A stretch of DNA of 64,000 nucleotides, from assembly GCF_000235425.2 (NCBI RefSeq), contig NZ_KI912266.1:7122720-7186719 (forward strand), written 5' to 3'. The stretch is from Pseudofrankia saprophytica. GTDB lineage: Bacteria > Actinomycetota > Actinomycetes > Frankiales > Frankiaceae. A program made the position numbers and the translations under genes. The notes under the pieces were generated by a model. The model was given only the letters and a program-made list of their open reading frames with translations. It did not search any database and was not told where the DNA came from. Of this stretch, positions 1-64,000 are shown piece after piece (positions within the stretch are counted from its first letter, which is position 1; every line of letters begins with the position of its first letter).

Positions 1-2
1 CG

Positions 3-1268
3 GTCGCCGGCGACCTCGACCGCCACACGCTCGACCGGATCGTCGCCGACGTGCCCGTACGCGTGCAGCACCGCTCCGGCGCGCTGTGGGTCCTCAACTC
101 GGCCGCCCTCGCGGCGCTGCGCGTGCCCACCGGGCACCCGGCCGGCGGACGCGCGGCCGGCGGGCACACGGCCGGCACGCGTCTGGCCCGCGGGCGCACC
201 GCCGGTGATGACGCCGCGGCCGGCCTGCCGGCAGACGGCCGCTTCTTCCGGGAGGACGACCGGCTCGGCCGGCTGCTGGCCGCGGCGGGCGTCGGCGGCG
301 TGGTGGAACGGGCGGACCTCGCCGCCGTCGGCGCCCGGCTGGCCGGCCATGGCGTCACCGGCGTCACCGACGCGACCGCCACCACCGGCCCGGCCCAGGT
401 CGCGACGCTGCGGGCCGCCGTCGGGGATGGGTCGATCCCGCAGCGCCTGGTGCTGACCGGTCCGCCCGACCTGACCGCGTCGCCGCTCCCTCCCGGCGGG
501 GACGCGCCCCGCCGCCCCATGATCTGGTGGGATCCTCGGAGCTCTGGCACGGAGAAATCCACCAGATCATGGAACAGCGGGGCCACCCGGATCGGGTTCG
601 GCCCGGTGAAGATCGTGTTGGACGACGGGCAGCCGGTCGACCTGGACGAGCTCGCGGCGACGGTGCGGGCGGCGCGCGCGCGGGGGCGGCGGATCGCGGT
701 CCACTGCGTGACCCGGCTGCAGCTCGCGCTCGCGCTCGCCGCGCTGGACGCGGGTGGCGGCGCGCTGCCCGGCGACCGGATCGAGCACGCGGCGGTGCTA
801 CCGCCCGACCTCGCCAGGCCGGTCGCCGACGCCGGCCTGACCGTGGTCACCCAGCCGCACTTCCTCGCCGAGCGCGGGGACGCCTACCTGCGCGACGTCG
901 AGCCGGACGACCTGCCCTGGCTGTACCGGTGCGCCGGCCTGCTCGCCGCCGGCATCCCGCTGGCCGCCGGCACGGACGCCCCGTTCGGCGGCGCCGACCC
1001 GTGGGCCTCGATGCGGGCCGCCGTGCGCCGCCGGGCACCATCCGGGCAGGTCATGGGCCCGGACGAGGCGCTGTCCCCGGCCCGGGCGCTCGCCCTCTAC
1101 CTCGGCGACCCGGCCGACCCGGGCGGTCCGCCGCGCCGGGTCGTCCCCGGCGCGCCAGCCGACCTGTGCCTGCTCGCCCAGCCCACCAGGGCGGTGCTCG
1201 CCGACCTCGACCCCGGCCCGGCCGTCCTCACCCTGGTCGCCGGCGCCGTCGTCCACCACGCCGACTGA
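3..1268 (+). CDS. YtcJ-type amidohydrolase, 5'-truncated by the window edge
   Basis: C-terminal part of a metal-dependent amidohydrolase of the amidohydrolase-3/YtcJ kind, expected to hydrolyse amide or ester bonds in the cytoplasm. The frame is open from base 3 with no stop, so the true start lies upstream; a GTG at 51 is internal to a conserved stretch (VPVRVQHRSG) and is not the start. Visible metal-site signatures are AVHCVT (about 693-710), RIEHA (779-793), TQPHF (about 850-864) and GTDAPFG (about 970-990). There is a low-complexity insertion rich in AGG/AGT near 130-215, built from imperfect repeats of a GCCGGC-rich unit. The substrate is unknown. Confidence 0.8.
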   Translation, partial: VAGDLDRHTLDRIVADVPVRVQHRSGALWVLNSAALAALRVPTGHPAGGRAAGGHTAGTRLARGRTAGDDAAAGLPADGRFFREDDRLGRLLAAAGVGGVVERADLAAVGARLAGHGVTGVTDATATTGPAQVATLRAAVGDGSIPQRLVLTGPPDLTASPLPPGGDAPRRPMIWWDPRSSGTEKSTRSWNSGATRIGFGPVKIVLDDGQPVDLDELAATVRAARARGRRIAVHCVTRLQLALALAALDAGGGALPGDRIEHAAVLPPDLARPVADAGLTVVTQPHFLAERGDAYLRDVEPDDLPWLYRCAGLLAAGIPLAAGTDAPFGGADPWASMRAAVRRRAPSGQVMGPDEALSPARALALYLGDPADPGGPPRRVVPGAPADLCLLAQPTRAVLADLDPGPAVLTLVAGAVVHHAD

Positions 1269-1461
1269 CCTCCTGCCGGCTGGCCCCCTGCCGACCGCCG
1301 ACTGATCGCCGGCCGGCCGCCGGGTGGTCGGTGACTGGCCGCTGACCGGCCGCCAAGCCGGCCCGATGTCCGACACCTCCCGGCGTCGCATACCGGTTGT
1401 TCTGCGGCGTTCCCAGACAGGTCGGCTGCCGGACACCAGTAGGACACGTAAAGTCCATGTC

Positions 1462-2349
1462 ATGGTCAACGGCTTCCCGCTGCACGGCCCACGATCGGCC
1501 GCGCGGCGGCTGGGCCCCGCCGGCGCCATCCTCCTCGAGGCGGGCGGGCGCGCTGCCCGGCCGGGCGCCGCCCCCGCGCGGCGGGCTCGGGCCGCTGTGC
1601 GCGCGCGCCACCACCGGTTCGTGCGCCTCCTCGACCCGCCGGGGCCGCATGGCCGCGCGACCGAGGTCAGCACCCTGCCCGGCGCGCTGCGTCGCTTCCT
1701 GGAGCATCCGCGCCCGCCGGTGCTGATCGGCGTCGTCGCGACGCTCGGGGCCGCGCGCGCCGCGCGCGGTGACTTCCGCCGGTCCGACGCGGTGGTCGCG
1801 GTCGGTGCCGTGGCGGTGCAGCCCTTCGTGGAGTGGGCGATCCACCGCTTCGTGCTGCACGCGCAGGCGCAGGGGCGGTACGGCCGTGCCGCCTACCGGG
1901 CAGCCGGCTGGGGACACGCCCAGCACCACCGCGACCCGGCGAACCTGAACTCGATGTTCATGCGGGGGCAGGACATGCTCGGCGCCGGCGCGGTCGCGCT
2001 CGCGGCCGGCGCCGTCGGCTCACCGCGGCTGGCCACCGGGATGTTCTGCGTCGGCGCGGCGGTGCTCGCCTACGACTGGACGCACTTCCTGATCCACACC
2101 CGCTACCAGCCCCGCTCGGAGTTCTACCGGCGGGCGTGGCGCAACCACCGGCTGCACCACTACCGCAACGAGCGCTACTGGCTGGGCGTCACGTCCCCGG
2201 TCGCCGACGCGGTGCTGCGCACCAACCCGGCGCGGGACGCCGTCGCCGTCTCCCCCGCCGCCGCCAGCCCGGAGGTCCATCCCCCGGACGGCGGCCGGCC
2301 GCGCGCCGGCGCCTCGCCGAGGACCGCCGGCGCCGCCGGTCAGGGGTAG
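1462..2349 (+). CDS. sterol desaturase / fatty acid hydroxylase superfamily membrane protein
   Basis: Di-iron membrane hydroxylase of the sterol desaturase/fatty-acid hydroxylase superfamily (295 aa from this start). The clustered histidines that bind iron are visible: H128xxxxH133, GH152xxH155H156, H208xxxH212 and H229xxH232H233. Hydrophobic stretches lie around residues 90-130 and 170-210. The frame stays open upstream to 1324 (GTG) with another ATG at 1366, but residues before 1462 look non-coding and a start at ATG 1462 gives the usual family length. The C-terminal 30 residues are Pro/Ala-rich and not conserved in character. It may modify lipids such as carotenoids, hopanoids or fatty acids; the substrate cannot be assigned. 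It ends 4 bp before the convergent PPOX gene. Confidence 0.8.
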   Translation: MVNGFPLHGPRSAARRLGPAGAILLEAGGRAARPGAAPARRARAAVRARHHRFVRLLDPPGPHGRATEVSTLPGALRRFLEHPRPPVLIGVVATLGAARAARGDFRRSDAVVAVGAVAVQPFVEWAIHRFVLHAQAQGRYGRAAYRAAGWGHAQHHRDPANLNSMFMRGQDMLGAGAVALAAGAVGSPRLATGMFCVGAAVLAYDWTHFLIHTRYQPRSEFYRRAWRNHRLHHYRNERYWLGVTSPVADAVLRTNPARDAVAVSPAAASPEVHPPDGGRPRAGASPRTAGAAGQG

Positions 2350-2353
2350 CTAG

Positions 2354-2863
2354 CTACATCCCGGTCTTGCGGAAGTCCCAGCTAACGATCTTCTCTGGGA
2401 CGAGCTTCAGCCAGGCGTGCCGGCCGTCGTAGTGGAACTTTCCGTTGCCGTACTTGTCACCGAACAGCCGCTCGGGCTCGGCGAGCAGGTCGGCGGCGGC
2501 CGCGTCGCCGGTGCGGGGAACCTCGCCGACGACGCCTACGTGGCCGATCAGCTCGACACCGCGTAGCTCACCGAAGCCGTGGCCGGTGTCGATGATGACC
2601 GACACCCGCGGGTCACGGTTGAGATCCGTCCAGCGCTGGCTCTTGACGATGCTGTTCAGCCACAACGCCGACCCGTCCCACACGAACCACAGCGCCGAGG
2701 TGTGCGGGGCGCCGTCGGCCCCGACCGTCGAGACCCGACAGGTCCGCTCCTCGGCCAGAAACGCGTCGATCTCGGCGGGCGTCATCGCTATCCGCCGCCC
2801 ACGCCGCTGCTGACGCGGGGCGGTCCCGGGCGCCGAGCCTTCCGCCGTGGTGTCGACACTCAT
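2354..2863 (-). CDS. PPOX-class pyridoxamine 5'-phosphate oxidase-like (probably F420/FMN) protein
   Basis: A 169-aa split-barrel flavin/F420-binding protein of the pyridoxamine-phosphate-oxidase-like superfamily. The family pattern is clear: a short helix (residues 27-38, TPAEIDAFLAEER), then a strand pair around STVGADGAPHTSALWFVWDG, and the DPRVSVIIDTG strand. Start ATG at 2863 is chosen because a GAAGGGA Shine-Dalgarno lies just upstream; the frame is open further but upstream residues look non-coding. It follows the CoA ligase gene on the same strand after 161 bp, so it may be the last gene of the alcohol dehydrogenase-SDR-ligase operon. Actinobacterial members often reduce substrates with F420; that is family knowledge, not seen here. 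Confidence 0.82.
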   Translation of the reverse strand: MSVDTTAEGSAPGTAPRQQRRGRRIAMTPAEIDAFLAEERTCRVSTVGADGAPHTSALWFVWDGSALWLNSIVKSQRWTDLNRDPRVSVIIDTGHGFGELRGVELIGHVGVVGEVPRTGDAAAADLLAEPERLFGDKYGNGKFHYDGRHAWLKLVPEKIVSWDFRKTGM

Positions 2864-3024
2864 CGTCGTCCCATCCCTTCGTCGACCGCCGGCCGGTGCC
2901 ACCGGCGCGTGGGAGGTTTCGTTCCCATTGGCGAGAATAGTGCTCTCACCAGCGCGGGCGCGCGGCGCGGCGCCCCGCGGACGCCCCGCGGGGCTGGGCC
3001 GGCAGGGACCCGAATCACGACGTC

Positions 3025-4740
3025 CTAACGCGCGGGGGCGGGCTCCTGGGCGGCTGGCAGTGTCGGCGGCGGTGCGGGCGTCGATGTCATCCGCTCGAGC
3101 GCCCACTGGCGCAGGGTCGCCTTGGCGACCTTCTCGAGGGTGGCGCGGGGCAGCGCGTCGACGACATGGACCGCGCGCGGCACCTTGAAGTCGGCGAGCG
3201 AGGCCTGGCAGCACGCGACGATCTCGGCCGCCAGCGCGTCGTGGTCGTCGCCGGCCGCGTCGGTGACGGTCACGAACGCGACCGGGACCTCCTGGCGGAC
3301 GGGATCCGGCCGGGCGACGACGGCGGACTCGCGCACCCTGGGCACGGTGTTGATGACCCGCTCGATCTCGGCGGCGGCCACGTTCTCGCCGCTGACCTTG
3401 AGCATGTCCTTCGACCGGCTCGAGAAGCGGATCGCGCCGCTCGGCAGCAGCGTCACCTCGTCGCCGGTCCGGAAGTAGCCGTCCTCGTCGAAGGCGGCGG
3501 CGGTGGCGGCCGGGTCGCCGAGGTAGCCGGCGAACAGCGACAGGCCGCGCACCCCGCCGACGCGCAGCTCACCGGTCTCGCCGCCGGCGGCGTCCCGGCC
3601 GTCGGCGAGCCGGATCCGCACGTCGTAGCCGGGGGCCGGGCGCCCGATCGTCCGGGGTTCCGGCTCGGGTGCGTCCGGCTCCCCGATGACGACGGTGGTG
3701 ACGACCTCGGTCATGCCCCAGGCGCTGAACAGCCGCAGGCCGAACAGCCGCTCCAGCTCGGGCATCTCGAGGCCGAAGATCCAGCTGCGGTAGGTGTGCT
3801 CCGCCGGCACCGGCATCCGCGGCAGAACCTGGATCATGATGCCGACCAGGCCGGTGACCGTGCAGGCGTTGCGGATCGAGGTGTCCCAGAACCGGCTGGT
3901 GGAGAACTTCGGCACCAACACGACCGTCCCGCCGACCCACAGCGTCGGCAGCATCTGCCAGGTCAGGGCGTGGGTGTGGAACAGCGGCGCGAAGACGAGC
4001 ATCCGGTCGTCGTCGCGCAGCTTCCAGTGCGCGGCACCGGTGCGCGCCGCCCACAGCGCGTTGGCGTGCGTGTAGAGGACGGCCTTCGGCCGGGCGGTGG
4101 TGCCGGAGGTCAGCTGGACCGACAGCGGCGTCGCCGGGTCCGGCGGGCGGGCCACCGGCAGCGCGGCCGGGTCGCCGCGCAGGTCCGGGACGAGGCCGGT
4201 GGCCGGGTCGAGCAGGACGCGCCAGCGAAGGCCGGCGGCCGTGGGGCCGTCGGCGAGGCCGAGGCGCGGGTCGGTGACGATGCCGACGGCGCCGACCAGG
4301 CCGGCGGCGTGCGCCAGCTCGTCCTCGACGTAGCGGGTGTTCACGTCGACGGCGATCGCGCCGAGGCGGGCGCAGGCGAACCAGACGTGCAGGAAGGCCG
4401 GGCTGTTGTCCAGGTGCAGGATGACGGCGTCGCCGGGCCCGACACCGCGGGCGGCGAGCCCGGCGGCGGTCGCCTCGACGTCGTGGGCGAACTCGGCGTA
4501 GGTCCAGGTCGCCCCGACGCCGTCCGGCGGGTCCCAGACCAGGAACGGGTGGTCGCCGCGGCGGGCGGCCCGGTCCGCCAGCAGCGCGGGGACGTCCATC
4601 GCGACGAACGGGTGCAGCGGCGGCAGCACGATGTTCCGGGCGTCGATGTTCTGGGCGTCGACGTTCCGGGCGTCGATCCCGGTCTCCCGCCCGTCCGTTC
4701 GCGCGCCGGTGATCGCCTCCGGGGTGTCGCCGCTCGCCAC
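3025..4740 (-). CDS. AMP-forming acyl-CoA ligase (FadD-like)
   Basis: A 571-aa adenylate-forming enzyme that activates a carboxylic acid to its CoA thioester. The P-loop motif (TSGTTARPK) is near residue 212-220, the A5-type motif SAWGMTE near 340, and the C-terminal domain holds YFRTGDE and the catalytic lysine region near LEKVAKATL at about 535-545. It starts GTG at 4740, 4 bp after the upstream SDR stop, so the two are translationally close and belong to one operon. The N-terminus carries a short in-frame repeat (IDARN/VDAQN/IDARN, three 15-bp units at about 4630-4677). Other starts inside that region are possible. Substrate unknown. Confidence 0.9.
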   Translation of the reverse strand: MASGDTPEAITGARTDGRETGIDARNVDAQNIDARNIVLPPLHPFVAMDVPALLADRAARRGDHPFLVWDPPDGVGATWTYAEFAHDVEATAAGLAARGVGPGDAVILHLDNSPAFLHVWFACARLGAIAVDVNTRYVEDELAHAAGLVGAVGIVTDPRLGLADGPTAAGLRWRVLLDPATGLVPDLRGDPAALPVARPPDPATPLSVQLTSGTTARPKAVLYTHANALWAARTGAAHWKLRDDDRMLVFAPLFHTHALTWQMLPTLWVGGTVVLVPKFSTSRFWDTSIRNACTVTGLVGIMIQVLPRMPVPAEHTYRSWIFGLEMPELERLFGLRLFSAWGMTEVVTTVVIGEPDAPEPEPRTIGRPAPGYDVRIRLADGRDAAGGETGELRVGGVRGLSLFAGYLGDPAATAAAFDEDGYFRTGDEVTLLPSGAIRFSSRSKDMLKVSGENVAAAEIERVINTVPRVRESAVVARPDPVRQEVPVAFVTVTDAAGDDHDALAAEIVACCQASLADFKVPRAVHVVDALPRATLEKVAKATLRQWALERMTSTPAPPPTLPAAQEPAPAR

Positions 4741-4744
4741 CAGT

Positions 4745-5659
4745 TCAGCCCTCCTCTGGGACGACGCCGCGTAACCCGTCGGCGCCGAACACCGAGCCGA
4801 GCAGCGGGGAGAAGTCCGGCCCGCGGCGCAGGCAGTGCCCGCCGTCGATGTTGATCACCTGACCGGTGAGCCAGGTCGACTCCGGGCCGACGAGGAAGCG
4901 GATCAGGTCCGCGACGTCCTCCGGCTCGCCGGGCCGGCCCAGCGGCGTGCAGCGCATGTAGTCGTCGAGCACCTCCGGCATGGCGAAGATCGTCTCGACG
5001 AGGTCGGTGCGGATAAGGCCGGGGCGCACGCAGTTGACCCGGACGCCGCTCGCGCCGAGCTCGTCGGCGGCGAGCTGGCACAGGTGGTCGACACCGGCCT
5101 TGGAGACGCCGTACGGGCCGAACCAGCGATGGGTGTTGCTGGCGGCGATCGAGGACACCCCGACGATCGAGCCGCGCCCGGCGCGGGCCATCGGGCGGGC
5201 ACCGTACTTGATGGCCAGCAGCGTGCCGGTGATGTTGAGATCCACCGTCTCGCGCCACTTGGCGACGTCGACCTGGGTGAGCGGGCTGATGACGTTGTTG
5301 CCGCCGGCCACGGCGACGACGGCGTCCAGCCCGCCGGTGATCTCGCAGGCGGCCGCGACGGCGGCCGCGACGTCCTCCTCGACGGTGACGTCCGCGACCA
5401 GGCGGCGGATCTCGGCGCCCGGGGCGGCGGCCGGCTCGATCTGCTTCACCGCGTCGTCGAGCCGGCTCGCGGTCCGCCCGCAGATCAGCACGTTCGACCC
5501 GTCGGCCGCGAGGCGGCGGGCGACCGCGAGGCCGATCCCGCCGCCACCGCCCGTGACCAGCGCCGTCGTGCCTTCCAGCGGTCGGGCGCCTTCCAGCGGT
5601 CGCGTGCCTTCCATGGGCCCGGGCGCAGCCATCGGCGTTCTCACGTCTCCCGTCGTCAC
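4745..5659 (-). CDS. SDR-family NAD(P)-dependent oxidoreductase
   Basis: A 304-aa short-chain dehydrogenase/reductase with the Rossmann motif GGGGGIG after ALVT, the AGGNN strand, the catalytic Ser (GVSSIA) and Tyr-Lys pair (YGVSKAG), and the C-terminal VINIDGG motif typical of classical SDRs. The GTG at 5659 is the most upstream start; the first 25 residues include an in-frame duplication (EGTRPLEGARPLEG, 15-bp units at about 5570-5615), so translation may begin at one of the internal ATGs. The gene lies between the alcohol dehydrogenase and the CoA ligase on the same strand, suggesting alcohol to aldehyde/ketone oxidation before CoA activation. That role is inference. Confidence 0.88.
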   Translation of the reverse strand: MTTGDVRTPMAAPGPMEGTRPLEGARPLEGTTALVTGGGGGIGLAVARRLAADGSNVLICGRTASRLDDAVKQIEPAAAPGAEIRRLVADVTVEEDVAAAVAAACEITGGLDAVVAVAGGNNVISPLTQVDVAKWRETVDLNITGTLLAIKYGARPMARAGRGSIVGVSSIAASNTHRWFGPYGVSKAGVDHLCQLAADELGASGVRVNCVRPGLIRTDLVETIFAMPEVLDDYMRCTPLGRPGEPEDVADLIRFLVGPESTWLTGQVINIDGGHCLRRGPDFSPLLGSVFGADGLRGVVPEEG

Positions 5660-5726
5660 AGTTGGTTTGTCGGCGATGGCGATGCCCGCGGACGGCCTGG
5701 AAGCGGACGGCCCGGAAGTGAACGGC

Positions 5727-6842
5727 CTAGAAGACCAGCGCGCCGCGCAGGATGCGGCCGGCCTCCAGGTCGGCGTAGCCCTCGTTGACCTGGTCGAGGG
5801 AGTACGTCTTCGTGACCAGCTCGTCGAGCTTCAGGATCCCGGCCCGGTACAGGTCGAACAGCTTCGGGATCTGCACCCGCGGGCTCACCGAGCCGTACAC
5901 GGTGCCGCGGAGCTGCTTGTTCATCATCGCCATCATGAACAGGTTCATGTCGACCTGACCCTGCGCCATCGGCGCAACCGACGTGACCACGCAGGTGCCG
6001 CCCTTGGCGGTGAGCGTCAGCGCCGGCTCGAGCAGGCTGCCGAGCATGACGCCGAACGTGCAGATGACGACGTCGCACATCGCGCCGCCGGTGAGCGGAC
6101 CCGTCCCGGCGATCGCCTCGTCCAGCGACGAGAAGGTATGGGTCGCGCCGAAGCGCAGCGCCTGCTCTCGCTTGAACTCCACCGGATCGACGCCAATGAT
6201 CTTGGCCGCTCCGGCGATCTTCGCGCCCTGCACGGCGTTGATGCCGATGCCACCGACGCCGAGAACGGCGACGGTGTCGCCCGGGCGGACCTCGCCGCGG
6301 TTGACGGCGGAACCGAACCCGGTCGCCACGCCGCAGGAGACCAGCGCGACGGCGGTCCACGGGATGTCCCGGTCGACCTTGATGACGGACGACTCGGCGA
6401 GCAGCTGGTACTCGGCGAACGCGCCGAGCTGCGTGTAGCGGGCGACGGGCGTGTCACCGTACCGGTGGGCCACCCGGCCATCGGTGATCATTCCGAGGTC
6501 GAACAGCTTCGCCCCCACGTCGCACAGGTAGGCCCGCCCGGACCGGCAGGGCTGGCACTGCCCGCACGACGGGACGAACGACATCGCGACATGGTCACCG
6601 GGGGCGACCGACGTGACCCCCTCGCCGACGGCGACGACCTCACCGGCACCCTCGTGGCCACAGACGACCGGATAGTGCGGCATCGGCATGTCGCCGGTGC
6701 GGGCGTGCTCGTCGGAATGACACAGGCCGGTCGCGCGCAGCTGGATGAGAACCTCGCCGGCCCGTGGGTCGTCCAGCTCGATGGTCTCGATCTTGTAGTC
6801 CTGACCGGGGCCGAACAACAGCGCCGCTCGTGTGCTGACCAT
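5727..6842 (-). CDS. zinc-dependent, NDMA-type alcohol dehydrogenase
   Basis: A 371-aa medium-chain dehydrogenase. Catalytic zinc ligands C41 (GLCHSDEH), H62-E63 (CGHEGAGE) and C170 are present, the four structural-zinc cysteines are C93, C96, C99 and C107, and the cofactor motif GVGGIG is at 195-200. Length and order match the actinobacterial N,N-dimethyl-4-nitrosoaniline-dependent group, which hold NAD tightly. Start ATG 6842 is supported by a GAGAGGA Shine-Dalgarno. First gene of the leftward operon that continues with an SDR, a CoA ligase and a PPOX protein. It is divergent from the crotonase at 7189, with two inverted repeats in between. Confidence 0.92.
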   Translation of the reverse strand: MVSTRAALLFGPGQDYKIETIELDDPRAGEVLIQLRATGLCHSDEHARTGDMPMPHYPVVCGHEGAGEVVAVGEGVTSVAPGDHVAMSFVPSCGQCQPCRSGRAYLCDVGAKLFDLGMITDGRVAHRYGDTPVARYTQLGAFAEYQLLAESSVIKVDRDIPWTAVALVSCGVATGFGSAVNRGEVRPGDTVAVLGVGGIGINAVQGAKIAGAAKIIGVDPVEFKREQALRFGATHTFSSLDEAIAGTGPLTGGAMCDVVICTFGVMLGSLLEPALTLTAKGGTCVVTSVAPMAQGQVDMNLFMMAMMNKQLRGTVYGSVSPRVQIPKLFDLYRAGILKLDELVTKTYSLDQVNEGYADLEAGRILRGALVF

Positions 6843-7013
6843 GCCAGCCGTCCTCTCATGAGCCGTCCGACCGCGCGTGTCACCGGCGCGGCTTCCCGCA
6901 CTCCCGCGCGGCCCGTTCCGGCGCCCGGCCTGGTCCGGCGGGGCAGTTGGTCTCATACCCCGGAGCGCGATCGGGTAGATCATTGCGCGGTCGGAAACCC
7001 GGTGCCGTGGGAG

Positions 7014-7030
7014 TCTGACGGTTAGTCAGA
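7014..7030. promoter_or_regulatory. inverted repeat TCTGAC-N5-GTCAGA, operator candidate
   Basis: Perfect 6-bp arms with a 5-bp spacer, between divergent adh and crotonase genes. The shape fits a TetR/GntR-type dimer site; the regulator is unknown. Confidence 0.45.
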
Positions 7031-7133
7031 ATGACGCACCCCGCCATCAGGCGCGACCAATCTCCTCAGACGGGCTCACGCGGGCTCGCCGACCGCACGC
7101 GCCATGCCAACCAGCACCTCCCGACAAGTTCAC

Positions 7134-7149
7134 ATATTGTCTTCAATAT
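7134..7149. promoter_or_regulatory. inverted repeat ATATTG-TCTT-CAATAT, operator candidate
   Basis: Perfect 6-bp arms with a 4-bp spacer, 40 bp upstream of the crotonase start, inside the AT-rich promoter-like segment. Confidence 0.5.
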
Positions 7150-7188
7150 CCAATCTTAGTTTGGGATCCGCGGCAAGGAGACATCCCG

Positions 7189-8052
7189 ATGGACGGCAAC
7201 GCGGGCAACGTGGGGGGTGCGGCTACCGGCGCCGCTGGGCGGGCTGGCGCGGCACGCCCGCCGGAGGGCGACTGGCTCGGCACCCCCTACCTGCGGTTCG
7301 AACGCCGGGGCAGCCTCGCCGTCTGCGCCGTGGACCGGCCGAAGGCGCGCAACGCGATGACCGCGTCGATGTACTTCGGCGTCCGCTACGCCGTCGACCT
7401 GGTCAACCGTGACCCGGACCTCGCCGGCCTGCTGATCACCGGTACTGGCGACGTCTTCATCCCCGGCGGCGACCTCGGCCACAACGCGCCGGACGACTGG
7501 GGCGGTCCGATGCTCTTCGGCATGGACAACACGCCGTTCGACGCGGTCCGCCACTCCCGCAAGCCGGTGGTCAGCGCCGTCAACGGCATCGCCCAGGGCG
7601 GCGGCCTGCTCATCGCGATCATGTCCGACCTCGCCGTCGCCAGCGACCGGGCCACCTTCCGCGCCCCGGAGGTCTACCGCGGCATCGCCGACACCGGCTA
7701 CGCGCAGTATCTGCCCGCCCAGATCGGCCCAGCCCGGGCGAAGGACATGCTTTACACGGGCCGCGTCGTTACCGCCGCCGAGGCGCTCGACTGGGGCCTG
7801 GTCGCCCGGGTCGTTCCGCACGACGAGGTCATGGACGCCGCGCTGGAAGGCCTACGGGCCTGCTGCCGAGGCGGCCCGGAGGCCCGCGCCGACGTCAAGC
7901 GCGTCATCGGCACCCACTACGGGACCTACGACCGCATGACCATGGACAAGAGCGTTTTCGGGTCCGAGGCCCGCGAGGGCTGGCTCGCCTTCTCCGAACG
8001 CCGCGACCCCGCCTGGGTCCCAGCGGACCTCCGCACCGGCGGCCGTCTCTAG
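7189..8052 (+). CDS. enoyl-CoA hydratase/isomerase (crotonase) family protein
   Basis: A 287-aa crotonase with an extra 30-residue Gly/Ala-rich N-terminus. The oxyanion-hole loop (IPGGDLG, 91-97) and GGG at 137-139 are present; the residue equivalent to crotonase Glu144 is Leu141, while Glu164 is retained as E161 in RAPEVYRG, so it may be an isomerase or another crotonase activity rather than a standard hydratase. The start is fixed by AAGGAG 10 bp upstream. The stop codon TAG (8050-8052) is built from the TA target of the IS630 element; an equivalent TAG follows the other end of the element, so the protein end was probably unchanged by the insertion. Confidence 0.9.
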   Translation: MDGNAGNVGGAATGAAGRAGAARPPEGDWLGTPYLRFERRGSLAVCAVDRPKARNAMTASMYFGVRYAVDLVNRDPDLAGLLITGTGDVFIPGGDLGHNAPDDWGGPMLFGMDNTPFDAVRHSRKPVVSAVNGIAQGGGLLIAIMSDLAVASDRATFRAPEVYRGIADTGYAQYLPAQIGPARAKDMLYTGRVVTAAEALDWGLVARVVPHDEVMDAALEGLRACCRGGPEARADVKRVIGTHYGTYDRMTMDKSVFGSEAREGWLAFSERRDPAWVPADLRTGGRL

Positions 8053-9425
8053 TGTTCCCCGTCAGAAATCTCGCTGGCCAGGTTTGCCTTGTTGTTGGCT
8101 GCCGATGGGTTGATCTTGGTGAGGTAGTCGGCGAGGGAGGCGAGGATCTCGTCGGCGGTCTTGGTCCAGGTGAAGGGCCGGGGGTCGCGGTTCCAGGTGT
8201 CGATCCAGGTGCGGATGTCGGTCTCGAGGGCCTGGACGGAGGTGTGGACGCCTCGGCGGATGAGCTTGTCGGTGAGCAGGCCGAACCAGCGTTCGACCTG
8301 GTTGATCCAGGAGGAACCGGTCGGGGTGAAGTGGACGTGGAAGCGGGGATGGCGTTCCAGCCAGATCCTGATCTCGGGGGTGTTGTGGGTGGCGTAGTTG
8401 TCGCAGACCAGGTGCACGTCCAGGCCTGCCGGGACGGCCTTGTCGATCGAGACCAGGAATTTGCGGAACTCGATGGCGCGGTGGCGGCGGTGCAGTTCCC
8501 CGATGACGGTGCCGTCGGCGATGTTGAAGGCGGCGAACAGGCTGGTGATGCCGTGGCGCAGGTAGTCGTGGGTGCGCCGCTCGGGCATGCCGGGCATCAT
8601 CGGCAGGACCGGCTGGGAGCGGTCGAGCGCCTGGATCTGGCTTTTCTCGTCGACGCAGAGCACGACCGCCTTCTCCGGCGGGTTGTGGTAAAGGCCGACG
8701 ACGTCGACGACCTTGGCCACGAACTGCGGGTCGGTCGAGAGCTTGAAGCTGTCCTGCAGATGCGGTTTGAGGTCGAAGCGTTTCCAGATCCGCCCGATCG
8801 TCGAGGGCGACAGGCCGGTGCGTTTCGCCATCGACGCCCGCGACCAGTGCGTGTCCGCCCCGGGCGTCGTTTCCAGCGTCGCGACGATCACGTCCTCGAC
8901 CTGGTCGAGCAGAATCGACGGGGGCCGGCCCACCCGCGGCTCGTCGGACAGCCCGTCGAGGCGACGTTCGGTGAACCGGGTCCGCCATCGCAGCACCGTC
9001 GACTCGTCGACGCCGAGCTCGGCGGCGACCCGCCGATCAGTCCCGCCCTCAGCGGCGCGCAGCACGATCCGTGCCCGCAACGCGAGGAACTGGGCCGTCT
9101 TCGCCCGCCGCGCCCAGCGTTCCAACTGGACCCGCTCGGGCTCGGACAGCACAAGCTCCGCGGCCTTCGACCGACCCGACGGAGCAGCATCCTCCAGACC
9201 AGCCAACCGGCCACGGGCGAACGACCGCCGCCAGCGGCCCGCCGTCCGCAACGACACCCCGACCGACGCGGCCACTTCCGGGTTCGACAGGCCCTCCGCC
9301 GCCGCCAACACGATCCGCGCCCGCTCCACGACCCGGCGATCCACATCGCCCAGCCGCCGGACCAACTCGCCACGCTCGTCCTCAGACAGGACGACCTCAA
9401 CCGCAGCAGAGCCGGAACGCACCAT
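8049..9425 (-). CDS. IS630-family DDE transposase
   Basis: A 458-aa transposase. Two helix-turn-helix-rich segments (about residues 15-75 and 95-155) bind the ends; a third winged-helix segment lies near 185-220. The catalytic triad is visible as D259 (CVDEKS), D342 (CDNYATH) and E378 (NQVERWF), the order and spacing expected of IS630. The frame is intact. The last sense codons (DGEH) are the terminal inverted repeat itself, and the stop TAG (8049-8051) uses the C and TA of the flanking target, so the element carries no stop of its own in this frame. It is convergent with and overlaps the crotonase stop by 4 bp. Confidence 0.95.
   Translation of the reverse strand: MVRSGSAAVEVVLSEDERGELVRRLGDVDRRVVERARIVLAAAEGLSNPEVAASVGVSLRTAGRWRRSFARGRLAGLEDAAPSGRSKAAELVLSEPERVQLERWARRAKTAQFLALRARIVLRAAEGGTDRRVAAELGVDESTVLRWRTRFTERRLDGLSDEPRVGRPPSILLDQVEDVIVATLETTPGADTHWSRASMAKRTGLSPSTIGRIWKRFDLKPHLQDSFKLSTDPQFVAKVVDVVGLYHNPPEKAVVLCVDEKSQIQALDRSQPVLPMMPGMPERRTHDYLRHGITSLFAAFNIADGTVIGELHRRHRAIEFRKFLVSIDKAVPAGLDVHLVCDNYATHNTPEIRIWLERHPRFHVHFTPTGSSWINQVERWFGLLTDKLIRRGVHTSVQALETDIRTWIDTWNRDPRPFTWTKTADEILASLADYLTKINPSAANNKANLASEISDGEH
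8052..8069 (+). repeat. left terminal inverted repeat of the IS630 element
   Basis: GTGTTCCCCGTCAGAAAT; matches the reverse complement of the right end except at position 5. Confidence 0.93.
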
Positions 9426-9452
9426 AGCGACAGAGTAGTACTTACCCGCCTA

Positions 9453-9470
9453 ATTTCTGACGGGGCACAC
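9453..9470 (-). repeat. right terminal inverted repeat of the IS630 element
   Basis: Read on the minus strand it is GTGTGCCCCGTCAGAAAT, 17 of 18 bases shared with the left end; a TA follows at 9471-9472. Confidence 0.93.
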
Positions 9471-9656
9471 TAGTGCTGTGACCGCCAAGGTCAGCCCGTC
9501 GCCTTGATCGGCGCTGGCGCCCCCTGGTGGCTACGAAACCGGCCCGGTTACGACCACCACAGGGCTCAAATAGCGATCATGGGGACGCCAGGACCGGGCG
9601 AACCCTGTCGGAGGCGGCACTAGCCGGCAGATCGGCGCCGACGTCAGCCGCTGCCG

Positions 9657-9884
9657 CTAGGCGCCTTTGCCGCCGTCATCGTCATCGTCGGTGGTCTCCT
9701 CGGGGACGGCGTCGGGGCGATGAGCGGTCAGCCACGCGTCCACGTCGGCCTTGAGCCAGATGCGCATGTGGTCGGCCGTGCCTGCGGGCGCGGGGTAGGA
9801 CGGGCGCCGGGTGAGCTGGTACGCGCGCGTACGGCCCACCTTTAGGCGCTTCATCAGGTAGCCGATGGTTACGAAGCGCTCCAC
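9657..9884 (-). CDS. AlpA/excisionase-like helix-turn-helix protein
   Basis: A 75-aa protein beginning MERFVTIGYLMKRL if GTG 9884 is the start. The pattern (I-x-YLM-KRLKVGRTRAYQL, then RIWLKADVDAWL) is that of MerR/excisionase-type winged HTH proteins that are found next to integrases and in actinobacterial accessory regions. The acidic C-terminal tail (TTDDDDDGG) is not part of the fold. No good Shine-Dalgarno is seen at 9884; the frame stays open far upstream but those residues look non-coding. It is divergent from the 172-aa gene with only 70 bp between. It could be a DNA-binding regulator of the neighbouring unknown operon. Confidence 0.7.
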   Translation of the reverse strand: MERFVTIGYLMKRLKVGRTRAYQLTRRPSYPAPAGTADHMRIWLKADVDAWLTAHRPDAVPEETTDDDDDGGKGA

Positions 9885-9954
9885 CTTGCGGACGGTAGGA
9901 CTGATGGGTGCGACACTGTCGGGTACGACAGAGCCGGGAGCGTCAGGAGGAGCC

Positions 9955-10473
9955 GTGCCCAAGCAGGACTGGACGTCCAACCAAGACCAGGCAGCAGAAC
10001 ACGAGCCAGCCGGGAGACTCACATCGACCGGAGCCGACGAGCCGGCCGCGCCAGCGACCGCGCCGCACGACACGAGGGGACCCCGGACCCGCCGTGCCGG
10101 GCTGGCCACCCGTCTCGGCCCGCACGGCGCTCGTCCGGCCAGCCCGGCTCGGGTGGGTGCGGCGCCCGAGGCGGAGGAGATCCCGTGGGCGGACGAGGTG
10201 GCGGCGGCGGTCGCCACGGTCGGCCTCGCACTGTCGCCCCCCGGGGAGCGAACCGACGACGACCAGCGGCCGGACACCGACCGCCAGCCGGATCCCGCGA
10301 CGGCCCCGGCCGCCGAGGACGGCGCCGCCGCGACGACCGCCACGACCGCCACGACCGACGAGGCCGACGAGGCCGACGACGAAATCGAGCCGGAGGACTT
10401 CGCCGAGTCCTTCTTCTGGCGCTCGGCGGTCCACGACGGCCCGGCGACGCCGTGGCGCTCCCTGTTCAGCTGA
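9955..10473 (+). CDS. hypothetical acidic protein
   Basis: I do not recognise a family. The 172-aa product is low-complexity and acidic toward the C-terminus (repeated TTATT/DEADEADD, then EPEDFAESFFW). GTG 9955 is chosen because AGGAGG sits 4 bp upstream; the frame is open from 9865 but the antisense HTH gene occupies that DNA. First of three rightward genes ending at the hairpin at 11261-11290. The conserved-looking part is the last 35 residues (AESFFWRSAVHDGP), which may be a docking or interaction segment. Confidence 0.55.
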   Translation: MPKQDWTSNQDQAAEHEPAGRLTSTGADEPAAPATAPHDTRGPRTRRAGLATRLGPHGARPASPARVGAAPEAEEIPWADEVAAAVATVGLALSPPGERTDDDQRPDTDRQPDPATAPAAEDGAAATTATTATTDEADEADDEIEPEDFAESFFWRSAVHDGPATPWRSLFS

Positions 10474-10511
10474 CGGGCGGGCGACCAGTGGTGGCGACGG
10501 AGGGCGCACAC

Positions 10512-11108
10512 GTGTTCATCACCAGGCACGACACCAGTGAGGACGGGGAGACGGTCGTGGGTAGCGCGGCACGGGTCGTCGTGCCGGACACCGAGAGCAT
10601 CAGGAGCGCGGGAAACACGGAAGACGCCGGGCGGGCGGGGCGGTCCCAGCTGGTCAGCCTGGCGCTGCCCGACCGGGCCGGCCTGCTGCTGCGGCGAGCC
10701 CCCGGGCCCGCGACCCCGGAGCACGCCGGCCGCCTGGTCGAGCGGCGGTCCCGGGCGGTCGTCGGGGACGCGTGGGCCGACCTGCACTTCGTCGAGCTGG
10801 CGCGGGGCGAGCTCGTCCGGGTGGCGCTGAGCATGGCGAGGCTCGCGCATGTCCGAACCGTCGTCGTGTGCCCGGCGGGGGTCTCGCCGGGGCGGACCGC
10901 GCTGGCGCTGGCGGTCGCCGGCATGCTGCAACAGCGGCGGGCGAGCCAGGCGCCGGTCGTGACGTGCGCGGTGTGCCCGCCCCTCGGTGACGGCAGGACG
11001 GCCATTCCGCACGAGGTCCGGGTCGCGGCCGCCGGCCAGGTCCAGGAACGCCTCGTCTGGGAGATCGTCACCTGGGACGACCTAAAATCAACTACCCTGG
11101 TGAACTAG
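10512..11108 (+). CDS. hypothetical protein, conserved-looking alpha/beta character
   Basis: A 198-aa product with no family I recognise. A GGAGGG Shine-Dalgarno 7 bp upstream selects GTG 10512 over the GTGs at 10488 and 10491. Residues from about 40 on have normal globular composition, with hydrophobic strands such as LVSLALPD, HVRTVVVCPAG, ALALAVAGML and ERLVWEIVTWDDL. It starts 38 bp after the 172-aa gene and ends 5 bp before a 43-aa gene, so the three are probably cotranscribed. No signal peptide or membrane segment. Confidence 0.6.
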   Translation: MFITRHDTSEDGETVVGSAARVVVPDTESIRSAGNTEDAGRAGRSQLVSLALPDRAGLLLRRAPGPATPEHAGRLVERRSRAVVGDAWADLHFVELARGELVRVALSMARLAHVRTVVVCPAGVSPGRTALALAVAGMLQQRRASQAPVVTCAVCPPLGDGRTAIPHEVRVAAAGQVQERLVWEIVTWDDLKSTTLVN

Positions 11109-11113
11109 CAGGT

Positions 11114-11245
11114 ATGACCGACACGCAAGCACTGCGGGTGGTGCTGTATTGCTGCCGTACCACCGCGTGGAGGCTTAGCGATCCCTTCGGTACGGCCTCG
11201 GACGAGGATTTTGCGGAGGCTCTTAGCGCCAAGCGGGAGTCGTAG
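11114..11245 (+). CDS. small protein or truncated recombinase-like N-terminus (43 aa)
   Basis: ATG 11114 opens a 43-codon frame (MTDTQALRVVLYCCRTTAW...) directly after the 198-aa gene stop, followed by the terminator-like hairpin. The opening RVVLYCCR is reminiscent of serine-recombinase N-termini (strand followed by an Arg/Ser motif) but the catalytic Ser context is not convincing, and the frame stops at 43 residues. It may be a genuine small gene of the operon or a remnant. The composition is coding-like in its second half (DPFGTASDEDFAEALSAKRES). Confidence 0.4.
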   Translation: MTDTQALRVVLYCCRTTAWRLSDPFGTASDEDFAEALSAKRES

Positions 11246-11260
11246 CCCGCAGTCAGGTCA

Positions 11261-11290
11261 CAGTGGGACCAGGGAAACCTGATCCCACTG
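11261..11290 (+). terminator. strong hairpin, probable terminator of the 9955-11245 operon
   Basis: 13-bp arms with one mismatch (CAGTGGGACCAGG / CCTGATCCCACTG) closed by a GAAA tetraloop, 15 bp after the 43-aa frame. No U-tract, as is common in GC-rich actinobacteria. Confidence 0.7.
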
Positions 11291-11377
11291 GCGACCCGAC
11301 TGGAGTACGACGACGTTGGACACCGTCGCTCCTTGTTCGCTGGCCTTCTCAACGGTCCAGTCGGCAACCGAAAATCT

Positions 11378-11921
11378 TTAGCAGGACATATAGCCTCCGT
11401 CGGGATCCGCGGACACGTCCAGGCTAAAGTCGCGGGGATCCGGCCCGAGCACATCGTCCGGTCCATCGTCGAAGTCACCTGGAAACATCACAGACAGAAA
11501 CACGGCGACACCGTCGACGGACTTAGAGAAGCACAGTCTCGCGCCGTACCAGACCCGTTGACCGGGATAGATGTCGTCGGCGTCCTTCAGCGTCCAGCCT
11601 GCTGCGGGCGCAGCGTGACGGTAGAACTCCGCCACCTCAGTGACCGTGTTGTCCGCGGGGCGGTAGGTCCGGCTCGCATACGGGGTGCCCGAGCTGTCGC
11701 CACAGCCGTAGCCGGCACCCCGATCCGCAAGAGTCGCACCGACGGGACGCACTCCAAGCACTGAAAGGTTGTTCAGGCTCTTGGCAAGGCGCATATCCTC
11801 GGCCGTGCATTCGTCCTCCACGTCGGGCAGCGTCAGGCAGCCCGGCCATCAAGAGTGCTCCCACCGGCAAACAGAACATCATCACGGCCGACGTCGTCCG
11901 ACCACGGCCTCTGTTCGTCAC
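11378..11921 (-). pseudogene. secreted lipoprotein gene with a +1 frameshift in the lipobox
   Basis: From GTG 11921 the frame encodes an Arg-containing n-region and a hydrophobic core ending LLMAG; then it leaves frame. One base less in the GGG (11841-11843, CCC on the + strand) would continue as LMAG-C-LTLPDVEDEC, a canonical lipobox joined to the globular domain that runs to the stop at 11378 (frame open with a GTG at 11821). The mature part is about 155 aa, has several Cys (DEC, GCGD, LCFS, MSC) and an AEFYRHAAPAAGW segment resembling small actinobacterial lipoproteins of unknown role. Either a real inactivating or phase-variable shift, or a sequencing error in a G-run. Without the shift it would be an ordinary surface lipoprotein. 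Confidence 0.65.
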
Positions 11922-12089
11922 GACGTAAGGATAGGCGGCAGCGCAAGTGAGCACGAGGCCATCCGACCACAGCGCTGCCGAGCGACTACTCCTCAAACCG
12001 CTCCTGGTAGATGGCGTCTGCGCCTTTATAGAAGCCGGAGCGGTAGGACGGTGTATCGCGACCGGTGTGACGCAGGGGAGTGCGTAGCC

Positions 12090-12287
12090 ATGGCCGATGC
12101 AGCGCCACAGGCCGTCCTGGACGAGAAGGTCGACGTCGAGTACCGGCAGTTCTTCGTCAAGGACGAGGGCTTCTACGAAGCCTGCGTAGACGGACGGTTC
12201 GAGACCCCGTCGTGGCTTGCGGCGGGGTCCCGACCTTCTTGGCCCCATCCCACCACGCCCGGGGCTCGACAGGAAGTGATCACATAG
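12090..12287 (+). pseudogene. probable 5' remnant of an unknown gene
   Basis: ATG 12090 follows AGGGGAG by about 8 bp and opens a 65-codon frame. The first 40 codons (DEKVDVEYRQFFVKDEGFYEA and on) have strong GC third positions and look truly coding, but after about 12210 the codon pattern collapses into Pro/Ser-rich residues. This looks like the start of a gene whose 3' part was lost. The family is not recognised. Confidence 0.35.
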
Positions 12288-12338
12288 CCCTGCGCCCGCA
12301 GGTCGGCTAGCTCGCGGTCGATCGGCTGACAACTCGGC

Positions 12339-12367
12339 CTGCCCGGAAGGCGCCCGTCGCCGGGCAG
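12339..12367 (-). terminator. hairpin downstream of the collagen/DUF11 gene
   Basis: Perfect 8-bp arms CTGCCCGG / CCGGGCAG with a 13-nt loop, 33 bp past the stop of the 947-aa gene. Confidence 0.5.
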
Positions 12368-12399
12368 CCTGGCCGGGCCGCGACGTCGTTCACCGCGGG

Positions 12400-15243
12400 C
12401 TACCCGAAGAGGGGCGGGATCCGGATCTTCCCGATGTCGATCTTCCATTCCCGGTCGCCAGATGGTCCGGGTGGACCTGGCGGTCCGGGAGGTCCGGAAG
12501 GTCCGACCGGCCCTGCCGGTCCGGCGGGCCCAGCCGGTCCGGCAGGCCCGGCAGGCCCGGCAGGCCCAGGCGGCCCGGCAGGCCCGGCAGGCCCAGGCGG
12601 CCCGGCAGGCCCGGCAGGCCCAGGCGGTCCGGCGGGGCCGGTGCCGGAGCGCAGCAGAACCGACGTGGTTGAAGGCTTCGAGGTCACCGTGGCACCGAAC
12701 GGTGGTGTCGCGCTCGCGGTCGCCACGTTCTCGACTTTCCGCGCGTCGACGTCGGCCTGCGTGGTCACGTAGTTCGCCGTGCAGATCGTCGTCGCGGTGA
12801 CGGCCAGTGTCGTCACCGGGCAGTCCACGGCCGACAGGCCGGACATCGGGTCGTTCACCACGAGGCCGGTGAGTGCGACCGGGCCGCGGTTGGTGATGAT
12901 GTAGAGGTAGGTCAGCCGCTCACCCGCGGCGGTGAAGGACGTGGCGTTGACGGTCTTCACCAGCGACAGGACCGGTACCGACAGCGTCACGATCGACGGC
13001 TCGGAGACGACCGGCGGACCCGACGGCGGCGTGCCCGCCGCCCAGGCGCTGTTGCTGAACCCGCCCCGGTCGGCGTCGGCCTGCGTCGTGACATAGCTGG
13101 CGGTGCAGGTCGTCGACTGGCCCGGAGCGAGGCTCGTCGCGGCGCAGCGCACCGGTGACACACCTGCCAGAGCGTCGTACACGACCACGTTGGTCAGCGG
13201 CTGGCTGCTGGTGTTCGTCGCGACGTAGGTGAGGTCGATCGGCTCACCCGGGCCGGTGAACGACGTCTGGACGATGGACTTTCCCAGCGAGATCGTCGCC
13301 CTCGGCAGCAGGGTCGCGGACGTCTCCGCGGGCGCCGAGATTGCCGGGGGCCCGGACGGGGACTGCCCGGTCACTATCGACGGGGACTGCCCGGTCACTA
13401 CCGCCTGGCTGTCCACCGAGCCCCGGGCGACGTCCTGGTTCGTGATGCTGTAGTCGGCGGTGCAGGACATCGTCACGCCGGGCAGCAGCCCGTCGACGGG
13501 GCAGGAGATCGACCCGGTTTTCAGAGCCTCGGTGATTCTGATCTTCCCCAAGGGGAGATTGCCGGTGTTCGTCACCAGGTAGGTGTAGTGCAGGACCTGC
13601 TGTGTGACGGGGACGGTGGCTGGCGCCACCTGCGCCACGAGGGCGATGGCGGGATTCGGCTGCTGCGCGGGCCGGCCCGGTGTCGTCGTGACCGCCGGGG
13701 CGGAGGTCACCGGCGGCGAGCCGGCCGCCGCTCCGTAGGCGAACGCGTCGTTGCGGACCTGGCCGACGTTCGCGGCCGCGTCGGTGGTGAGGTAGGAGGC
13801 GGTGCAGGTCATCGCCGCGCCCGGGGCCAGCGTCGTCGCCGGGCAGGCGACCGGGGTCAGCCCGGGCAGGCCGTCCACGACGCGGACGCCGGACAGCCCG
13901 ACGGGACCGGTGTTCGTCACCTGGTAGGAGTAGTCCAGCCGCTGGCCCGCGCCGACGAACTCGGCCGGCGCGGCGGACTTGGCCAGGGAGATCGCGCCGG
14001 CCGTGGGGGGGATGGGCCCGGCGCCCTCTCGTCGCCCGGTGGCGACCGCCGGCGGCAGGGTGGTCAGCTCGCCCGTCGGCGTGGTGGCGACGAGGCGGGC
14101 CACGTCCGAGATGAAGCCGGCGTCGACGTCGGCCTGGGTCGCGACGGTCTTGACCGTGCAGAAGCCCGTGTTGTTGATCGGGCCGCCGGGGCCGGCTGGG
14201 GGCACCGTCTTGGCGCAGAGCACGCCGGGGGCAGCCTGTGACGATTCCAGCGTGAGGTCGGTCAGCGTGACGTTTCCGGTTCTGACAAACTGGTAGGTGA
14301 AGGTGACCGGATCACCGGCCTTGCTGAAAGAGGTGGCCGAGCCCCCAAAACCTATCCCGATGCTCAGGTTCTGGAAGGCGTGCGCGAAGACGGTCGTGGC
14401 CGCCGACGTCCACCTGCCGGTGGCGAGCCGGCCGGTGACGACGGCAGTGATGTAGATCGATCCTCGGTTCACGTCCGTCTGGGTCGTCGTGGTCAGGCTG
14501 TTGCAGTTCATGGACTCACCGGGAGCGAGTTCCCCCTTGGGGCAGAAGAGGTCGGTGCCCGGCGGTGTCGTCGCCTGGATGGAGATCTCCTGCAGCGGCG
14601 TGGCACCAGTGTTGGCGACGACGAAGGTGACGGTCAGCGGAGATGACTGGGAACCAGGCGGGATAGAGAAGACGGGCGGAACTGCCGGGCCCACGACGCT
14701 GATCGAACCGGTCAGGGGTGGGAGCGTGGAGCTGGCGGAGCTGTGCGCCGGCGCCGAGGTCACCGGCGGGCCGGACGGCGGCGTGCCGTTCGCGACGGCG
14801 GTGTTCTCGACCCGCCCACGATCGACGTCCGCCTGGGTCGTCACGTAGGTGGCGCCGCAGGTGCTGGTTCCCCCGGGGGCCAGCTCTGTGGCCGAACAGG
14901 TCACCGGCGACACGCCGGCGAGCGCGTCGTGGACGACGACGTTCGTCAGCGGCGTGTCCCCGCTGTTCGTCACCAGGTAGGAGTAGTCGAGCGTCTGGCC
15001 GACGCCGGAGAACGAGCCCGGCGCCACGGACGTGGCCACCGTGATCGCGGGAGCCGGCGTCGCCGCGGCAGCGGACGGACCGCCGGGAGCGGGCGGTGTC
15101 GCGGCCATGGCCGGGGCCGCCGCGGCCGCCGCGGCCGTCAGCACGGTCAGCGCGACCACGGCCGGCACGAGCCAGGCCAGCGGGCCCGCGGATCCGGCCG
15201 ACGCGAGCAGACGCGTCCGGCCCCGCGGTAGACGTCTCGACAT
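12400..15243 (-). CDS. secreted protein with seven DUF11-like repeats and a collagen-like C-terminal tract
   Basis: A 947-aa exported protein. Residues 1-47 are a signal peptide (RRLPRGR n-region, Ala-rich core, AMA cleavage). Then come seven degenerate repeats of about 110 residues (roughly 64-865), each of the DUF11/DUF7507 beta-sandwich type: [21 protein letters not shown], two Cys framing LAPGG, then YVTTQADVD and [10 protein letters not shown]. Residues 869-928 are 20 uninterrupted Gly-Pro-X triplets, mostly GPA and GPP, followed by an 18-residue charged tail ([17 protein letters not shown]). There is no LPXTG, no C-terminal membrane helix and no lipobox, so anchoring is unclear. Likely a long extracellular stalk or adhesin. 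Start ATG has a GAGGAG site. Monocistronic. Confidence 0.9.
12460..12639 (-). repeat. collagen triplet-encoding minisatellite
   Basis: 20 Gly-Pro-X codon triplets; the central part is three near-perfect 27-bp direct repeats (GGCCCGGCAGGCCCGGCAGG and so on). Such arrays expand and contract by slippage. Confidence 0.9.
13355..13402 (-). repeat. 24-bp in-frame tandem duplication in the DUF11 protein
   Basis: Two adjacent 24-bp copies differing in one or two bases encode VTGQSPSI and VTGQSPSG in repeat five, lengthening that unit by eight residues. Confidence 0.85.
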
Positions 15244-15589
15244 GCTCGCTCCTCGGCCTGGACCGCCCGCCGACGCCCGGGACTCCGATGGGCCGGCAGC
15301 GGACGTCGATGGACCAGCACAGCGCGGTCATGCGTCCCAGCTAGTTACGGGACACGCCGGCGATGATTACACAGAGTGATCGAGCGTCGCGGAACTCGTG
15401 CGCGGCGCGTCGTCGCCGTCGGTGAGGTGGCCAGCGTGTCGGTGGCAACGGGCCATCCTGCGGCCCTCGTGCCGAGTCGGCCCGCGTGCGGCCGGCCCGG
15501 CGGGTCCGCGCCGAGCCGTTCGCGACGGTGTCAGGTGTCCGTCCCGATTGGTCATCCCTCACCAGGTTCATGAAAGAATCAGCAGGTCA
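15244..15589. other. intergenic region, divergent promoters only
   Basis: 346 bp between the DUF11/collagen gene (leftward) and the membrane protein (rightward). I see no gene; the stretch near 15340-15380 is relatively AT-rich (GATTACACAGAGTGATC) and may hold promoters. Confidence 0.4.
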
Positions 15590-16180
15590 ATGGGGCGAGG
15601 GCTCTGGCGAAAGGCGGGCGAGCTCGTGGACACCACACTCGACGCCGCCGACCAGCCCCGCGCGCAGGCGGCTCTCGCCGGAGTCCAGCTGCTCGCCGCC
15701 GGGTACCTGGGGCTCAGCGTGGTGGCGCTGCTCGCGGCCCTCGTCCTGCGCGGCCAGGTCCCGATGGTCTACGCCGCGGCCGGCGGCCGCGTCCTGTCCG
15801 GCATCGTCGTGGTCATACTCTCCCGACGCGCCGCCCGCGGGATCCGCCAGGCGTTCCAGCGGCTGCGGATCGTCTCCGCCATCATCACCGTCACCGTCAC
15901 GCCCGTGCTCGTCATGCCGCGCCTGCCGGGCTGGCTGAAGCTCGAACACGTCGCCTGCGGCCTGCTCATGCTGACCGTCGTCCTGCGCGTCAACGGCCAC
16001 CGCCTCCGCTCGGCCTTCGCCACCGCCGTACCGGGCGCGGCCGACGGCACGCGCCAGCCCGGGCGACACCGTCAGCCCCGCCGCCACGACCCGACCGCGG
16101 CCCTGTTCAGGTCGGCCGGCCGGGGCGGCGGCCCGCCGAAGGACCCACAGCTGCCGCTGGCCGATTCGGTCCCGACGTAG
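15590..16180 (+). CDS. hypothetical small membrane protein
   Basis: A 196-aa protein from ATG 15590 (AGCAGGTC just upstream). An amphipathic N-terminal segment (RGLWRKAGELVDTTLDAADQ) precedes three to four hydrophobic helices: about residues 25-50, 53-80, 95-115 and 118-135. The tail from 140 is basic, Pro/Arg-rich and probably cytoplasmic and disordered. I do not recognise the family and the neighbours give no functional hint. Confidence 0.6.
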   Translation: MGRGLWRKAGELVDTTLDAADQPRAQAALAGVQLLAAGYLGLSVVALLAALVLRGQVPMVYAAAGGRVLSGIVVVILSRRAARGIRQAFQRLRIVSAIITVTVTPVLVMPRLPGWLKLEHVACGLLMLTVVLRVNGHRLRSAFATAVPGAADGTRQPGRHRQPRRHDPTAALFRSAGRGGGPPKDPQLPLADSVPT

Positions 16181-16340
16181 CTCGGAGAGGATCCGGGACG
16201 ACCGGTCCGGGACGCGGGAGCCGGCCCCCGTCAGGGGCGGCGCCCGGAGTCGGCCGGTCGGGTCGAAGGCGCGGCCGTCGTCGCGGACGTCCAACGCGTC
16301 GGCCTCCACCGATCCGTGGAGACCGACGGACCGGCGCGCC

Positions 16341-17885
16341 TCAGGAACCGACCGGCTCGTCCTCGGCTCGATCGGCGACGAGCTGGGCCACCTGGTTGCG
16401 CAGGAGCTTGCCGGTGGGGGTGTACGGAAGCTCCTCGACGAAGACCACCTCGTCGGGGGTGCGGGAGCCGCGCAGGCGGGCGCGGACATAGTCGCGCAGT
16501 TCGTCGGCGGTCGCCGTCTCGTCGGGCAGGACGACGACGGCGGCGATGATCTTCTGGCCCCAGGTGTCGTCGGGCGCGCCGAACACGGCGACGTCGCGCA
16601 GCTTCGGGTGCCGGCCGAGGACGTCCTCGATCTCGGCGGGGGCGATGTTCTCGCCGCCGCGGATGATGGTGTCGTCGCTGCGGCCCGTGATGAACACGTA
16701 GCCGTCGGCGTCGAGGTAGGCGCCGTCCTTGGTCGGGAACCAGCCCTCCTCGTCGAGTACCGAGCCCAGGCCCTCGTACTCGCCGGACACCTGCTCGCCG
16801 CGCACCCACAGCAGGCCAGGCTCGCCGACGCCGACCGGGTTGCCGGCCTCGTCGCGGATCTGGAACTCCACGCCAGGCACCGGACGGCCGGCCGAGCCAA
16901 GCCGGGCCCGCACCGCGGGGTCGTCGGAGGAGAACGCCTCGCGGTGGTCGTCGGGGCCGAGCACGGCGATCGTCGAGCTGGTCTCGGTCAGGCCGTAGGC
17001 GTTGACGAACCCGGTGTCCGGGAACGCGGCGAGCGCGGACTCGAGCACCTGTCCGGGCATCCGGGCGCCACCGTAGGCGAGGGAGCGCAGGTGCGGGGCC
17101 TCCGCCGGCTTGCCGTCGAGCAGCTCGACGATCCGCACCAGCATCGTCGGCACCAGCATGACGTTGCTGATCCGCTCGACGCGGACCGTGTCGAGCCAGA
17201 CCCGCGCGTCGAAGTTCGGCAGGTAGCACAGCCGACGGCCTGAGTAGATGTTCGTCAGCACCGTGCCGACGCCCGCGATGTGGTACGGCGGGACGCTCAC
17301 CAGGATCGCGTCGTCCTCCTCCGCCGAGGCGAACTCGACCGTCTGCAGGACGTAGGAGATCAGGTTCGAGTGCCGCAGGATGACCCGCTTGGGCGCGGAC
17401 GTGGTGCCGCTGGTGAACAGCAGGACGCCGGTGGCGTCCGGGTCGACGTCCAGCGGGTCGAGGTCCGCGAACGGGTCCGCGTCGGGCAGCGGGGTGGCAG
17501 TGGCGGCGAACCACTCCTCGGTGGTGACGAGGCCCGCGACGCCGTCGACGCCCTCGACCGCGCCCCGGTAGACCTCGTCCGCGATGACCAGGGCGGCGCC
17601 GAGCTGGGCGATCTGGCCACGCAGCTGCTCGGCGGACAGGCGGTAGTTCAGCGGCGCGATCGGCACTCCGGCGGAGGCGGCGGCGAACAGGACGACGGGG
17701 AACGCCGGCCCATTGACGCCGATGAACGCCACCCGCTCGGCACCGGACGCCTTGATCGCGGCAGCGCCGGCGGCGACCCGGGCCCCCAGCTCCTCATATG
17801 ACAATCCGCCACCGGAGCGCGAGCCCAGGGCGATTCGCTCGCCATAGGCGCCGCGGGCCATGTCCAGCAGCATCGCGATCGTCAT
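16341..17885 (-). CDS. AMP-forming acyl-CoA synthetase / fatty acid-CoA ligase
   Basis: A 514-aa class I adenylate-forming enzyme. P-loop LFTSGTTSAPKR is near 170-181, AYGLTETSS near 290-298, the GWFPTKDGAYLD and GRSDDTIIRGGENIAP hinge near 385-420, and the C-terminal catalytic lysine in YTPTGKLLRN near 495. It should activate a carboxylic acid as an acyl-adenylate, then a CoA thioester. ATG 17885 is preferred over GTG 17891 because CGGGAG is correctly spaced for it. Single gene, divergent across about 590 bp from the crotonase at 18478. Substrate unknown. Confidence 0.9.
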   Translation of the reverse strand: MTIAMLLDMARGAYGERIALGSRSGGGLSYEELGARVAAGAAAIKASGAERVAFIGVNGPAFPVVLFAAASAGVPIAPLNYRLSAEQLRGQIAQLGAALVIADEVYRGAVEGVDGVAGLVTTEEWFAATATPLPDADPFADLDPLDVDPDATGVLLFTSGTTSAPKRVILRHSNLISYVLQTVEFASAEEDDAILVSVPPYHIAGVGTVLTNIYSGRRLCYLPNFDARVWLDTVRVERISNVMLVPTMLVRIVELLDGKPAEAPHLRSLAYGGARMPGQVLESALAAFPDTGFVNAYGLTETSSTIAVLGPDDHREAFSSDDPAVRARLGSAGRPVPGVEFQIRDEAGNPVGVGEPGLLWVRGEQVSGEYEGLGSVLDEEGWFPTKDGAYLDADGYVFITGRSDDTIIRGGENIAPAEIEDVLGRHPKLRDVAVFGAPDDTWGQKIIAAVVVLPDETATADELRDYVRARLRGSRTPDEVVFVEELPYTPTGKLLRNQVAQLVADRAEDEPVGS

Positions 17886-18477
17886 CCGCACTCCCGCTCG
17901 TCAAGGGCCACAGGCAGACCGAGCGACCGCCTGCGACGCGCCCGCGGCGCGACACGGAAAGCCTGCTCAGGCCTGGGCATCAGTGTCTAGACGCTTGCAT
18001 CCGGCGGTCAGGGCGCGCAACTGTTCGCAGCGATCGTCACAGGTCCGCCGGCGTGGCCGTCACACGTCTTTTAGCAGGAACCGCCGGCCGCCAGCCGGAA
18101 AAGATCGTCGTTCTACGATACGTACCGCCCGACATTCCTGGCGGCGCCAGGGCGGCGGCCACCCCCGGCCTGCGCTCACGGCGCCGATCCCGCCTGAACG
18201 ACAGCCGGATGCCGGGGAAGGCGGCGCCACCCGAGGTTTGCCGATCATGCCGGTCACGCCGGTCGCCACGGGCACGCGCGCCGGTGGCCAACCCCTGATA
18301 GGAATCAAGTTCTAGGGGGCGAGACCTCGGCCGCCGCGGCCGTCGGGACGCGGATCGTCGGGCGACGTCCGTTGATTGCCGTTCTTTTAGGTAAGAATGT
18401 GGTTCTGGCCCTCGGCCAGCCACGCCCACGAACCAGCGACGCCACCCAGCGCGTCAGCGCCCGCGAAGGAGCTGCAC
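17886..18477. other. intergenic region without a supported gene
   Basis: 592 bp between divergent genes. All frames have poor codon pattern. Near the right end there is AT-rich DNA (about 18370-18400) with the inverted repeat listed separately; otherwise I see nothing. Confidence 0.45.
18382..18397. promoter_or_regulatory. inverted repeat TTCTT-N6-AAGAA upstream of the hydratase
   Basis: 5-bp arms within the only AT-rich patch, about 80 bp before the start at 18478; operator or promoter candidate. Confidence 0.35.
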
Positions 18478-19227
18478 ATGTCCGTCGACGTCGAACGGCG
18501 TGGTCCGGTCACCGTCGTCACCATCAACCGGCCGAACGCCGGCAACTCGCTCGACGGCGCCACCATGACCGGGATCGGCTACGCCTTCGAGGAGGCGGCG
18601 AAGGACAACGAGGTCCGTGCCGTCGTCCTCACGGCCGCCGGCGAGAAGATCTTCTGCGCCGGCATGGACCTCAAGGCCTTCGTCACCCCGGGCGCGATGG
18701 AGGTGCAGGGCCCCGGCCTGGGCATCTTCATGCGGCAGGCGTACCCCAAGCCGATCATCGCGGCGGTCAACGGCACCGCCGTCGGCGGCGGCTTCGAGCT
18801 GGCGCTGTTCTGCGACCTCATCGTCGCCGCGGAGACCGCCAAGTTCGGCCTGCCCGAGGTCTCCCGCGGCCTGATCGCGGCCGGCGGCGGCACCCGCCTG
18901 CCGACCCGGGTGCCGCTCGCCTTCGCGCTCGAGCTCGGCCTCACCGGCAAGCCCGTCATGGCCGCGCGGCTCTACGAGGTGGGCCTGGTCAACCGGGTCG
19001 TCCCGGCCGCCGACGTGCTGACGACCGCGCTCGAGCTCGCGGACGCGATCGCGGACAACGGCCCGCTGGCCGTCCAGGTCACCAAGGCGCTGATGCACGG
19101 CGAGGTGCCGGCGGCCGACTGGGACGGCATCGGCAAGGCCGTGGCCCCGGTCTTCGCCAGCGAGGACGCCAAGGAGGGGGCGACCGCGTTCGCCCAGAAG
19201 CGCAAGCCGAACTGGGTCGGCCGCTGA
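18478..19227 (+). CDS. enoyl-CoA hydratase
   Basis: A 249-aa crotonase with both catalytic glutamates kept: E108 in GGGFELALF (crotonase Glu144) and E127 in GLPEVSRG (Glu164); the oxyanion loop is CAGMDLKAF at 60-68. It should hydrate trans-2-enoyl-CoA in beta-oxidation. Start ATG follows GAAGGAG by 6 bp. This is the only one of the window's crotonases with the full standard pair. Single gene, ended by a 34-bp perfect palindrome at 19256. Confidence 0.93.
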   Translation: MSVDVERRGPVTVVTINRPNAGNSLDGATMTGIGYAFEEAAKDNEVRAVVLTAAGEKIFCAGMDLKAFVTPGAMEVQGPGLGIFMRQAYPKPIIAAVNGTAVGGGFELALFCDLIVAAETAKFGLPEVSRGLIAAGGGTRLPTRVPLAFALELGLTGKPVMAARLYEVGLVNRVVPAADVLTTALELADAIADNGPLAVQVTKALMHGEVPAADWDGIGKAVAPVFASEDAKEGATAFAQKRKPNWVGR

Positions 19228-19255
19228 CCAGGCGCTGACCAGGCGCTGATGGGTG

Positions 19256-19289
19256 GCGAGCCGGGCCCGCGTACGCGGGCCCGGCTCGC
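19256..19289 (+). terminator. perfect 34-bp palindrome, probable terminator
   Basis: 17-bp arms without a mismatch (GCGAGCCGGGCCCGCGT and its complement), 28 bp after the hydratase stop. It may be forked as a bidirectional structure. Confidence 0.7.
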
Positions 19290-19334
19290 GCCGGCGCCCG
19301 CCGGCGCCCGCCGGCGCCCCGCCATACTGGCCCG

Positions 19335-20270
19335 GTGGAACCCATCGCGCCGTCCGGGCGGCAGCTGGAGCTCAGCCATGCCGACAGCACCGTCACGATC
19401 GTCGAGGTCGGCGGCGGGCTGCGTGACTACCGGGTGGGCGGCGTCCGGGTGCTCGACGGCTACCCCGCCGACGCCATGGCGCCGCACAGCAGCGGCCAGC
19501 TGCTCGCGCCCTGGCCGAACCGGATCGCCGGCGGACGCTACCCATGGGGCGGGAAGACCCAGCAGCTCCCGATCAGCGAGGCCAAGACCGGCAACGCGAT
19601 CCACGGCCTCGCCCGCTGGTCGGCCTGGGAGCTGGAGCGGACCGGCCCCGCGGCGGCCACCGCGTCGTTCGTGGTGCGTGCCCAGTCCGGCTACCCGTTC
19701 ACCGTCGCCGTCAGCGCCGCATACCGACTCGGCGACGACGGCCTGACGGTCGCCATGACGGCGACCAACCTGTCGGCGACCCCCGCACCGGTCGGCCTGG
19801 GCGCCCATCCGTATCTGCTGGTTCCCGGGCCGGGCGGCGCGCCGGTGCGCGCCGACGACGTCACGCTCACCCTGCCGACGGAGCGGGTGCTGCTCGTCGA
19901 CGACCGGTTGATCCCGACCGGGACCCAGGACGTCGCGGGTGGGCCGTTCGACTTCCGCGCCGCGCGCCCCGTCGGGCCGCTGATCATCGACCACTGCTTC
20001 GCCGCGCCGCGCCGCGACCCCGACGGCCGCGCTCGCGTCGTCCTCGCCGCGCCGGCCGGCGGCGGGTCCGTCACCGTCTGGATGGACGAGGCCTGGGACT
20101 ACATCCAGGTGTTCACCGGCGACACGCTCAGCGCCCACGAGCGGCGCCGCAGCATCGCCGTCGAGCCGCAGACCTGCCCCGCTGACGCCTTCAACTCCGG
20201 TGAGGGACTACGCGTCCTGGAGCCCGGGGAGAGCTTCGGCGGCTCCTGGGGCATCTCCCCCGACCTGTGA
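19335..20270 (+). CDS. aldose 1-epimerase family protein
   Basis: A 311-aa galactose-mutarotase-fold protein. Family features: N-terminal QLELSHADSTVTIVEVGGGLRDY, the LLAPWPNRIAGGRY loop, the substrate histidine in NAIHGLARW (about residue 93), LGAHPYL (about 158, second histidine) and the catalytic Glu near AVEPQTC at 280. It interconverts anomers of free sugars. Start GTG 19335 has no Shine-Dalgarno but CATACT lies 8 bp upstream, so the transcript may be leaderless. Its 3' end overlaps the convergent CPBP protease gene by 63 bp. Confidence 0.88.
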   Translation: MEPIAPSGRQLELSHADSTVTIVEVGGGLRDYRVGGVRVLDGYPADAMAPHSSGQLLAPWPNRIAGGRYPWGGKTQQLPISEAKTGNAIHGLARWSAWELERTGPAAATASFVVRAQSGYPFTVAVSAAYRLGDDGLTVAMTATNLSATPAPVGLGAHPYLLVPGPGGAPVRADDVTLTLPTERVLLVDDRLIPTGTQDVAGGPFDFRAARPVGPLIIDHCFAAPRRDPDGRARVVLAAPAGGGSVTVWMDEAWDYIQVFTGDTLSAHERRRSIAVEPQTCPADAFNSGEGLRVLEPGESFGGSWGISPDL

Positions 20271-21167
20271 CACCGTCGTCCCACCATCCAGGTCCGTGAA
20301 CGCCCCGCCTCGTTTCATCCCGTCGTCGATCCCGTCGTTGATCCCATCGTCGCCACGGCGCGCGCCGGCGGGAGCGGTACGGCGGTGGGGCCCGACGAGC
20401 AGGCAGCCGGCGACGGCGGCGATGGCCGCGAGTGTGCCGAGACCGGACTCGCCGGCAAGGTAGGCGAGGGCACTCGGCGAGGAGGCGACGACGATGGTCG
20501 AGGCGTAGTCCACCACGGAGTTGACCATGTTATGGGCGACGGCGACCGGCCAGATGCTGCCGCTGGCGTCGCGAAGCCACGCATAGAAGACCCCGGCGCA
20601 GGTGACCGCGAGAACCACGACGGGCGTGATGATCCACCGGCTCCCGTCGGCGTCGTAGCTGGCCGTCATGGTCAGCAGCGGAACGTGGAAGAGGCCGTGC
20701 AGGAAACCGGTGGCCACGGCCGCCCGGTTCCGGGGAAGGATGGACTGCAGCCGTGGCAGCAGGAAGCCCCGCCAGCCGATCTCCTCCCCCAGGATGACGA
20801 CCGTGAACACCACGACCGTGAGGAAAAGGTCGGGCAGGGAGATGAGGACCTCGTGCACGCCGATCATGCCGGCCGCCCAGGCGATGACATACGGAACCGT
20901 GACCACCGCGGCGGGAACCAGGATGGCCGCCGGCCATAGTCGCCAGCCCGGCCGGTTCAGGCCCATGCCGGCCCAGATCTCCCGCCGACGGCCACGGGGC
21001 GTGAACCCGAAGGTCACGGCCACCACCGCGAGGGTCGGCACGAAAATCGACAGAAGCGGTGCTGGTCCGTCCCGACCCGGGAACAGGAGTGCGATGGCGA
21101 TGACGGCGGCGTAGACGAGACCGATGAAAATCGTCGCCTGGCGCACCGCGGAACTGCGGCCGATCAT
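20208..21167 (-). CDS. CPBP-family intramembrane metalloprotease (CAAX/ABI type)
   Basis: A 319-aa membrane protein with about eight hydrophobic segments. The Abi/CPBP motifs are complete: EEIGWRG (near residue 127-133), FLHGLFH (near 155-161) and the later HNMVN (near 212-216), which form the intramembrane zinc site. Bacterial members process peptides or confer bacteriocin self-immunity. The last 50 residues are repetitive (DDGINDGIDDG). It is divergent from a two-component pair, which may control it. Start ATG follows GGGAGAC. Confidence 0.85.
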   Translation of the reverse strand: MIGRSSAVRQATIFIGLVYAAVIAIALLFPGRDGPAPLLSIFVPTLAVVAVTFGFTPRGRRREIWAGMGLNRPGWRLWPAAILVPAAVVTVPYVIAWAAGMIGVHEVLISLPDLFLTVVVFTVVILGEEIGWRGFLLPRLQSILPRNRAAVATGFLHGLFHVPLLTMTASYDADGSRWIITPVVVLAVTCAGVFYAWLRDASGSIWPVAVAHNMVNSVVDYASTIVVASSPSALAYLAGESGLGTLAAIAAVAGCLLVGPHRRTAPAGARRGDDGINDGIDDGMKRGGAFTDLDGGTTVSQVGGDAPGAAEALPGLQDA

Positions 21168-21355
21168 GAATGTCTCCCGGTTCAGGCCGGCACCGACGCC
21201 GACCGGTCACCTGGAGAATCACGGTTGCGACCCGGCCGCCACATCGGGCGCGGGTCGCCGGCCTTCCTCACTTCAGAAGGACGTCCAGACCGGCGGCGTC
21301 ATCCTTGCGAACGATTCCTGGGCGGGCGGCCTCCACATACGCTCCGCCCGTGGCC

Positions 21356-22663
21356 ATGTCGACGCAGGTGCGGACCGCCCGTTCGCGGGCGGGCGGCACG
21401 ATCGACGCCGCTCGTGGCAAGGTCCTGCTGCTGCTCGGCTCGGCCCTGCGTTCGCCGCGTTCCTCCCTTGAGGCCGCTCGTTCGCCGCGGGTGCCGCGGG
21501 TGTCACGCTCGCCGCGCCCGCGGTTGCTGGACAGCGTCGTCGCCGTCCCCGTCACGGTGGTCGTCGCCTGGCTGGTCGCCCATGTCGCGTGGCGGCAGAC
21601 GGGGTTCGAGAGGCCTGACGCGCTCACCGTGGCGCTCGCGGTCGCGGGCACGGTGGTGATCGCCTGGCGGCGGGTGTACCCGCTCGCCGCGGTGACCGTC
21701 TGCACCTGCGCCATCGTCGTCATGACGCTGCGCGGGCACGACGTTACCGATGTGCTCCCACTCGTCGCCTGCGTGCTGCTGCTCTCGCTCGCCTACCATG
21801 GCGACCCACCGGCCGCGGCGGCCGGCCTCGGCATCGGTGCCGCCGGGTTCGGGATCGTCGTTCTCGCCCATCCGCCTGGGCTGGGGCCGGACAACGTGAG
21901 CTGGACGTACGGCCTCATCGGGGCGTCCTGGCTGAGCGGCCGGCTGCTGCGCGACCGCCGGGCCATGCTGGTGGCGCGGGCCGACACCGCCGAGCAGCGG
22001 GCGGCGGCCGAGGCGGACCGCGCGGCCCTGCTGGTGTCCGAGGAGAGGCTGCGCATAGCCCGGGAGCTGCACGACATCCTGTCCCACACGGTCAGCGTCA
22101 TCGCCGTTCAGGCGACCGTGGGCGAGCACCTCGCGAACACCGACCCGGACGCCGCTGGACGGTCTCTCGGAGTCATCGGGGCGACCAGCCGCGACGCCCT
22201 CGACGAGCTACGCCGGCTGCTCGCGGTTCTGCGTGACGAGGGTGGCGAACCGGATGAGGACACCGCGGACCCGGTACACAGCCTCGCCGACGTCGAACCC
22301 CTGGTCCGCCGGTTCCAGGACGCCGGGCTGACCGTGCGGGTCGCGGTCGAGGGCGTGCCGCGGACGCTGTCCTCGGCGGCCGAGGCGTGCGGGTACCGCA
22401 TCGTCCAGGAGGCGCTGACAAACGTCCTGCGACATGCCGGCGGAACCGCCGCCGACGTCGTCCTCGTCTACCGCCCCGATGCCCTGCTCGTGACGGTGAG
22501 CGACGACGGCAACGGAACGATCGTGGCGCCCGCCCGCGCTGGTCACGGCATTACCGGCATGCGGGAACGGGCCGCGCTCTTCGGCGGCGGGTTCAGCGCG
22601 GCCCCTCGCCCCGGCGGCGGTTTCGAGGTCCGCGCCGAACTGCCCCATCCGGAGCGCCCGTGA
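21356..22663 (+). CDS. sensor histidine kinase, NarL/DesK-type (HisKA_3)
   Basis: A 435-aa membrane kinase. Four to five transmembrane helices lie between residues 58 and 195, then a coiled-coil linker (AEQRAAAEADRAALLVSEE, about 212-230), the phosphoacceptor H239 in ARELHDILSH, an N-box (QEALTNVLRHAGG) and a G-box (GHGITGMRERA). ATG 21356 is the likely start; the frame is open to 21170 but upstream residues look non-coding. The stop overlaps the response regulator start by 4 bp (GTGA), so the pair is translationally coupled. Confidence 0.9.
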   Translation: MSTQVRTARSRAGGTIDAARGKVLLLLGSALRSPRSSLEAARSPRVPRVSRSPRPRLLDSVVAVPVTVVVAWLVAHVAWRQTGFERPDALTVALAVAGTVVIAWRRVYPLAAVTVCTCAIVVMTLRGHDVTDVLPLVACVLLLSLAYHGDPPAAAAGLGIGAAGFGIVVLAHPPGLGPDNVSWTYGLIGASWLSGRLLRDRRAMLVARADTAEQRAAAEADRAALLVSEERLRIARELHDILSHTVSVIAVQATVGEHLANTDPDAAGRSLGVIGATSRDALDELRRLLAVLRDEGGEPDEDTADPVHSLADVEPLVRRFQDAGLTVRVAVEGVPRTLSSAAEACGYRIVQEALTNVLRHAGGTAADVVLVYRPDALLVTVSDDGNGTIVAPARAGHGITGMRERAALFGGGFSAAPRPGGGFEVRAELPHPERP

Positions 22664-23346
22664 TCAGAGTCGGGGTCGTCGAGGACCAGGAACTCGTCCG
22701 TAGCGGCTTCGTCGCGTTGCTCGACTCCGCGCAGGACATGGAGGTGGTCGGCCAGGCCGGCGACGGGCTGGAGGCCGTCGCGCTGGCCCGCCGCTGCCGG
22801 CCGGACGTGCTGCTGATGGACATCCGGATGCCCCACCTCGACGGCGTGGCCGCGACCAGGCGGATCGCGGAGGACCCGGCCACGGCCGACACCCGCGTGC
22901 TCATCCTGACCACCTTCGAGATCGACCGGTATGTGCACGAGGCTCTGCGCGCGGGCGCGAGCGGGTTCCTCCTCAAGGACGTCACGGCGGCCGACCTGCT
23001 GGCCGCGGTACGCGTCGTCGCCGCGGGCGAGGCACTGCTGGCGCCGCGGATCACCCGCCGGCTCATCACCCACTTCGCCACGGTGCCGGCGCCTTCCGCC
23101 CGTCATCAGGAGCTGGTGGGCCGGCTGACCTCCCGTGAGCGGGAGCTGCTCGCCGCGGTCGCCCAGGGCATGTCGAACGCCGAGATCTCCCAGCGGCTGT
23201 TCATCAGCCTGGCCACGACCAAGACCCATGTCAGCCACCTGCTCGACAAGCTCGGAGCGCGCGACCGCGTGCAGTTGACCATCCTCGCCTACGAGGCAGG
23301 AGTGGTGCGGCTCGGCCAGACCCCGCTCCCGGAGGCGGCGCCGTAG
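22660..23346 (+). CDS. NarL/LuxR-family response regulator
   Basis: A 228-aa regulator: receiver domain 1-120 with acidic pocket ED at 8-9, phospho-Asp D54 (LLMDIRMP), Thr (ILTTFE) and Lys in FLLKD; LuxR-type HTH at about 150-215 (LTSRERELLAAVAQGMSNAEIS). GTG 22660 lies within the kinase stop. The partner of the preceding kinase; the nearest divergent gene, the CPBP protease, is a plausible target. Confidence 0.93.
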   Translation: MIRVGVVEDQELVRSGFVALLDSAQDMEVVGQAGDGLEAVALARRCRPDVLLMDIRMPHLDGVAATRRIAEDPATADTRVLILTTFEIDRYVHEALRAGASGFLLKDVTAADLLAAVRVVAAGEALLAPRITRRLITHFATVPAPSARHQELVGRLTSRERELLAAVAQGMSNAEISQRLFISLATTKTHVSHLLDKLGARDRVQLTILAYEAGVVRLGQTPLPEAAP

Positions 23347-23364
23347 TTCACGAGATCAGCCAGT

Positions 23365-24174
23365 TCAGAAGTCGCTGCCGCCGTCGACGTTGATGTCGGC
23401 GCCGGTCATGTACGAGTTGGTCCTGGAGCCGACGAAGGCGATGACCGGGCCGATCTCCGCCGGGTCGCCCGCGCGTGGCAGGAACGCCGGGTGCCCGAAG
23501 TCCTCCCTGATGACGCGCATCGCGTCGGTGAGACTGTCCGGGTCGATGCCGCGGCTGGCGGGCAGCGCCCGCAGGTAGCCCTTCATGCCCTCGGACAGGT
23601 ACGAGCCGGGCGAGACGGTGTTGACGAGGATCCCGTCGGGGGCGAGCGACTGCGCCAGGTTCTTGCTGAGGCTGGTCAGCGCCGCCTTGGCCGCCGTGTA
23701 GGCGACCAGGCCGGGCGACTGCCGTCGGGTCGAGTGCGCCGAGACGTTGACGATCCGGGCCCAGGCGGCGGCGCGCAGCAGTGGCAGCGCGGACCGCACC
23801 GTCCGCACCGCCGACAGCGTGCCGATGTCGAACGTCGCGACCCATTCCGCGTCGTCGGACCCCTCGAACCCCTTGATGCCCACCTCGACCGGCCCGGCCG
23901 CGTTCACGAGCACGTTCAGCTCACCCCAGCGGTCGTCCACCTCCGCGAAGGCGGCGGTCACCGACGCGGCGGCGGTCAGGTCGGTGACGATCCCGACCGC
24001 CTCGGCCGCGCCGAGCGCGAGCGCGCGTTCGGTGGTCTCGTCGAGCGCCGCCTTGCCGCGGGCGAGCACGGCGACACGCGCTCCCTCACGAGCGAAGCTC
24101 TCGACGGCCGCCCGACCCATCCCCTTCGAGCCCCCGCTGACGACGACGGCCGCGCCGCCCAAGCCAAGGTCCAC
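23365..24174 (-). CDS. SDR-family oxidoreductase
   Basis: A 269-aa classical SDR with SGGSKGMG cofactor loop (14-21), NAAGP strand (near 91), Ser (NVSAHS), catalytic Tyr-Lys in YTAAKAALT (near 160) and a C-terminal INVDGGSDF. Start GTG 24174 has AAGGAG 7 bp upstream. It lies 60 bp after the thiolase gene on the same strand, so it may be the 3-hydroxyacyl-CoA dehydrogenase partner of that thiolase; this is inference. The intervening DNA is a 16-bp tandem repeat. Confidence 0.88.
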   Translation of the reverse strand: MDLGLGGAAVVVSGGSKGMGRAAVESFAREGARVAVLARGKAALDETTERALALGAAEAVGIVTDLTAAASVTAAFAEVDDRWGELNVLVNAAGPVEVGIKGFEGSDDAEWVATFDIGTLSAVRTVRSALPLLRAAAWARIVNVSAHSTRRQSPGLVAYTAAKAALTSLSKNLAQSLAPDGILVNTVSPGSYLSEGMKGYLRALPASRGIDPDSLTDAMRVIREDFGHPAFLPRAGDPAEIGPVIAFVGSRTNSYMTGADINVDGGSDF

Positions 24175-24204
24175 CGGGTCTCCTTCTCCAACTTTCGCCA
24201 GTCC

Positions 24205-24236
24205 AGCTTTTCGCCAGCTCAGCTTTTCGCCAGCTC
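24205..24236 (-). repeat. 16-bp tandem repeat between thiolase and SDR
   Basis: Two perfect copies of AGCTTTTCGCCAGCTC with a third partial copy to the left; it spans the thiolase stop codon. Confidence 0.8.
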
Positions 24237-25446
24237 AGTCGAGCTTCTCGAAGATGGCGGCGATGCCCTGGCCGCCGCCGATGCACAGGGTCTCCAGGCC
24301 GTAGCGGGCGTCCCGCCGGTGCATCTCGTGCAGCAGGGTCGCGAGGATCCGCCCGCCGGTCGCGGCCACCGGGTGGCCGAGCGAGATGCCCGAGCCGTTG
24401 ACGTTGATCCGCTCCCAGTCGGCCTCGGTCACGCCCCACTCCCGGGTGCAGGCGAGCACCTGGGCCGCGAACGCCTCGTTGACCTCGATCAGGTCCAGGT
24501 CGGCGAACTTCAGCCCGGCGCGCTCCAGCGCCTTCGCCGTCGCCGGCACCGGGCCGATCCCCATGGTGCGCGGCGGCACCCCGGCGACCGCCCACGAGAC
24601 CAGCCGGGCCAGCGGGCGCAGCCCGAGACGTTCGGCCTCCTGCGGGTGGGTGACGATGCAGGCCGACGCGCCGTCGTTCTGGCCACTGGCGTTGCCGGCG
24701 GTGACGGTCGCCTCCGGGTCGCCCTTACCCATGATCGGTTTGAGCCTGGCCAGGGTTTCCAGCGAGGAGTCCGGCCGCGGGTGTTCGTCGGTGGTGACGA
24801 CCACGCTTTCCCGCTTGCCGGGGACGGTGACCGGGATGATCTCGTCGTCGAACTTCCCGGCCCGCTGCGCGGCGACGGCCCGCTGATGCGAGCGCAGCGC
24901 CAGCTCGTCCTGCTCCGCCCGAGGGATCGAGTACTGGCTGCGCAGGTTCTCCGCCGTCTCGATCATCCCGCCCGGCACGGGGAAGTTCCTGCCGCCCGCG
25001 GTGACGCGCCCGCGCGCGAGCGCGTCGTGGAAGGTCAGGCCCCCGCCGCGCACGCCCCAGCGGCTCTCGTGGGAGAAGAACGGCGCGTTGCTCATGCTCT
25101 CCGCGCCACCAGCGATGATCAGATCGCTGACACCGGTCTGCACCTGCATCGCCGCGGTCACCAGGGTCTGCACCCCGGAGCCACAGCGACGGTCGACCTG
25201 CAGGCCGGGAACCTCGACCCCCAGCCCCGCGTCCAACGCGATGACCCGACCCAACGCCGGGGCCTCCATGCTCGGGTAGCAGCAACCGAACAGCACGTCG
25301 TCGACGTCCGCCGCCCCGAGCCCCGTCCGCTCCACCAGCGCACGCACCACCGCCGCACCCAGCTCGTGCACGGCCAACGGCCGCAACGAGCCGCCGTAAC
25401 CACCCACCGGGGTTCGCACCGGACTGCAGATCACAGCGTCACGCAT
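24235..25446 (-). CDS. acetyl-CoA C-acyltransferase (thiolase)
   Basis: A 403-aa thiolase with complete active site: nucleophile C88 (DRRCGSGVQ), NEAFA, H358 in GHPVAATGG and C388 in CIGGGQG. It should cleave 3-ketoacyl-CoA or condense two acyl-CoAs. ATG 25446 has GGAGG 6 bp upstream; the open frame beyond it to 25668 is non-coding in character. Cotranscribed with the following SDR. The 222-bp upstream region holds the AT-rich TATACA motif at 25658. Confidence 0.93.
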   Translation of the reverse strand: MRDAVICSPVRTPVGGYGGSLRPLAVHELGAAVVRALVERTGLGAADVDDVLFGCCYPSMEAPALGRVIALDAGLGVEVPGLQVDRRCGSGVQTLVTAAMQVQTGVSDLIIAGGAESMSNAPFFSHESRWGVRGGGLTFHDALARGRVTAGGRNFPVPGGMIETAENLRSQYSIPRAEQDELALRSHQRAVAAQRAGKFDDEIIPVTVPGKRESVVVTTDEHPRPDSSLETLARLKPIMGKGDPEATVTAGNASGQNDGASACIVTHPQEAERLGLRPLARLVSWAVAGVPPRTMGIGPVPATAKALERAGLKFADLDLIEVNEAFAAQVLACTREWGVTEADWERINVNGSGISLGHPVAATGGRILATLLHEMHRRDARYGLETLCIGGGQGIAAIFEKLD

Positions 25447-25657
25447 TCGTCCTCCACCGACAGTCCCGCGGCCAACGGCCTCGCCGGCTCGTGGCGGAGC
25501 CGACATCTGGTCGGTCCACGGTGACGCCCGAAGGCACCGCCCCGCAAACGGTCTCTCCCGACCGGCGGCGTCCGAAGGCAGCCGACCGCAAGACAGATGA
25601 TCGGGGTCGCCGTCGACCGGCGTTCGGCGGCGACCCCGACGGGCCCACCATACGCAG

Positions 25658-25673
25658 GTTATATACATTATTC
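25658..25673. promoter_or_regulatory. AT-rich TATACA motif upstream of the thiolase
   Basis: GTTATATACATTATTC; one of five similar sites in front of acyl-CoA genes. It may be an operator or only a -10 region. Confidence 0.35.
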
Positions 25674-25916
25674 AACCAATGCTGGGAGCGGTTCGAGGGA
25701 GGGCCAACGGGTGAGCAGGTCGTCGCGCATCGCCCTGGCGAGCTGCCCCAGTTCCGCCAGCTCGCCGCCGCGGGCGGTCAGCTCGCCGAGGGTTCCAGGA
25801 CGGCCGAGGGTTCCGAGACGGTGAACGAGCCGCTGGCGGGCCGTCGCCGTGCCCCACCGCCAGTCGCGGTCGGGGATCTCGGCCAGGTGGTCGGCGGTCC
25901 ACCCGAGTAGTCCGGA
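25668..25916 (-). pseudogene. 82-codon coding-like frame with no start codon
   Basis: Between an in-frame TGA (25917-25919) and a TAA (25668-25670) lies an uninterrupted frame with strong GC third positions and a globular composition (ADHLAEIPDRDWRWG, ELAELGQLARAMRDDL, ending PLPALVE). There is no ATG or GTG in its first 60 codons, so it is the 3' remnant of a lost gene or needs a frameshift to be read. The family is not recognised. Confidence 0.4.
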
Positions 25917-25987
25917 TCAACCAAAGTCGAGAGAGTGGCGGCCTTCGGCCGATGTGCCGGCGGTGGTGGACGGCCTTTATTGTCCTG

Positions 25988-27214
25988 GTGACGTCGACAC
26001 TGTCCAGACCCACGACTCCCGAGTCGCGCGCCCTTGGGCCCGACCTCGCACGTGGATTCATGCTGCTGTTCATCGCCCTGGCGAACTCGCACTATTTCCT
26101 GCGCGGATCATCGGTGCTCGGCGGTTACCCGCGGGACGGCTCGGGTGCCGACGCGGCTGTCATCTGGCTGATCTCGACCTTCGTCGACGGCCGGGCGTTT
26201 CCGATGTTCGGGCTGCTGTTCGGGTATGGAGCCGCCCAGATCGTGCGCCGGAACGAGGCGCTCGGGCCGCGCTCCGTGCGGCATCTGCTCTGGCGCCGCG
26301 GAGCGGTGCTGGTGACCGTGGGTTTCCTGCACGCGGTGCTGCTCTATGCCGGCGACATCCTGAGCGCATACGGAGTGCTGCTGCTCGTCGGAGCCTGGCT
26401 CGTACGCTGGAAGGACAGCAGGCTGCTGGTGACCGCCTTCCTGTTCTTCCTACTCACCGCGCTGCCGAGCGGCGCGTTCTCGACAATAAGCACCGACCCG
26501 CCAGATGTTTCGATGCTCCCGCCGAATGTCGGCACCATGATCGCCGAGCGGGCGCAGGTGTCCTCCTTCATCGCCCTTCTTGGGCCTGTCGGCTTCGTGT
26601 GCCCGTTCGCGGTCGGACTGTGGGCGGGGCGCCGGCGCATCCTGGAACAGCCGGAGCTGCACCGGACGTTCCTGCTCGTCACGGCGTCGGTCGGGATCGG
26701 CGCCGCCGTGCTCGGCGCGCAACCGATCTCGCTTGTCCTCGCGGGCGCGGAAACGCCCCCCGACCAGCAGTCGCTCGAGTTCCTGGCCGCCCTGCACAGC
26801 GCGACGGGGGTCCTGGGCGGGTTCGGCTACGCCTCGTTGTTGTCACTGGCCGCCGTCCGGCCTCAATTCCCAGAGCGCCCGCGGCCGGTGGTCGACGCGA
26901 TCGCCGCCGTCGGCCAGCGATCGATGACCTGCTACCTGGCACAGTCCGTGGTCTGGACCGTCGCCTTCACTCCCTTCCTGCTCGACCTCTCCGGCACCTT
27001 GTCCGCGACCGCCACCGCAGGCCTCGCCATCACGACATGGCTCCTCACCGTGGTCCTGGCCGACCGGATGCGGCGAGCGGGGCGCCGCGGACCGTTCGAG
27101 GTCCTGATCCGGGCCGTCACCTACCACCAATCGCCGAACCGAAGCCTGCACCGGCAGTCCGATGGCCTTTCCCCGGACAGGGACCGCGTAATGATCACTG
27201 AGGCCGACCGCTAG
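25988..27214 (+). CDS. DUF418-family membrane protein
   Basis: About 408 aa from GTG 25988 (frame open to 25952). Eight or more hydrophobic helices, an opening RALGPDLARGFMLLFIALANS typical of DUF418/DUF1624 proteins, FPMFGLLFGYGAAQI near 80 and the conserved C-terminal part GQRSMTCYLAQSVVW followed by RRAGRRGPFE near 370. Family function is unknown; some members are linked with transport or envelope modification. No operon partner. Confidence 0.8.
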   Translation: MTSTLSRPTTPESRALGPDLARGFMLLFIALANSHYFLRGSSVLGGYPRDGSGADAAVIWLISTFVDGRAFPMFGLLFGYGAAQIVRRNEALGPRSVRHLLWRRGAVLVTVGFLHAVLLYAGDILSAYGVLLLVGAWLVRWKDSRLLVTAFLFFLLTALPSGAFSTISTDPPDVSMLPPNVGTMIAERAQVSSFIALLGPVGFVCPFAVGLWAGRRRILEQPELHRTFLLVTASVGIGAAVLGAQPISLVLAGAETPPDQQSLEFLAALHSATGVLGGFGYASLLSLAAVRPQFPERPRPVVDAIAAVGQRSMTCYLAQSVVWTVAFTPFLLDLSGTLSATATAGLAITTWLLTVVLADRMRRAGRRGPFEVLIRAVTYHQSPNRSLHRQSDGLSPDRDRVMITEADR

Positions 27215-27308
27215 CTCTGGATCGCATCGAGGCGGGCACGCCAGCGCCGTCCTGCCCCCGCCGCTGAGGCGCGCCCGACCGTCACCAGGGAGGTGGACGC
27301 CAGATGGA

Positions 27309-27322
27309 TAAGATATACAATC
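27309..27322. promoter_or_regulatory. TATACA motif upstream of the CoA ligase
   Basis: AAGATATACAATC, 128 bp before the ligase start; shares ATATNCAATC with the livG upstream site. Confidence 0.4.
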
Positions 27323-27449
27323 AGGCGTCACGACCCAGGCGGACGCCGGGGCGGCCAGCCGCCGTCGCCACCACTGACCAGCGATCAACAGCGTTGTGTC
27401 CCTGGTCCACAAGACCCGTCCGCCCGACGACGAGATGCGGGAGAGCCAC

Positions 27450-29084
27450 GTGACCGACGGCGTCTGGGGTAGCGCTCCCCGGCACACCACCACCGCGCTG
27501 CTGCTGGCACGCACCGAGAAGGACCCGGACTCGGAGTACCTCGACGTGAACGGCGCCAAGTTCAGCGCCGCCGAGGTCGCCCAGACGGCCGCGGCCCTCG
27601 GTGCCGCGCTGGTGGGCGAGCTCGGCGTCCGGCCGGGCGACCGGGTCGCGAGCCTGCTGGAGAACTCGCCGGAGGCGATGCTCGTCTGGTGGGCCACCCA
27701 GTGGGCCGGCGGCATCGCGGTGCCGATCAACACCGCCTACAAGGGCGAGTACCTGCGTCACCAGCTGCGTGACTCGGGCGCGACCGTGCTCGTCGTCGCG
27801 GCGGACCTGGCCGACCGGGCCCAGGCCGTCACCGGTGACATCGAAGCGCTGCGCCACGTCGTGGTGACCGGGCCGGATCCGGTCGAGTTCCCCGGGGCCA
27901 CCGCCCACCGCTGGGACGACCTGGCGAGCGCGAACCCGCTCGCCGCCCCGGTCGAGCGCCGGCCGTCGGACCTCGCGACCTTCATCTACACCGGCGGCAC
28001 GACCGGCCCGTCCAAGGGCTGCATGCTCAGCCACAACTACCACGAGGCGCTGGCCACCCAGATCGGCGTCACCTGGGGGCGGACCGCCGACGACGTGCTG
28101 TGGACGCCGCTGCCGCTGTTCCACTACAACGCGCTGACCACCGCCGTTATCGGCGCGTTGGTCTTCGGCGGGCGCTCGGCGATCTACCGGAAGTTCTCGG
28201 TCTCGAACTTCTGGCCGGAGATGAACCGCGCAGGCGCGACCCTGACCTCGACGCTCGGCACGATGGCCTATCTGCTGGCCCACGATGTCGACCGGCCGGA
28301 GATGCCGAAGTCCGGAGCGCCCGAGGCGAACACGTCGCTGCGGATGATGGGCGCGGCCCCGCTGCCGCCCGAGGTCGACGACATCCTGCGCGGCCGGTTC
28401 GGCATCGACACGTTCTCCGGCGCCTACGGCGTCACCGAGGCCAGCCTCATCTCCACCCTGCCCCCAGGCATCCGCAACAAGCCGCGCGCCGCCGGAATGA
28501 TCAACAAGGACTACTTCGACGTCCGGATCTTCGACGACGAGGACAACGAGCTGCCCAGCGGCACCGACGGCGAGATAGTCATCCGCCCGAAGCTCGCGCA
28601 CGTCATGTTCGAGGGCTACTGGGGCCGGCCGGAGGCGACCGTCGAGACCAGCCGGAACTGGTGGTACCACACCGGCGACATCGGCCGGATCGACACCGAC
28701 GACTTCCTCTTCTTCATCGACCGCAAGGCCGACTACCTGCGCCGACGTGGCGAGAACATCTCCAGCTTCGACGTCGAGCGCATCCTGATGGGCCACGGTG
28801 AGCTCGCCGACGTCGCCGTGCACGCCGTCTTCAGCAAGCTCACCGAGGACGACGTGAAGGTCACGGCGACCCGCGCGGCGGGCTCGACGCTCACCGAGGA
28901 GCAGCTCTTCCGCTGGTGCGTGGACGCGCTGCCGTACTTCGCGATCCCCCGCTACATCGAGTTCCGCGACGAGCTGCCCCGCAGCCCCGTGGGCCGCGTC
29001 CTCAAGCGTGACCTGCGCACCCAGGGCGTCACTCCCACCACCTGGGACGCCGAGGCCGCCGGTATCACCTACGAAAAGCGCTGA
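27450..29084 (+). CDS. AMP-forming acyl-CoA synthetase (FadD-type)
   Basis: A 544-aa adenylate-forming ligase from GTG 27450, which has GGGAG 6 bp upstream; ATG 27435 and GTG 27396 are alternatives. P-loop YTGGTTGPSKG near 182-192, FSGAYGVTEAS near 315, YHTGDIGRID near 408-417, RRRGENISS near 435 and the C-terminal lysine in SPVGRVLKRDLR near 520. The N-terminal half resembles carnitine/crotonobetaine-CoA ligases (CaiC-like) more than long-chain FadD. Single rightward gene; the next gene, a GntR/FCD repressor, is convergent with it. Confidence 0.9.
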   Translation: MTDGVWGSAPRHTTTALLLARTEKDPDSEYLDVNGAKFSAAEVAQTAAALGAALVGELGVRPGDRVASLLENSPEAMLVWWATQWAGGIAVPINTAYKGEYLRHQLRDSGATVLVVAADLADRAQAVTGDIEALRHVVVTGPDPVEFPGATAHRWDDLASANPLAAPVERRPSDLATFIYTGGTTGPSKGCMLSHNYHEALATQIGVTWGRTADDVLWTPLPLFHYNALTTAVIGALVFGGRSAIYRKFSVSNFWPEMNRAGATLTSTLGTMAYLLAHDVDRPEMPKSGAPEANTSLRMMGAAPLPPEVDDILRGRFGIDTFSGAYGVTEASLISTLPPGIRNKPRAAGMINKDYFDVRIFDDEDNELPSGTDGEIVIRPKLAHVMFEGYWGRPEATVETSRNWWYHTGDIGRIDTDDFLFFIDRKADYLRRRGENISSFDVERILMGHGELADVAVHAVFSKLTEDDVKVTATRAAGSTLTEEQLFRWCVDALPYFAIPRYIEFRDELPRSPVGRVLKRDLRTQGVTPTTWDAEAAGITYEKR

Positions 29085-29098
29085 CCCACCGCTCGGGC

Positions 29099-29130
29099 GG
29101 AGTTCTCCATCCCAGGGAACCGAGAATTCC
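29099..29130 (+). terminator. hairpin after the CoA ligase
   Basis: GGAGTTCTC / GAGAATTCC arms (one mismatch) about 15 bp after the stop codon. Confidence 0.4.
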
Positions 29131-29315
29131 ACCCCAACCTGGCGGTTATCGGGCCGCCCGCTCCACACGCCCCGCCAACCTGGGCATACAACGCTCAGTA
29201 GTCAGCTGTGCGCGGCTGAACGGGCCGCTGACGGCCCGAAAATCCTCACCAGGGTGACGGGCTGGACCCACGACGACCGCCCTGGTCGCCCCACGCGCCC
29301 CGCGCGCATCGGATC

Positions 29316-29419
29316 GTGTCAGATGAGAGCGCCAATAGGCACCGCCATCTGACACAGCTCGCCGCCTGGGATTCTTTTCGTGTCAGTTGGGGGTGTGTAT
29401 AGGCACCAGGATCTGACAC
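29316..29419. repeat. twin 40-nt palindromic repeat, locus 1
   Basis: Two 40-nt units (29316-29355 and 29380-29419), each beginning GTGTCAG and ending ATCTGACAC, separated by 24 bp. The first has perfect 10-bp arms (GTGTCAGATG / CATCTGACAC); both share ATAGGCACC in the middle. The same 40-24-40 layout recurs at 55129-55232. It lies just past the 3' end of the GntR gene. Confidence 0.85.
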
Positions 29420-29433
29420 GATTCAGCGCCGGG

Positions 29434-30129
29434 TCAGTCCTCGGGGGTCCAGAGGATGTTGCGGGACTTGAGGAGGTCGACGACGAGGTCGCCGTGGCCG
29501 CGCAGCATCTTGACGAAATCCGCGGAGGCGCGCTGGCCGTTGCGGGCCTTGATGGCACGGTTGACCGCGGCGATGCCGCGTTTCTGTGGCTGGATCGTGC
29601 CGGGAACGAGGGCGAAGAAGTTGCCCGGAATGACGCCCGTCATCAGCCGGCCGAACGACGACAGCCGCGGCGACTGCGCCATCGCGAAGATCTGCCGGAG
29701 GTAGGCCTCGTTGGCGTGCAGGACGTCGTCGGGGTCCTCCGCGTCGCGCAGCGCGCGCTCGGCCGTGGACAGCGCCTCGATGCCGTCGTCGTCGCCGCGC
29801 TCGGTGGCCCGCTCGGAGGCCAGGCCGTAGAGCTGGCCGAGCAGGGCGTAGTGGTCGCGCACCGAGTTCAGGTCCAGGCCGTGGACGAACGCGCCGCGGT
29901 GGGGCTCGATCGAGATCCAGCCCTCGCTCTCCAGCGCGATCATCGCCTCACGCACGGGAATGCGGCTGACGCCCAGCTCCTCGGCGATCTCGTCCTGGCG
30001 GACGTGGTCGCCCTGGCGCAGGGTGCCGGCGAAGATCAGGCCCCGGATGTGGTCGGCGACCTGGCTTCCGCTGCTCCTGCGGTCGACGACGGAGCGCTTG
30101 CCCGGTGCGTGGTGCGCAAGCGGGCTCAC
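29434..30129 (-). CDS. GntR-family regulator with FCD ligand domain
   Basis: A 231-aa FadR/VanR-type transcription factor. The winged HTH is at about 20-85 (QVADHIRGLIFAGTLRQGD, then VSRIPVREAMIALESEGW), followed by the all-helical FCD domain from about 95 with metal/ligand-binding His/Asp candidates (HANEAYL, RGHGDLV). Such proteins release DNA when bound to an acid or acyl-CoA. It probably controls nearby ligase/liv genes; a GTATAC lies at 30448, upstream of its own start. The start is GTG 30129. Confidence 0.9.
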   Translation of the reverse strand: MSPLAHHAPGKRSVVDRRSSGSQVADHIRGLIFAGTLRQGDHVRQDEIAEELGVSRIPVREAMIALESEGWISIEPHRGAFVHGLDLNSVRDHYALLGQLYGLASERATERGDDDGIEALSTAERALRDAEDPDDVLHANEAYLRQIFAMAQSPRLSSFGRLMTGVIPGNFFALVPGTIQPQKRGIAAVNRAIKARNGQRASADFVKMLRGHGDLVVDLLKSRNILWTPED

Positions 30130-30638
30130 CGCGGTCGCCGTCCGGCGGTTGGGAGGAATGGCCGGCTCCTTCAGCTCATGTCCAGGGTGCCGAGTTGCTG
30201 GCTCCTTCGACTGGGTCGAGCGAAACGCCTACCCATCAGTCCGCACGCGGACCAGTGGATACCCCCACAACCGCGAGAGCGCGTCGAGGGGTCCGGGAGT
30301 CTGGGTCCCCGCCGTGCCCTCGATGGCCTCGACAGGGCCTTTCTCCACGAAAGGCAAGCGGGCCGGTCCGCAAGCCGGCCGAGACCGACACACAGCTGAC
30401 CCACCGCGTTCCCACGCGGGCAGCGGACCGCGGAGAACTTGCAGGAAGTATACGACTGGGTCGTGGCGGTGCCGTCGCTCTGGGCGTTCGGCCGGACATC
30501 GCGTCCGTCACTTTTGTCCCATCGGTACCACCCTTACCGTCATATCCGGCCGTGCCGTGCCGTGCCGCGCCGTCCGGCCGTACCGCGCCGCCGGGGCGGC
30601 CCAAGCCCTCAGGGCCACCCAAGCCCTGAGGGTGGCCC
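30130..30638. other. intergenic region without a supported gene
   Basis: 509 bp. Frames here are Arg/Pro-rich and non-coding in character. It contains a GTATAC site at 30448-30453, GTGCC-type short tandem repeats near 30550-30575, and the liv terminator at its right end. Confidence 0.45.
30612..30638 (-). terminator. terminator hairpin of the liv transporter gene
   Basis: Perfect 9-bp arms GGGCCACCC / GGGTGGCCC with a 9-nt loop, touching the stop codon of the fused transporter. Confidence 0.65.
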
Positions 30639-33422
30639 TCATGGTGCGATGTCGGCGGGTCGGGCGCCGGCCGCCGCCGTCTCGGCCGTCTCGGCCGTCT
30701 CGGGAACGATGCCCAGGTAGGCGGTGGCCAGGCGCTCGGCGTCGACCTCGGCCGCGGGGCCTGTCCAGGTGATGTGGCCGACGGTCAGGAACGCGACCCG
30801 GTCGGCGATGGCCAGCGCGTCGCGGGTCTTCTCCTCGGCGATCAGCAGCGCGGTGCCCTGGCTCTGCAGCTGCCGCAGTGCATTGAAGATCTGCTCGATG
30901 ATGAGCGGCGCGAGGCCGAGCGATGGCTCGTCGGCGACGAGCAGCTTCGGCGGACGCACCAGCGCCGGCGCGAGCGTGAGCATCTGCTGCTCACCACCGG
31001 ACATGGTGCCCGCCGCCTGGTTGCGCCGCTCCTTGAGCACCGGGAAGGCCGCATATGCGGCCTCCCGCTCCTCGGCCGCGCGCAGCCACAGCGTCAGGTT
31101 CTCCTCGACCGTCAGGTCGGGGAAGATGCCGCGGCCCTCGGGCGCGAGGTACACGCTGTCGCGCTCGCGCCGCCGTGCCGGCACCCCGGTGACGTCCTGG
31201 CCTGCGAGCCACAGCTCGCCCGCGCGGGCGGGGACCAGGCCGCCGACGACCGAGCACAGCGTCGTCTTGCCGGCGCCATTGCTGCCCAGCAGCGCGACCG
31301 CCTCGCCGGGACCGACGGTCAGGTCGATGCCGTGCAGGACCTCGATCTCGTCGTATCCGGCCTTCAGACCGGCGATCCGCAGCACCGGCTCTGCCGCCGG
31401 CGCCCCGCCACCGTCCGCGGCCGCGGCCGCGCCGGCGACCGGAGACGTCGTGGCGACCCGCGGCGCCACCGTGCCGAGCGAGCCCGCCCCGGCCTGCCGC
31501 TGCCTGGCGGCCTTGCGCGCGGCCCGCTCGCGCATCGCCCGCGAACCGGCGGACAGGCCGCCCTCCGGGTCGCGCGCGAGGCCGATCGCGCCGAGACCGA
31601 ACAGCATCTGCATGAAGTAGCTCGACGCCGGGACGCCCTCGAGCGCCTGCGGGGCGAGCACCATGACCAGGCCCGCCAGCACCGCGCCGGCCGGCCGGCG
31701 GATGGAAAGGGTGACCGTGGTGGCCAGCCAGACCAGGCCCAGCAGGACGTCGTAGTCGGTGTTGGTGACCCGGCCGCGGCTCGCCGCCAGCATGACGCCA
31801 CCGAAGCCGGCGATGCCCGCGGAGATCACGAACACCAGCAGCTTCATCCGGTCGACGGCGATGCCGCTGGTGCGCGCGCCAGCCTCGCTGGACCGGACCG
31901 CGAGCATGGCGCGCCCGGTGCTGGAGGAGCGCAGCGCGTGCACGACCCACACGCCGAGGCCGACCAGCACCAGCATGAGCAGCACCAGCCAGCGCGGGTT
32001 GGTCAGGTCGATCCCGCCGATGTGCCCCGGGTTGACCGGCCAGCCGCCGGAGCCGTTGGAGATGCTCCGGATCTGGAAGAGCAGGTTCTGCCCGACGTAG
32101 GCGAGCGCCAGCGTCGACAGCGCCAGCGGCAGGCCGCCGAGCCGGCGGGTGGGCAGCGCGACGATCAGACCGACGACCGCCGAGACCAGCGTGCCGGCGA
32201 TCAGCGCGGGCAGGAACGGCACGCCGGCGTCGAGCATGATGCCCGCGGTGAAGGCTCCGGTAAGCACGAAGGCCGCCTGGGCGAGGCTCACCATGCCGCC
32301 GATGCCGGTGACGACCGTGAAGGACAGCAGCACGATCGACGTCGCCAGGCCTTGGGCGAGCAGGCCGGCCCAGAAGTCGGTCGCGCCAAAGCCGGTGTAG
32401 GCCAGCAGGCCGATGGTGCCGATTCCCCAGAGGATGCGCCGCTGCCACGGTGATCCGTGCTCCCGCAGCGCGTCGGCCGGCGGTTTCTCCTCCTGCGTCG
32501 TGCCGGCGCTGCGGCCGCGCTCCGCGCCGAAGTAGATCAGCAGACCGAACAGGATGATGAACGGCACCGCGGTGCGGAACCCGGTGATGTCGAGGTCGAC
32601 GTAGCCGTCGACCAGGTTCTGCGCCACGCCGAGCAGCAGGCCACCGAGCATCGCGATCGGGATCGAGGCCATCCGGCCGAGGACCACGGCCGGGATCGAG
32701 ATGAACAGCAGCGTGTTGTAGCTGAACGAGCTCAGGCCGAACATCGGCGCGAGCAGCACGCCCACCAGGCCCGCGAGCCCACACGAGGTGATCCAGGAGA
32801 CGGCGGACGCACGGTCCGGGTCGACACCGCGCAGCGCGGCGAGGTTCGGCCGGCTGACCGAGGCGCGCATCTCCAGGCCGATACGGGTGTGGCGGACCAG
32901 GTAGTAGAGCAGCCCCGCCGAGAAGATCGCCGCGCCAAGCATCGCCAGCTGGTCGCTGTCGATGACCAGGCCGTCGCCGATGACGTGGATCTTCTTCGGG
33001 CTCGGGCCGAGGCCGGGGATCCGGTAGACGTCCTCGATCGCGGGCAGATCCCAGTGCGCCTTGTCCTTCAGCAACGCCACGATCCACAGCCCGAGCGAGG
33101 GCAGGGCGATCAGCAGGCCGAGCGAGGCCACCATGCGGGCGGCGATCGACGCCTCCCGCAGCGGGTTGAACAGCACCCGGTGCAGCAGCCAGCCCAGCAG
33201 GGGTGCGAATATGCCGATACAGATGATCGCGCTCGGCACGATCGGCAGGCCCTGGCCGGTGTTCAACTGGAAGAACAGGTAGGCGGTCGAGAACGCGACG
33301 CCACCCTGGCCGAAGTTGAAGACACCGGACGTCTGATAGCTCAGCGTCAGACCGGACGCGAGGATCGCGTATAACGCGCCGGTGACCAGCCCCGAGACCA
33401 CCAGGTTGAAGAACTCGGTCAC
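30639..33422 (-). CDS. livH-livM-livF: fused branched-chain-type ABC transporter: LivH + LivM permeases + LivF ATPase
   Basis: One 927-aa polypeptide holds three normally separate subunits of a HAAT-type importer. Residues about 1-295 are LivH-like (ALYAILASGLTLSY, FNFGQGG), about 320-640 LivM-like (GGMVSLAQAAFVLTGAF, RSSEAGARTSGI), joined by an Ala/Gly-rich linker (about 645-685) to a LivF-like ATPase with Walker A GSNGAGKTT (about 712), signature MSGGEQQM (about 809) and Walker B LLVADEPS (about 827). No stop or frame change separates the parts. GTG 33422 has AAGGAGG 6 bp upstream. The partner ATPase LivG is the next gene upstream; no binding-protein gene is adjacent, but two occur further on. 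Confidence 0.92.
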   Translation of the reverse strand: MTEFFNLVVSGLVTGALYAILASGLTLSYQTSGVFNFGQGGVAFSTAYLFFQLNTGQGLPIVPSAIICIGIFAPLLGWLLHRVLFNPLREASIAARMVASLGLLIALPSLGLWIVALLKDKAHWDLPAIEDVYRIPGLGPSPKKIHVIGDGLVIDSDQLAMLGAAIFSAGLLYYLVRHTRIGLEMRASVSRPNLAALRGVDPDRASAVSWITSCGLAGLVGVLLAPMFGLSSFSYNTLLFISIPAVVLGRMASIPIAMLGGLLLGVAQNLVDGYVDLDITGFRTAVPFIILFGLLIYFGAERGRSAGTTQEEKPPADALREHGSPWQRRILWGIGTIGLLAYTGFGATDFWAGLLAQGLATSIVLLSFTVVTGIGGMVSLAQAAFVLTGAFTAGIMLDAGVPFLPALIAGTLVSAVVGLIVALPTRRLGGLPLALSTLALAYVGQNLLFQIRSISNGSGGWPVNPGHIGGIDLTNPRWLVLLMLVLVGLGVWVVHALRSSSTGRAMLAVRSSEAGARTSGIAVDRMKLLVFVISAGIAGFGGVMLAASRGRVTNTDYDVLLGLVWLATTVTLSIRRPAGAVLAGLVMVLAPQALEGVPASSYFMQMLFGLGAIGLARDPEGGLSAGSRAMRERAARKAARQRQAGAGSLGTVAPRVATTSPVAGAAAAADGGGAPAAEPVLRIAGLKAGYDEIEVLHGIDLTVGPGEAVALLGSNGAGKTTLCSVVGGLVPARAGELWLAGQDVTGVPARRRERDSVYLAPEGRGIFPDLTVEENLTLWLRAAEEREAAYAAFPVLKERRNQAAGTMSGGEQQMLTLAPALVRPPKLLVADEPSLGLAPLIIEQIFNALRQLQSQGTALLIAEEKTRDALAIADRVAFLTVGHITWTGPAAEVDAERLATAYLGIVPETAETAETAAAGARPADIAP

Positions 33423-33749
33423 GAAACCCTCCTTATGGCGTCCGCGCATGAGGCCGCGCGGACGCGGCGTCCGGAAACCCGGTACCGGCGGGCGGGCAAC
33501 CGCCGTGACCGGGGTGGAGCTGCACTGCCGCGCCGCTACCGACGTGCCGCTGGTTCTGTGTCACTGGTTCCGTGCCATTGCCGACTTGCCGACTCGCTGC
33601 CTTGCCGACTTGCTACCTTGCCGACTCGCTGCCTTGCCGCTGGTGACTGTTGCTTCCTCTGTTGCTTACTTCCGGACGAGACCACCGGGGGCGGAATCGG
33701 ACGTCACGTCGTCCGCGTCACCATTCCGCCGTGGCCGACGGCGCCGGCG
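33423..33749. other. intergenic region with short direct repeats
   Basis: 327 bp between livG and the fused transporter on the same strand. No gene; about 33580-33640 is made of imperfect direct repeats of GCCGACTTGC / GCCGACTCGCTGCCTT. Confidence 0.5.
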
Positions 33750-34628
33750 CTAGCCGAGGTAGGCGTCGCGGACCGCCTCGTCGGCCTGGATCTGCGCCGG
33801 CGTCCCCTCCGCCAGCACCGAACCGAGGTTGAGCACGGCGATCCGGTCACACATCCGCATGACGAAACCGGCGTCGTGCTCCACGAGCAGGACCGCGGTG
33901 CCCTGACCGCGCAGCGACTGGACCAGGTCACCGAAGCGCTCGGACTCGGTGTGGTCGAGCCCGGAAGTCGGCTCGTCGAGCAGCAGGAGCTTCGGGGTAT
34001 CGATGATCGCCCTGGCCAGCTCGACGAGGCGTTGAAGTCCGAGCGGCAGCGAACCGGCGGCGACCCGGCGGCTGTCGGCCAGGCCGCACCACTCGAGCAC
34101 CTCGTCCACCTGCTCACGGCGGGCCTTCTCCAGCGAGCGTCGCTTCGGCCAGGCGACCAGGTCGGCGAGCACGCCGCCACCACCGCCGCGCCACTCCAGC
34201 GCCGCGAGCACGTTGTCCTCGACGGACAGCCAGCTGAACACCTGGGCCCGCTGGAAGGTGCGGCGCATCCCGAGGCGCGAGCGGCCGGTGGAGGTCAGCC
34301 TCGTGATGTCCTGGCCACCGAACTCGACCTTGCCGGTCGTCGGCGCGGTGATGCCGGAGATGACGTCGAACAGCGTGGTCTTGCCCGCACCGTTCGGGCC
34401 GATCAGCCCGCGCACCATTCCCGGCTCGACGTCCAGCGAGACGTCGGTGAGCGCCTGGACACCGCCGAACCGCTTACTGATGCCGGTCAGGCGCAGCAGT
34501 GGCTCGACGACGGCCGTCGCGGCCGCTCCGGCCGGTGACGGCCGTGGCGTCGGTGTCGCGGCCGTCATCGACTCGGTACCGCCCAACGACTCGATACCGC
34601 CCAACGACTCAGTACCGTCAGACGACAT
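33750..34628 (-). CDS. livG: ABC transporter ATP-binding protein LivG
   Basis: A 292-aa ATPase of the branched-chain amino-acid importer family. Walker A GPNGAGKTT near 75-83, the family-specific MRRTFQRAQVF Q-loop region near 122, signature-like LPLGLQRLVE near 200 (the ABC signature is degenerate: LG in place of SGG), Walker B LLLLDEPTSGLD near 220 and the H-switch in LLVEHD near 253. ATG 34628 follows GGGAGG by 5 bp. The first 20 residues hold a repeat (ESLGGIESLGGTES, 18-bp units). Together with the fused LivHMF it forms the membrane part of one importer. Confidence 0.92.
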   Translation of the reverse strand: MSSDGTESLGGIESLGGTESMTAATPTPRPSPAGAAATAVVEPLLRLTGISKRFGGVQALTDVSLDVEPGMVRGLIGPNGAGKTTLFDVISGITAPTTGKVEFGGQDITRLTSTGRSRLGMRRTFQRAQVFSWLSVEDNVLAALEWRGGGGGVLADLVAWPKRRSLEKARREQVDEVLEWCGLADSRRVAAGSLPLGLQRLVELARAIIDTPKLLLLDEPTSGLDHTESERFGDLVQSLRGQGTAVLLVEHDAGFVMRMCDRIAVLNLGSVLAEGTPAQIQADEAVRDAYLG

Positions 34629-34668
34629 GGAGCCTCCCGGTGCAGCCATACGGCAGGTGAGAGTGGAT

Positions 34669-34682
34669 ACGATATGCAATCT
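34669..34682. promoter_or_regulatory. TATGCA motif upstream of livG
   Basis: CGATATGCAATCT, 41 bp before the livG start; nearly identical core to the site before the ligase at 27450. Confidence 0.4.
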
Positions 34683-34821
34683 GACCCGGATGTAACAAGG
34701 GTCACGTCCGGCTCGGCTCCCGGCGCCGCCACCAGCGGCGGTGACCAGCACGAACGGCGCCCGCGCACGCTAGACCCCCGCGCACCGGGCCAGCGCGCGC
34801 CGGACGAAGGGGCCGGCGGCA

Positions 34822-35967
34822 TCAGTCGACGCCCAGCAGGACGGTCGAGGTGGATGAGAACCAGCCGCCGGTCCCGTTGACGCACGCCACCCTGGCGCCG
34901 GGGACCTGCCGGCCGGCCGCCTCGCCGCGCAGCTGCCGGACGGCCTCCACCAGCAGGAAGATGCCGCGCATCCCGGGATGGCAGGCGGACAGGCCGCCGC
35001 CGTCGGTATTGGTCGGCATCCGCCCGCCGACCCGCATCGCGGCGCCCTCCAGGTAGGCGCCACCCTCGCCGCGGCCGCAGAAACCGAGTGCCTCGAAGGT
35101 GAGCAGCACCGTCGAGGTGAAGGAGTCGTAGAACTCGCAGACGTCGACGTCGGCCGCGGTGAGCCCGGCGCGCTCGAACGCCAGCTTCCCGGACACGGCG
35201 GCCGGCGACACCGTGAAGTCGGTCCACTCCGACATCGTCGTGACGTTGCTGGCCGTACCGGTGCCGAGCACCCGCACCGCGGGCCGCGGCAGGTCGGCGG
35301 CCCGCTCGACGGAGGTCAGCACCACCGCGCCGCCGCCGTCGCTGCGGATGCAGCAGTGCAGCTTGGTGAACGGCGTGGCGACCATCGGGGCGGACAACAC
35401 GTCGTCGACCGTGATCGGGTCCCGGTACATCGCGTCCGGGTTGAGGCTCGCGTTGTACCGGGTGTCCACGGCGATGTTCGCAAGCTGCTCGATCGTTGTG
35501 CCGAACTCGTGCATGTGCCGGCGGGCCGTCATCGCGTACTTGGCGATGAGCGTGTGCCCCCACGGAGCCTCGAACTGGCTCGGGCCGCGGGTCGACAGCG
35601 ACAGGTTCGCGGTGCGCAGCCGCTTCTTCAGGTCCGCGCGGGCCGTCGAGCCGTACACCAGCAGGACGGTGTGCGCGGTGCCGGCCTTGATCGCGTCGAC
35701 GGCGTGCTCGAGCATGACCTCCCAGGTGGAGCCGCCGACACTCGTCGAGTCCACCCAGGTCGGGCGCAGGCCGAGATATTCGGCCAGCTCGACCGGCGCC
35801 AGCACGCCAAGCCCGGTGGAGCCGAAGCCGTCGACGTCCGCGTGGCTGAGGCCCGCGTCAGCGAGCGCGCGGGCGGCCGCCTGGTAGTGCAGCGCGAACG
35901 GGGTCGCGTTGTCGACCCGCCCGCAGTCCGACAGCGCCGCGCCGACGACGGCCACCTGCCCCGTCAT
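34822..35967 (-). CDS. thiolase-like protein (SCP2-thiolase/Ltp2 group) lacking the nucleophilic cysteine
   Basis: A 381-aa thiolase-superfamily protein (VAVVGAALSDCGRVD start, HPGMRGIFLLVEA near 325, CVNGTGG near 360). The segment where thiolases carry the reactive Cys reads STSVGGSTWE (74-83), with Gly/Ser instead. This is as in steroid side-chain aldolases of the Ltp2 type, which work with a DUF35 partner, rather than true thiolases. A DUF35 gene is located 1 kb away in the divergent operon (36975). ATG 35967 has GAGGAGG upstream. So a retro-aldol role is plausible; it is inference from family logic. Confidence 0.82.
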   Translation of the reverse strand: MTGQVAVVGAALSDCGRVDNATPFALHYQAAARALADAGLSHADVDGFGSTGLGVLAPVELAEYLGLRPTWVDSTSVGGSTWEVMLEHAVDAIKAGTAHTVLLVYGSTARADLKKRLRTANLSLSTRGPSQFEAPWGHTLIAKYAMTARRHMHEFGTTIEQLANIAVDTRYNASLNPDAMYRDPITVDDVLSAPMVATPFTKLHCCIRSDGGGAVVLTSVERAADLPRPAVRVLGTGTASNVTTMSEWTDFTVSPAAVSGKLAFERAGLTAADVDVCEFYDSFTSTVLLTFEALGFCGRGEGGAYLEGAAMRVGGRMPTNTDGGGLSACHPGMRGIFLLVEAVRQLRGEAAGRQVPGARVACVNGTGGWFSSTSTVLLGVD

Positions 35968-36320
35968 ACGTCCTCCTCGCCCCTCACCAGTTTGGTACTG
36001 CTACATCCGACCGATCCACCCGGTACCGGCCACCTACGGCCCACCACCCGGCGACCAACGCCGACAGGATCGCTCCCACACCGGCCACGACCCGCCCGCC
36101 TACCCCGGCGGGCGCCGGACCCGTCCCCGTTCCGCCGGTCCGACGGAAATCCTTGGAAACTCGGCCTGATTCGAATTTTGTATATACTATCCGATCACAG
36201 ATCAGGCGCCTCCGCAACCGGCGCCAGCTCCGGGCAGCTCCGCTCCTGGACGGCACCGCTCCGGACACGCACTACCCCTGGACAAGCACCGCCCCTGGAC
36301 AAGCACCGCAGGGAGAGCGC
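35968..36320. other. divergent intergenic region with TATACT site
   Basis: 353 bp without a gene. AT-rich core TTTTGTATATACTATCC at 36176-36192, in a likely shared promoter of the thiolase-like gene and the MaoC-DUF35-MaoC operon. Confidence 0.45.
36176..36192. promoter_or_regulatory. TATATAC motif between divergent genes
   Basis: TTTTGTATATACTATCC; read on the minus strand it is GGATAGTATATACAAAA, like the other TATACA sites. Confidence 0.4.
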
Positions 36321-36809
36321 ATGGACGACGCAACAGCGACCGCCGAGGCCGCCGAGGCGGGCACCGATCCGGAGACGGAGAAGGGCGCCGCCTGCTTTGA
36401 GGACCTCGAGGTGGGCGGGAAGGCGCCGGTACGCACCCGCACGCTGACCCGCACGGACCTGGTCCGCTACGCCGGCGCGTCACACGACTTCAACCCTCTG
36501 CACCACGACGACGAGCGGGCGCGCGCCGCCGGCATGAAGAGCGTCTTCGGGCACGGCATGTTCTCCGCCGGGATGCTCGCGACCGCCCTCACCGACCTCG
36601 TCGGCATCGGTAACCTGCGCGGCTACAAGGTGCGCTTCACGACGCAGGCCTGGCCGGGCGACGTGCTGAGCACCGACATCACGGTGACGAGCAAGGACGA
36701 GGCCACCGGCCTCGTCGAGCTCGACTGCCAGCTGGTCAACGCGGAGGGCGCGGCGGTCGTCGCCGGTTCCGCGGTCGCCAAGCCCGTTCGCGGCCGAGCG
36801 AGCGAGTGA
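36321..36809 (+). CDS. MaoC-like (R)-specific enoyl-CoA hydratase
   Basis: A 162-aa hot-dog-fold hydratase. Catalytic Asp/His are in the hydratase-2 motif HDFNPLHHDD (about 57-66), followed by VFGHGMFSAGML. These enzymes hydrate enoyl-CoA; in steroid degradation they form heteromers with DUF35/MaoC partners. ATG 36321 follows GGGAGAG by 5 bp; the frame upstream to 36153 is non-coding. First of the rightward set MaoC, DUF35, MaoC-N. Confidence 0.9.
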   Translation: MDDATATAEAAEAGTDPETEKGAACFEDLEVGGKAPVRTRTLTRTDLVRYAGASHDFNPLHHDDERARAAGMKSVFGHGMFSAGMLATALTDLVGIGNLRGYKVRFTTQAWPGDVLSTDITVTSKDEATGLVELDCQLVNAEGAAVVAGSAVAKPVRGRASE

Positions 36810-36865
36810 AGTGGTCGTCCGAGGCGGACCTCCCAGATCGGCTACGCAAGCTCCGCCGATCCGGC

Positions 36866-36901
36866 GGGGACCCCGGAGGACGGCCGTGAGCAGGGGTCCC
36901 C
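36866..36901 (+). promoter_or_regulatory. intercistronic hairpin
   Basis: Perfect 9-bp arms GGGGACCCC / GGGGTCCCC with an 18-nt loop, between the MaoC and DUF35 genes. It may be an attenuator or processing site. Confidence 0.35.
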
Positions 36902-36974
36902 GGCCACTCGCGAAGCGACGGCTGGGGGGGCCGATGAGTGAGCGAGGAAGCGAACCAGAGATGAGGAGGCGGGC

Positions 36975-37385
36975 ATGAGTGGTCCACGGTTCGATCTGCC
37001 GACGATCGAGGAGGAGACCGCGCCCTGGTGGGACGCCGCCCGCAAGGGCGAGCTGCTGATCCGCCGCTGCGGTGACTGCGCCAGGGCGCACCTCTACCCC
37101 CGCCCGTTCTGCCCCTCGTGCTGGAGCCAGAACGTCACCTGGGAACGGGCCGCTGGCACCGGCACGCTCTACACCTGGTCCGAGGTGCGGGTGAACGACC
37201 TGCCGCCGTTCAAGGCCCGGGTGCCCTACATCGCGGCGATCGTCGACCTCGACGAGGGCCCGCGGCTGGAAACCAACATCGTCGACGTGACCGAGGCGGA
37301 CCTGGCGATCGGCATGCGCGTCAAGGTCGACTTCCGGGCCGACGACGAGGCCGACCTGACGGTCCCCGTCTTCCGCCTCGCCTGA
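36975..37385 (+). CDS. DUF35 zinc-ribbon/OB-fold protein
   Basis: A 136-aa acyl-CoA-associated protein. The rubredoxin-like zinc knuckle has four cysteines: CGDC near 32-35 and CPSC near 46-49, followed by an OB-fold (TGTLYTWSEVRVND, PYIAAIVDLDEG). DUF35 proteins partner thiolase-like aldolases and MaoC hydratases, and probably channel CoA esters. ATG 36975 has GAGGAGG 9 bp upstream. Likely partner of the Cys-less thiolase-like protein at 34822-35967 and of the flanking MaoC genes. Confidence 0.9.
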   Translation: MSGPRFDLPTIEEETAPWWDAARKGELLIRRCGDCARAHLYPRPFCPSCWSQNVTWERAAGTGTLYTWSEVRVNDLPPFKARVPYIAAIVDLDEGPRLETNIVDVTEADLAIGMRVKVDFRADDEADLTVPVFRLA

Positions 37386-37460
37386 GGCCCGAGCCCGAGC
37401 CGGGGCCCGAGCCGGGCCCGGGCCCCGCACGTCTCCCGCCTGTGTCCTGAGGAGAGCACC

Positions 37461-37949
37461 GTGAGCGCGACCGACTTCATCGGCACCCAGCTCCCGCCGG
37501 CGACCGTCGTCGTCGAGCGGGGCGCCGTCGCCGCCTTCGCCGAGGCCGTCACCGACGCCTCGGCCGTCTACCAGCGGGCCGACGCGGCGGTGGCGGCGGG
37601 CTTCGAGACCATCCCCGCGCCGCCCACGTTCACGTTCGCCGCCCGGCTGCTTGGCGCGTTCCCCGACCTGCAGCCCGCCCGCCCCGACGGCGCCCTCGAC
37701 ACCACCGAGATCATCGCCGCGCTCCGCAAGGACGGCGGCCTGATCCTGCACGCCGAGCAGGAGTTCACCTACCACCGCCCCGTGCTCGCCGGCAGCACCG
37801 TGCGCGTCACCGGCGAGGTCGAGGACGTCCGCGTCACCACCAACAGCCGCGGGAAGCAGATGACCTTCGTCCGGCTCCGCTCCGACACCCGCGACGAGGC
37901 CGGCGAGCTTCTCGTCACCGAGGTCATGACCCTCCTGCACCGCGCCTGA
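37461..37949 (+). CDS. MaoC-N-type (FAS1-like) dehydratase domain protein
   Basis: A 162-aa hot-dog protein of the N-terminal MaoC/FAS1-dehydratase type (PPATVVVERGAVAAFAEAVTD, IPAPPTFTFAARL, EQEFTYHRPVLAGSTVRVTG). Such subunits lack the catalytic Asp-His motif themselves and pair with a standard MaoC, so with the 36321 gene it can make a HadAB/ChsH1-H2-like heteromer. GTG 37461 follows AGGAGAG by 5 bp. Last gene of the set; twin repeats follow. Confidence 0.85.
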   Translation: MSATDFIGTQLPPATVVVERGAVAAFAEAVTDASAVYQRADAAVAAGFETIPAPPTFTFAARLLGAFPDLQPARPDGALDTTEIIAALRKDGGLILHAEQEFTYHRPVLAGSTVRVTGEVEDVRVTTNSRGKQMTFVRLRSDTRDEAGELLVTEVMTLLHRA

Positions 37950-37957
37950 CCGCGAAC

Positions 37958-38062
37958 TGTGGCTGCTGAACGTCTCCCTGGACCAGACCATCGACCACAG
38001 TTCATCCCGCCGGATCAGAGTGTGGCTGCTGGGCGAGCGTATGGACACGATGACCGACCACA
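37958..38062. repeat. twin 42-nt palindromic repeats
   Basis: Units at 37958-37999 and 38021-38062, 21 bp apart. Both start TGTGGCTGCTG, share a central TGGA and end GACCACA, giving TGTGG/CCACA arms (nine bp, GAACTGTGG/CCACAGTTC, around unit 1). They begin 8 bp after the MaoC-N stop. Confidence 0.7.
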
Positions 38063-38173
38063 GGTCGGCAGCAGAGCGGCACCTCGCCCGCGGGCCGGGT
38101 GGCGGTGGTCGCATTTGCCGGGTCGGACGGCGTGAACGATGCGGCTCGATGACGACCACGGAATGATGACGAC

Positions 38174-39415
38174 GTGACGACCCCCGCCGCGACGACGCCC
38201 GAGACCGTCCCCGCCGCCCCCGGAGCCCCCGGAGCGCTGCCGCTCGCCGGGCTGCTCGTCGTCGGCCTGGAGCAGGCCGTCGCCGCGCCGCTGGCGACCC
38301 GGCACCTCGCGGACCTCGGCGCCCGCGTCGTCAAGGTGGAGAACCCGAACGGCGGCGACATGGCCCGCTCGTACGACGGGGCCTGGCACGGCGAGATCGG
38401 CGCGCACTTCGCCTGGCTGAACCGGGGCAAGGAGTCGTTCGCCGTCAACCTGCGCGACCCGCGCGGTGCCGCCGCGCTGGAGGAGCTGGTCGCCCGCGCG
38501 GACGTCGTCGTGCAGAACCTCGCCCCGGGCGCCGCCGCGCGCCGAGGGCTCGCCGCCGAACAGCTGCACGCGAAGTACCCGCGGATCATCGCCGTCGACA
38601 TCTCCGGCTACGGCGAGGGCGGCCCGCTGTCCCACAAGCGCGCCTACGACCTGCTGGTCCAGTCGGAGTCCGGTTCCTGCGCCATCACCGGCCACGAGGG
38701 GCACCCCGCGAAGGCCGGCGTCCCGCTCGCCGACATCGGCGGCGGGATGTACACGCTGACGTCGGTGCTCGCCGCGTTGCACGCGCGCACCACGACCGGC
38801 CGGGGTGCCGCGATCCAGGTCGGCCTGTTCGACGCGGCCGTCGAGTGGATGGGCTACGCGCTCAACTTCACCATGGGCTCGGGCCTCGTCCAGGAGCCCA
38901 ACGGCGTCAGCTCCCCCGCCGTCTCCCCCTACGGCAACTACAAGACGGCCGACGGCCAGGTGCTCGTGCTCGGCACCACGAACAACGGCGAGTGGCAGCG
39001 GCTGGCCCGCGAGGTCCTCGGCCGGCCCGACCTCGCCGACGACCCCCGGTTCACCGAGAACGACGACCGGGTCGGCCGGCGCGCCGAGCTCGACGTCCAC
39101 CTCGCCGCCTGGGCGAGCTCCGTGACCCTCGAGGACGCCCGCGAGCGGCTGGACAAGGCCGGCATCGGCAACGCCCGCCTCAACACCGTCCCCGACGTCA
39201 TCGACCACCCGCACCTGGCCGCCCGCGACCGCTGGCGCGAGGTCTCCTCCCCCGCCGGCCCCATCCGCGCCGTCCTCCCGCCCCCGGTCAACAAGGACTG
39301 GACCTTCCCGATGGGTGACATCCCGGCCCTGGGCGCGCACACGGCGTCGATCCTCACCGAGCTCGGCCGCACCCCCGACGACCTCGCCGCCCTCCGCGCC
39401 GGCGGCGTCATCTGA
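38174..39415 (+). CDS. CaiB/BaiF-family acyl-CoA transferase
   Basis: A 413-aa class III CoA transferase. It shows the family N-terminus (VGLEQAVAAPLATRHLADLGARVVKVE, then RSYDG), FAWLNRGKESFAVNLRD near 80, LVQNLAPGAA near 110 and the active-site aspartate region GVPLADIGGGMYT near 180. It transfers CoA between acids without ATP. GTG 38174 is used, 224 bp after the MaoC-N gene and after the twin repeats, so it may have its own promoter. Convergent with the decarboxylase gene. Confidence 0.9.
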   Translation: MTTPAATTPETVPAAPGAPGALPLAGLLVVGLEQAVAAPLATRHLADLGARVVKVENPNGGDMARSYDGAWHGEIGAHFAWLNRGKESFAVNLRDPRGAAALEELVARADVVVQNLAPGAAARRGLAAEQLHAKYPRIIAVDISGYGEGGPLSHKRAYDLLVQSESGSCAITGHEGHPAKAGVPLADIGGGMYTLTSVLAALHARTTTGRGAAIQVGLFDAAVEWMGYALNFTMGSGLVQEPNGVSSPAVSPYGNYKTADGQVLVLGTTNNGEWQRLAREVLGRPDLADDPRFTENDDRVGRRAELDVHLAAWASSVTLEDARERLDKAGIGNARLNTVPDVIDHPHLAARDRWREVSSPAGPIRAVLPPPVNKDWTFPMGDIPALGAHTASILTELGRTPDDLAALRAGGVI

Positions 39416-39435
39416 AGGACCGCACACAGGCCTGA

Positions 39436-40893
39436 CTAGTGGTGGAAGCCGGTGCTGGCTGGCTCGGCACCGGCCGGGGTCGGGTGGCCCGAGGCCGCGA
39501 GGCGGTCGACGACGCGGCGCAGGTCCGTGGCCAGGTGGTCGGCCAGGTCCGGGCCGAACCCGTTGCGGACGACGACCCGCAGCACGGCGAGCTCGTCCAG
39601 CGCCGGCGGGAAGCGGTAGGCGGGGACCTGCCAGCCGCGGGTCCGCAGCAGCTCCGAGATGTCGAACACGCTGAACTCGGCCGCGCGGGCGTCGCGGATC
39701 GTGAACGCGAACGCGGGAATGCCGGTGGCGCCATCGGAGACGAGCTCGAAGGGATCCATCGCGGCGATCGTGTCGGAAAGCCGGGCCGCGACGTCGCGGC
39801 AGCCCTGCATCACCTGGCGGTAGCCCTCGTGGCCGAAGCGCAGCAGAGAGTAGTACTGGGCGACGACCTGCGCGCCGGGGCGGGAGAAGTTGAGCGCGAA
39901 CGTCGGCATCGTGCCGCCGAGGTAGTCGACGTGGAAGACGAGCTCCTCGGGCAGGTGGTCGTGGTCGCGCCAGAGCACCCAGCCGACGCCCGGGTACACC
40001 AGGCCGTACTTGTGGCCCGAGGCGTTGATCGACGCGACCCGGTCGAGCCGGAAGTCCCAGACGAGGTCCGGGTCGCAGAACGGGGCGACGAAGCCACCGG
40101 AGGCCGCGTCGACGTGCACCGGCACGTCCGGGCCGCCGTCGGCCGCGAGCCGGTCGAGCGCGGCGGCGATCTCGGCGACCGGCTCGTACGTCCCGTCGAA
40201 CGTCGAGCCGAGAATCGCGACCACGCCGACCGTGTTCTCGTCACAGTGCCGCGCGGCCTCGTCCGCCGTCAGGTGGGTACGGCCGGGCGCGAGCGGAACG
40301 AGCCGGGGCTCGACGTCCCAGTAGCGGGCGAACTTCTCCCAGCAGACCTGCACGTTCGCGCCCATCACCAGGTTCGGCCGGTCGGTGGGCAGACCGGCGG
40401 CACGCCGTCTGGACCGCCACCGGCGGGTCATGGCGAGGCCGGCGAGCATGCATGCCTCCGACGAGCCGGTCGTCGAGCAGCCGACCGCGTCGCGGGCGTC
40501 GCGCGCGTGCCACAGGTCGGCGAGGATGTTGACGCAGCGCGCCTCCAGCTCGGCGGTCTGCGGGTACTCATCCTTGTCGATCATGTTCTTGGCCGCGCAC
40601 TCCGCCATCAGCCGGTCGGCGTGCGGGTCCATCCAGGTGGTGACGAACGTGGCCAGGTTCAGCCTCGCGTTGCCGTCGAGCATCAGCTCGTCACGGACCA
40701 GCTGGTAGGCGGTCTCCGCGTCCAGCGGCCCGGCCGGGAGCCGGTACCGGGGCAGCTCACCACCGCCCGCGGCGCCACCCGCGACGCCGTCCGCGACCGC
40801 GCCGCCCGGCGGACGCGTCGACCACCGCAGCTGCGGCCGCACCGCCAGCCGCGCGTCCGCCTGCTCCCCCATCGCCTGCCTGTGCAGTGCCAC
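39436..40893 (-). CDS. gadB: glutamate decarboxylase
   Basis: A 485-aa PLP-dependent group II decarboxylase. Features: FVTTWMDPHADRLMAECAAKN near 67, GCSTTGSSEACMLAGLA near 142, the HVDAASGGFVAPF loop near 240 and the PLP lysine in SINASGHKYGLVYPGVGW near 290. It converts glutamate to GABA and takes up a proton, usually for acid stress or nitrogen metabolism. It starts GTG 40893 (ATG 40872 is possible). No transporter partner is adjacent; its neighbours are catabolic genes, so the link is not obvious. Confidence 0.93.
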   Translation of the reverse strand: MALHRQAMGEQADARLAVRPQLRWSTRPPGGAVADGVAGGAAGGGELPRYRLPAGPLDAETAYQLVRDELMLDGNARLNLATFVTTWMDPHADRLMAECAAKNMIDKDEYPQTAELEARCVNILADLWHARDARDAVGCSTTGSSEACMLAGLAMTRRWRSRRRAAGLPTDRPNLVMGANVQVCWEKFARYWDVEPRLVPLAPGRTHLTADEAARHCDENTVGVVAILGSTFDGTYEPVAEIAAALDRLAADGGPDVPVHVDAASGGFVAPFCDPDLVWDFRLDRVASINASGHKYGLVYPGVGWVLWRDHDHLPEELVFHVDYLGGTMPTFALNFSRPGAQVVAQYYSLLRFGHEGYRQVMQGCRDVAARLSDTIAAMDPFELVSDGATGIPAFAFTIRDARAAEFSVFDISELLRTRGWQVPAYRFPPALDELAVLRVVVRNGFGPDLADHLATDLRRVVDRLAASGHPTPAGAEPASTGFHH

Positions 40894-40997
40894 CCCGCCA
40901 GGCTATGGGGCCTCGAGCCCAGCGGTCGCCAAGGGGCGCCAACGGGTTCCGCGGCGCCTTGCGACGCCGCGGAACCCGGACACTCCGGATACCCCGC

Positions 40998-42341
40998 TCA
41001 GCCCTCGATGGGCGTGGAGGCGACGGCGCGGAACTCGGTGGGCTGGCCCTTCTCGTCGAGGGAGGTGACCAGGCCACCGCGGACGCAGACCGCCGGGGTC
41101 GCCGGCGCCGCCTTGCCACCGCAGCGGAACTTCATCGGGTCGGCGCCGGGCAGGTCCTTCTCCGGCATGGACTTGATCGCGGCGGTGATCGACGCCGGGG
41201 TGATGTCGCCGGAGATGCCCTCGGTCGCCGTCTGCAGCGCCGCGACGACGGTGAACATGCTCAGCGAGCCCTGGCGGTTGACCTGGATGTTCTTGCCCTT
41301 GCCGTAGGTGTCGACGATGGCGGAGAACAGCCGGGTCGACGGGTTGTCCGTGCCGACCGGGGCGGTCGCCGAGACGGTCACGCCCTTCAGCACGGAGCCC
41401 GGAACCGCCTTGCGGAGGGCATCGGTAACGCATTGCGAGATGGCGACGACCGGGCCGGTGAAGCCGACGGAGTGCAGACCGTTGAGGCCGGCGATGCAGA
41501 ACGAGTCGCTCCCGATCATCTGCACGACCCGTGGGCCGGCGGTCGCGATGCGCTGCATCTGCGGCGTCATGTCGGCGGTGCCCGGCGGGACCGGTACGAG
41601 GTCCAGCTTGATGCCGGCTGCCTTGAAGGCGGCGGGCGCGACCGTCTGGTAGATGCTCATCACGGCCGGTACGTCGATGGCGACGACGGACACCGTGTCG
41701 ACCTTCTTGTCCTTGGCCAGCTGGATCGGCAGGCTGACCAGGGAGAACAGCGCGTCGGCCAGGACGAACGTCGAGTCCTTGTCGGTCAGGATCGAGGCCG
41801 CGTTGGCGCCGCCGAAGAGCACTGGGATGTGCGCCTGGTGCAGCGGCTCCCACATGCTCTCCACGACGGAGGACGACCCGACGACGACCGCGGTGACGTT
41901 CTTCTCGACCATCTGGTTCGCGCAGTCGGTGCCCTTGGCCGGGTCGGCGAGGGCGTCGCACTTGACCAGCTCGATCGGGTGCCCGCCGATGCCGCCCTTG
42001 CGGGCGTTGAGATAGGCGACGGTCGTGTCGGCGACGGGACCCTCGAAGGAGAGGTCCGTGACGGAGCCTTTGCCGTCCGAGATCATCCCGATCCTGACGG
42101 GTGTGCCCTTCGCGGGGTTCAGGGCACCGAGCACCTGGTCCGCGCCGGCCGTGCTGGCGGTGGCCGCCGGGGCCGCGCCGCCCTCGCCGTCGCCGTCGGA
42201 GCCGCCGCAGGCCGCGAGCAGCAGGCTCGCCGCGAGGGTGGCTAACGCGGCTAATGCGGCTGACACGCGGACGGGCCCGCGCGCCCGCCGGCGCCCTCGG
42301 TGGCCGGACGGGCTGTTGGCTGGTATCTCTATAGCGTGCAT
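40998..42341 (-). CDS. branched-chain-type ABC transporter substrate-binding lipoprotein
   Basis: A 447-aa periplasmic-binding-fold type I protein (LivJ/Peripla_BP_6). Residues 1-44 form a lipoprotein signal peptide with RGRRRARG n-region and lipobox LLAAC45. Mature features are RIGMISDGKGSVTDL, the NARKGGIGGHPIELVKCD region and VVGSSSVVES. It probably delivers the substrate to the LivG/LivHMF permease, which lacks an adjacent binding protein. It is divergent from a TetR regulator with an inverted repeat between. Confidence 0.9.
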   Translation of the reverse strand: MHAIEIPANSPSGHRGRRRARGPVRVSAALAALATLAASLLLAACGGSDGDGEGGAAPAATASTAGADQVLGALNPAKGTPVRIGMISDGKGSVTDLSFEGPVADTTVAYLNARKGGIGGHPIELVKCDALADPAKGTDCANQMVEKNVTAVVVGSSSVVESMWEPLHQAHIPVLFGGANAASILTDKDSTFVLADALFSLVSLPIQLAKDKKVDTVSVVAIDVPAVMSIYQTVAPAAFKAAGIKLDLVPVPPGTADMTPQMQRIATAGPRVVQMIGSDSFCIAGLNGLHSVGFTGPVVAISQCVTDALRKAVPGSVLKGVTVSATAPVGTDNPSTRLFSAIVDTYGKGKNIQVNRQGSLSMFTVVAALQTATEGISGDITPASITAAIKSMPEKDLPGADPMKFRCGGKAAPATPAVCVRGGLVTSLDEKGQPTEFRAVASTPIEG

Positions 42342-42665
42342 GCGGTATCCCTCGACTCGCCGGAGTTAGGGAGTGAATGCTTGCGTAGCATGGTCATTTG
42401 GTCAACGGATTGACAAATGCCCTGGATAAATGAACCAGGAAGCCGCGGTCACGTCACGTCACGAGAACGGAAGATCCCGGGTCAGGTCGGCCGCCGCCAG
42501 CCGACGGGCGACGACGGCCGAGCACAGCGAGGACGGTTCAAGCCGACGGCTGAGCGGCGCCCGACGGTATGATTTTCCGATGGTGGCTTGTCGCCCGTCG
42601 GCTCCGGAGGCCTTAGCCAGGCGGCGCGCTACCAGGGCGCGCGTGGGGCAGGAGAGTGTCCTGCC
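42342..42665. other. divergent intergenic region with an operator-like inverted repeat
   Basis: 324 bp between the binding-protein and TetR genes. No gene; the repeat is listed separately. Confidence 0.5.
42395..42419. promoter_or_regulatory. inverted repeat CATTTGGTCAA-N4-TTGACAAATG
   Basis: Near-perfect 10-bp arms (one extra G), 54 bp upstream of the binding-protein start; likely operator of the adjacent TetR protein. TTGACC inside could also be a -35 element. Confidence 0.5.
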
Positions 42666-43361
42666 GTGACGGCGGAAGCTCGACCCCGCCTGCGAGCCGA
42701 CGCGCGCCGCAACCGCGATCGGATCATCGCCACGGCCACCCAGGCATTCGCCGACGACGGGCCCGACGTGCCCATGGAGGAGATCGCCCGGCTCGCCGCC
42801 GTCGGTGTCGGCACGCTCTACCGCCACTTCCCCGACCGGGAGGCGCTGGTCGTCGCCGTCGTGCGCGACAGCCTGGCCACCTCGCTCGCCAGGGCCCGCG
42901 CGGCGGCTGACGAGAGTGGTTCCGACGCGACCCGGTCCGACGAGACCCGGTCCGACGAGACCGGATCCGATGGCCGTGCCTGGGACGCACTGGTACGCAG
43001 CCTCAGCCCGTCGCGCGAGCTGCGGCTCACGATGCGGCTGACCGTCCTGTTCTCACCGGCGATGGCGGCGGCCGTGCGTTCCGACCCGGCCATCACCCGG
43101 ATCCGCCGCGAGTATGCCGAGGCGCTCGACGCCCTGATCCGCGCGGCCCAGACCGAGGGGTCACTGCGGCCCGACGTCGGCTCCGGCGATGTCGCCCACC
43201 TGCTCGCGCTCGCCGCCTACAGCCTCAGCCGCGGCCCCGACACGACGGCCGAGATCGCCTTCGATCGCGCCCGCGCCATCATCCTCGACGGCCTACGCGC
43301 CCGCCCCACGACGCCACTGCCCGGCCGTCCCCTGACCACGACCGACCTCGCCGCCGAATAG
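42666..43361 (+). CDS. TetR/AcrR-family transcriptional regulator
   Basis: A 231-aa regulator from GTG 42666. The N-terminal HTH is canonical: RDRIIATATQAFADDG, MEEIARLAAVGVGTLYRHFPDREAL (about 19-60). The C-terminal ligand domain is unlike others; residues 77-100 hold a 15-bp in-frame repeat (TRSDETRSDETGSD). The frame is open back to a TTG at 42588. It probably represses the divergent substrate-binding lipoprotein gene. Confidence 0.9.
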   Translation: MTAEARPRLRADARRNRDRIIATATQAFADDGPDVPMEEIARLAAVGVGTLYRHFPDREALVVAVVRDSLATSLARARAAADESGSDATRSDETRSDETGSDGRAWDALVRSLSPSRELRLTMRLTVLFSPAMAAAVRSDPAITRIRREYAEALDALIRAAQTEGSLRPDVGSGDVAHLLALAAYSLSRGPDTTAEIAFDRARAIILDGLRARPTTPLPGRPLTTTDLAAE

Positions 43362-43451
43362 CGCCGGCCGACGCGCCCGCCACCCGGCAGGTGTCGGGGG
43401 GTTCGGGTGTCGGAGTCCGGGTGTCGGGTCGGGGCCCCGCCAGGGCCCGAG

Positions 43452-45632
43452 TCAGGGCCGCTTGGCCGGGATGACGAGGGCGTCGACGGCCACGACGCCC
43501 TGGCCGGCCGGCCGGACCAGGATGGGGTTGATGTCGAGCTCGGAGATGGCGTCGCCGAGGTCGAGGGCGACCGACTGCAGGCGCAGGATGACGTCGACGA
43601 GGGCGTCGACGTCGCCGGCGGGACGGCCGCGGGTGCCGCGCAGGATCTTCACGCCCTTCGTCGACTCGATGACCTTGCGGGCGCGGTCCGCGTCGAACGG
43701 CGGGACGGCGAAGGCCACGTCGGCGAACACCTCGGTGAACACGCCGCCGAGGCCGAAGGTGATGGTCGGGCCGAACGGGTGCTGGTGCGACAGGCCCAGG
43801 ATCACCTCGGCGACCGCGTCGGTCACCAGCTGGGCGACGAGCACACCGTCGATCGCCGCCTCGGGCGCCGCGCTCGCGGCGGTGGCCAGCAGCCGGTCGT
43901 AGGTCGCCCGGACGGCGTCCTCGTCGCCGACGCCGACGGCGACCAGCCCGAGGTCGGACTTGTGCGCGATGTCCGGCGAGACGATCTTCATGACGACCGG
44001 CAGGCCGAGCTCGACGGCCGCCGCGACGGCGTCGTCGGCCGACGTGACGACCCGCTCCCCCGCGACCGGGATGCCGTAGCCGGCGAGCAGCTTCTTCGAG
44101 TCGACCTCGTTGAGGGTCGCCCCGGCCCCGGCCAGCAACTCCCGGCCCGCGGCCGCGGCGGCGGGCCGTTCGGCCGGCGCCGGAACGCCGGTCGCCGCCT
44201 GGTCGTCGTCGAACGGGCTGCGGTACGCGCGCACGAACCGCGAGTACCGGCCAAGCTCCGAAAGCCCGCGCACCGCCGCGTTGAACGAGTGGAACACCGG
44301 CACGCCGGCCTCGCACAGCGACCGGTAGGAGTCGTCGCGGATCGGCGAGATCCACGCCGCGACCACCGGCTTGCCCTCGCCCGCCAGGAACCTCTGATGC
44401 AGCGCGATGAGGTCGCGCGACAGTGCGTCGCTCATGCCGGGGAACACGCCGGTGATCGGCGCGAACAGCACGTCGGTGTTCGGGTCGTCGAGCATCAGTT
44501 GGAGGACTTCGCGGTTCTCCGGGCGGGCGGTGATGACACCGCCGGAGTCGACCGGGTTGTCCCGGCGCAGGTACCAGGGGATGTACTTCTCGAGGGCGTC
44601 GACCGTCGTCTGCTCGAACTTCGGGATCCTGACGCCGGCGGCGCCGAACAGGTCGGCGACGTGCGAGGCGGTGCCGCCGGACATCGCGTAGACGGCGATC
44701 CCGCCGGGGCCGTCGACGAGCCCGGTCTGGCAGAACATGTTCGAGATCTCGATGACCTCGTCGAGGTCGTCGACCCGGATGACGCCGTACTGGTCGAACA
44801 CGGCGTCGTGCACGGCGTCGGGACCGGTGAGGTGGCCGGTGTGCGCGGCGGCCATCACCCGGCCCTCCTCGCTACGGCCGATCTTGATGGCGACGATCGG
44901 GATGCCGGCCTTCGCGCAGGCGTCGGCGGCGCGCAGGAACGCCCCGCCGTTCTGGAAACCCTCGACGTAGGTCGCGATGGCGCCGACGTTCGGCCGGTTC
45001 GCGGCGAGGTAGCCGGCGAAGTCGGCCCACTCCAGGTCGGCCTCGTTGCCGATCGTCGCCCAGATCTCGATGCCGACGCCGAGGGCCTGCGCCTGGGTGA
45101 TCGGGCGGCCCTGGTAGCCGGACTGGGTGATGATGGCGAGCTTCTTGCGGCTGGGCAGCTCGTCCGGCCATGGCTCGAAGATGTTGAGGTTGGTGTTCGG
45201 GCCGAGCACCCGGGTGGCGCCGCTGGCGAGCTCCCGCAGCCTCGCCTCGGCGGCGTCGCCCTCGGCCGTGCCGAGCTCGCTGAAACCAGCGGAGAAGACG
45301 ACGACGAAGCCGGCGTTCCGGCTCACCGCCTCCTCGACGACCGGCAGCGGGTCGCGCACCAGCACGATGACGATGTCCGGGTCGGCGGGCAGCGCCGTGA
45401 CGCTCGGGTAGGCCTTCACACCGAGGATGTCGGGCTTCTTCGGGTGCACCGGGATGACCTCGGCGCCGAGCGCGCCCAACCGCTGGGAAACCTGCGTCCA
45501 CTGCGCCCGCTGCGGGCTTCCCTCGGTGTCGGACGCACCGACGACGGCGACGACGCGCGGCGAGAACAGCCGCGACCAGTCGACGTGCCGTAGCTCGGGG
45601 TGCCGTAACTCGGGGTGCCGCGGCTCGGGCAT
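43452..45632 (-). CDS. ADP-forming acyl-CoA synthetase (acetate-CoA ligase family)
   Basis: A 726-aa enzyme combining CoA-binding and ATP-grasp domains: CoA-binding Rossmann (SPRVVAVVGASDTEGS, near 25-40), succinyl-CoA-synthetase-like ligase domain with the phospho-His in AAHTGHLTG (near 270), and ATP-grasp LLAGYGIPVAGERVV near 545 with FGPTITFGLGGVFTEVF near 650. It converts acyl-CoA, ADP and Pi to acid plus ATP, or the reverse. The N-terminus has an RHPEL repeat (15-bp units, about 45590-45625). Last gene of the leftward operon ACAD-ACAD-crotonase-synthetase. Confidence 0.9.
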   Translation of the reverse strand: MPEPRHPELRHPELRHVDWSRLFSPRVVAVVGASDTEGSPQRAQWTQVSQRLGALGAEVIPVHPKKPDILGVKAYPSVTALPADPDIVIVLVRDPLPVVEEAVSRNAGFVVVFSAGFSELGTAEGDAAEARLRELASGATRVLGPNTNLNIFEPWPDELPSRKKLAIITQSGYQGRPITQAQALGVGIEIWATIGNEADLEWADFAGYLAANRPNVGAIATYVEGFQNGGAFLRAADACAKAGIPIVAIKIGRSEEGRVMAAAHTGHLTGPDAVHDAVFDQYGVIRVDDLDEVIEISNMFCQTGLVDGPGGIAVYAMSGGTASHVADLFGAAGVRIPKFEQTTVDALEKYIPWYLRRDNPVDSGGVITARPENREVLQLMLDDPNTDVLFAPITGVFPGMSDALSRDLIALHQRFLAGEGKPVVAAWISPIRDDSYRSLCEAGVPVFHSFNAAVRGLSELGRYSRFVRAYRSPFDDDQAATGVPAPAERPAAAAAGRELLAGAGATLNEVDSKKLLAGYGIPVAGERVVTSADDAVAAAVELGLPVVMKIVSPDIAHKSDLGLVAVGVGDEDAVRATYDRLLATAASAAPEAAIDGVLVAQLVTDAVAEVILGLSHQHPFGPTITFGLGGVFTEVFADVAFAVPPFDADRARKVIESTKGVKILRGTRGRPAGDVDALVDVILRLQSVALDLGDAISELDINPILVRPAGQGVVAVDALVIPAKRP

Positions 45633-45677
45633 GACACAGACCTCCTCGACGTACGGGCTGACGGCCGGCGGCGGATC

Positions 45678-46532
45678 TCAGAAGCCGCGGAAGTGGGTGG
45701 GTCGGCGTTCGACGAAGCTGGCGACGCCCTCGTTCGCGTCGACGGTGTTCGACATGACGTCGACGATCCAGGCCTCCTCCTGGGCGAGGGTGTGCCGTTC
45801 GACGTCGAGCGACCGGTTCAGCAGCCATTTGTTCGCGCTGTGCGCCCTCGTCGGCCCCGCGGCGAGCCGCCCGGCGATGTCGGCGACGGTGGCGTCGAAC
45901 TGGTCCGCCGACACCGACCGGGTGATCAGCCCGATCTCGGCGGCGCGCGGCGCGGGAACGTCCTCGGCGAGCAGCACCAGCTCGCGCGCGCGGGTGAGGC
46001 CGACCAGCCGCGGCAGCAGCCAGGTACCCAGCCCGTCGACGGCGAGGCCGCGGCGGGCGAAGACCTCGATGAACTTCGCCTTCTCGGTGGCGACGACGAT
46101 GTCGCAGGCGAAGGCGATGTGCGCGCCGATGCCGGCGGCGGTGCCGTTGACGGCGGCGACGACCGGCTTCTCGCAGTCCAGGATGGCGTGGATGAGGCGG
46201 ATCGCGCCGCGCAGCATCGCGCGCCGCACGTCACCGACCAGCTTCTCCGGGACGTCGTCCGGCCGGGCCGGCGGCGCGGACTGGTTGCGCAGGTCCGCCC
46301 CGGTGCAGAAGAACCGTCCGGTCGCGGTCAGCACGACGCAGCGGACCGTCGGATCCTCGTTGAACTGGTCGAGCCAGGCGATGATCTTCTCGCGCTGGTC
46401 CGCGGTGAGCGCGTTGCCGGCGTCCGGCCGGTTCAGCGTGATGGTCGCGATCCCGTCGCTGACGTCGAGCGTGATCTCCGGAGGCGGGACGTCCGAACCC
46501 TCGACACCCTCGACGACGGCCGAGCTGGTCAT
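45678..46532 (-). CDS. enoyl-CoA hydratase/isomerase family protein
   Basis: A 284-aa crotonase. The oxyanion loop is FCTGADL (75-81) and GIGAHIAFACD (134-144) carries His138 instead of the first catalytic Glu; F158 replaces the second, while D166 in LAVDGLGTW sits where PaaG-type isomerases keep an acid. So an isomerase or ring-opening-type activity fits better than simple hydration. It lies 49 bp after the second ACAD and 45 bp before the ADP-forming synthetase, same operon. Confidence 0.88.
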   Translation of the reverse strand: MTSSAVVEGVEGSDVPPPEITLDVSDGIATITLNRPDAGNALTADQREKIIAWLDQFNEDPTVRCVVLTATGRFFCTGADLRNQSAPPARPDDVPEKLVGDVRRAMLRGAIRLIHAILDCEKPVVAAVNGTAAGIGAHIAFACDIVVATEKAKFIEVFARRGLAVDGLGTWLLPRLVGLTRARELVLLAEDVPAPRAAEIGLITRSVSADQFDATVADIAGRLAAGPTRAHSANKWLLNRSLDVERHTLAQEEAWIVDVMSNTVDANEGVASFVERRPTHFRGF

Positions 46533-46581
46533 GCGGCCTTCCTTTCCATGTCTCTGACAGCCTCCATGGACGGAAGGGTGA

Positions 46582-47643
46582 TCACGCTGCCATCCACTTC
46601 GGCCGGGTAAGCGAGTGCGCGACCGTGTCGGCCGCCTCCTCGGGAGTGGTGAACGCGTTGCGCAGGACCCACGCCCGCTTCAGGAAGAGGTGGATCGTGG
46701 TCTCCCACGTGAAGCCCATGCCACCGTGCACCTGGATCGCCGTCTTGGCGTTGCGCGACGCGGCGTCGGCCGCCAGCACCCGGGCGCCGGCGATCGCGCG
46801 GACCGGGTTGAACGTCGGATCCGCGTAGCCGTCCTCGAACCCTTCGTCGGACCCGGCGCCCATGCCGGCGTCGTCGAGCGCGACCGCGGCCGCGTCGACG
46901 GCGACGCGCGCGACCTCGGCCCGGGTGAACGCCTCCGCGAGCAGGTGCTTCACGGCCTGGAAGCCACCGATGACCCGGCCGAACTGCTCGCGCTGCTTGG
47001 CGTACGCGGTCGCGAGCTCGACGGTCCGCGTCGCGTTGCCGGCAAGCAGCGCCGAGGCGAGGATCGAGCCGCGCAGCAGCCAGCCGCGCGCCAGCTCCGG
47101 CCCGCCGACCTGCTCGCCGGCCGGCACCGCGTCGGCGAGCCACATCGGCGTCGCCGGGTCGAGCGGGTTCGGCACCGGCCTGCCCTCGACGGTGTCCGCG
47201 GGTGTCCGCCAGACGCCCTCGTCGTCGACGACGTAGACGTCGGAGGCGAGGTCCAGATGCGGGATCACCCATGGGCCGCCGGCGCGGGCCGGCCCCGAGC
47301 CCGCCGGCGGGCGGGTGACGACGGTGGCGAACGCCTCGCCCGCGCCGACCCGCTCGTCGAGGTCCGCGACGAGGGCGGCCGCGACCAGCGGCCCGGGGAC
47401 CAGCTCGGCCCCGAGCACCTGGAAGACCAGGCCAGCATCGGCCACCCCGAGCTCCAGCCCGCCGCGCTCCTCCGGCTGGGTCATCGTGAACGCGCCGAGC
47501 TCGGCGAGCGCCCGCCACGCGGCGCGGTCGAAGCTCGCCGCGTCCGTCCAGTTCCGGGTCGCATCCAGCGGGAGCCGCTCGCCGCACAGGTCGCGGACGG
47601 TCGCCTGCAGGGCAAGGCCGTCCTCGTCGAGATCGAAGTGCAC
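46582..47643 (-). CDS. acyl-CoA dehydrogenase, shorter subunit
   Basis: A 353-aa ACAD fold protein, shorter than normal (about 380-400). It has the REQFGRVIGGFQAVKHLLAEAF helix (near 217-240) and the QVHGGMGFTWETTIHLFLKRA segment near 310, with its Glu in TWE. Its ACAD partner ends 3 bp before its start (GTG 47643), so they are co-translated. Adjacent pairs of short ACADs form alpha2beta2 heterotetramers in steroid degradation (FadE26-27, FadE28-29); this pairing is inferred here. Confidence 0.87.
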   Translation of the reverse strand: MHFDLDEDGLALQATVRDLCGERLPLDATRNWTDAASFDRAAWRALAELGAFTMTQPEERGGLELGVADAGLVFQVLGAELVPGPLVAAALVADLDERVGAGEAFATVVTRPPAGSGPARAGGPWVIPHLDLASDVYVVDDEGVWRTPADTVEGRPVPNPLDPATPMWLADAVPAGEQVGGPELARGWLLRGSILASALLAGNATRTVELATAYAKQREQFGRVIGGFQAVKHLLAEAFTRAEVARVAVDAAAVALDDAGMGAGSDEGFEDGYADPTFNPVRAIAGARVLAADAASRNAKTAIQVHGGMGFTWETTIHLFLKRAWVLRNAFTTPEEAADTVAHSLTRPKWMAA

Positions 47644-47646
47644 CGC

Positions 47647-48855
47647 TCACCGCTCCCTGGGCAGGCCGAGGACGCGCTCGGCGATGATGTTCTTCTGGAT
47701 CTGCGAGGTGCCGGCGCCGATGCTGATCGCGAAGGCGTGCAGGTGCTCGATGATGTGGCGCCCGACGGGCAGGTCCGTGCCGTCGCCCAGCGGCAGCGCG
47801 TCGAGGCTGATCGCGTAGCGCTCCAGCACCTTCATCGCGACCTCGCCGAAGTGGTGGATCGCCTCGGAGTAGGTCAGTTTGAAGGCCGACCCGCCCGCGG
47901 GCGGAACGCCGCCGCCGCCGGCCGCGCGGGTGACGTTGCGCCGGGTCAGCGCCCACATGGCGTCGAGCTCGGCGGCGACCTGGCCGATCTCCCGGCGGAT
48001 CGCGTCGTCGTCCCAGGCCGTGCGTCCCGGGCCGTGGCCGAGCGTCTTCGCGAGCGTCGCCAGTTCCTCGACCATCGTCATCGCGGTGAGCAGCTCGCGC
48101 ACCAGCGACGTCCCGCGCTCGAAGCTGAAGGTCACCATCGCGACCCGCCAGCCGTCGTTCTCCCGCCCGACGAGGTTCTCCACCGGGATGCGAACCTCGT
48201 CGAGGAACATCTCGGCGAACTCGCTCTCGCCCTGGATGGTGCGCAGCGGGCGGACGTCGATGCCGGGAAGGTCCATCGGCATGATCAGCCAGCTGATGCC
48301 GCGGTGCTTGCCGGCGTCCGGGTCGGTGCGGACCAACAGCTCGCAGTAGTCGGCGGCGAAGCCGTAGGACGTCCAGATCTTGCTGCCGGTGACGACGTAG
48401 TGGTCGCCGTCGCGCACGGCCCTGGTGCGCAGGCTCGCCAGATCGCTGCCGGCGCCTGGCTCGGAGAACCCCTGGCACCAGATCGACTCGCCGCGCAGGA
48501 TCCGCGGCAGGTGGAACGCCCGCTGCTCGTCGGTCGCCTCGGCGATCAGCGTCGGGCCGGCGTGCAGCTGGCCGACGAAGTGCACCCCGAGGTCGGGGGC
48601 GCCGGCCGCCGCCGACTCGGCGAGGAAGATCAGCTGTTCGGACGCGGTCACGCCGCGGCCGCCGTAGGCGGCCGGCCAGTCGATGCCGGCGTAGCCGGCG
48701 TCGAAGAGCATCCGCTGCCAGCGCTGGTCGTAGGCCTTCTTCGCCGTCCAGTCACCGTAGGCGGGTGGCGGGCCGAGGACCGGCAGGTTCTCGGCGAGCC
48801 AGGCGCGCACCTCCTTGCGGAACCTCGCGTCGGACTCGGAGTCCCGCAGCCGCAT
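47647..48855 (-). CDS. acyl-CoA dehydrogenase, longer subunit
   Basis: A 402-aa flavin-dependent dehydrogenase. Characteristic FAD/substrate segments: WCQGFSEPGAGSDLASLRTRA near 125, DHYVVTGSKIWTSYG near 152, MVTFSFERG and the C-terminal AFAISIGAGTSQIQKNIIAERVLGLP. Where most ACADs have the catalytic Glu in EGT, this has GAGT, so the base may be supplied by the partner subunit. ATG 48855 has GAGGTGGAG upstream; the open frame to 48963 is non-coding. First gene of a four-gene leftward operon. Confidence 0.9.
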   Translation of the reverse strand: MRLRDSESDARFRKEVRAWLAENLPVLGPPPAYGDWTAKKAYDQRWQRMLFDAGYAGIDWPAAYGGRGVTASEQLIFLAESAAAGAPDLGVHFVGQLHAGPTLIAEATDEQRAFHLPRILRGESIWCQGFSEPGAGSDLASLRTRAVRDGDHYVVTGSKIWTSYGFAADYCELLVRTDPDAGKHRGISWLIMPMDLPGIDVRPLRTIQGESEFAEMFLDEVRIPVENLVGRENDGWRVAMVTFSFERGTSLVRELLTAMTMVEELATLAKTLGHGPGRTAWDDDAIRREIGQVAAELDAMWALTRRNVTRAAGGGGVPPAGGSAFKLTYSEAIHHFGEVAMKVLERYAISLDALPLGDGTDLPVGRHIIEHLHAFAISIGAGTSQIQKNIIAERVLGLPRER

Positions 48856-49251
48856 GCTCCACCTCGTCTCGCCGGCAGACCCGGCCTCGCCCCGGCCCTG
48901 GAACGGGCTCCGGGCGCGCGGCTTCACCACCGCCGCGTGCCCTTCGCCCGCACAAGCGCCCACGCCGGAGTGGGCGGGGGCTATTCCCCCTCCGGCGCCG
49001 CCCCCACCCGCGACGCCGGTTTTGTCGGCGGCGTCGCGAACGGTTGGCCGGGCAGATCGTATACATTATGCTAGCGCAGCGGACCGCCGCGACACCAGCG
49101 ACAACCGCGATCCGCCGGCATCGGCGGGACGGCGGCGAGCTCGGTGACCGCGGACGCCGCCTGGGCGCACACAGCGGCGCGCCGGTCGGACGAGCGCGGT
49201 CGGACGAGCAGTGACGAGCAGTACTCAGCCGGATCGGTGGTGCATACGGCC
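48856..49251. other. divergent intergenic region with TATACA site
   Basis: 396 bp between the ACAD operon and the seven-gene operon. No gene; AT-rich CGTATACATTATGC at 49059-49072. Confidence 0.5.
49059..49072. promoter_or_regulatory. TATACA motif between two acyl-CoA operons
   Basis: CGTATACATTATGC, about 200 bp from both divergent starts; fifth member of the motif set. Confidence 0.4.
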
Positions 49252-50499
49252 ATGACAGACCTGACGACAGAGCAGCTCCCGCAGGTGGTGGGCGGGCCCG
49301 ACGTCGACGCGTCGGTCCTGGCGAAGATCCCGGACCTCATCGACATGGACGCGCACGTCGTCGAAGCGCCGGACGTGTGGATTTCCCGGCTGCCTGCGAA
49401 GTACCGCGAGCAGGGTCCGCGCATCGTGATGGCCCCGGCCGGCGAGGTGAAGCTCGTCGGCTCCAGCTACATCGAGGCTCCCGGCACCGACGGTCCGGAC
49501 GTGGCCTGGTGGAGCTACGAGGGCCGGATGACGAGCCTCAAGCGCTACATCGCCGCGGCCGGTGTCCCCGCCGACGAGGTGACGATGGACGGCATCACGT
49601 TCGACGACATGCGCCCCGGCTGCTGGAAGGTGGCCGACCGGATCGCCGACATGGACATCAACGGGGTGGCCGCCCAGCTGGCCTTCCCGAACTACCCGCG
49701 GTTCTGCGGACAGATCTTCCTGTGGGGCAAGGACAAGGAGCTGTCGAAGCTCTGCGTCGAGGCGTACAACGACTGGATGGTCGAACAGTGGTGCGGCACG
49801 TCGGGCGGGCGGCTGCTCCCGCTGTGCATCGTGCCGCTGTGGGACGTGAACCTGGCCGCCGCCGAGGTGCGCCGCAACGCCGCCCGCGGCGTGCGGGCCG
49901 TCGCGTTCACTGAACTTCCGTCCTACCTGGACCTGCCGAGCCTGCACTCGGGGTACTGGGACCCGTTCTTCGCCGCCTGCGCGGAGACCGGCACCGTCGT
50001 CGCGATGCACATCGGGTCGGGCACCAAGGTCATGCAGACCGCGCCTGACGCCCCCGAGGCCGTGCAGGCGACGGTCCTGTTCAGCAACAGCGCCGGCAGC
50101 CTCGTCGACTTCCTCTTCTCCGGCGTGCCGCACCGCTTCCCCGACCTCAAGCTGATGTACGCCGAGGCCCAGATCGGCTGGATCCCGTACGTGCTCGACC
50201 GGGCCGACGACGTGTGGCTGACCCACCGCGGCTGGGCGCACGGCCAGCTGCACTGCCCCGAGCCGCCGTCGACCTACTACCGTCGCCAGGTCTACAGCTG
50301 CTTCTTCAAGGACCCGGTGGGCGTCGACCTGCTCGACCGGATCGGCATCGACAACGTCGTCTTCGAGACCGACTACCCGCACCAGGACGGCACCTGGCCG
50401 CAGTCGAAGAAGGCCGCCGCCCAGCAGTTCGGCCACCTGCCCCAGGCGGACATCGACAAGATCGCCTGTGGCAACGCGGCCAGGCTCCTGGGGCTGTGA
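49252..50499 (+). CDS. amidohydrolase-2 family (TIM-barrel) protein
   Basis: A 415-aa metal-dependent hydrolase or decarboxylase of the amidohydrolase-2/ACMSD type. The start motif DMDAHVVE (near 31-38), VVAMHIGSGT (near 244), YAEAQIGWIPYVLDR (near 305) and the metal/acid residue region VFETDYPHQDGTWPQ (near 370-384) are all visible. Members that lie in acyl-CoA clusters may act on ring or side-chain carbonyls; the reaction here is unknown. ATG 49252; first gene of a seven-gene rightward operon. Confidence 0.9.
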   Translation: MTDLTTEQLPQVVGGPDVDASVLAKIPDLIDMDAHVVEAPDVWISRLPAKYREQGPRIVMAPAGEVKLVGSSYIEAPGTDGPDVAWWSYEGRMTSLKRYIAAAGVPADEVTMDGITFDDMRPGCWKVADRIADMDINGVAAQLAFPNYPRFCGQIFLWGKDKELSKLCVEAYNDWMVEQWCGTSGGRLLPLCIVPLWDVNLAAAEVRRNAARGVRAVAFTELPSYLDLPSLHSGYWDPFFAACAETGTVVAMHIGSGTKVMQTAPDAPEAVQATVLFSNSAGSLVDFLFSGVPHRFPDLKLMYAEAQIGWIPYVLDRADDVWLTHRGWAHGQLHCPEPPSTYYRRQVYSCFFKDPVGVDLLDRIGIDNVVFETDYPHQDGTWPQSKKAAAQQFGHLPQADIDKIACGNAARLLGL

Positions 50500-50619
50500 C
50501 ATTGGTTCGCTCCGGCGACCTCCGCGCCAGCTCGGTTGCTCGGTCCTGACCATTACGAGCGGGGTTACCGCATCCACCGTCAGGTAGTCGGCCGTAAGAC
50601 CCCGAAAGGCGGCCCATCC

Positions 50620-51963
50620 GTGGTCACGAATGCCAGCGACGCCACCGCGACCAAAGCCGAGGACGCGAACCCCGCCACAGCGGATGGCAAGACCAAGGCC
50701 CGGGAGCCCCGGCCCGGCGGGACGATCACCGACGAGGGGATCGCACGGCTGCGGGCCCGGATCGGCATCGCCGAGCCGCACACCGCCCCGCCGCAGTACC
50801 GGCGCCCGAACGTCGACGCGTTCCGCAACGTGGCCCGCTGCTACGGCGACGACAACCCGCTGTGGTGCGACGAGGACTACGCGACCGCGTCGAGCTGGGG
50901 CGGGCCGATCGCCCCACCCCCGCTCGTCGGCGGCGACACCCTCATCGGCGAGGACGAGGTCACCAGCATTCCGGGCCACCTCCGGGACGTGATGAAGGGC
51001 GACCCGCTGCGCGGGGTGCACGCCTTCTACTCGGGGGCGTCCCGGGAGTGGTGGGCGCCGCTGCGGCCGGGGCTGCGGGTGTTCCGCCGCAACGCCCTCG
51101 TCGGGGTGCACGACAAGGTGAGCGAGTTCGCCGGCCGCGCGGTCCACGAGTGGGGCGGCCAGGTCTTCATGGACGAGACCGGCACGCCGCTGTCCGGGCA
51201 GTACCGCAACATGGTCCGCACCGAGCGCCGCAAGGCCCGCGAGCGCGGCAAGTACGCGAAGATCGAGCCTCAGCGGTACACCGACGAGCAGATCGCCGAG
51301 ATCGAGGCGGCCTACGACGCCGAGGCCACCGCCCGCCGCGGCGGCGACCCGCGCCACTGGGAGGACGTCCAGATCGGCGACACGATCGGGCCGATGGTGA
51401 AGGGGCCGCTGCGGGTCACCGACATGGTCTGCTGGCACGTCGGCATGGGCATGGGCCTCTACGGTGTCGCCCCGCTGCGCCTCGCGCTGGCGAACCGCCG
51501 GCGTATCCCGGGCTTCTACTACCGCGACGACCTGAACATCCCGGACGTGCAGCAGCGGGTGCACTGGGACCCGGAGCTCGCCCGCCGCGCCGGCAACCCG
51601 ACGACCTACGACTACGGCCGGATGCGCGAGACCTGGCTCATCCACCTGTGCACCGACTGGATGGGCGACGACGCCTGGCTGTGGAAGCTCTCCTGCGAGT
51701 TCCGCAAGTTCAACTACGTCGGCGACACGCAGTGGCTGCGCGGCACGGTCGTGAGGAAGTACCTGGCCGAGGGCGGCCGGCCCGCCGTCGACCTCGAGTT
51801 GACGGCGACCAACCAGCGCGACGAGCTCACCACGCCCGGAACGGCAACGATCCTGCTGCCCAGCCGCGAGCACGGCGCCATCCGCCTACCCGACCCGCCC
51901 GGCGGCACCGGCAACCTCCAGAACACCCTCGACGCGATCGCCGAACGGTTCAAGGACCTGTGA
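50620..51963 (+). CDS. double hot-dog MaoC/FAS1-like dehydratase
   Basis: A 447-aa protein with two hot-dog halves in one chain: an N-terminal FAS1-like dehydratase part (VDAFRNVARCYGDDNPLWCD near 60-80, GGPIAPPPLVGG) and a second domain from about 230 (RHWEDVQIGDTIGPMVKGPLRVTD, RIPGFYYRDDLN). A single-chain equivalent of the MaoC pair at 36321/37461. GTG 50620 has a weak AAAGG site. The last base triplet overlaps the next gene (GTGA). Confidence 0.85.
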   Translation: MVTNASDATATKAEDANPATADGKTKAREPRPGGTITDEGIARLRARIGIAEPHTAPPQYRRPNVDAFRNVARCYGDDNPLWCDEDYATASSWGGPIAPPPLVGGDTLIGEDEVTSIPGHLRDVMKGDPLRGVHAFYSGASREWWAPLRPGLRVFRRNALVGVHDKVSEFAGRAVHEWGGQVFMDETGTPLSGQYRNMVRTERRKARERGKYAKIEPQRYTDEQIAEIEAAYDAEATARRGGDPRHWEDVQIGDTIGPMVKGPLRVTDMVCWHVGMGMGLYGVAPLRLALANRRRIPGFYYRDDLNIPDVQQRVHWDPELARRAGNPTTYDYGRMRETWLIHLCTDWMGDDAWLWKLSCEFRKFNYVGDTQWLRGTVVRKYLAEGGRPAVDLELTATNQRDELTTPGTATILLPSREHGAIRLPDPPGGTGNLQNTLDAIAERFKDL

Positions 51964-52802
51964 GCGCCGTCGTGAGCGAGGACGCCGCCGACAGCCCCGG
52001 GTACGCGAGCGCGCCAGGGCTGGACGTCGTCCTCGACGGGCCGGTGCTGCGGCTGACGCTGGACCGGCCGACGAAGCGCAACGCGATCAACGACGCGATG
52101 ATGTACGGACTCATCGACACGATCGCCCAGGCCGGCACCGACGAGGCCGTCCGGGTCATCCTGCTGCGCGGCAACGGCGAGAACTTCTGCGGCGGTGCGG
52201 ACATCGTCGCCCGCAACAGCGCCGGCGGCCCCAGGCCCCGGGCGGGCTCGATCCAACGCCGGCTGCCGTTCCAGGCGCACCGGCTGATCCCGCTGATCTG
52301 CACGGTGCAGACCCCGGTGGTGTGCGCGGTGCAGGGCTGGACGACCGGGATCGGCCTGGCGCTGGCCGTCGCCGCCGACGTGACTGTCGCCGCCGCGGAC
52401 ACCCGGTTCTGGGCGCCGTTCTCCGAGCGCGCCTTCACCCCGGACAGCGGCCTGACCTGGTTGCTACCGCGCCGGGTCGGCGAGGTGCGCGCACGGCGGA
52501 TGCTGCTGCTTGGCGAGCGGGTCGACGCGGCCACCGCCGTCGACTGGGGCCTGATCCACGCCGTCGCCGCGGCCGAGGAGCTCGACGCGACCGCGGGCGA
52601 CGTCGTCGCCCGGCTCGCGGCCGGACCGACGGTGGGGCTCGGCCTGACCAAGTGGCTGATGCACGTCGGCGCCTCGGCCAATCTGGACGACCACCTGCGC
52701 AACGAGGCCTTCGGGATGGAGCTGTCGTCGCGCAGCGAGGACTTCCGCGAGGGCCTGGCGGCCTTCGCGGCGAAGCGCTCTGCCAACTTCAAGGGGCGGT
52801 GA
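51960..52802 (+). CDS. enoyl-CoA hydratase/isomerase family protein
   Basis: A 280-aa crotonase, GTG start overlapping the preceding stop by 4 bp. The oxyanion loop is FCGGADI (near 76-82); TGIGLALAVAAD (129-140) has Ala134 in place of the first Glu and F154 in place of the second, while D162 (TPDSGLTW) matches the acid used by PaaG-type isomerases. So a 2,3-dehydroadipyl/isomerase-like reaction is more likely than hydration. Third gene of the operon; the following ACAD starts 4 bp after its stop. Confidence 0.88.
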   Translation: MSAVVSEDAADSPGYASAPGLDVVLDGPVLRLTLDRPTKRNAINDAMMYGLIDTIAQAGTDEAVRVILLRGNGENFCGGADIVARNSAGGPRPRAGSIQRRLPFQAHRLIPLICTVQTPVVCAVQGWTTGIGLALAVAADVTVAAADTRFWAPFSERAFTPDSGLTWLLPRRVGEVRARRMLLLGERVDAATAVDWGLIHAVAAAEELDATAGDVVARLAAGPTVGLGLTKWLMHVGASANLDDHLRNEAFGMELSSRSEDFREGLAAFAAKRSANFKGR

Positions 52803-52806
52803 CGGG

Positions 52807-54219
52807 ATGTCGGTGACGACGCCGGACGCGGCCGGCACCCCGGACGCGGTGCTGCCCAAGGGCGCGGCGGACGCGAAGGGGCCGGTCGGGCCGAACGGGC
52901 GGCTGCTGCTCGCCGCGGACGCGACGCCGGAGGAGGCCCGCGCCAAGGTGCGGGAATGGGTCGAGGCGAACGTGCCGGTGACCTGGCGCGAGGCCGCCGC
53001 GGCCGGCGGGCGGGCGGCGATCCGGAAGGTGCGCAGCCGGGCGGACTACGAGCGCTGGTACCCGGTGTTCGGCGTCTCCGGCCTGGTCGCGGCCCGCTGG
53101 GCGCCCGAGTACGGCGGCCTCGGCCTGTCGTCGGGCGCCGCCAGGGCCGCCGACGAGGAGCTGCGCCCGTACAACCTGGGCCGGCTCAACCCGCTGGGCC
53201 TGGCCAACGCCGCCACCGCGCTGTTCGCGCACGGCACCGAGGAGCAGAAGCGCCGCTTCCTGCCGCCGATCGTGCGCAACGAGGAGGTGTGGTGCCAGCT
53301 GTTCTCCGAGCCCGGCGCCGGCTCCGACCTCGCGTCGCTGGCCACCCGCGCCGTCCGCGAGGGTGACAACTGGATCGTCACCGGCCAGAAGGTCTGGACG
53401 ACGTGGGGCTTCCTCGCCGACTACGGCGTGCTGCTCGCCCGTACCGACCCGGACGTGCCGAAGCGGGGCGGCATCACCTACTTCCTCATCGACATGCACC
53501 AGCCGGGCGTCGAGGTGCGCTCGCTGCGGCATGTCACCGGCGAGGTCGACTTCTGCGAGGTCTTCCTCGACGACGCGGTCGTCCCGGACAGCCAGCGGCT
53601 CGGCGCGGTCGGCGACGGCTGGCGGGTCGGCAACTCCACCCTGTCCGGCGAGCGGCAGATGGTCTCCGGCTCCGGCTCAGGTGGCGTCGACCGGATCGGC
53701 GGCTCGGGCGCGCTGCACCTGGTGAAGCTCGCCAAGGAGGTCAGCGCCGCGGGCCGGCCAGGCGGCTGGGACGAGCCGACCGTCCGCCAGGAGATCGCGC
53801 ACCTCTACAGCGAGGAGCGGATCCGGGCCTGGAACAACGAGCGCATCCGCGCCCGGCTCGCCGCCGGGCTCGCGCCGGGGCCGGAGAGCTCGATCGGCAA
53901 GGTCCACCAGGGTGACCTCAACCAGCGCACCCAGGCGCTGGCCGCCGACCTGCTCGGCGCGTACGGCGCCGCGTGGGAGTCGGACTTCATCCCCGGTACC
54001 GAACACGCCGGGGCGGACGGCGCCCCGCTCGAGCCGGCCGAGGTCTACGCCGAGTCCCTCCCCCACGAGGTGAAGGGCATGCTGCGCAGCCGGGCCAACA
54101 CGATCGAGGGCGGGACGTCCGAGGTCAACAAGAACATCCTCGCCGAGCGCGTGCTGGGCCTGCCCCGCGAGCCCGACCCGCACCGCGGCAAGGCCTGGAA
54201 GGACGTCCCCCGCAGCTGA
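52807..54219 (+). CDS. acyl-CoA dehydrogenase
   Basis: A 470-aa ACAD of the larger FadE type. WCQLFSEPGAGSDLAS near 160-175, DNWIVTGQKVWTTWG near 187, LFAHGTEEQK and SRANTIEGGTSEVNKNILAERVLGLP near 425-450, with the catalytic-type glutamate in IEGGTSE kept. It oxidises acyl-CoA to enoyl-CoA using FAD. ATG 52807. In the operon it stands before the tandem crotonases. Confidence 0.93.
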   Translation: MSVTTPDAAGTPDAVLPKGAADAKGPVGPNGRLLLAADATPEEARAKVREWVEANVPVTWREAAAAGGRAAIRKVRSRADYERWYPVFGVSGLVAARWAPEYGGLGLSSGAARAADEELRPYNLGRLNPLGLANAATALFAHGTEEQKRRFLPPIVRNEEVWCQLFSEPGAGSDLASLATRAVREGDNWIVTGQKVWTTWGFLADYGVLLARTDPDVPKRGGITYFLIDMHQPGVEVRSLRHVTGEVDFCEVFLDDAVVPDSQRLGAVGDGWRVGNSTLSGERQMVSGSGSGGVDRIGGSGALHLVKLAKEVSAAGRPGGWDEPTVRQEIAHLYSEERIRAWNNERIRARLAAGLAPGPESSIGKVHQGDLNQRTQALAADLLGAYGAAWESDFIPGTEHAGADGAPLEPAEVYAESLPHEVKGMLRSRANTIEGGTSEVNKNILAERVLGLPREPDPHRGKAWKDVPRS

Positions 54220-54275
54220 CCGCGCCCTCGCGGGGTCGCCCTCGCAAGGTCTCTACCTAGTCGGAGTCGGAGCAG

Positions 54276-55139
54276 ATGTCCGAGGAGTACCAGACCCTTC
54301 GGGTCAGTCGGGACGGGCCCGTCGGCTGGCTCGAACTGAACCGGCCGAAGGCCGGCAACGCCATGGACGGCGTCATGTTCGACGAGCTGCCGCGTGCCTG
54401 GGCCGAGCTCGACGCCGACCCGGCGGTGCGCGTCATCGTCAACGTCGGCGCCGGCCGCGACTTCTGCACCGGCCTGGACGTCGTCCAGCTCAGCCGCGAC
54501 CCGGGCGCGCTGCGCGAGCAGTCCCGGCGGACCAAGCGGTCCGAGCTGCGGATCACCGGCTGGCACTGCGGGGTCGTCAAGCCGGTGATCGCCGCGATCC
54601 AGGGCCGGGTCGTCGGCGGCGGCCTGCACTTCGTCGCGGACGCGGACGTCGTCATCGCCGCGTCCGACGTCGCGTTCATCGACTCGCACGTGTCGGTCGG
54701 GCAGGTGACCGCGTTCGAGGGCATCGCGCTGACCCGTAAGCTCGCTGCCGAGACGATCATGCGGCTGGTGCTCGCCGGCCGGCACGAGAAGCTCGGCGCC
54801 GCCCGGGCCTACCAGCTCGGCATGGTCAGCGAGGTGGTCGAGGATCCGGCCGAGCTGCGCGAGCGGGCCGCGGACCTGGCCGCGAAGATCGCCCGCAACT
54901 CGCCGGCGGCGATGGCCGCGACCAAGCGCGCCCTCTACCGCGCGCTCGAGGACGGCCTGACGGCCGCCTGCCAGGCCGCGGCCGCCGACCTTGTCGGCCT
55001 GTGGGGCCATCCCGACCAGGTCGAGGGCCCGGCGGCGTTCGTCGAGAAGCGCCCGGCGCGGTGGGCACCGCTCGACCGGGAGGCGGAGCACGAGAAGGTG
55101 CTCGCCTCGCGGCAGCCAACAGCGGAGCGTGTCAGATGA
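54276..55139 (+). CDS. crotonase-family protein with Glu-to-His substitutions (copy 1)
   Basis: A 287-aa crotonase. In GGGLHFVADADV the first catalytic Glu is His118, and in FIDSHVSVGQ the second is His138; the oxyanion loop FCTGLDV is kept. These changes rule out the ordinary hydratase mechanism. It is a close paralogue of the next gene (shared ALEDGLTAAC, VEGPAAFVEKRPA). The stop codon TGA (55137-55139) is inside the first unit of the twin 40-nt repeat. GGAGCAG precedes ATG 54276. Confidence 0.9.
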   Translation: MSEEYQTLRVSRDGPVGWLELNRPKAGNAMDGVMFDELPRAWAELDADPAVRVIVNVGAGRDFCTGLDVVQLSRDPGALREQSRRTKRSELRITGWHCGVVKPVIAAIQGRVVGGGLHFVADADVVIAASDVAFIDSHVSVGQVTAFEGIALTRKLAAETIMRLVLAGRHEKLGAARAYQLGMVSEVVEDPAELRERAADLAAKIARNSPAAMAATKRALYRALEDGLTAACQAAAADLVGLWGHPDQVEGPAAFVEKRPARWAPLDREAEHEKVLASRQPTAERVR

Positions 55140-55232
55140 GCCCGTCTATGGGCTTCCCCATCCGACACAGTCCAACGGACGGCCTGAGGTTTGTGTCGGA
55201 TGGGCAAGCCCATGGGCTCGCCCATCCGACAC
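55129..55232. repeat. twin 40-nt palindromic repeat, locus 2
   Basis: Units at 55129-55168 and 55193-55232, again separated by 24 bp. The second is a perfect palindrome pair: 13-bp arms GTGTCGGATGGGC / GCCCATCCGACAC enclosing a 12-nt inner palindrome AGCCCATGGGCT. Same start (GTGTC), end (GACAC), unit length and spacing as 29316-29419. Confidence 0.9.
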
Positions 55233-55421
55233 GCTTCGGCCTCGGCGGCAGGGTTGGGCCGGAGCGGAGTTCGCCGGCGGCCCACCCCTCACCCCTCCCG
55301 CGGCCGGCTGGCGCCTCAGCGGCCCGCACAGCCGTACATGTCCGAACACTCTCTGTGTCTACAGCGGGGCTGCGGCCCGTTCCCATTCCAGATCCCGAAG
55401 AAACGGCCTAGGAGGATGAGC

Positions 55422-56486
55422 GTGACGGACTCGTCGGCGACCAGGGCGGCGTCGGGGGCGCCGGGGACGCCCGCGACCGCGGCCGACTTCGACCACGTGT
55501 ACCCCGGCTACGAGACGCTCGTCGTCGCGCGCCGCGGCCACGTCGGCTGGCTCATCTTCAACCGGCCGAAGCAGTTGAACGCGATGAACAACCGGATGCG
55601 CGACGAGCTGGCCAAGGCCTGGCTGGAGCTCGACGGCGACCCGGAGATCCGGGTCATCGTGCACACCGGCGAGGGCCGGGCGTTCCAGACCGGCGTCGAC
55701 GTGGCCGAGATCGCCACCGACGGCCTCGGCATGGAGCGCTACCGGGCGGAGGCCGAGGTCTTCGACCTGCATTTCACGGCCTGGCACCAGAAGGTCGAGA
55801 AGCCGGTCATCGCGGCGGTCAACGGGCTGTGCGGCGGCGGCGGGTTCCACTTCGTCGCCGACGCGGACATCGTCATCGCCGCCGCGGACGCGAAGTTCTT
55901 CGACCCGCACGTCTCCGTCGGCCAGGTGGTCTCGTTCGAGCTGATGGCGCTGCTGCGCAAGATGCCGTTCGAGCCGGTGATGAGGATGGCGCTGGTCGGC
56001 GCGCACGAGCGGATGCCGGCGGCCCGCGCCTACGAGCTGGGCATGGTGAGCGAGGTCGTCGACCCGCCGGTACGGCTGCGCGAACGGGCCGCCGAGATCG
56101 CCGAGCTGGTCGCCCGCAACTCGCCGGTGGCGATGCGCGCGACCAAGCGGGCGCTGTGGGGGGCGCTGGAGGACGGGCTGACGGCCGCGTGCAAGGCCGG
56201 CGCCACGCACCTCGTCTCCGTCTGGGGCCACGCCGACCAGGTCGAGGGCCCGGCGGCGTTCGTCGAGAAGCGTCCCGCCAAGTGGGCCGACCTGGAGCAG
56301 GAGCCGAAGCCGGCCACCGCCCTCGCGGCCGCGAAGCGGGCCGACGAGCGGCCCGCGGCCCCGGCCCAGCCGGCGAGCCCGTCGAGCCCGGAGCGGTCGT
56401 CGAGGTCGGAGGGATCGTCGAGGTCGGAGGGGTCGTCGAGGTCGGAGGGGTCGGAGGGGTCGGAGGGGTCGGAGGGGTCGGCATGA
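55422..56486 (+). CDS. crotonase-family protein with Glu-to-His substitutions (copy 2)
   Basis: A 354-aa paralogue of the preceding gene with the same two changes: His143 in GGGGFHFVADAD and His163 in FFDPHVSVGQ; the oxyanion loop is FQTGVDV. The C-terminus is extended by about 45 residues that end in SSRSEG and SEG repeats. GTG 55422 is chosen because AGGAGG is 6 bp upstream; ATG 55416 abuts AGGAGG with no spacer. ATGA overlap with the CoA ligase. Confidence 0.9.
   Translation: MTDSSATRAASGAPGTPATAADFDHVYPGYETLVVARRGHVGWLIFNRPKQLNAMNNRMRDELAKAWLELDGDPEIRVIVHTGEGRAFQTGVDVAEIATDGLGMERYRAEAEVFDLHFTAWHQKVEKPVIAAVNGLCGGGGFHFVADADIVIAAADAKFFDPHVSVGQVVSFELMALLRKMPFEPVMRMALVGAHERMPAARAYELGMVSEVVDPPVRLRERAAEIAELVARNSPVAMRATKRALWGALEDGLTAACKAGATHLVSVWGHADQVEGPAAFVEKRPAKWADLEQEPKPATALAAAKRADERPAAPAQPASPSSPERSSRSEGSSRSEGSSRSEGSEGSEGSEGSA
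56397..56477 (+). repeat. 18-bp and 9-bp in-frame tandem repeats
   Basis: Three 18-bp units (SSRSEG) followed by three 9-bp units (TCGGAGGGG, SEG) at the crotonase 3' end; the GGAGGGG units also supply Shine-Dalgarno-like sequence for the ligase at 56483. Confidence 0.85.
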
Positions 56487-58018
56487 GGCTCGTCGACCTG
56501 CTGGAATCGCGCGAGGGCGACGAGGCGACGCCCGCGGTCTTCGTCGAGGACGAGGAGACGACCCGGGCGGCGCTGCGCCGCGGCGCCGAGGCACTGGCCA
56601 CGGTGCTGCGGACGGCCGGGGTGCGCCCGGGCCATCCGGTCGCGGTGATGCTGCCTGGCGGGGCCGAGGTCGTCGCCGCGATGTTCGGCGTGTGGACCGC
56701 CGAGGCCGTGTACGTGCCGCTCAACCCGCGCACGTCGGACGCGGAGATCGCCTACCTGGTCGAGGCGGTCCGCCCGGCGGCGATCGTCACGATGCCCGAC
56801 TGGGCGGACCGGGTCACCGGCGGCGCCCTGCCGATCGTCGTCCACGCGGGTACGAACGGCGGCGAGCTGGCCTGGGCCGAGGCGGTGCCGGGCCGGCGCA
56901 CGCCCGCGGACGTGCCCGCACACGACGCCGACATCGCGCTGGTGCAGTTCACATCCGGCACGACCGGCCGGCCCAAGCCGGTGCTGCTGCGACACTCGGG
57001 CTACCTGGCGCTCCTGGAGCCGGTGCTGGCCAAGCTCGTCGGCGACGCGGCGAAGGACAGGCTGGCCCAGCGCAAGGCACCGATGCCGAACCTCATCCCG
57101 ACGTCGATGGCGCTGTCGGCCGGCATCTACAACGTGCTGTTCGCGTTCCGCGTCGGCGCGCCGGCGGTCATCATGCCGACGTTCACGACGAAGGCGTTCA
57201 CCAGGGCCGTCGCGAAGCACCAGATCCGCTCGACGGTGCTGCCGCCGGCGGCGATGAACATGCTGACGGACGACCCGTCGGTCATCTCGCTCGCGCCGCT
57301 GCGTTACGTCCGCGGCATCACCGCGCCGCTCTCGCCGCTGCGCGCCCGGCTGTTCAAGGACAAGTTCGGCGTCACGGTGCTCAACTGCTATGGCCAGACG
57401 GAGATCGGTGGCGAGATCGTCGGCTGGAACGCGGCGGACGCGCGGGCGTTCGGCGAGTCCAAGCTCGGCTCGATCGGCCGGCCGCACGCGGGGGTGACGC
57501 CGCGCATCGTCGGCCCGGACGGGGGCGAGGTCGAGCCGGGCGGGCAGGGCGAGCTCTACGTCCGCACGCCGGCGGTGTCCGCTGGATACGCCGACGGCAA
57601 GGCGCTCGGCGACCGGCTCACCCCGGACGGCTGGTTCCGCACCGGCGACATCGCCCGGATCGACGAGGACGGCTTCCTCTGGATCGAGGGCCGCGTCTCC
57701 GACATGATCAACCGCGGCGGGCTGAAGGTCTTCCCCGGCGAGGTCGAGGAGGTCCTCCGCCTCTCCCCCACGGTCGCCGACTGCGCCGTCGTCGGCATAC
57801 CGGACGACCGGCTCGGCGAGGTCCCCTGGGCCTTCGTCGTCACCCACTTGGGCGCCGACTTCGACCCGGCGGCCCTCGCCGCGGCGGCGCGGGAGAAGCT
57901 CCTCCCGTACAAGGTGCCGGCCCGCTTCGTCCAGCTCGACGAGCTCCCCCGCACCGAGGTGGGCAAGGTCCGCGCCGCCGACCTCATCGAACTCGCGGCC
58001 GAACTCGCGCCGAGCTGA
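56483..58018 (+). CDS. AMP-forming acyl-CoA ligase
   Basis: A 511-aa adenylate-forming enzyme. P-loop VQFTSGTTGRPKP near 157-168, NCYGQTEIGGEIVGW near 302, WFRTGDIARID near 385-395, GRVSDMINRGGLKVFPGEVE near 405-425 and the lysine region RTEVGKVRAADL near 490. ATG 56483 overlaps the preceding stop (ATGA), so it is coupled. Last gene of the seven-gene operon; a perfect hairpin follows. It activates the acid substrate of the pathway. Confidence 0.92.
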   Translation: MRLVDLLESREGDEATPAVFVEDEETTRAALRRGAEALATVLRTAGVRPGHPVAVMLPGGAEVVAAMFGVWTAEAVYVPLNPRTSDAEIAYLVEAVRPAAIVTMPDWADRVTGGALPIVVHAGTNGGELAWAEAVPGRRTPADVPAHDADIALVQFTSGTTGRPKPVLLRHSGYLALLEPVLAKLVGDAAKDRLAQRKAPMPNLIPTSMALSAGIYNVLFAFRVGAPAVIMPTFTTKAFTRAVAKHQIRSTVLPPAAMNMLTDDPSVISLAPLRYVRGITAPLSPLRARLFKDKFGVTVLNCYGQTEIGGEIVGWNAADARAFGESKLGSIGRPHAGVTPRIVGPDGGEVEPGGQGELYVRTPAVSAGYADGKALGDRLTPDGWFRTGDIARIDEDGFLWIEGRVSDMINRGGLKVFPGEVEEVLRLSPTVADCAVVGIPDDRLGEVPWAFVVTHLGADFDPAALAAAAREKLLPYKVPARFVQLDELPRTEVGKVRAADLIELAAELAPS

Positions 58019-58034
58019 CCCAGCCAGACTCCGC

Positions 58035-58069
58035 CGAAGCCGCCGCTCCCACCGGGACCGGCGGCTTCG
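58035..58069 (+). terminator. operon terminator
   Basis: Perfect 11-bp arms CGAAGCCGCCG / CGGCGGCTTCG with a 13-nt loop, 17 bp after the ligase stop; bounds the 49252-58018 operon. Confidence 0.8.
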
Positions 58070-58209
58070 CCATGTTCGGACCTGGGCGGGACGCGACGGT
58101 CGCGGATCGGCTGGCGCACAGCATGTCCAGCCGACCGTCCCCGGTCTGCGCGGTCTGCGCGGCCCTGGCCGGATTGGGTGCACGATGTCCGCGAGGTAGT
58201 TATGTTGTA

Positions 58210-58228
58210 CTCGGTTCAAAAAACCGAG
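58210..58228. promoter_or_regulatory. inverted repeat CTCGGTT-CAAAA-AACCGAG
   Basis: Perfect 7-bp arms, 5-bp spacer, 20 bp upstream of the oxidoreductase start and its GGAGG; operator candidate for a TetR-type protein. Confidence 0.5.
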
Positions 58229-58247
58229 CTGACCTGCGGAGGCGATC

Positions 58248-59312
58248 GTGGCGTATCGAGTCATCCACTGGGCAACCGGTGTGGTCACCAAGGAGGCGGT
58301 GATCGGCGTGCTGGGCCATCCCGACCTGGAGGTGGTGGGGGCCTGGGCCCGCTCCGCGGACAAGGACGGCCGGGACCTCGGCGAGCTCTACGGGTTAGAC
58401 CCACTCGGCGTGCAGGTGACCAGCGACAAGGACGCGGTGCTCGCCACGCCCGCGGACTGTGTCTGCTTCACGGTTGGGCGCAACTGGATCGACAACCCGA
58501 TGGAGACGTTCGGGGACCTGCTGCGGATTCTCCGGTCCGGCAAGAACGTGGTGAACCTGTGGTGGCCCACGCTGGTCTATCCCCGCGCGCAGGACGACAA
58601 GCTCTTCAAGGACCTCGAGCAGGCCTGCCTCGACGGCGGGTCGTCCTTCCTCACCGTCGGCATGGATCCCGGCTACGGAACCGCGGCGCTCGCCCTGTCC
58701 GCGCTCGGCCTGGCCCGCGAGGTCAAGAGCGTCGAGATGCTCCAGTTCATGAACAACGCCTACTGGGAGGGCGAGGGCATCACGAGGTTCTTCGGTTTCG
58801 GCCAGCACGACACCGCGCACACGCCCATCCTGCAACCAGGCGTTACCACGGGTTATCACGCGACGACGCTACACATGTTGGCGGACGCCATCGGCGTGGA
58901 AATCGAGGACATCGTTGAGGAGAGCAGCGTCATCTACGCCGACGAGGCCTTCGATGTCGCGTCGGGCCACATCCCCGCCGGCACCATCTCCGGTCTCCAG
59001 TACCGGGTCAAGGGCATGGTTGGCGGGGAGGCTCGGGTCATCGTCGGGCATGTGGAGAGACTCCGCGAGCAGGACTTCCCGGAGTTCGAGTTCAAGGGCG
59101 ACGGCTACCGGGCCGAGGTGACGGGCGAGCCCTGCATCCGCCTGGACATGACCGTGTCCGCCCCTGCCGGCTTCGTCGGTGACCCGATCGCCGTCGCCTC
59201 GGCGATGAGCGTCGTCAACGCCATCCCCCAGGTGTGCGCCGCCGCGCCGGGAGTCCTCTCCCTGCGTGATGTCGCGCCCTTCCCCTCGAAGAACTCGACC
59301 ATCAAGATCTAG
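58248..59312 (+). CDS. DapB-like NAD(P)-dependent oxidoreductase (amine/diaminopimelate-dehydrogenase-like)
   Basis: A 354-aa enzyme: N-terminal Rossmann (YRVIHWATGVVTKEAVIGVLGHP, VVGAWARSADKDG) followed by a DapB/saccharopine-dehydrogenase-like C-terminal domain (MDPGYGTAALALSALG near 142, GVTTGYHATTLHMLADAIGV near 200). Similar proteins are often annotated as dihydrodipicolinate reductase family in actinobacterial lipid/terpene clusters. GTG 58248 has GGAGG 5 bp upstream. Substrate unknown. It is monocistronic, with an operator-like repeat in front. Confidence 0.85.
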   Translation: MAYRVIHWATGVVTKEAVIGVLGHPDLEVVGAWARSADKDGRDLGELYGLDPLGVQVTSDKDAVLATPADCVCFTVGRNWIDNPMETFGDLLRILRSGKNVVNLWWPTLVYPRAQDDKLFKDLEQACLDGGSSFLTVGMDPGYGTAALALSALGLAREVKSVEMLQFMNNAYWEGEGITRFFGFGQHDTAHTPILQPGVTTGYHATTLHMLADAIGVEIEDIVEESSVIYADEAFDVASGHIPAGTISGLQYRVKGMVGGEARVIVGHVERLREQDFPEFEFKGDGYRAEVTGEPCIRLDMTVSAPAGFVGDPIAVASAMSVVNAIPQVCAAAPGVLSLRDVAPFPSKNSTIKI

Positions 59313-59494
59313 GCCGGCCGGCACTGCCCCGATCTGGATCGGGCTTGTACCGGACCTGTTCGGGCTCGGACCTGTTGGGGCGGCGCGGCCAGCCCGGCGG
59401 GCGCGCCGCGAGTTTCGCGGCGGCCCGCCGGATCCTGACCATCGAGCCCCGTGCGGGCAACCTGGTGCGGGCCACCCGATGAAAGGCCGCCGAG

Positions 59495-60751
59495 CTAGCC
59501 GGTACCGAGCCGGGTGCCGCACCACTGGTTGGGGTCGGGCCCGTCGGAGCTGGGCACGACGTCGAAGGCGGTCCCGGCCTGGTTGACCCGGACGAAGCTG
59601 TAACAGAGGTTGGCCTCGCCGAAGCGGCTGAGATCGGTGGTGGGGATCAGGCCGCCCGCGTTGTAGTTCTTTTCCGCCCGCAGGTTGTCGATGAAGGCGT
59701 CGCGGGTCGGGCAGGCTCCGGCGAGCTCCAGGCCGTGGAGGAACTCGTCCGTCGTGATGTAGGCGGCGAGCGCGACCTCGTTGTCAGTCTGGCCCAGCTC
59801 CGGCGCGTAGTCGCTCATCGCCTGCCGGTAGGTGCGCAGCGCGGGTGAGTCCGCGCTGAAGGGAATGTGCGGCGTCAGGACCGACATCCCAGCCATATTG
59901 GCGCCCTGCGTGGCGAGGAGCTGTGAGTCGTAGCCGGAGGTGGTGAGCGTGACCTTGAACGTCAGCCCAGCCTGCTTGGCCGCGGTGTAGACGGGGAGGA
60001 AGTCGTCGGCCGACAGAATGCTGACGAGAGCGTCCGCGTTGCTCGCCTCGACCTGGGTGACAACCTTGGCAGGGCTGGTGACCCCGGCCGTGTAGACGAT
60101 CGAATCCGCCACCGCGATGCCCTGGGACCGCAGGCTCTCCGTGAACAGCTTGACCAGTCCCTGCGCCGACTGTGACATCGTGTCGTTGTAGACCAGAGCC
60201 ACCTTCGTCGCGCCGAAGCGCCGCGCGTAGAGCCCAAACGTGGTGATGGCGGAACCGGCCGACTGCAGCGAGCCGAACGTGAACATGTTCCGGTGCTGCG
60301 TCCACGCCTCCTCGCCGGGCAGGCCAGCGATCGGTATGCCGTCCTTGTCCAGCTGGTCCGCCGAGCCGGAGACGACGATGCTCTCGGCGAGAAGTCCGAA
60401 GACCCCGGCGTGCGTCAGCAGGTCCTGGGCGGCGAGGGTGAACCCGTTCGTGCTCCCCTGGTCGTCGCGCCAATCGAGGACGATCTTGCGTCCGTTGACG
60501 CCGCCCGACGCGTTCGCGAGGGCGACCCGGGCCTGCACGCCGCTGCGGGCAAAACGAAACCCGACAGCGATGGCGCCGCTGTCGGGATAGACCAACCCGA
60601 CCTTCACCTCGGTCGGGGTCACCCCTGGGCTGCCGCAGGCCGCGTTGCCGGTCGCCTGGTCGGACTTCGAGCAACCGGCCACAGCGAGGGGAATCACGAC
60701 GCCGGCCGCGGCGACCGCCGCCCAGCCACGTCGACGTAAGTGCACTAACAC
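59495..60751 (-). CDS. ABC transporter substrate-binding lipoprotein
   Basis: A 418-aa periplasmic-binding-type I protein (LivK-like). The signal peptide has RRRGW basic start and lipobox AVAGC27; the mature part begins GNAACGSPG and contains VKVGLVYPDSGAIAVG, GVNGRKIVLDWRDDQG and LLAESIVVSGSADQLD. GTG 60751 is used (GTG 60745 is possible). Codons 2 and 5 are both TTA, very rare in such a GC-rich genome. It may serve the LivG/LivHMF permease or another one outside the window. Confidence 0.9.
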   Translation of the reverse strand: MLVHLRRRGWAAVAAAGVVIPLAVAGCSKSDQATGNAACGSPGVTPTEVKVGLVYPDSGAIAVGFRFARSGVQARVALANASGGVNGRKIVLDWRDDQGSTNGFTLAAQDLLTHAGVFGLLAESIVVSGSADQLDKDGIPIAGLPGEEAWTQHRNMFTFGSLQSAGSAITTFGLYARRFGATKVALVYNDTMSQSAQGLVKLFTESLRSQGIAVADSIVYTAGVTSPAKVVTQVEASNADALVSILSADDFLPVYTAAKQAGLTFKVTLTTSGYDSQLLATQGANMAGMSVLTPHIPFSADSPALRTYRQAMSDYAPELGQTDNEVALAAYITTDEFLHGLELAGACPTRDAFIDNLRAEKNYNAGGLIPTTDLSRFGEANLCYSFVRVNQAGTAFDVVPSSDGPDPNQWCGTRLGTG

Positions 60752-60780
60752 GTTTTCAACTCTCTGCTGATATGGGAAAG

Positions 60781-60810
60781 GGCGCCCGGCAAGGTTCAGT
60801 GCCGGGCGCC
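60781..60810. terminator. strong terminator hairpin between thiolase and binding-protein genes
   Basis: Perfect 11-bp arms GGCGCCCGGCA / TGCCGGGCGCC, 8-nt loop, followed by TTCTT on the plus strand. It ends the leftward DUF35-thiolase operon. Confidence 0.8.
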
Positions 60811-60840
60811 TTCTTGCTGGTGGGAATTCCGTGCGATTCC

Positions 60841-62052
60841 TTAGGCAGCCGCCTTTTCCAGGACGTGCACGCCGCAGGCGCTGCCGAGTCCTATGACGTG
60901 GGCGAGGCCGACCCTGGCCCCCTCGATCTGGCGGTCCCCGGCCTCGCCGCGCAGGTGGTGGCAGATCTCCCAGACGTTCGCGATGCCGGTCGCCGCGATC
61001 GGGTGCCCCTTGGACTCCAGCCCGCCGCTGACGTTCACCGGCGTCTTGCCGTCACGCCAGGTCGCGCCCGAGTTGAAGAAGTCGACCGCGCCGCCCTCTG
61101 GGCACAGCATCAGGTTGTCGTAGTGCACCAGCTCGGCCGTGGCGAAGCAGTCGTGCAGCTCGACGAGGTCGAGGTCCTCCGGGCCGATGCCGGCCTGCTC
61201 GTAGGCCCGGGTCGCCGCCTGCCGGGTCAGCGTGTTGACGTCCGGCAGCACCTGGCAGCCCTCGCGCCAGGGGTCGCTGGTGAGCACCGACGCGCTGATC
61301 TTCACGGCGCGCCGGCGCTGCTCGAGGGACAGCGTCCGCAGTTTGCTGTCGCTGACCACGACCGCCGCCGCGGCGCCGTCGCAGTTCGCCGAGCACATCG
61401 GCCGGGTGTTCGGGTAGGCGATCATGACATCATTCATGATCTCTTCGAGGGTGAACCGCTTCGAATAGGCCGCCAGGGGGTTCAGCGTCGAATGCGCGTG
61501 GTTCTTCTCGGAGATCCTGGCGAACAGCTCGAAGTTGGCTCCCCCATACCGGTGCCCGTACTCCAGGCCGATCTGGGCGAACACCCCCGGCATCGAGTCG
61601 GTGCCGACCCTGCCGTCCAGCGAGGTGAGCGCGCCGAAACGGCCGTCCGGCACCCAGGTGTCGCTTTCCTTCCGACGGTTGACGGGGCCCAACAGCCCGG
61701 CGCCGGAGAGCTTCTCGACCCCGACGGCCAGGCCGAGGTCGGCCTCCCCCGCCTTGATCGCCATGATCACGGTACGCAGCGCGGTCGCGCCCGTCGCGCA
61801 GGCGTTGGCGACGTTGTAGACCGGGATTCCCGTCTGACCGATCTGCTTCTGCAGCTGTTGGCCAAAGGCGGAGGTCCCCGCCATCAGGCTGCCGGCGGCG
61901 AGCACGTCGATGTCGGTGATCCCGACCCCGGCGTCGCCGAACGCGGCGAGCGCGGCCTCGGAGGCCAGGTCGACCGTGTCCTTGTCCCGGTGCTTGCCGA
62001 ACTTCGTCATCGAGATCCCGAGGATCCAGACGTCCTGGGTCACGGCGGACAT
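60841..62052 (-). CDS. thiolase family protein (SCP-x/Ltp type)
   Basis: A 403-aa thiolase. Nucleophile C85 in NACATGATA is present, and GGLESKGHPIAATG (near 350-363) carries the His. So unlike the protein at 34822 this one is a true thiolase. Its start is 23 bp after the DUF35 stop; ATG 62052 (SD AAAGG close by) or GTG 62043 are both possible. It probably works with the DUF35 protein on a steroid- or branched-acid-type 3-ketoacyl-CoA. Confidence 0.9.
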   Translation of the reverse strand: MSAVTQDVWILGISMTKFGKHRDKDTVDLASEAALAAFGDAGVGITDIDVLAAGSLMAGTSAFGQQLQKQIGQTGIPVYNVANACATGATALRTVIMAIKAGEADLGLAVGVEKLSGAGLLGPVNRRKESDTWVPDGRFGALTSLDGRVGTDSMPGVFAQIGLEYGHRYGGANFELFARISEKNHAHSTLNPLAAYSKRFTLEEIMNDVMIAYPNTRPMCSANCDGAAAAVVVSDSKLRTLSLEQRRRAVKISASVLTSDPWREGCQVLPDVNTLTRQAATRAYEQAGIGPEDLDLVELHDCFATAELVHYDNLMLCPEGGAVDFFNSGATWRDGKTPVNVSGGLESKGHPIAATGIANVWEICHHLRGEAGDRQIEGARVGLAHVIGLGSACGVHVLEKAAA

Positions 62053-62075
62053 TCCTTTCGTCTTGGCGAGCCCGC

Positions 62076-62468
62076 CTAAGCGGGCTCGAACCCGTAACCG
62101 ACGGCCTCGACGCCCACGCCGTCCGTGCCCACGGAGACGGTGGTCAGCCGCACCTCCATACCCGTCCGCACCTGCCCTGGATCGGGCTGGACATTCACGA
62201 TGTTTCCGCGCACGATCGTGCCGCCGCAGTCGACGACGGCGGCGACGAACGGCACCTGAATTCCCGGCCCGGCGGTCGACACGATCGTGTAGGTGAGCAG
62301 CGTTCCCTTTCTCGGGATGTCGACCTGGTGGAAACCGATGGCCCCGCACGAGGCGCACGCGTTGCGTCGGTCGAAGAATCGCGCCCCGCACCGTTCGCAC
62401 TCGTGGGCGACAAGATGGGGATCGTCGGAGAGAACCAGATAGTCCACCAACGGGACCCGATCAGCCAC
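62076..62468 (-). CDS. DUF35 zinc-ribbon/OB-fold protein
   Basis: A 130-aa partner protein. Zinc cysteines CERCG (near 24-28) and CASCG (near 38-42), then an OB-fold (TLLTYTIVSTAG, VPFVAAVVDCGG, GNIVNVQPDP). GTG 62468 has GGGGAG 6 bp upstream; TTG 62474 is in frame too. Co-transcribed with the thiolase that follows. Divergent from a TetR regulator. Confidence 0.88.
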   Translation of the reverse strand: MADRVPLVDYLVLSDDPHLVAHECERCGARFFDRRNACASCGAIGFHQVDIPRKGTLLTYTIVSTAGPGIQVPFVAAVVDCGGTIVRGNIVNVQPDPGQVRTGMEVRLTTVSVGTDGVGVEAVGYGFEPA

Positions 62469-62743
62469 GGACAACTCCCCACGCCAGGGTGCGCGTCACG
62501 ACGACGTCACACGAATCGCTCATACGATTGCCCCGCGCCGGCCGTGACGCACTTCACCGCGACCGGCTCCACCAGGGCGACAACCGGGGCCCGACATGGG
62601 CGCCGCCAGCCGCGCCGGGACGCTCGGTGGGGCGCCGTCCTCCCGGGGCGTGCCGCCACCAAGGGGCTGAGGCCGGCCACGCGCCCGCTCTTTTCGGCCG
62701 GGTCGCGTGACGCGGCGGGTGACCACGCCGGTATATTTGGTCA

Positions 62744-63391
62744 ATGACTACCCCACCCACACCGCGGCGGGCCCGCCTTATGCAGGCGCGCTCCCGCGAA
62801 ACTCGACGCCGCTTGGTGCGTGCCGCACTGCGCCTGTGGTCCGAGCGAGGCTTCGAGACCGGGATCGAAGAAACGACGGCCGAGGAGATTGCCCAAGCCG
62901 CCGGAGTCACGAAGGGGACCTTCTACTTCCACTTCGCCCATAAGGAGGAAATTCTTCTCGAAATGGGCTACGAGACCGCCTCCGTCCTCAGCGAGGAGGC
63001 GGCCCGCTGCATCAAGGCGAATCGGGGTCTCGAGGAGTCGCTGCGTTCCCTCATGAACGCGCTGGCACGCAACATCAAGGCCGCCGACCCGGCGGCCGTC
63101 ATCCGCGCTCTCGCCGAGTTCCGACGCCCTCGCCGGCCCGACAGCGAGATACCTCCCCCTGACCCGGCCTTCGCCGAGGCCTTCGAGACGCTGTTCGCGC
63201 GAGCGCAGAAGGAAGGCGAGGTGACCGACCAGGTCGAGCCGGCCGAGATGGCGCAGATCCTGGAGGCCCTGGTGCTGGACTCCATTCTGGAATGGGCCCA
63301 GGGCCGGACCGGTCGACTCAATCTTGCCCTGCACCGCCGGACGGCCATCGTGCTCGCGGGGCTGCATCCGGACAGCACCCTCTCGCTCTGA
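62744..63391 (+). CDS. TetR/AcrR-family transcriptional regulator
   Basis: A 215-aa regulator. HTH domain SRETRRRLVRAALRLWSERGF then ETTAEEIAQAAGVTKGTFYFHFAHKEEIL (about 17-68), with an all-helical C-terminal domain (LARNIKAADPAAVIRALAEF, VEPAEMAQILEALVLDSIL). ATG 62744. It is divergent from the DUF35-thiolase pair, which it may control; the promoter region has GGTATATTTGGTCAATGAC just before the start. Confidence 0.9.
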   Translation: MTTPPTPRRARLMQARSRETRRRLVRAALRLWSERGFETGIEETTAEEIAQAAGVTKGTFYFHFAHKEEILLEMGYETASVLSEEAARCIKANRGLEESLRSLMNALARNIKAADPAAVIRALAEFRRPRRPDSEIPPPDPAFAEAFETLFARAQKEGEVTDQVEPAEMAQILEALVLDSILEWAQGRTGRLNLALHRRTAIVLAGLHPDSTLSL

Positions 63392-63432
63392 CGCCCGGCC
63401 GGCGGTTCCACTCATCTTCTTGTCTTCTTGCG

Positions 63433-63756
63433 TCAGATCTGGATCTGGACGACGTCGTCCTGAACACGGGTGGGGAAGACCATCAGATCCTGGTTGAATC
63501 CGTCTGAGGACGAGGGCCGGACACAGGCGCCAGAACGCACGTCATACCTGCTGGCGTGTGTGGGGCAGATGATGAAACAGCCCTCGTCCAGTGCGCGCCC
63601 ACCCAGCTTGCTGCCCTGGTGGGGGCAAAGGTTCTGGAAGGCGTAGAACTCGCCGTCCACGTTGGCGACCGCCACCGGGAAGCCATCCACGTCGACAGTC
63701 GTCGTCTCGCCCGGCTCGATGAAGTCCACCGGCAGGGCGTCATAGAACTCGGCCAC
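63433..63756 (-). CDS. Rieske [2Fe-2S] ferredoxin
   Basis: A 107-aa soluble Rieske protein. The cluster motifs are complete: CPHQG (CxH) near 45-49 and CPTH (CxxH) near 63-66. GTG 63756 has GGAG 8 bp upstream. Such ferredoxins feed electrons to Rieske non-haem oxygenases or cytochrome P450; the genes served are outside the window or further left. The partial gene upstream at 63850 may be related. Confidence 0.92.
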   Translation of the reverse strand: MAEFYDALPVDFIEPGETTTVDVDGFPVAVANVDGEFYAFQNLCPHQGSKLGGRALDEGCFIICPTHASRYDVRSGACVRPSSSDGFNQDLMVFPTRVQDDVVQIQI

Positions 63757-63849
63757 TAAAGAATCTCCGGCACCAATCGCCCTAAGAGCCAAAGGGCATG
63801 CTAAAACGATCTTCTTTCGCATGCCCGTCGGCCATTTCCTCTGGGATCA

Positions 63850-64000
63850 CTAGTAGCTGCGGGCGCGGACGACGTCGAGCTTCTGGCCACGAGGTCGGGT
63901 GGCGATGAAGACGTGGACGTCGGCCACGCTTTCGACGGTCATTCCGCCGTGCTTTCCGATCACCCGGTTGACCGTTCCCTCCGCCTGGAGACGCGGCCAC
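63850..64000 (-). CDS. 3' end of an unknown gene, truncated by the window edge
   Basis: A frame without an internal start (open to the edge) with strong GC third positions: 49 codons ending LDVVRARSY and containing VNRVIGKHGGMTVESVADVHVFIATRP. It is the C-terminus of a protein whose start lies right of the window. It ends 94 bp before the Rieske start, so the two could be cotranscribed. The family is not recognised. Confidence 0.6.
   Translation of the reverse strand, partial: WPRLQAEGTVNRVIGKHGGMTVESVADVHVFIATRPRGQKLDVVRARSY

Follow-up and report, generated by a model that had tools for sequence, protein, structure and literature searches.

What kind of element are the twin palindromes that stand at two gene ends in the genome of the actinomycete Pseudofrankia saprophytica? 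In a 64,000-nt stretch of this genome (assembly GCF_000235425.2, contig NZ_KI912266.1, positions 7,122,720-7,186,719 of the forward strand; the window in what follows), a first-pass annotation had pointed out two loci, each with two 40-nt units that start with GTGTC, end with GACAC and are separated by 24 bp. All four units and their spacing were confirmed. The pattern GTGTCNGAT-gap-ATCNGACAC is matched exactly by three of the four and has no match in 100 shuffles of the window. The loci, designated W29 and W55, and a third one, W38, are composed as follows.

29184..29253, + strand: conserved module of W29; motif start 108 bp before the first unit
29316..29355, + strand: module-proximal palindromic unit of W29, 40 nt
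29356..29379, + strand: 24-nt linker of W29, similar in its right part to the native flank in genomes G005 and G006
29380..29419, + strand: distal palindromic unit of W29; aligns with a single hairpin-like sequence in the orthologous intergenic region of G005 and G006
37959..37998, + strand: first unit of W38, 63-bp type; begins 9 bp past the stop codon that ends ORF 37461-37949
38022..38061, + strand: second unit of W38, 63-bp type
55129..55168, + strand: module-distal palindromic unit of W55; the upstream ORF, of crotonase type, has its stop codon here
55169..55192, + strand: 24-nt linker of W55; compared with L186, the orthologous locus of G006, inverted in place
55193..55232, + strand: module-proximal palindromic unit of W55; 19 of 20 arm positions match
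55294..55363, - strand: conserved module of W55; motif start 107 bp from the pair

The unit at 55193-55232 had been described as a perfect palindrome; 19 of its 20 arm positions match. The ORF that ends within the first unit of W55 spans 54276-55139, and the ORFs on either side of this pair both match ECH_1, in agreement with the proposal that it separates two crotonases. The acyl-CoA gene setting ascribed to both loci is a property of this window, and we do not extend it to the family as a whole. The third pair (37959-38061) and the module beside both reported pairs had been overlooked; near W38 itself, no module was detected in a search without distance limit.

Size and structure of the family

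With three mismatches permitted at most, the fixed 40-nt pattern is found in 77 places of the whole source genome, compared to four for a reversed-pattern control, and the pair pattern has eight forward and seven reverse matches, some of them overlapping, compared to none in either direction in the control. About 56 pair loci are present in this genome. Of 97 copies from four genomes, 83 have their unit starts 64 bp apart and 13 have them 63 bp apart, our script having permitted 62-66 bp. Chance origin is rejected, since shuffled windows and the reversed-pattern and pair controls gave counts near or at zero; instead of the lone matches with variable spacing in relatives that coincidence would predict, there are many copies with near-constant spacing. 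Copy number and fixed spacing thus support the earlier suggestion of a specific paired element, whether REP-like, MITE or RNA-structured.

Each copy consists of two inverted palindromes with a 40-nt core, or 50-54 nt with symmetric flanks. In a set of 75 pairs, with 150 units in all, 20 units have arms that match at 18 or more positions out of 20 (about 1.6 expected), and most units of the set resemble independent half-sites. Two-sided changes within units are in excess (159, compared to 92 +/- 13 in shuffles; 49 units, four of them from Parafrankia), and pairing between arms in 23 pairs is barely above the shuffled level. Single units form folds far more stable than those of shuffled sequences (e.g., -34.8 kcal/mol, z -6.8). 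Of the three pairs that were folded, W55 forms one hairpin of -76.7 kcal/mol (z -8.6), W29 has a z of -6.4, and W38 has no advantage over its shuffles (z +0.87). Orthologous arms are 0.75-0.78 identical, compared to 0.62 for the 20 bp outside the pair in ungapped comparison; arm divergence by itself is therefore nothing special, and the expectation that arms would outpace their flanks is not borne out.

A conserved module in helical phase with the pair

On one side of the pair, 74 of 97 copies have a conserved module at 87-139 bp, as found by a search with no distance limit and E-values up to 1; one additional match, in L115, is located elsewhere. The usual distance is about 117 bp from the near unit. 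A model trained on 23 copies at 116-118 bp gave fifty matches beyond its training set, some of them in orthologues of training copies; 49 of the fifty are found at 87, 95, 97, 106-109, 115-118, 127-128 or 139 bp, with one exception. When orthologues or close copies are grouped, giving 20 groups, the maximum change in module distance is 0-2 bp in 14 of them and 10, 10, 11, 11, 11 and 30 bp in the remaining six. An initial set of 73 copies accepted only module distances from a fixed list and was circular in this respect, hence the retests without distance limit; the one that gave 74 of 97 did not confirm one member, L166. The gene-context counts given below use this 73-copy set, and the grouped distances use the same set plus L132.

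Judging by these distances, module and pair behave as if obliged to share one face of the helix. Each copy comprises two inverted palindromes at a fixed distance of 64 or 63 bp, and most copies add a module that lies some 10-11 turns of the helix from the pair and shares its face; a protein complex may bind module and palindromes jointly. At a G004 locus orthologous to L107, L169 and L187, the module is present and the pair is absent; the module is found also without palindromes, so that the composite is not one indivisible unit.

Position at gene ends

Pairs are found mostly at the 3' ends of genes. The pair-side gene points toward the pair in 49 of 73 copies, and in 23 of these 49 its stop codon lies inside the pair or within 20 bp of its edge. 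The orientation of the module shows no preference with respect to the left gene (37 versus 36), which rejects its role as an upstream signal of that gene. A called ORF spans the element in 5 copies of the 73 and in 6 of a set of 24. No Rfam family is matched at gathering score in 20 loci (76,550 bases), ruling out a known RNA family there.

A hairpin at the gene 3' end is a trait of intrinsic terminators, and the copies may be plain bidirectional terminators, or hairpins that protect 3' ends, sharing their sequence within the clade and having no mobility of their own. We hold this to be possible, if improbable. Adjacency to stop codons, folding of units far beyond shuffles, and arms that diverge no faster than nearby intergenic DNA all agree with such a role, as does the W29 gene end in seven relatives, which is occupied by other sequences, several with hairpin-like stretches discernible by eye (in G006, a single GTGG...CCAC hairpin). 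However, hairpin function requires neither a common 40-nt sequence, nor a fixed 64-bp doublet, nor a phased module 100 bp away; just 2 of 97 pairs have TTTT in the 20 nt beyond either edge (1 in the control); and the family is absent or scarce in close relatives.

We give moderate weight to a different reading, in which the family is a non-autonomous repeat similar to REPINs, confined to one clade and settling for the most part at the 3' ends of genes, where it also serves as a hairpin gene end and works as a DNA-protein site. After settling, the hairpin would act as a bidirectional transcript end.

Distribution among genomes

The family, which belongs to a few actinobacteria of the soil, is patchy: six genomes are rich in it, close relatives are poor in it or devoid of it, and Parafrankia has solo units that are near-perfect palindromes. 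Many pair positions are common to several species. The site orthologous to W29 displays an insertion-like difference, with a blurred boundary on the module side, and whole copies are present or absent at other orthologous loci; these differences could reflect loss as well as gain. When joined flanks of 11 loci were used to search for empty sites, relatives matched only W29, L120 and L128, the W29 match being clear and that of L120 partial. A scan for target-site duplications in 73 copies at many end positions gave only a slight excess (e.g., identical five-mers in four copies at one offset, compared to 0.26 expected).

Selection for site function, with no mobility involved, might alone maintain such positions if the copies were binding sites of a regulator or a nucleoid-organising protein that bridges module and palindromes. 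Helical phasing, palindromic half-sites, the dyad symmetry of the whole pair and positions common to three species are in line with this proposal, which we nonetheless consider decidedly unlikely: the copies are located mostly at gene ends, not upstream of genes; the arms at one orthologous locus belong to different subfamilies (L289 versus L159 and L184); and some orthologous sites have no whole copy.

Comparison with known repeat systems

The general REP trait, an extragenic palindrome repeated in many copies, is present in this family, and so is the REPIN trait, an inverted doublet at fixed distance that folds as one hairpin, although W38, one of the three pairs folded, does not fold in this way. 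The Y1_Tnp domain (PF01797) has no matches in the three Pseudofrankia carriers (G000, G005 and G006), and RAYT-driven REPs are rejected for them on this ground; the domain is present in both Parafrankia carriers and in three of nine unit-poor or unit-free genomes. The tags GTAG and CGTC near the unit end are below background, in 3 and 24 of 194 units, respectively, compared to 23 and 79 at control positions displaced by 300 bp. Because no Y1 transposase was found in the Pseudofrankia carriers and neither tag is enriched, we do not class the family as REP or REPIN.

Composite REP elements of the BIME and RIP type combine paired palindromes with a further conserved segment that resembles a protein site. 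In the Pseudofrankia family, by contrast, this further segment is located beyond the pair, at a distance that keeps it in phase with the helix.

REPINs (PMC3116915) are extragenic REP doublets that form hairpins; in their GI type, the 16-mers are 71 bp apart. Shared with them are the inverted palindromic doublet, the fixed distance, the possibility of one long hairpin, extragenic location and compensatory changes; unlike them, the Pseudofrankia carriers have no Y1_Tnp match, each half is itself a palindrome of 40-54 nt, a phased module is added, and the solo units of Parafrankia are almost perfect palindromes, not decayed remnants. GTAG/CGTC REPs (PMC3733652) are likewise patchy palindromic units, occurring as singles and dimers, often within 20 bp of gene 3' ends; the present units differ in that the tags are depleted and unit length is at or above the 20-40 bp range. 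The main text of that paper does not contain the words Frankia, Actinobacter or Streptomyces. MITEs (PMC10969869) are similarly short, intergenic, bounded by inverted repeats and without evident coding capacity, and inversion is reported there for Correia elements; the Pseudofrankia copies differ in having no clear target-site duplication, and the search for Y1_Tnp gave no autonomous partner for them. A search of the open-licence literature found no paper describing the family, and the REP, REPIN and MITE papers checked do not contain the word Frankia. The family looks like an undescribed cousin of the known bacterial palindromic repeats.

Linker inversion and possible rearrangement

Of 39 orthologous pairs, six, at five loci, have a linker that appears to have been inverted in place; 22 keep its direction, and in 11 the direction cannot be told. 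Random unrelated pairs also appear inverted (161 of 4925), because linkers fall into families. Of 25 directed ends of alignment breaks within the element, 17 coincide with unit centres (positions 15-19 or 85-89), and the other eight are at 42 (six), 57 and 94; the 25 ends represent at most about four events, most of them from one repeat family. L124 and L126 share 99% identity over 671 bp, beginning at a unit centre, and near-identical copies are seen only within one larger repeat family.

Breaks at unit centres, the L124/L126 junction and the inverted linkers would all be accounted for by site-specific recombination, with a recombinase that cuts the palindrome centre, exchanges half-sites, flips the core and swaps arms between loci. 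Yet about a third of the break ends are elsewhere and few events underlie them, most orthologous linkers keep their direction, template switching also yields inversion between inverted repeats, and the outer arms of L133 and L166 do not support a centre-to-centre flip; we regard this explanation as very improbable. Unlikely, too, is a tripartite phased site, on which a dedicated recombinase or transposase other than RAYT would act at the module and both palindromes, cut the centres, flip the core and swap arms, so that gene-end positions are fixed and arms change. For the REPIN-like repeat that we prefer, a recombinase or transposase acting in trans may have spread the copies and may rearrange them.

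A doublet family in Pseudofrankia hosts without RAYT, and with a phased third site, raises the question of what else spreads such repeats. Its sharp presence and absence among close species means that the missing factor could be sought by comparing genomes. The phasing gives a testable prediction, the effect of 5-bp versus 10-bp changes in the spacer.

Family and geometry of the paired palindromes

The first-pass annotation had described two loci of twin palindromic units; on re-examination their architecture agrees with that description, and the window holds three pairs:

29316-29419, palindrome pair W29
37959-38061, palindrome pair W38
55129-55232, palindrome pair W55

Further copies, which the annotation had proposed to look for in the rest of the genome, are indeed numerous. 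A sequence model built from 23 pairs finds 56 distinct loci in the 9.98-Mb genome of P. saprophytica (G000) at E <= 1.2e-4, plus a few weaker ones; at E up to 1 there are 118 matches, both strands taken together. The model overlooks some copies, such as L289 in the same genome, a pair with 63 bp between unit starts that adjoins the conserved module described below and is missing from the 56. By eye, the unit consensus is CGRACY-GTGKCRGATSRGCNNGYCYAT-RGRCNNGCYSATCYGMCAC-RGTTCG.

For comparison we used 97 copies: the 56 of G000 (three of them in the window), one from G004, a relative poor in units, and 20 each from Pseudofrankia asymbiotica NRRL B-16386 (G005) and Pseudofrankia sp. BMG5.36 (G006), drawn from among the matches listed for those two genomes. 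The spacing, claimed to be fixed, holds across the four genomes: unit starts lie 64 bp apart in 83 copies, 63 in 13 and 62 in one (62-66 permitted). Six pairs (L119, L123, L134, L137, L152 and L154) appear damaged or poorly placed.

Distribution and divergence

A model of the single unit, run on both strands, gives at least 150 matches in G000, 90 in G005, 106 in G006, and 71 and 99 in two genomes of the sister genus Parafrankia, G014 and P. soli NRRL B-16219 (G017); G033, G004 and G002 have 7, 4 and 1, and 10 of the 18 genomes searched have zero. In a class-wide draw, 12 of 393 genomes match: the same five unit-rich genomes with at least 15 matches each, G032 from a third genus, which is likewise unit-rich (at least 15, best E 1e-10), G004 and G033, together with four distant genomes whose best E values range from 1.1e-8 to 3.5e-6. 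One distant 2.8-Mb genome of the class, G331, has nine single-unit matches, possibly of an unrelated palindrome family. A strict exact-pattern scan of genome_contigs (84,980 species by its description), from which the window's own records may be excluded, returned 27 stretches, all in G005, G006 and G017. At none of the 18 loci examined in the Parafrankia genomes G014 and G017 was a second unit found 45-130 bp away; between 16 and 20 of the 20 arm positions match in the units there.

Many copies occupy identical places in G000, G005 and G006, within larger flanking blocks that are mostly 84-96% identical. Arm identity averages 0.75-0.78 in 36 orthologous comparisons (0.62-0.69 for unrelated copies), module identity is 0.80 (0.56), and identity in the 20 bp outside the pair is 0.62 (0.33); arms thus diverge no faster than nearby intergenic DNA. 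Copies L174/L192 and L196 of G005 and G006 are absent from the orthologous G000 sites, and L150 of G000 is absent from both relatives; gain and loss are indistinguishable here. At L159/L184 the arms are of the 63-bp type in G000 and of the 64-bp type in G005 and G006. At W29, G000 has an intergenic region some 250 bp longer than that of G005 and G006; in those two relatives a single hairpin-like sequence occupies the place of the distal unit.

A module beside the pair

In most copies the pair is flanked by a one-sided module of approximate consensus YAC-N5-GTRNTCR-N3-YGYRCACGGCTGARCGGGCCGCTGA: motif search with listed distances accepted finds it in 73 of the 97 copies, and a profile (E up to 1, any distance) in 74, the profile distances being 87, 95, 97, 106-109, 115-118, 127-128 or 139 bp, with one extra match away from these, at L115. 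When a model was trained on 23 copies at 116-118 bp, 49 of 50 matches beyond the training set, some of them orthologues of training copies, fell at these same distances, L115 being the exception. In 14 of 20 sets of orthologous or closely similar copies, copies without module left out, the distance shifts by at most 2 bp (0, 1 or 2); in the other six the largest shifts are 10, 10, 11, 11, 11 and 30 bp. This pattern looks like helical phasing, which we take as the sign of a putative DNA-protein complex.

The module is separable from the pair, since it also matches in G001, G003 and G004 (3, 5 and 3 times at E up to 0.05), where palindromes are absent or nearly so, and since in G004 the locus orthologous to L107/L169/L187 carries a module and lacks the pair. 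Because it occurs without palindromes in species lacking or nearly lacking the family, it is older than the pairs, or separate from them. Modules without palindromes were seen at L307 (G004), L308 (G001) and L309 (G003).

Position relative to genes

When copies are oriented with the module to the left and the pair to the right, 49 of 73 have a pair-side gene directed towards the pair, with genes taken from a simple ORF script and orthologues counted more than once; in 5 of these 73 copies, and in 6 of the 24 others, the script called an ORF running through the element. Tabulation against stop codons, as the annotation had suggested, places the stop within 20 bp of the pair edge, or inside the pair, in 23 of the 49. 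The module-side gene has no orientation preference (37 vs 36).

Rearrangement at copies

The linker is inverted relative to the flanks in 6 of 39 orthologous pairs (five loci), kept in 22 and ambiguous in 11. The clearest case is L186 against W55 (match 0.92 inverted, 0.46 direct). At L170/L189 the inner arms are also inverted (0.85 vs 0.65) and the outer arms unmoved (0.74 vs 0.58); at L133/L166 the outer arms disagree. Some apparent inversions could be replacements, as the same criterion selects 161 of 4925 random unrelated pairs. Of the 25 directed ends at which alignments break within the element, representing about four events at most, 17 fall at unit centres, six at position 42, and one each at 57 and 94. 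Template switching between inverted repeats would account for the inversions with no enzyme involved.

Compared with L160 (G005) and L180 (G006), L114 (G000) carries the element, along with adjoining DNA, in inverted orientation to the conserved left flank, one break falling at a unit centre. At L124, L125, L126 and L131 in G000 the element is enclosed in a repeat of very roughly 870 bp whose ends lie near CATGATCYGGTGGGATC; in L284 a short foldback with similar ends occupies an orthologous gene end.

Relation to known repeat systems

We found no description of this family in the parts of the open-licence literature available, including PMC3733652, PMC3188489, PMC10969869, PMC12306157 and PMC3116915. 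The way of working resembles that of REPINs; however, no match to the RAYT transposase domain Y1_Tnp was found in the Pseudofrankia carriers G000, G005 and G006, and the REP tags GTAG/CGTC are not enriched at units, and for these two reasons we do not class the family as REPIN. P. soli, in contrast to the Pseudofrankia carriers, has nine Y1_Tnp matches. We favor the view of the pair as a REPIN-like, non-autonomous element, copies of which would settle and act as hairpin gene ends; such copies may terminate transcription, bind protein and perhaps still move today.
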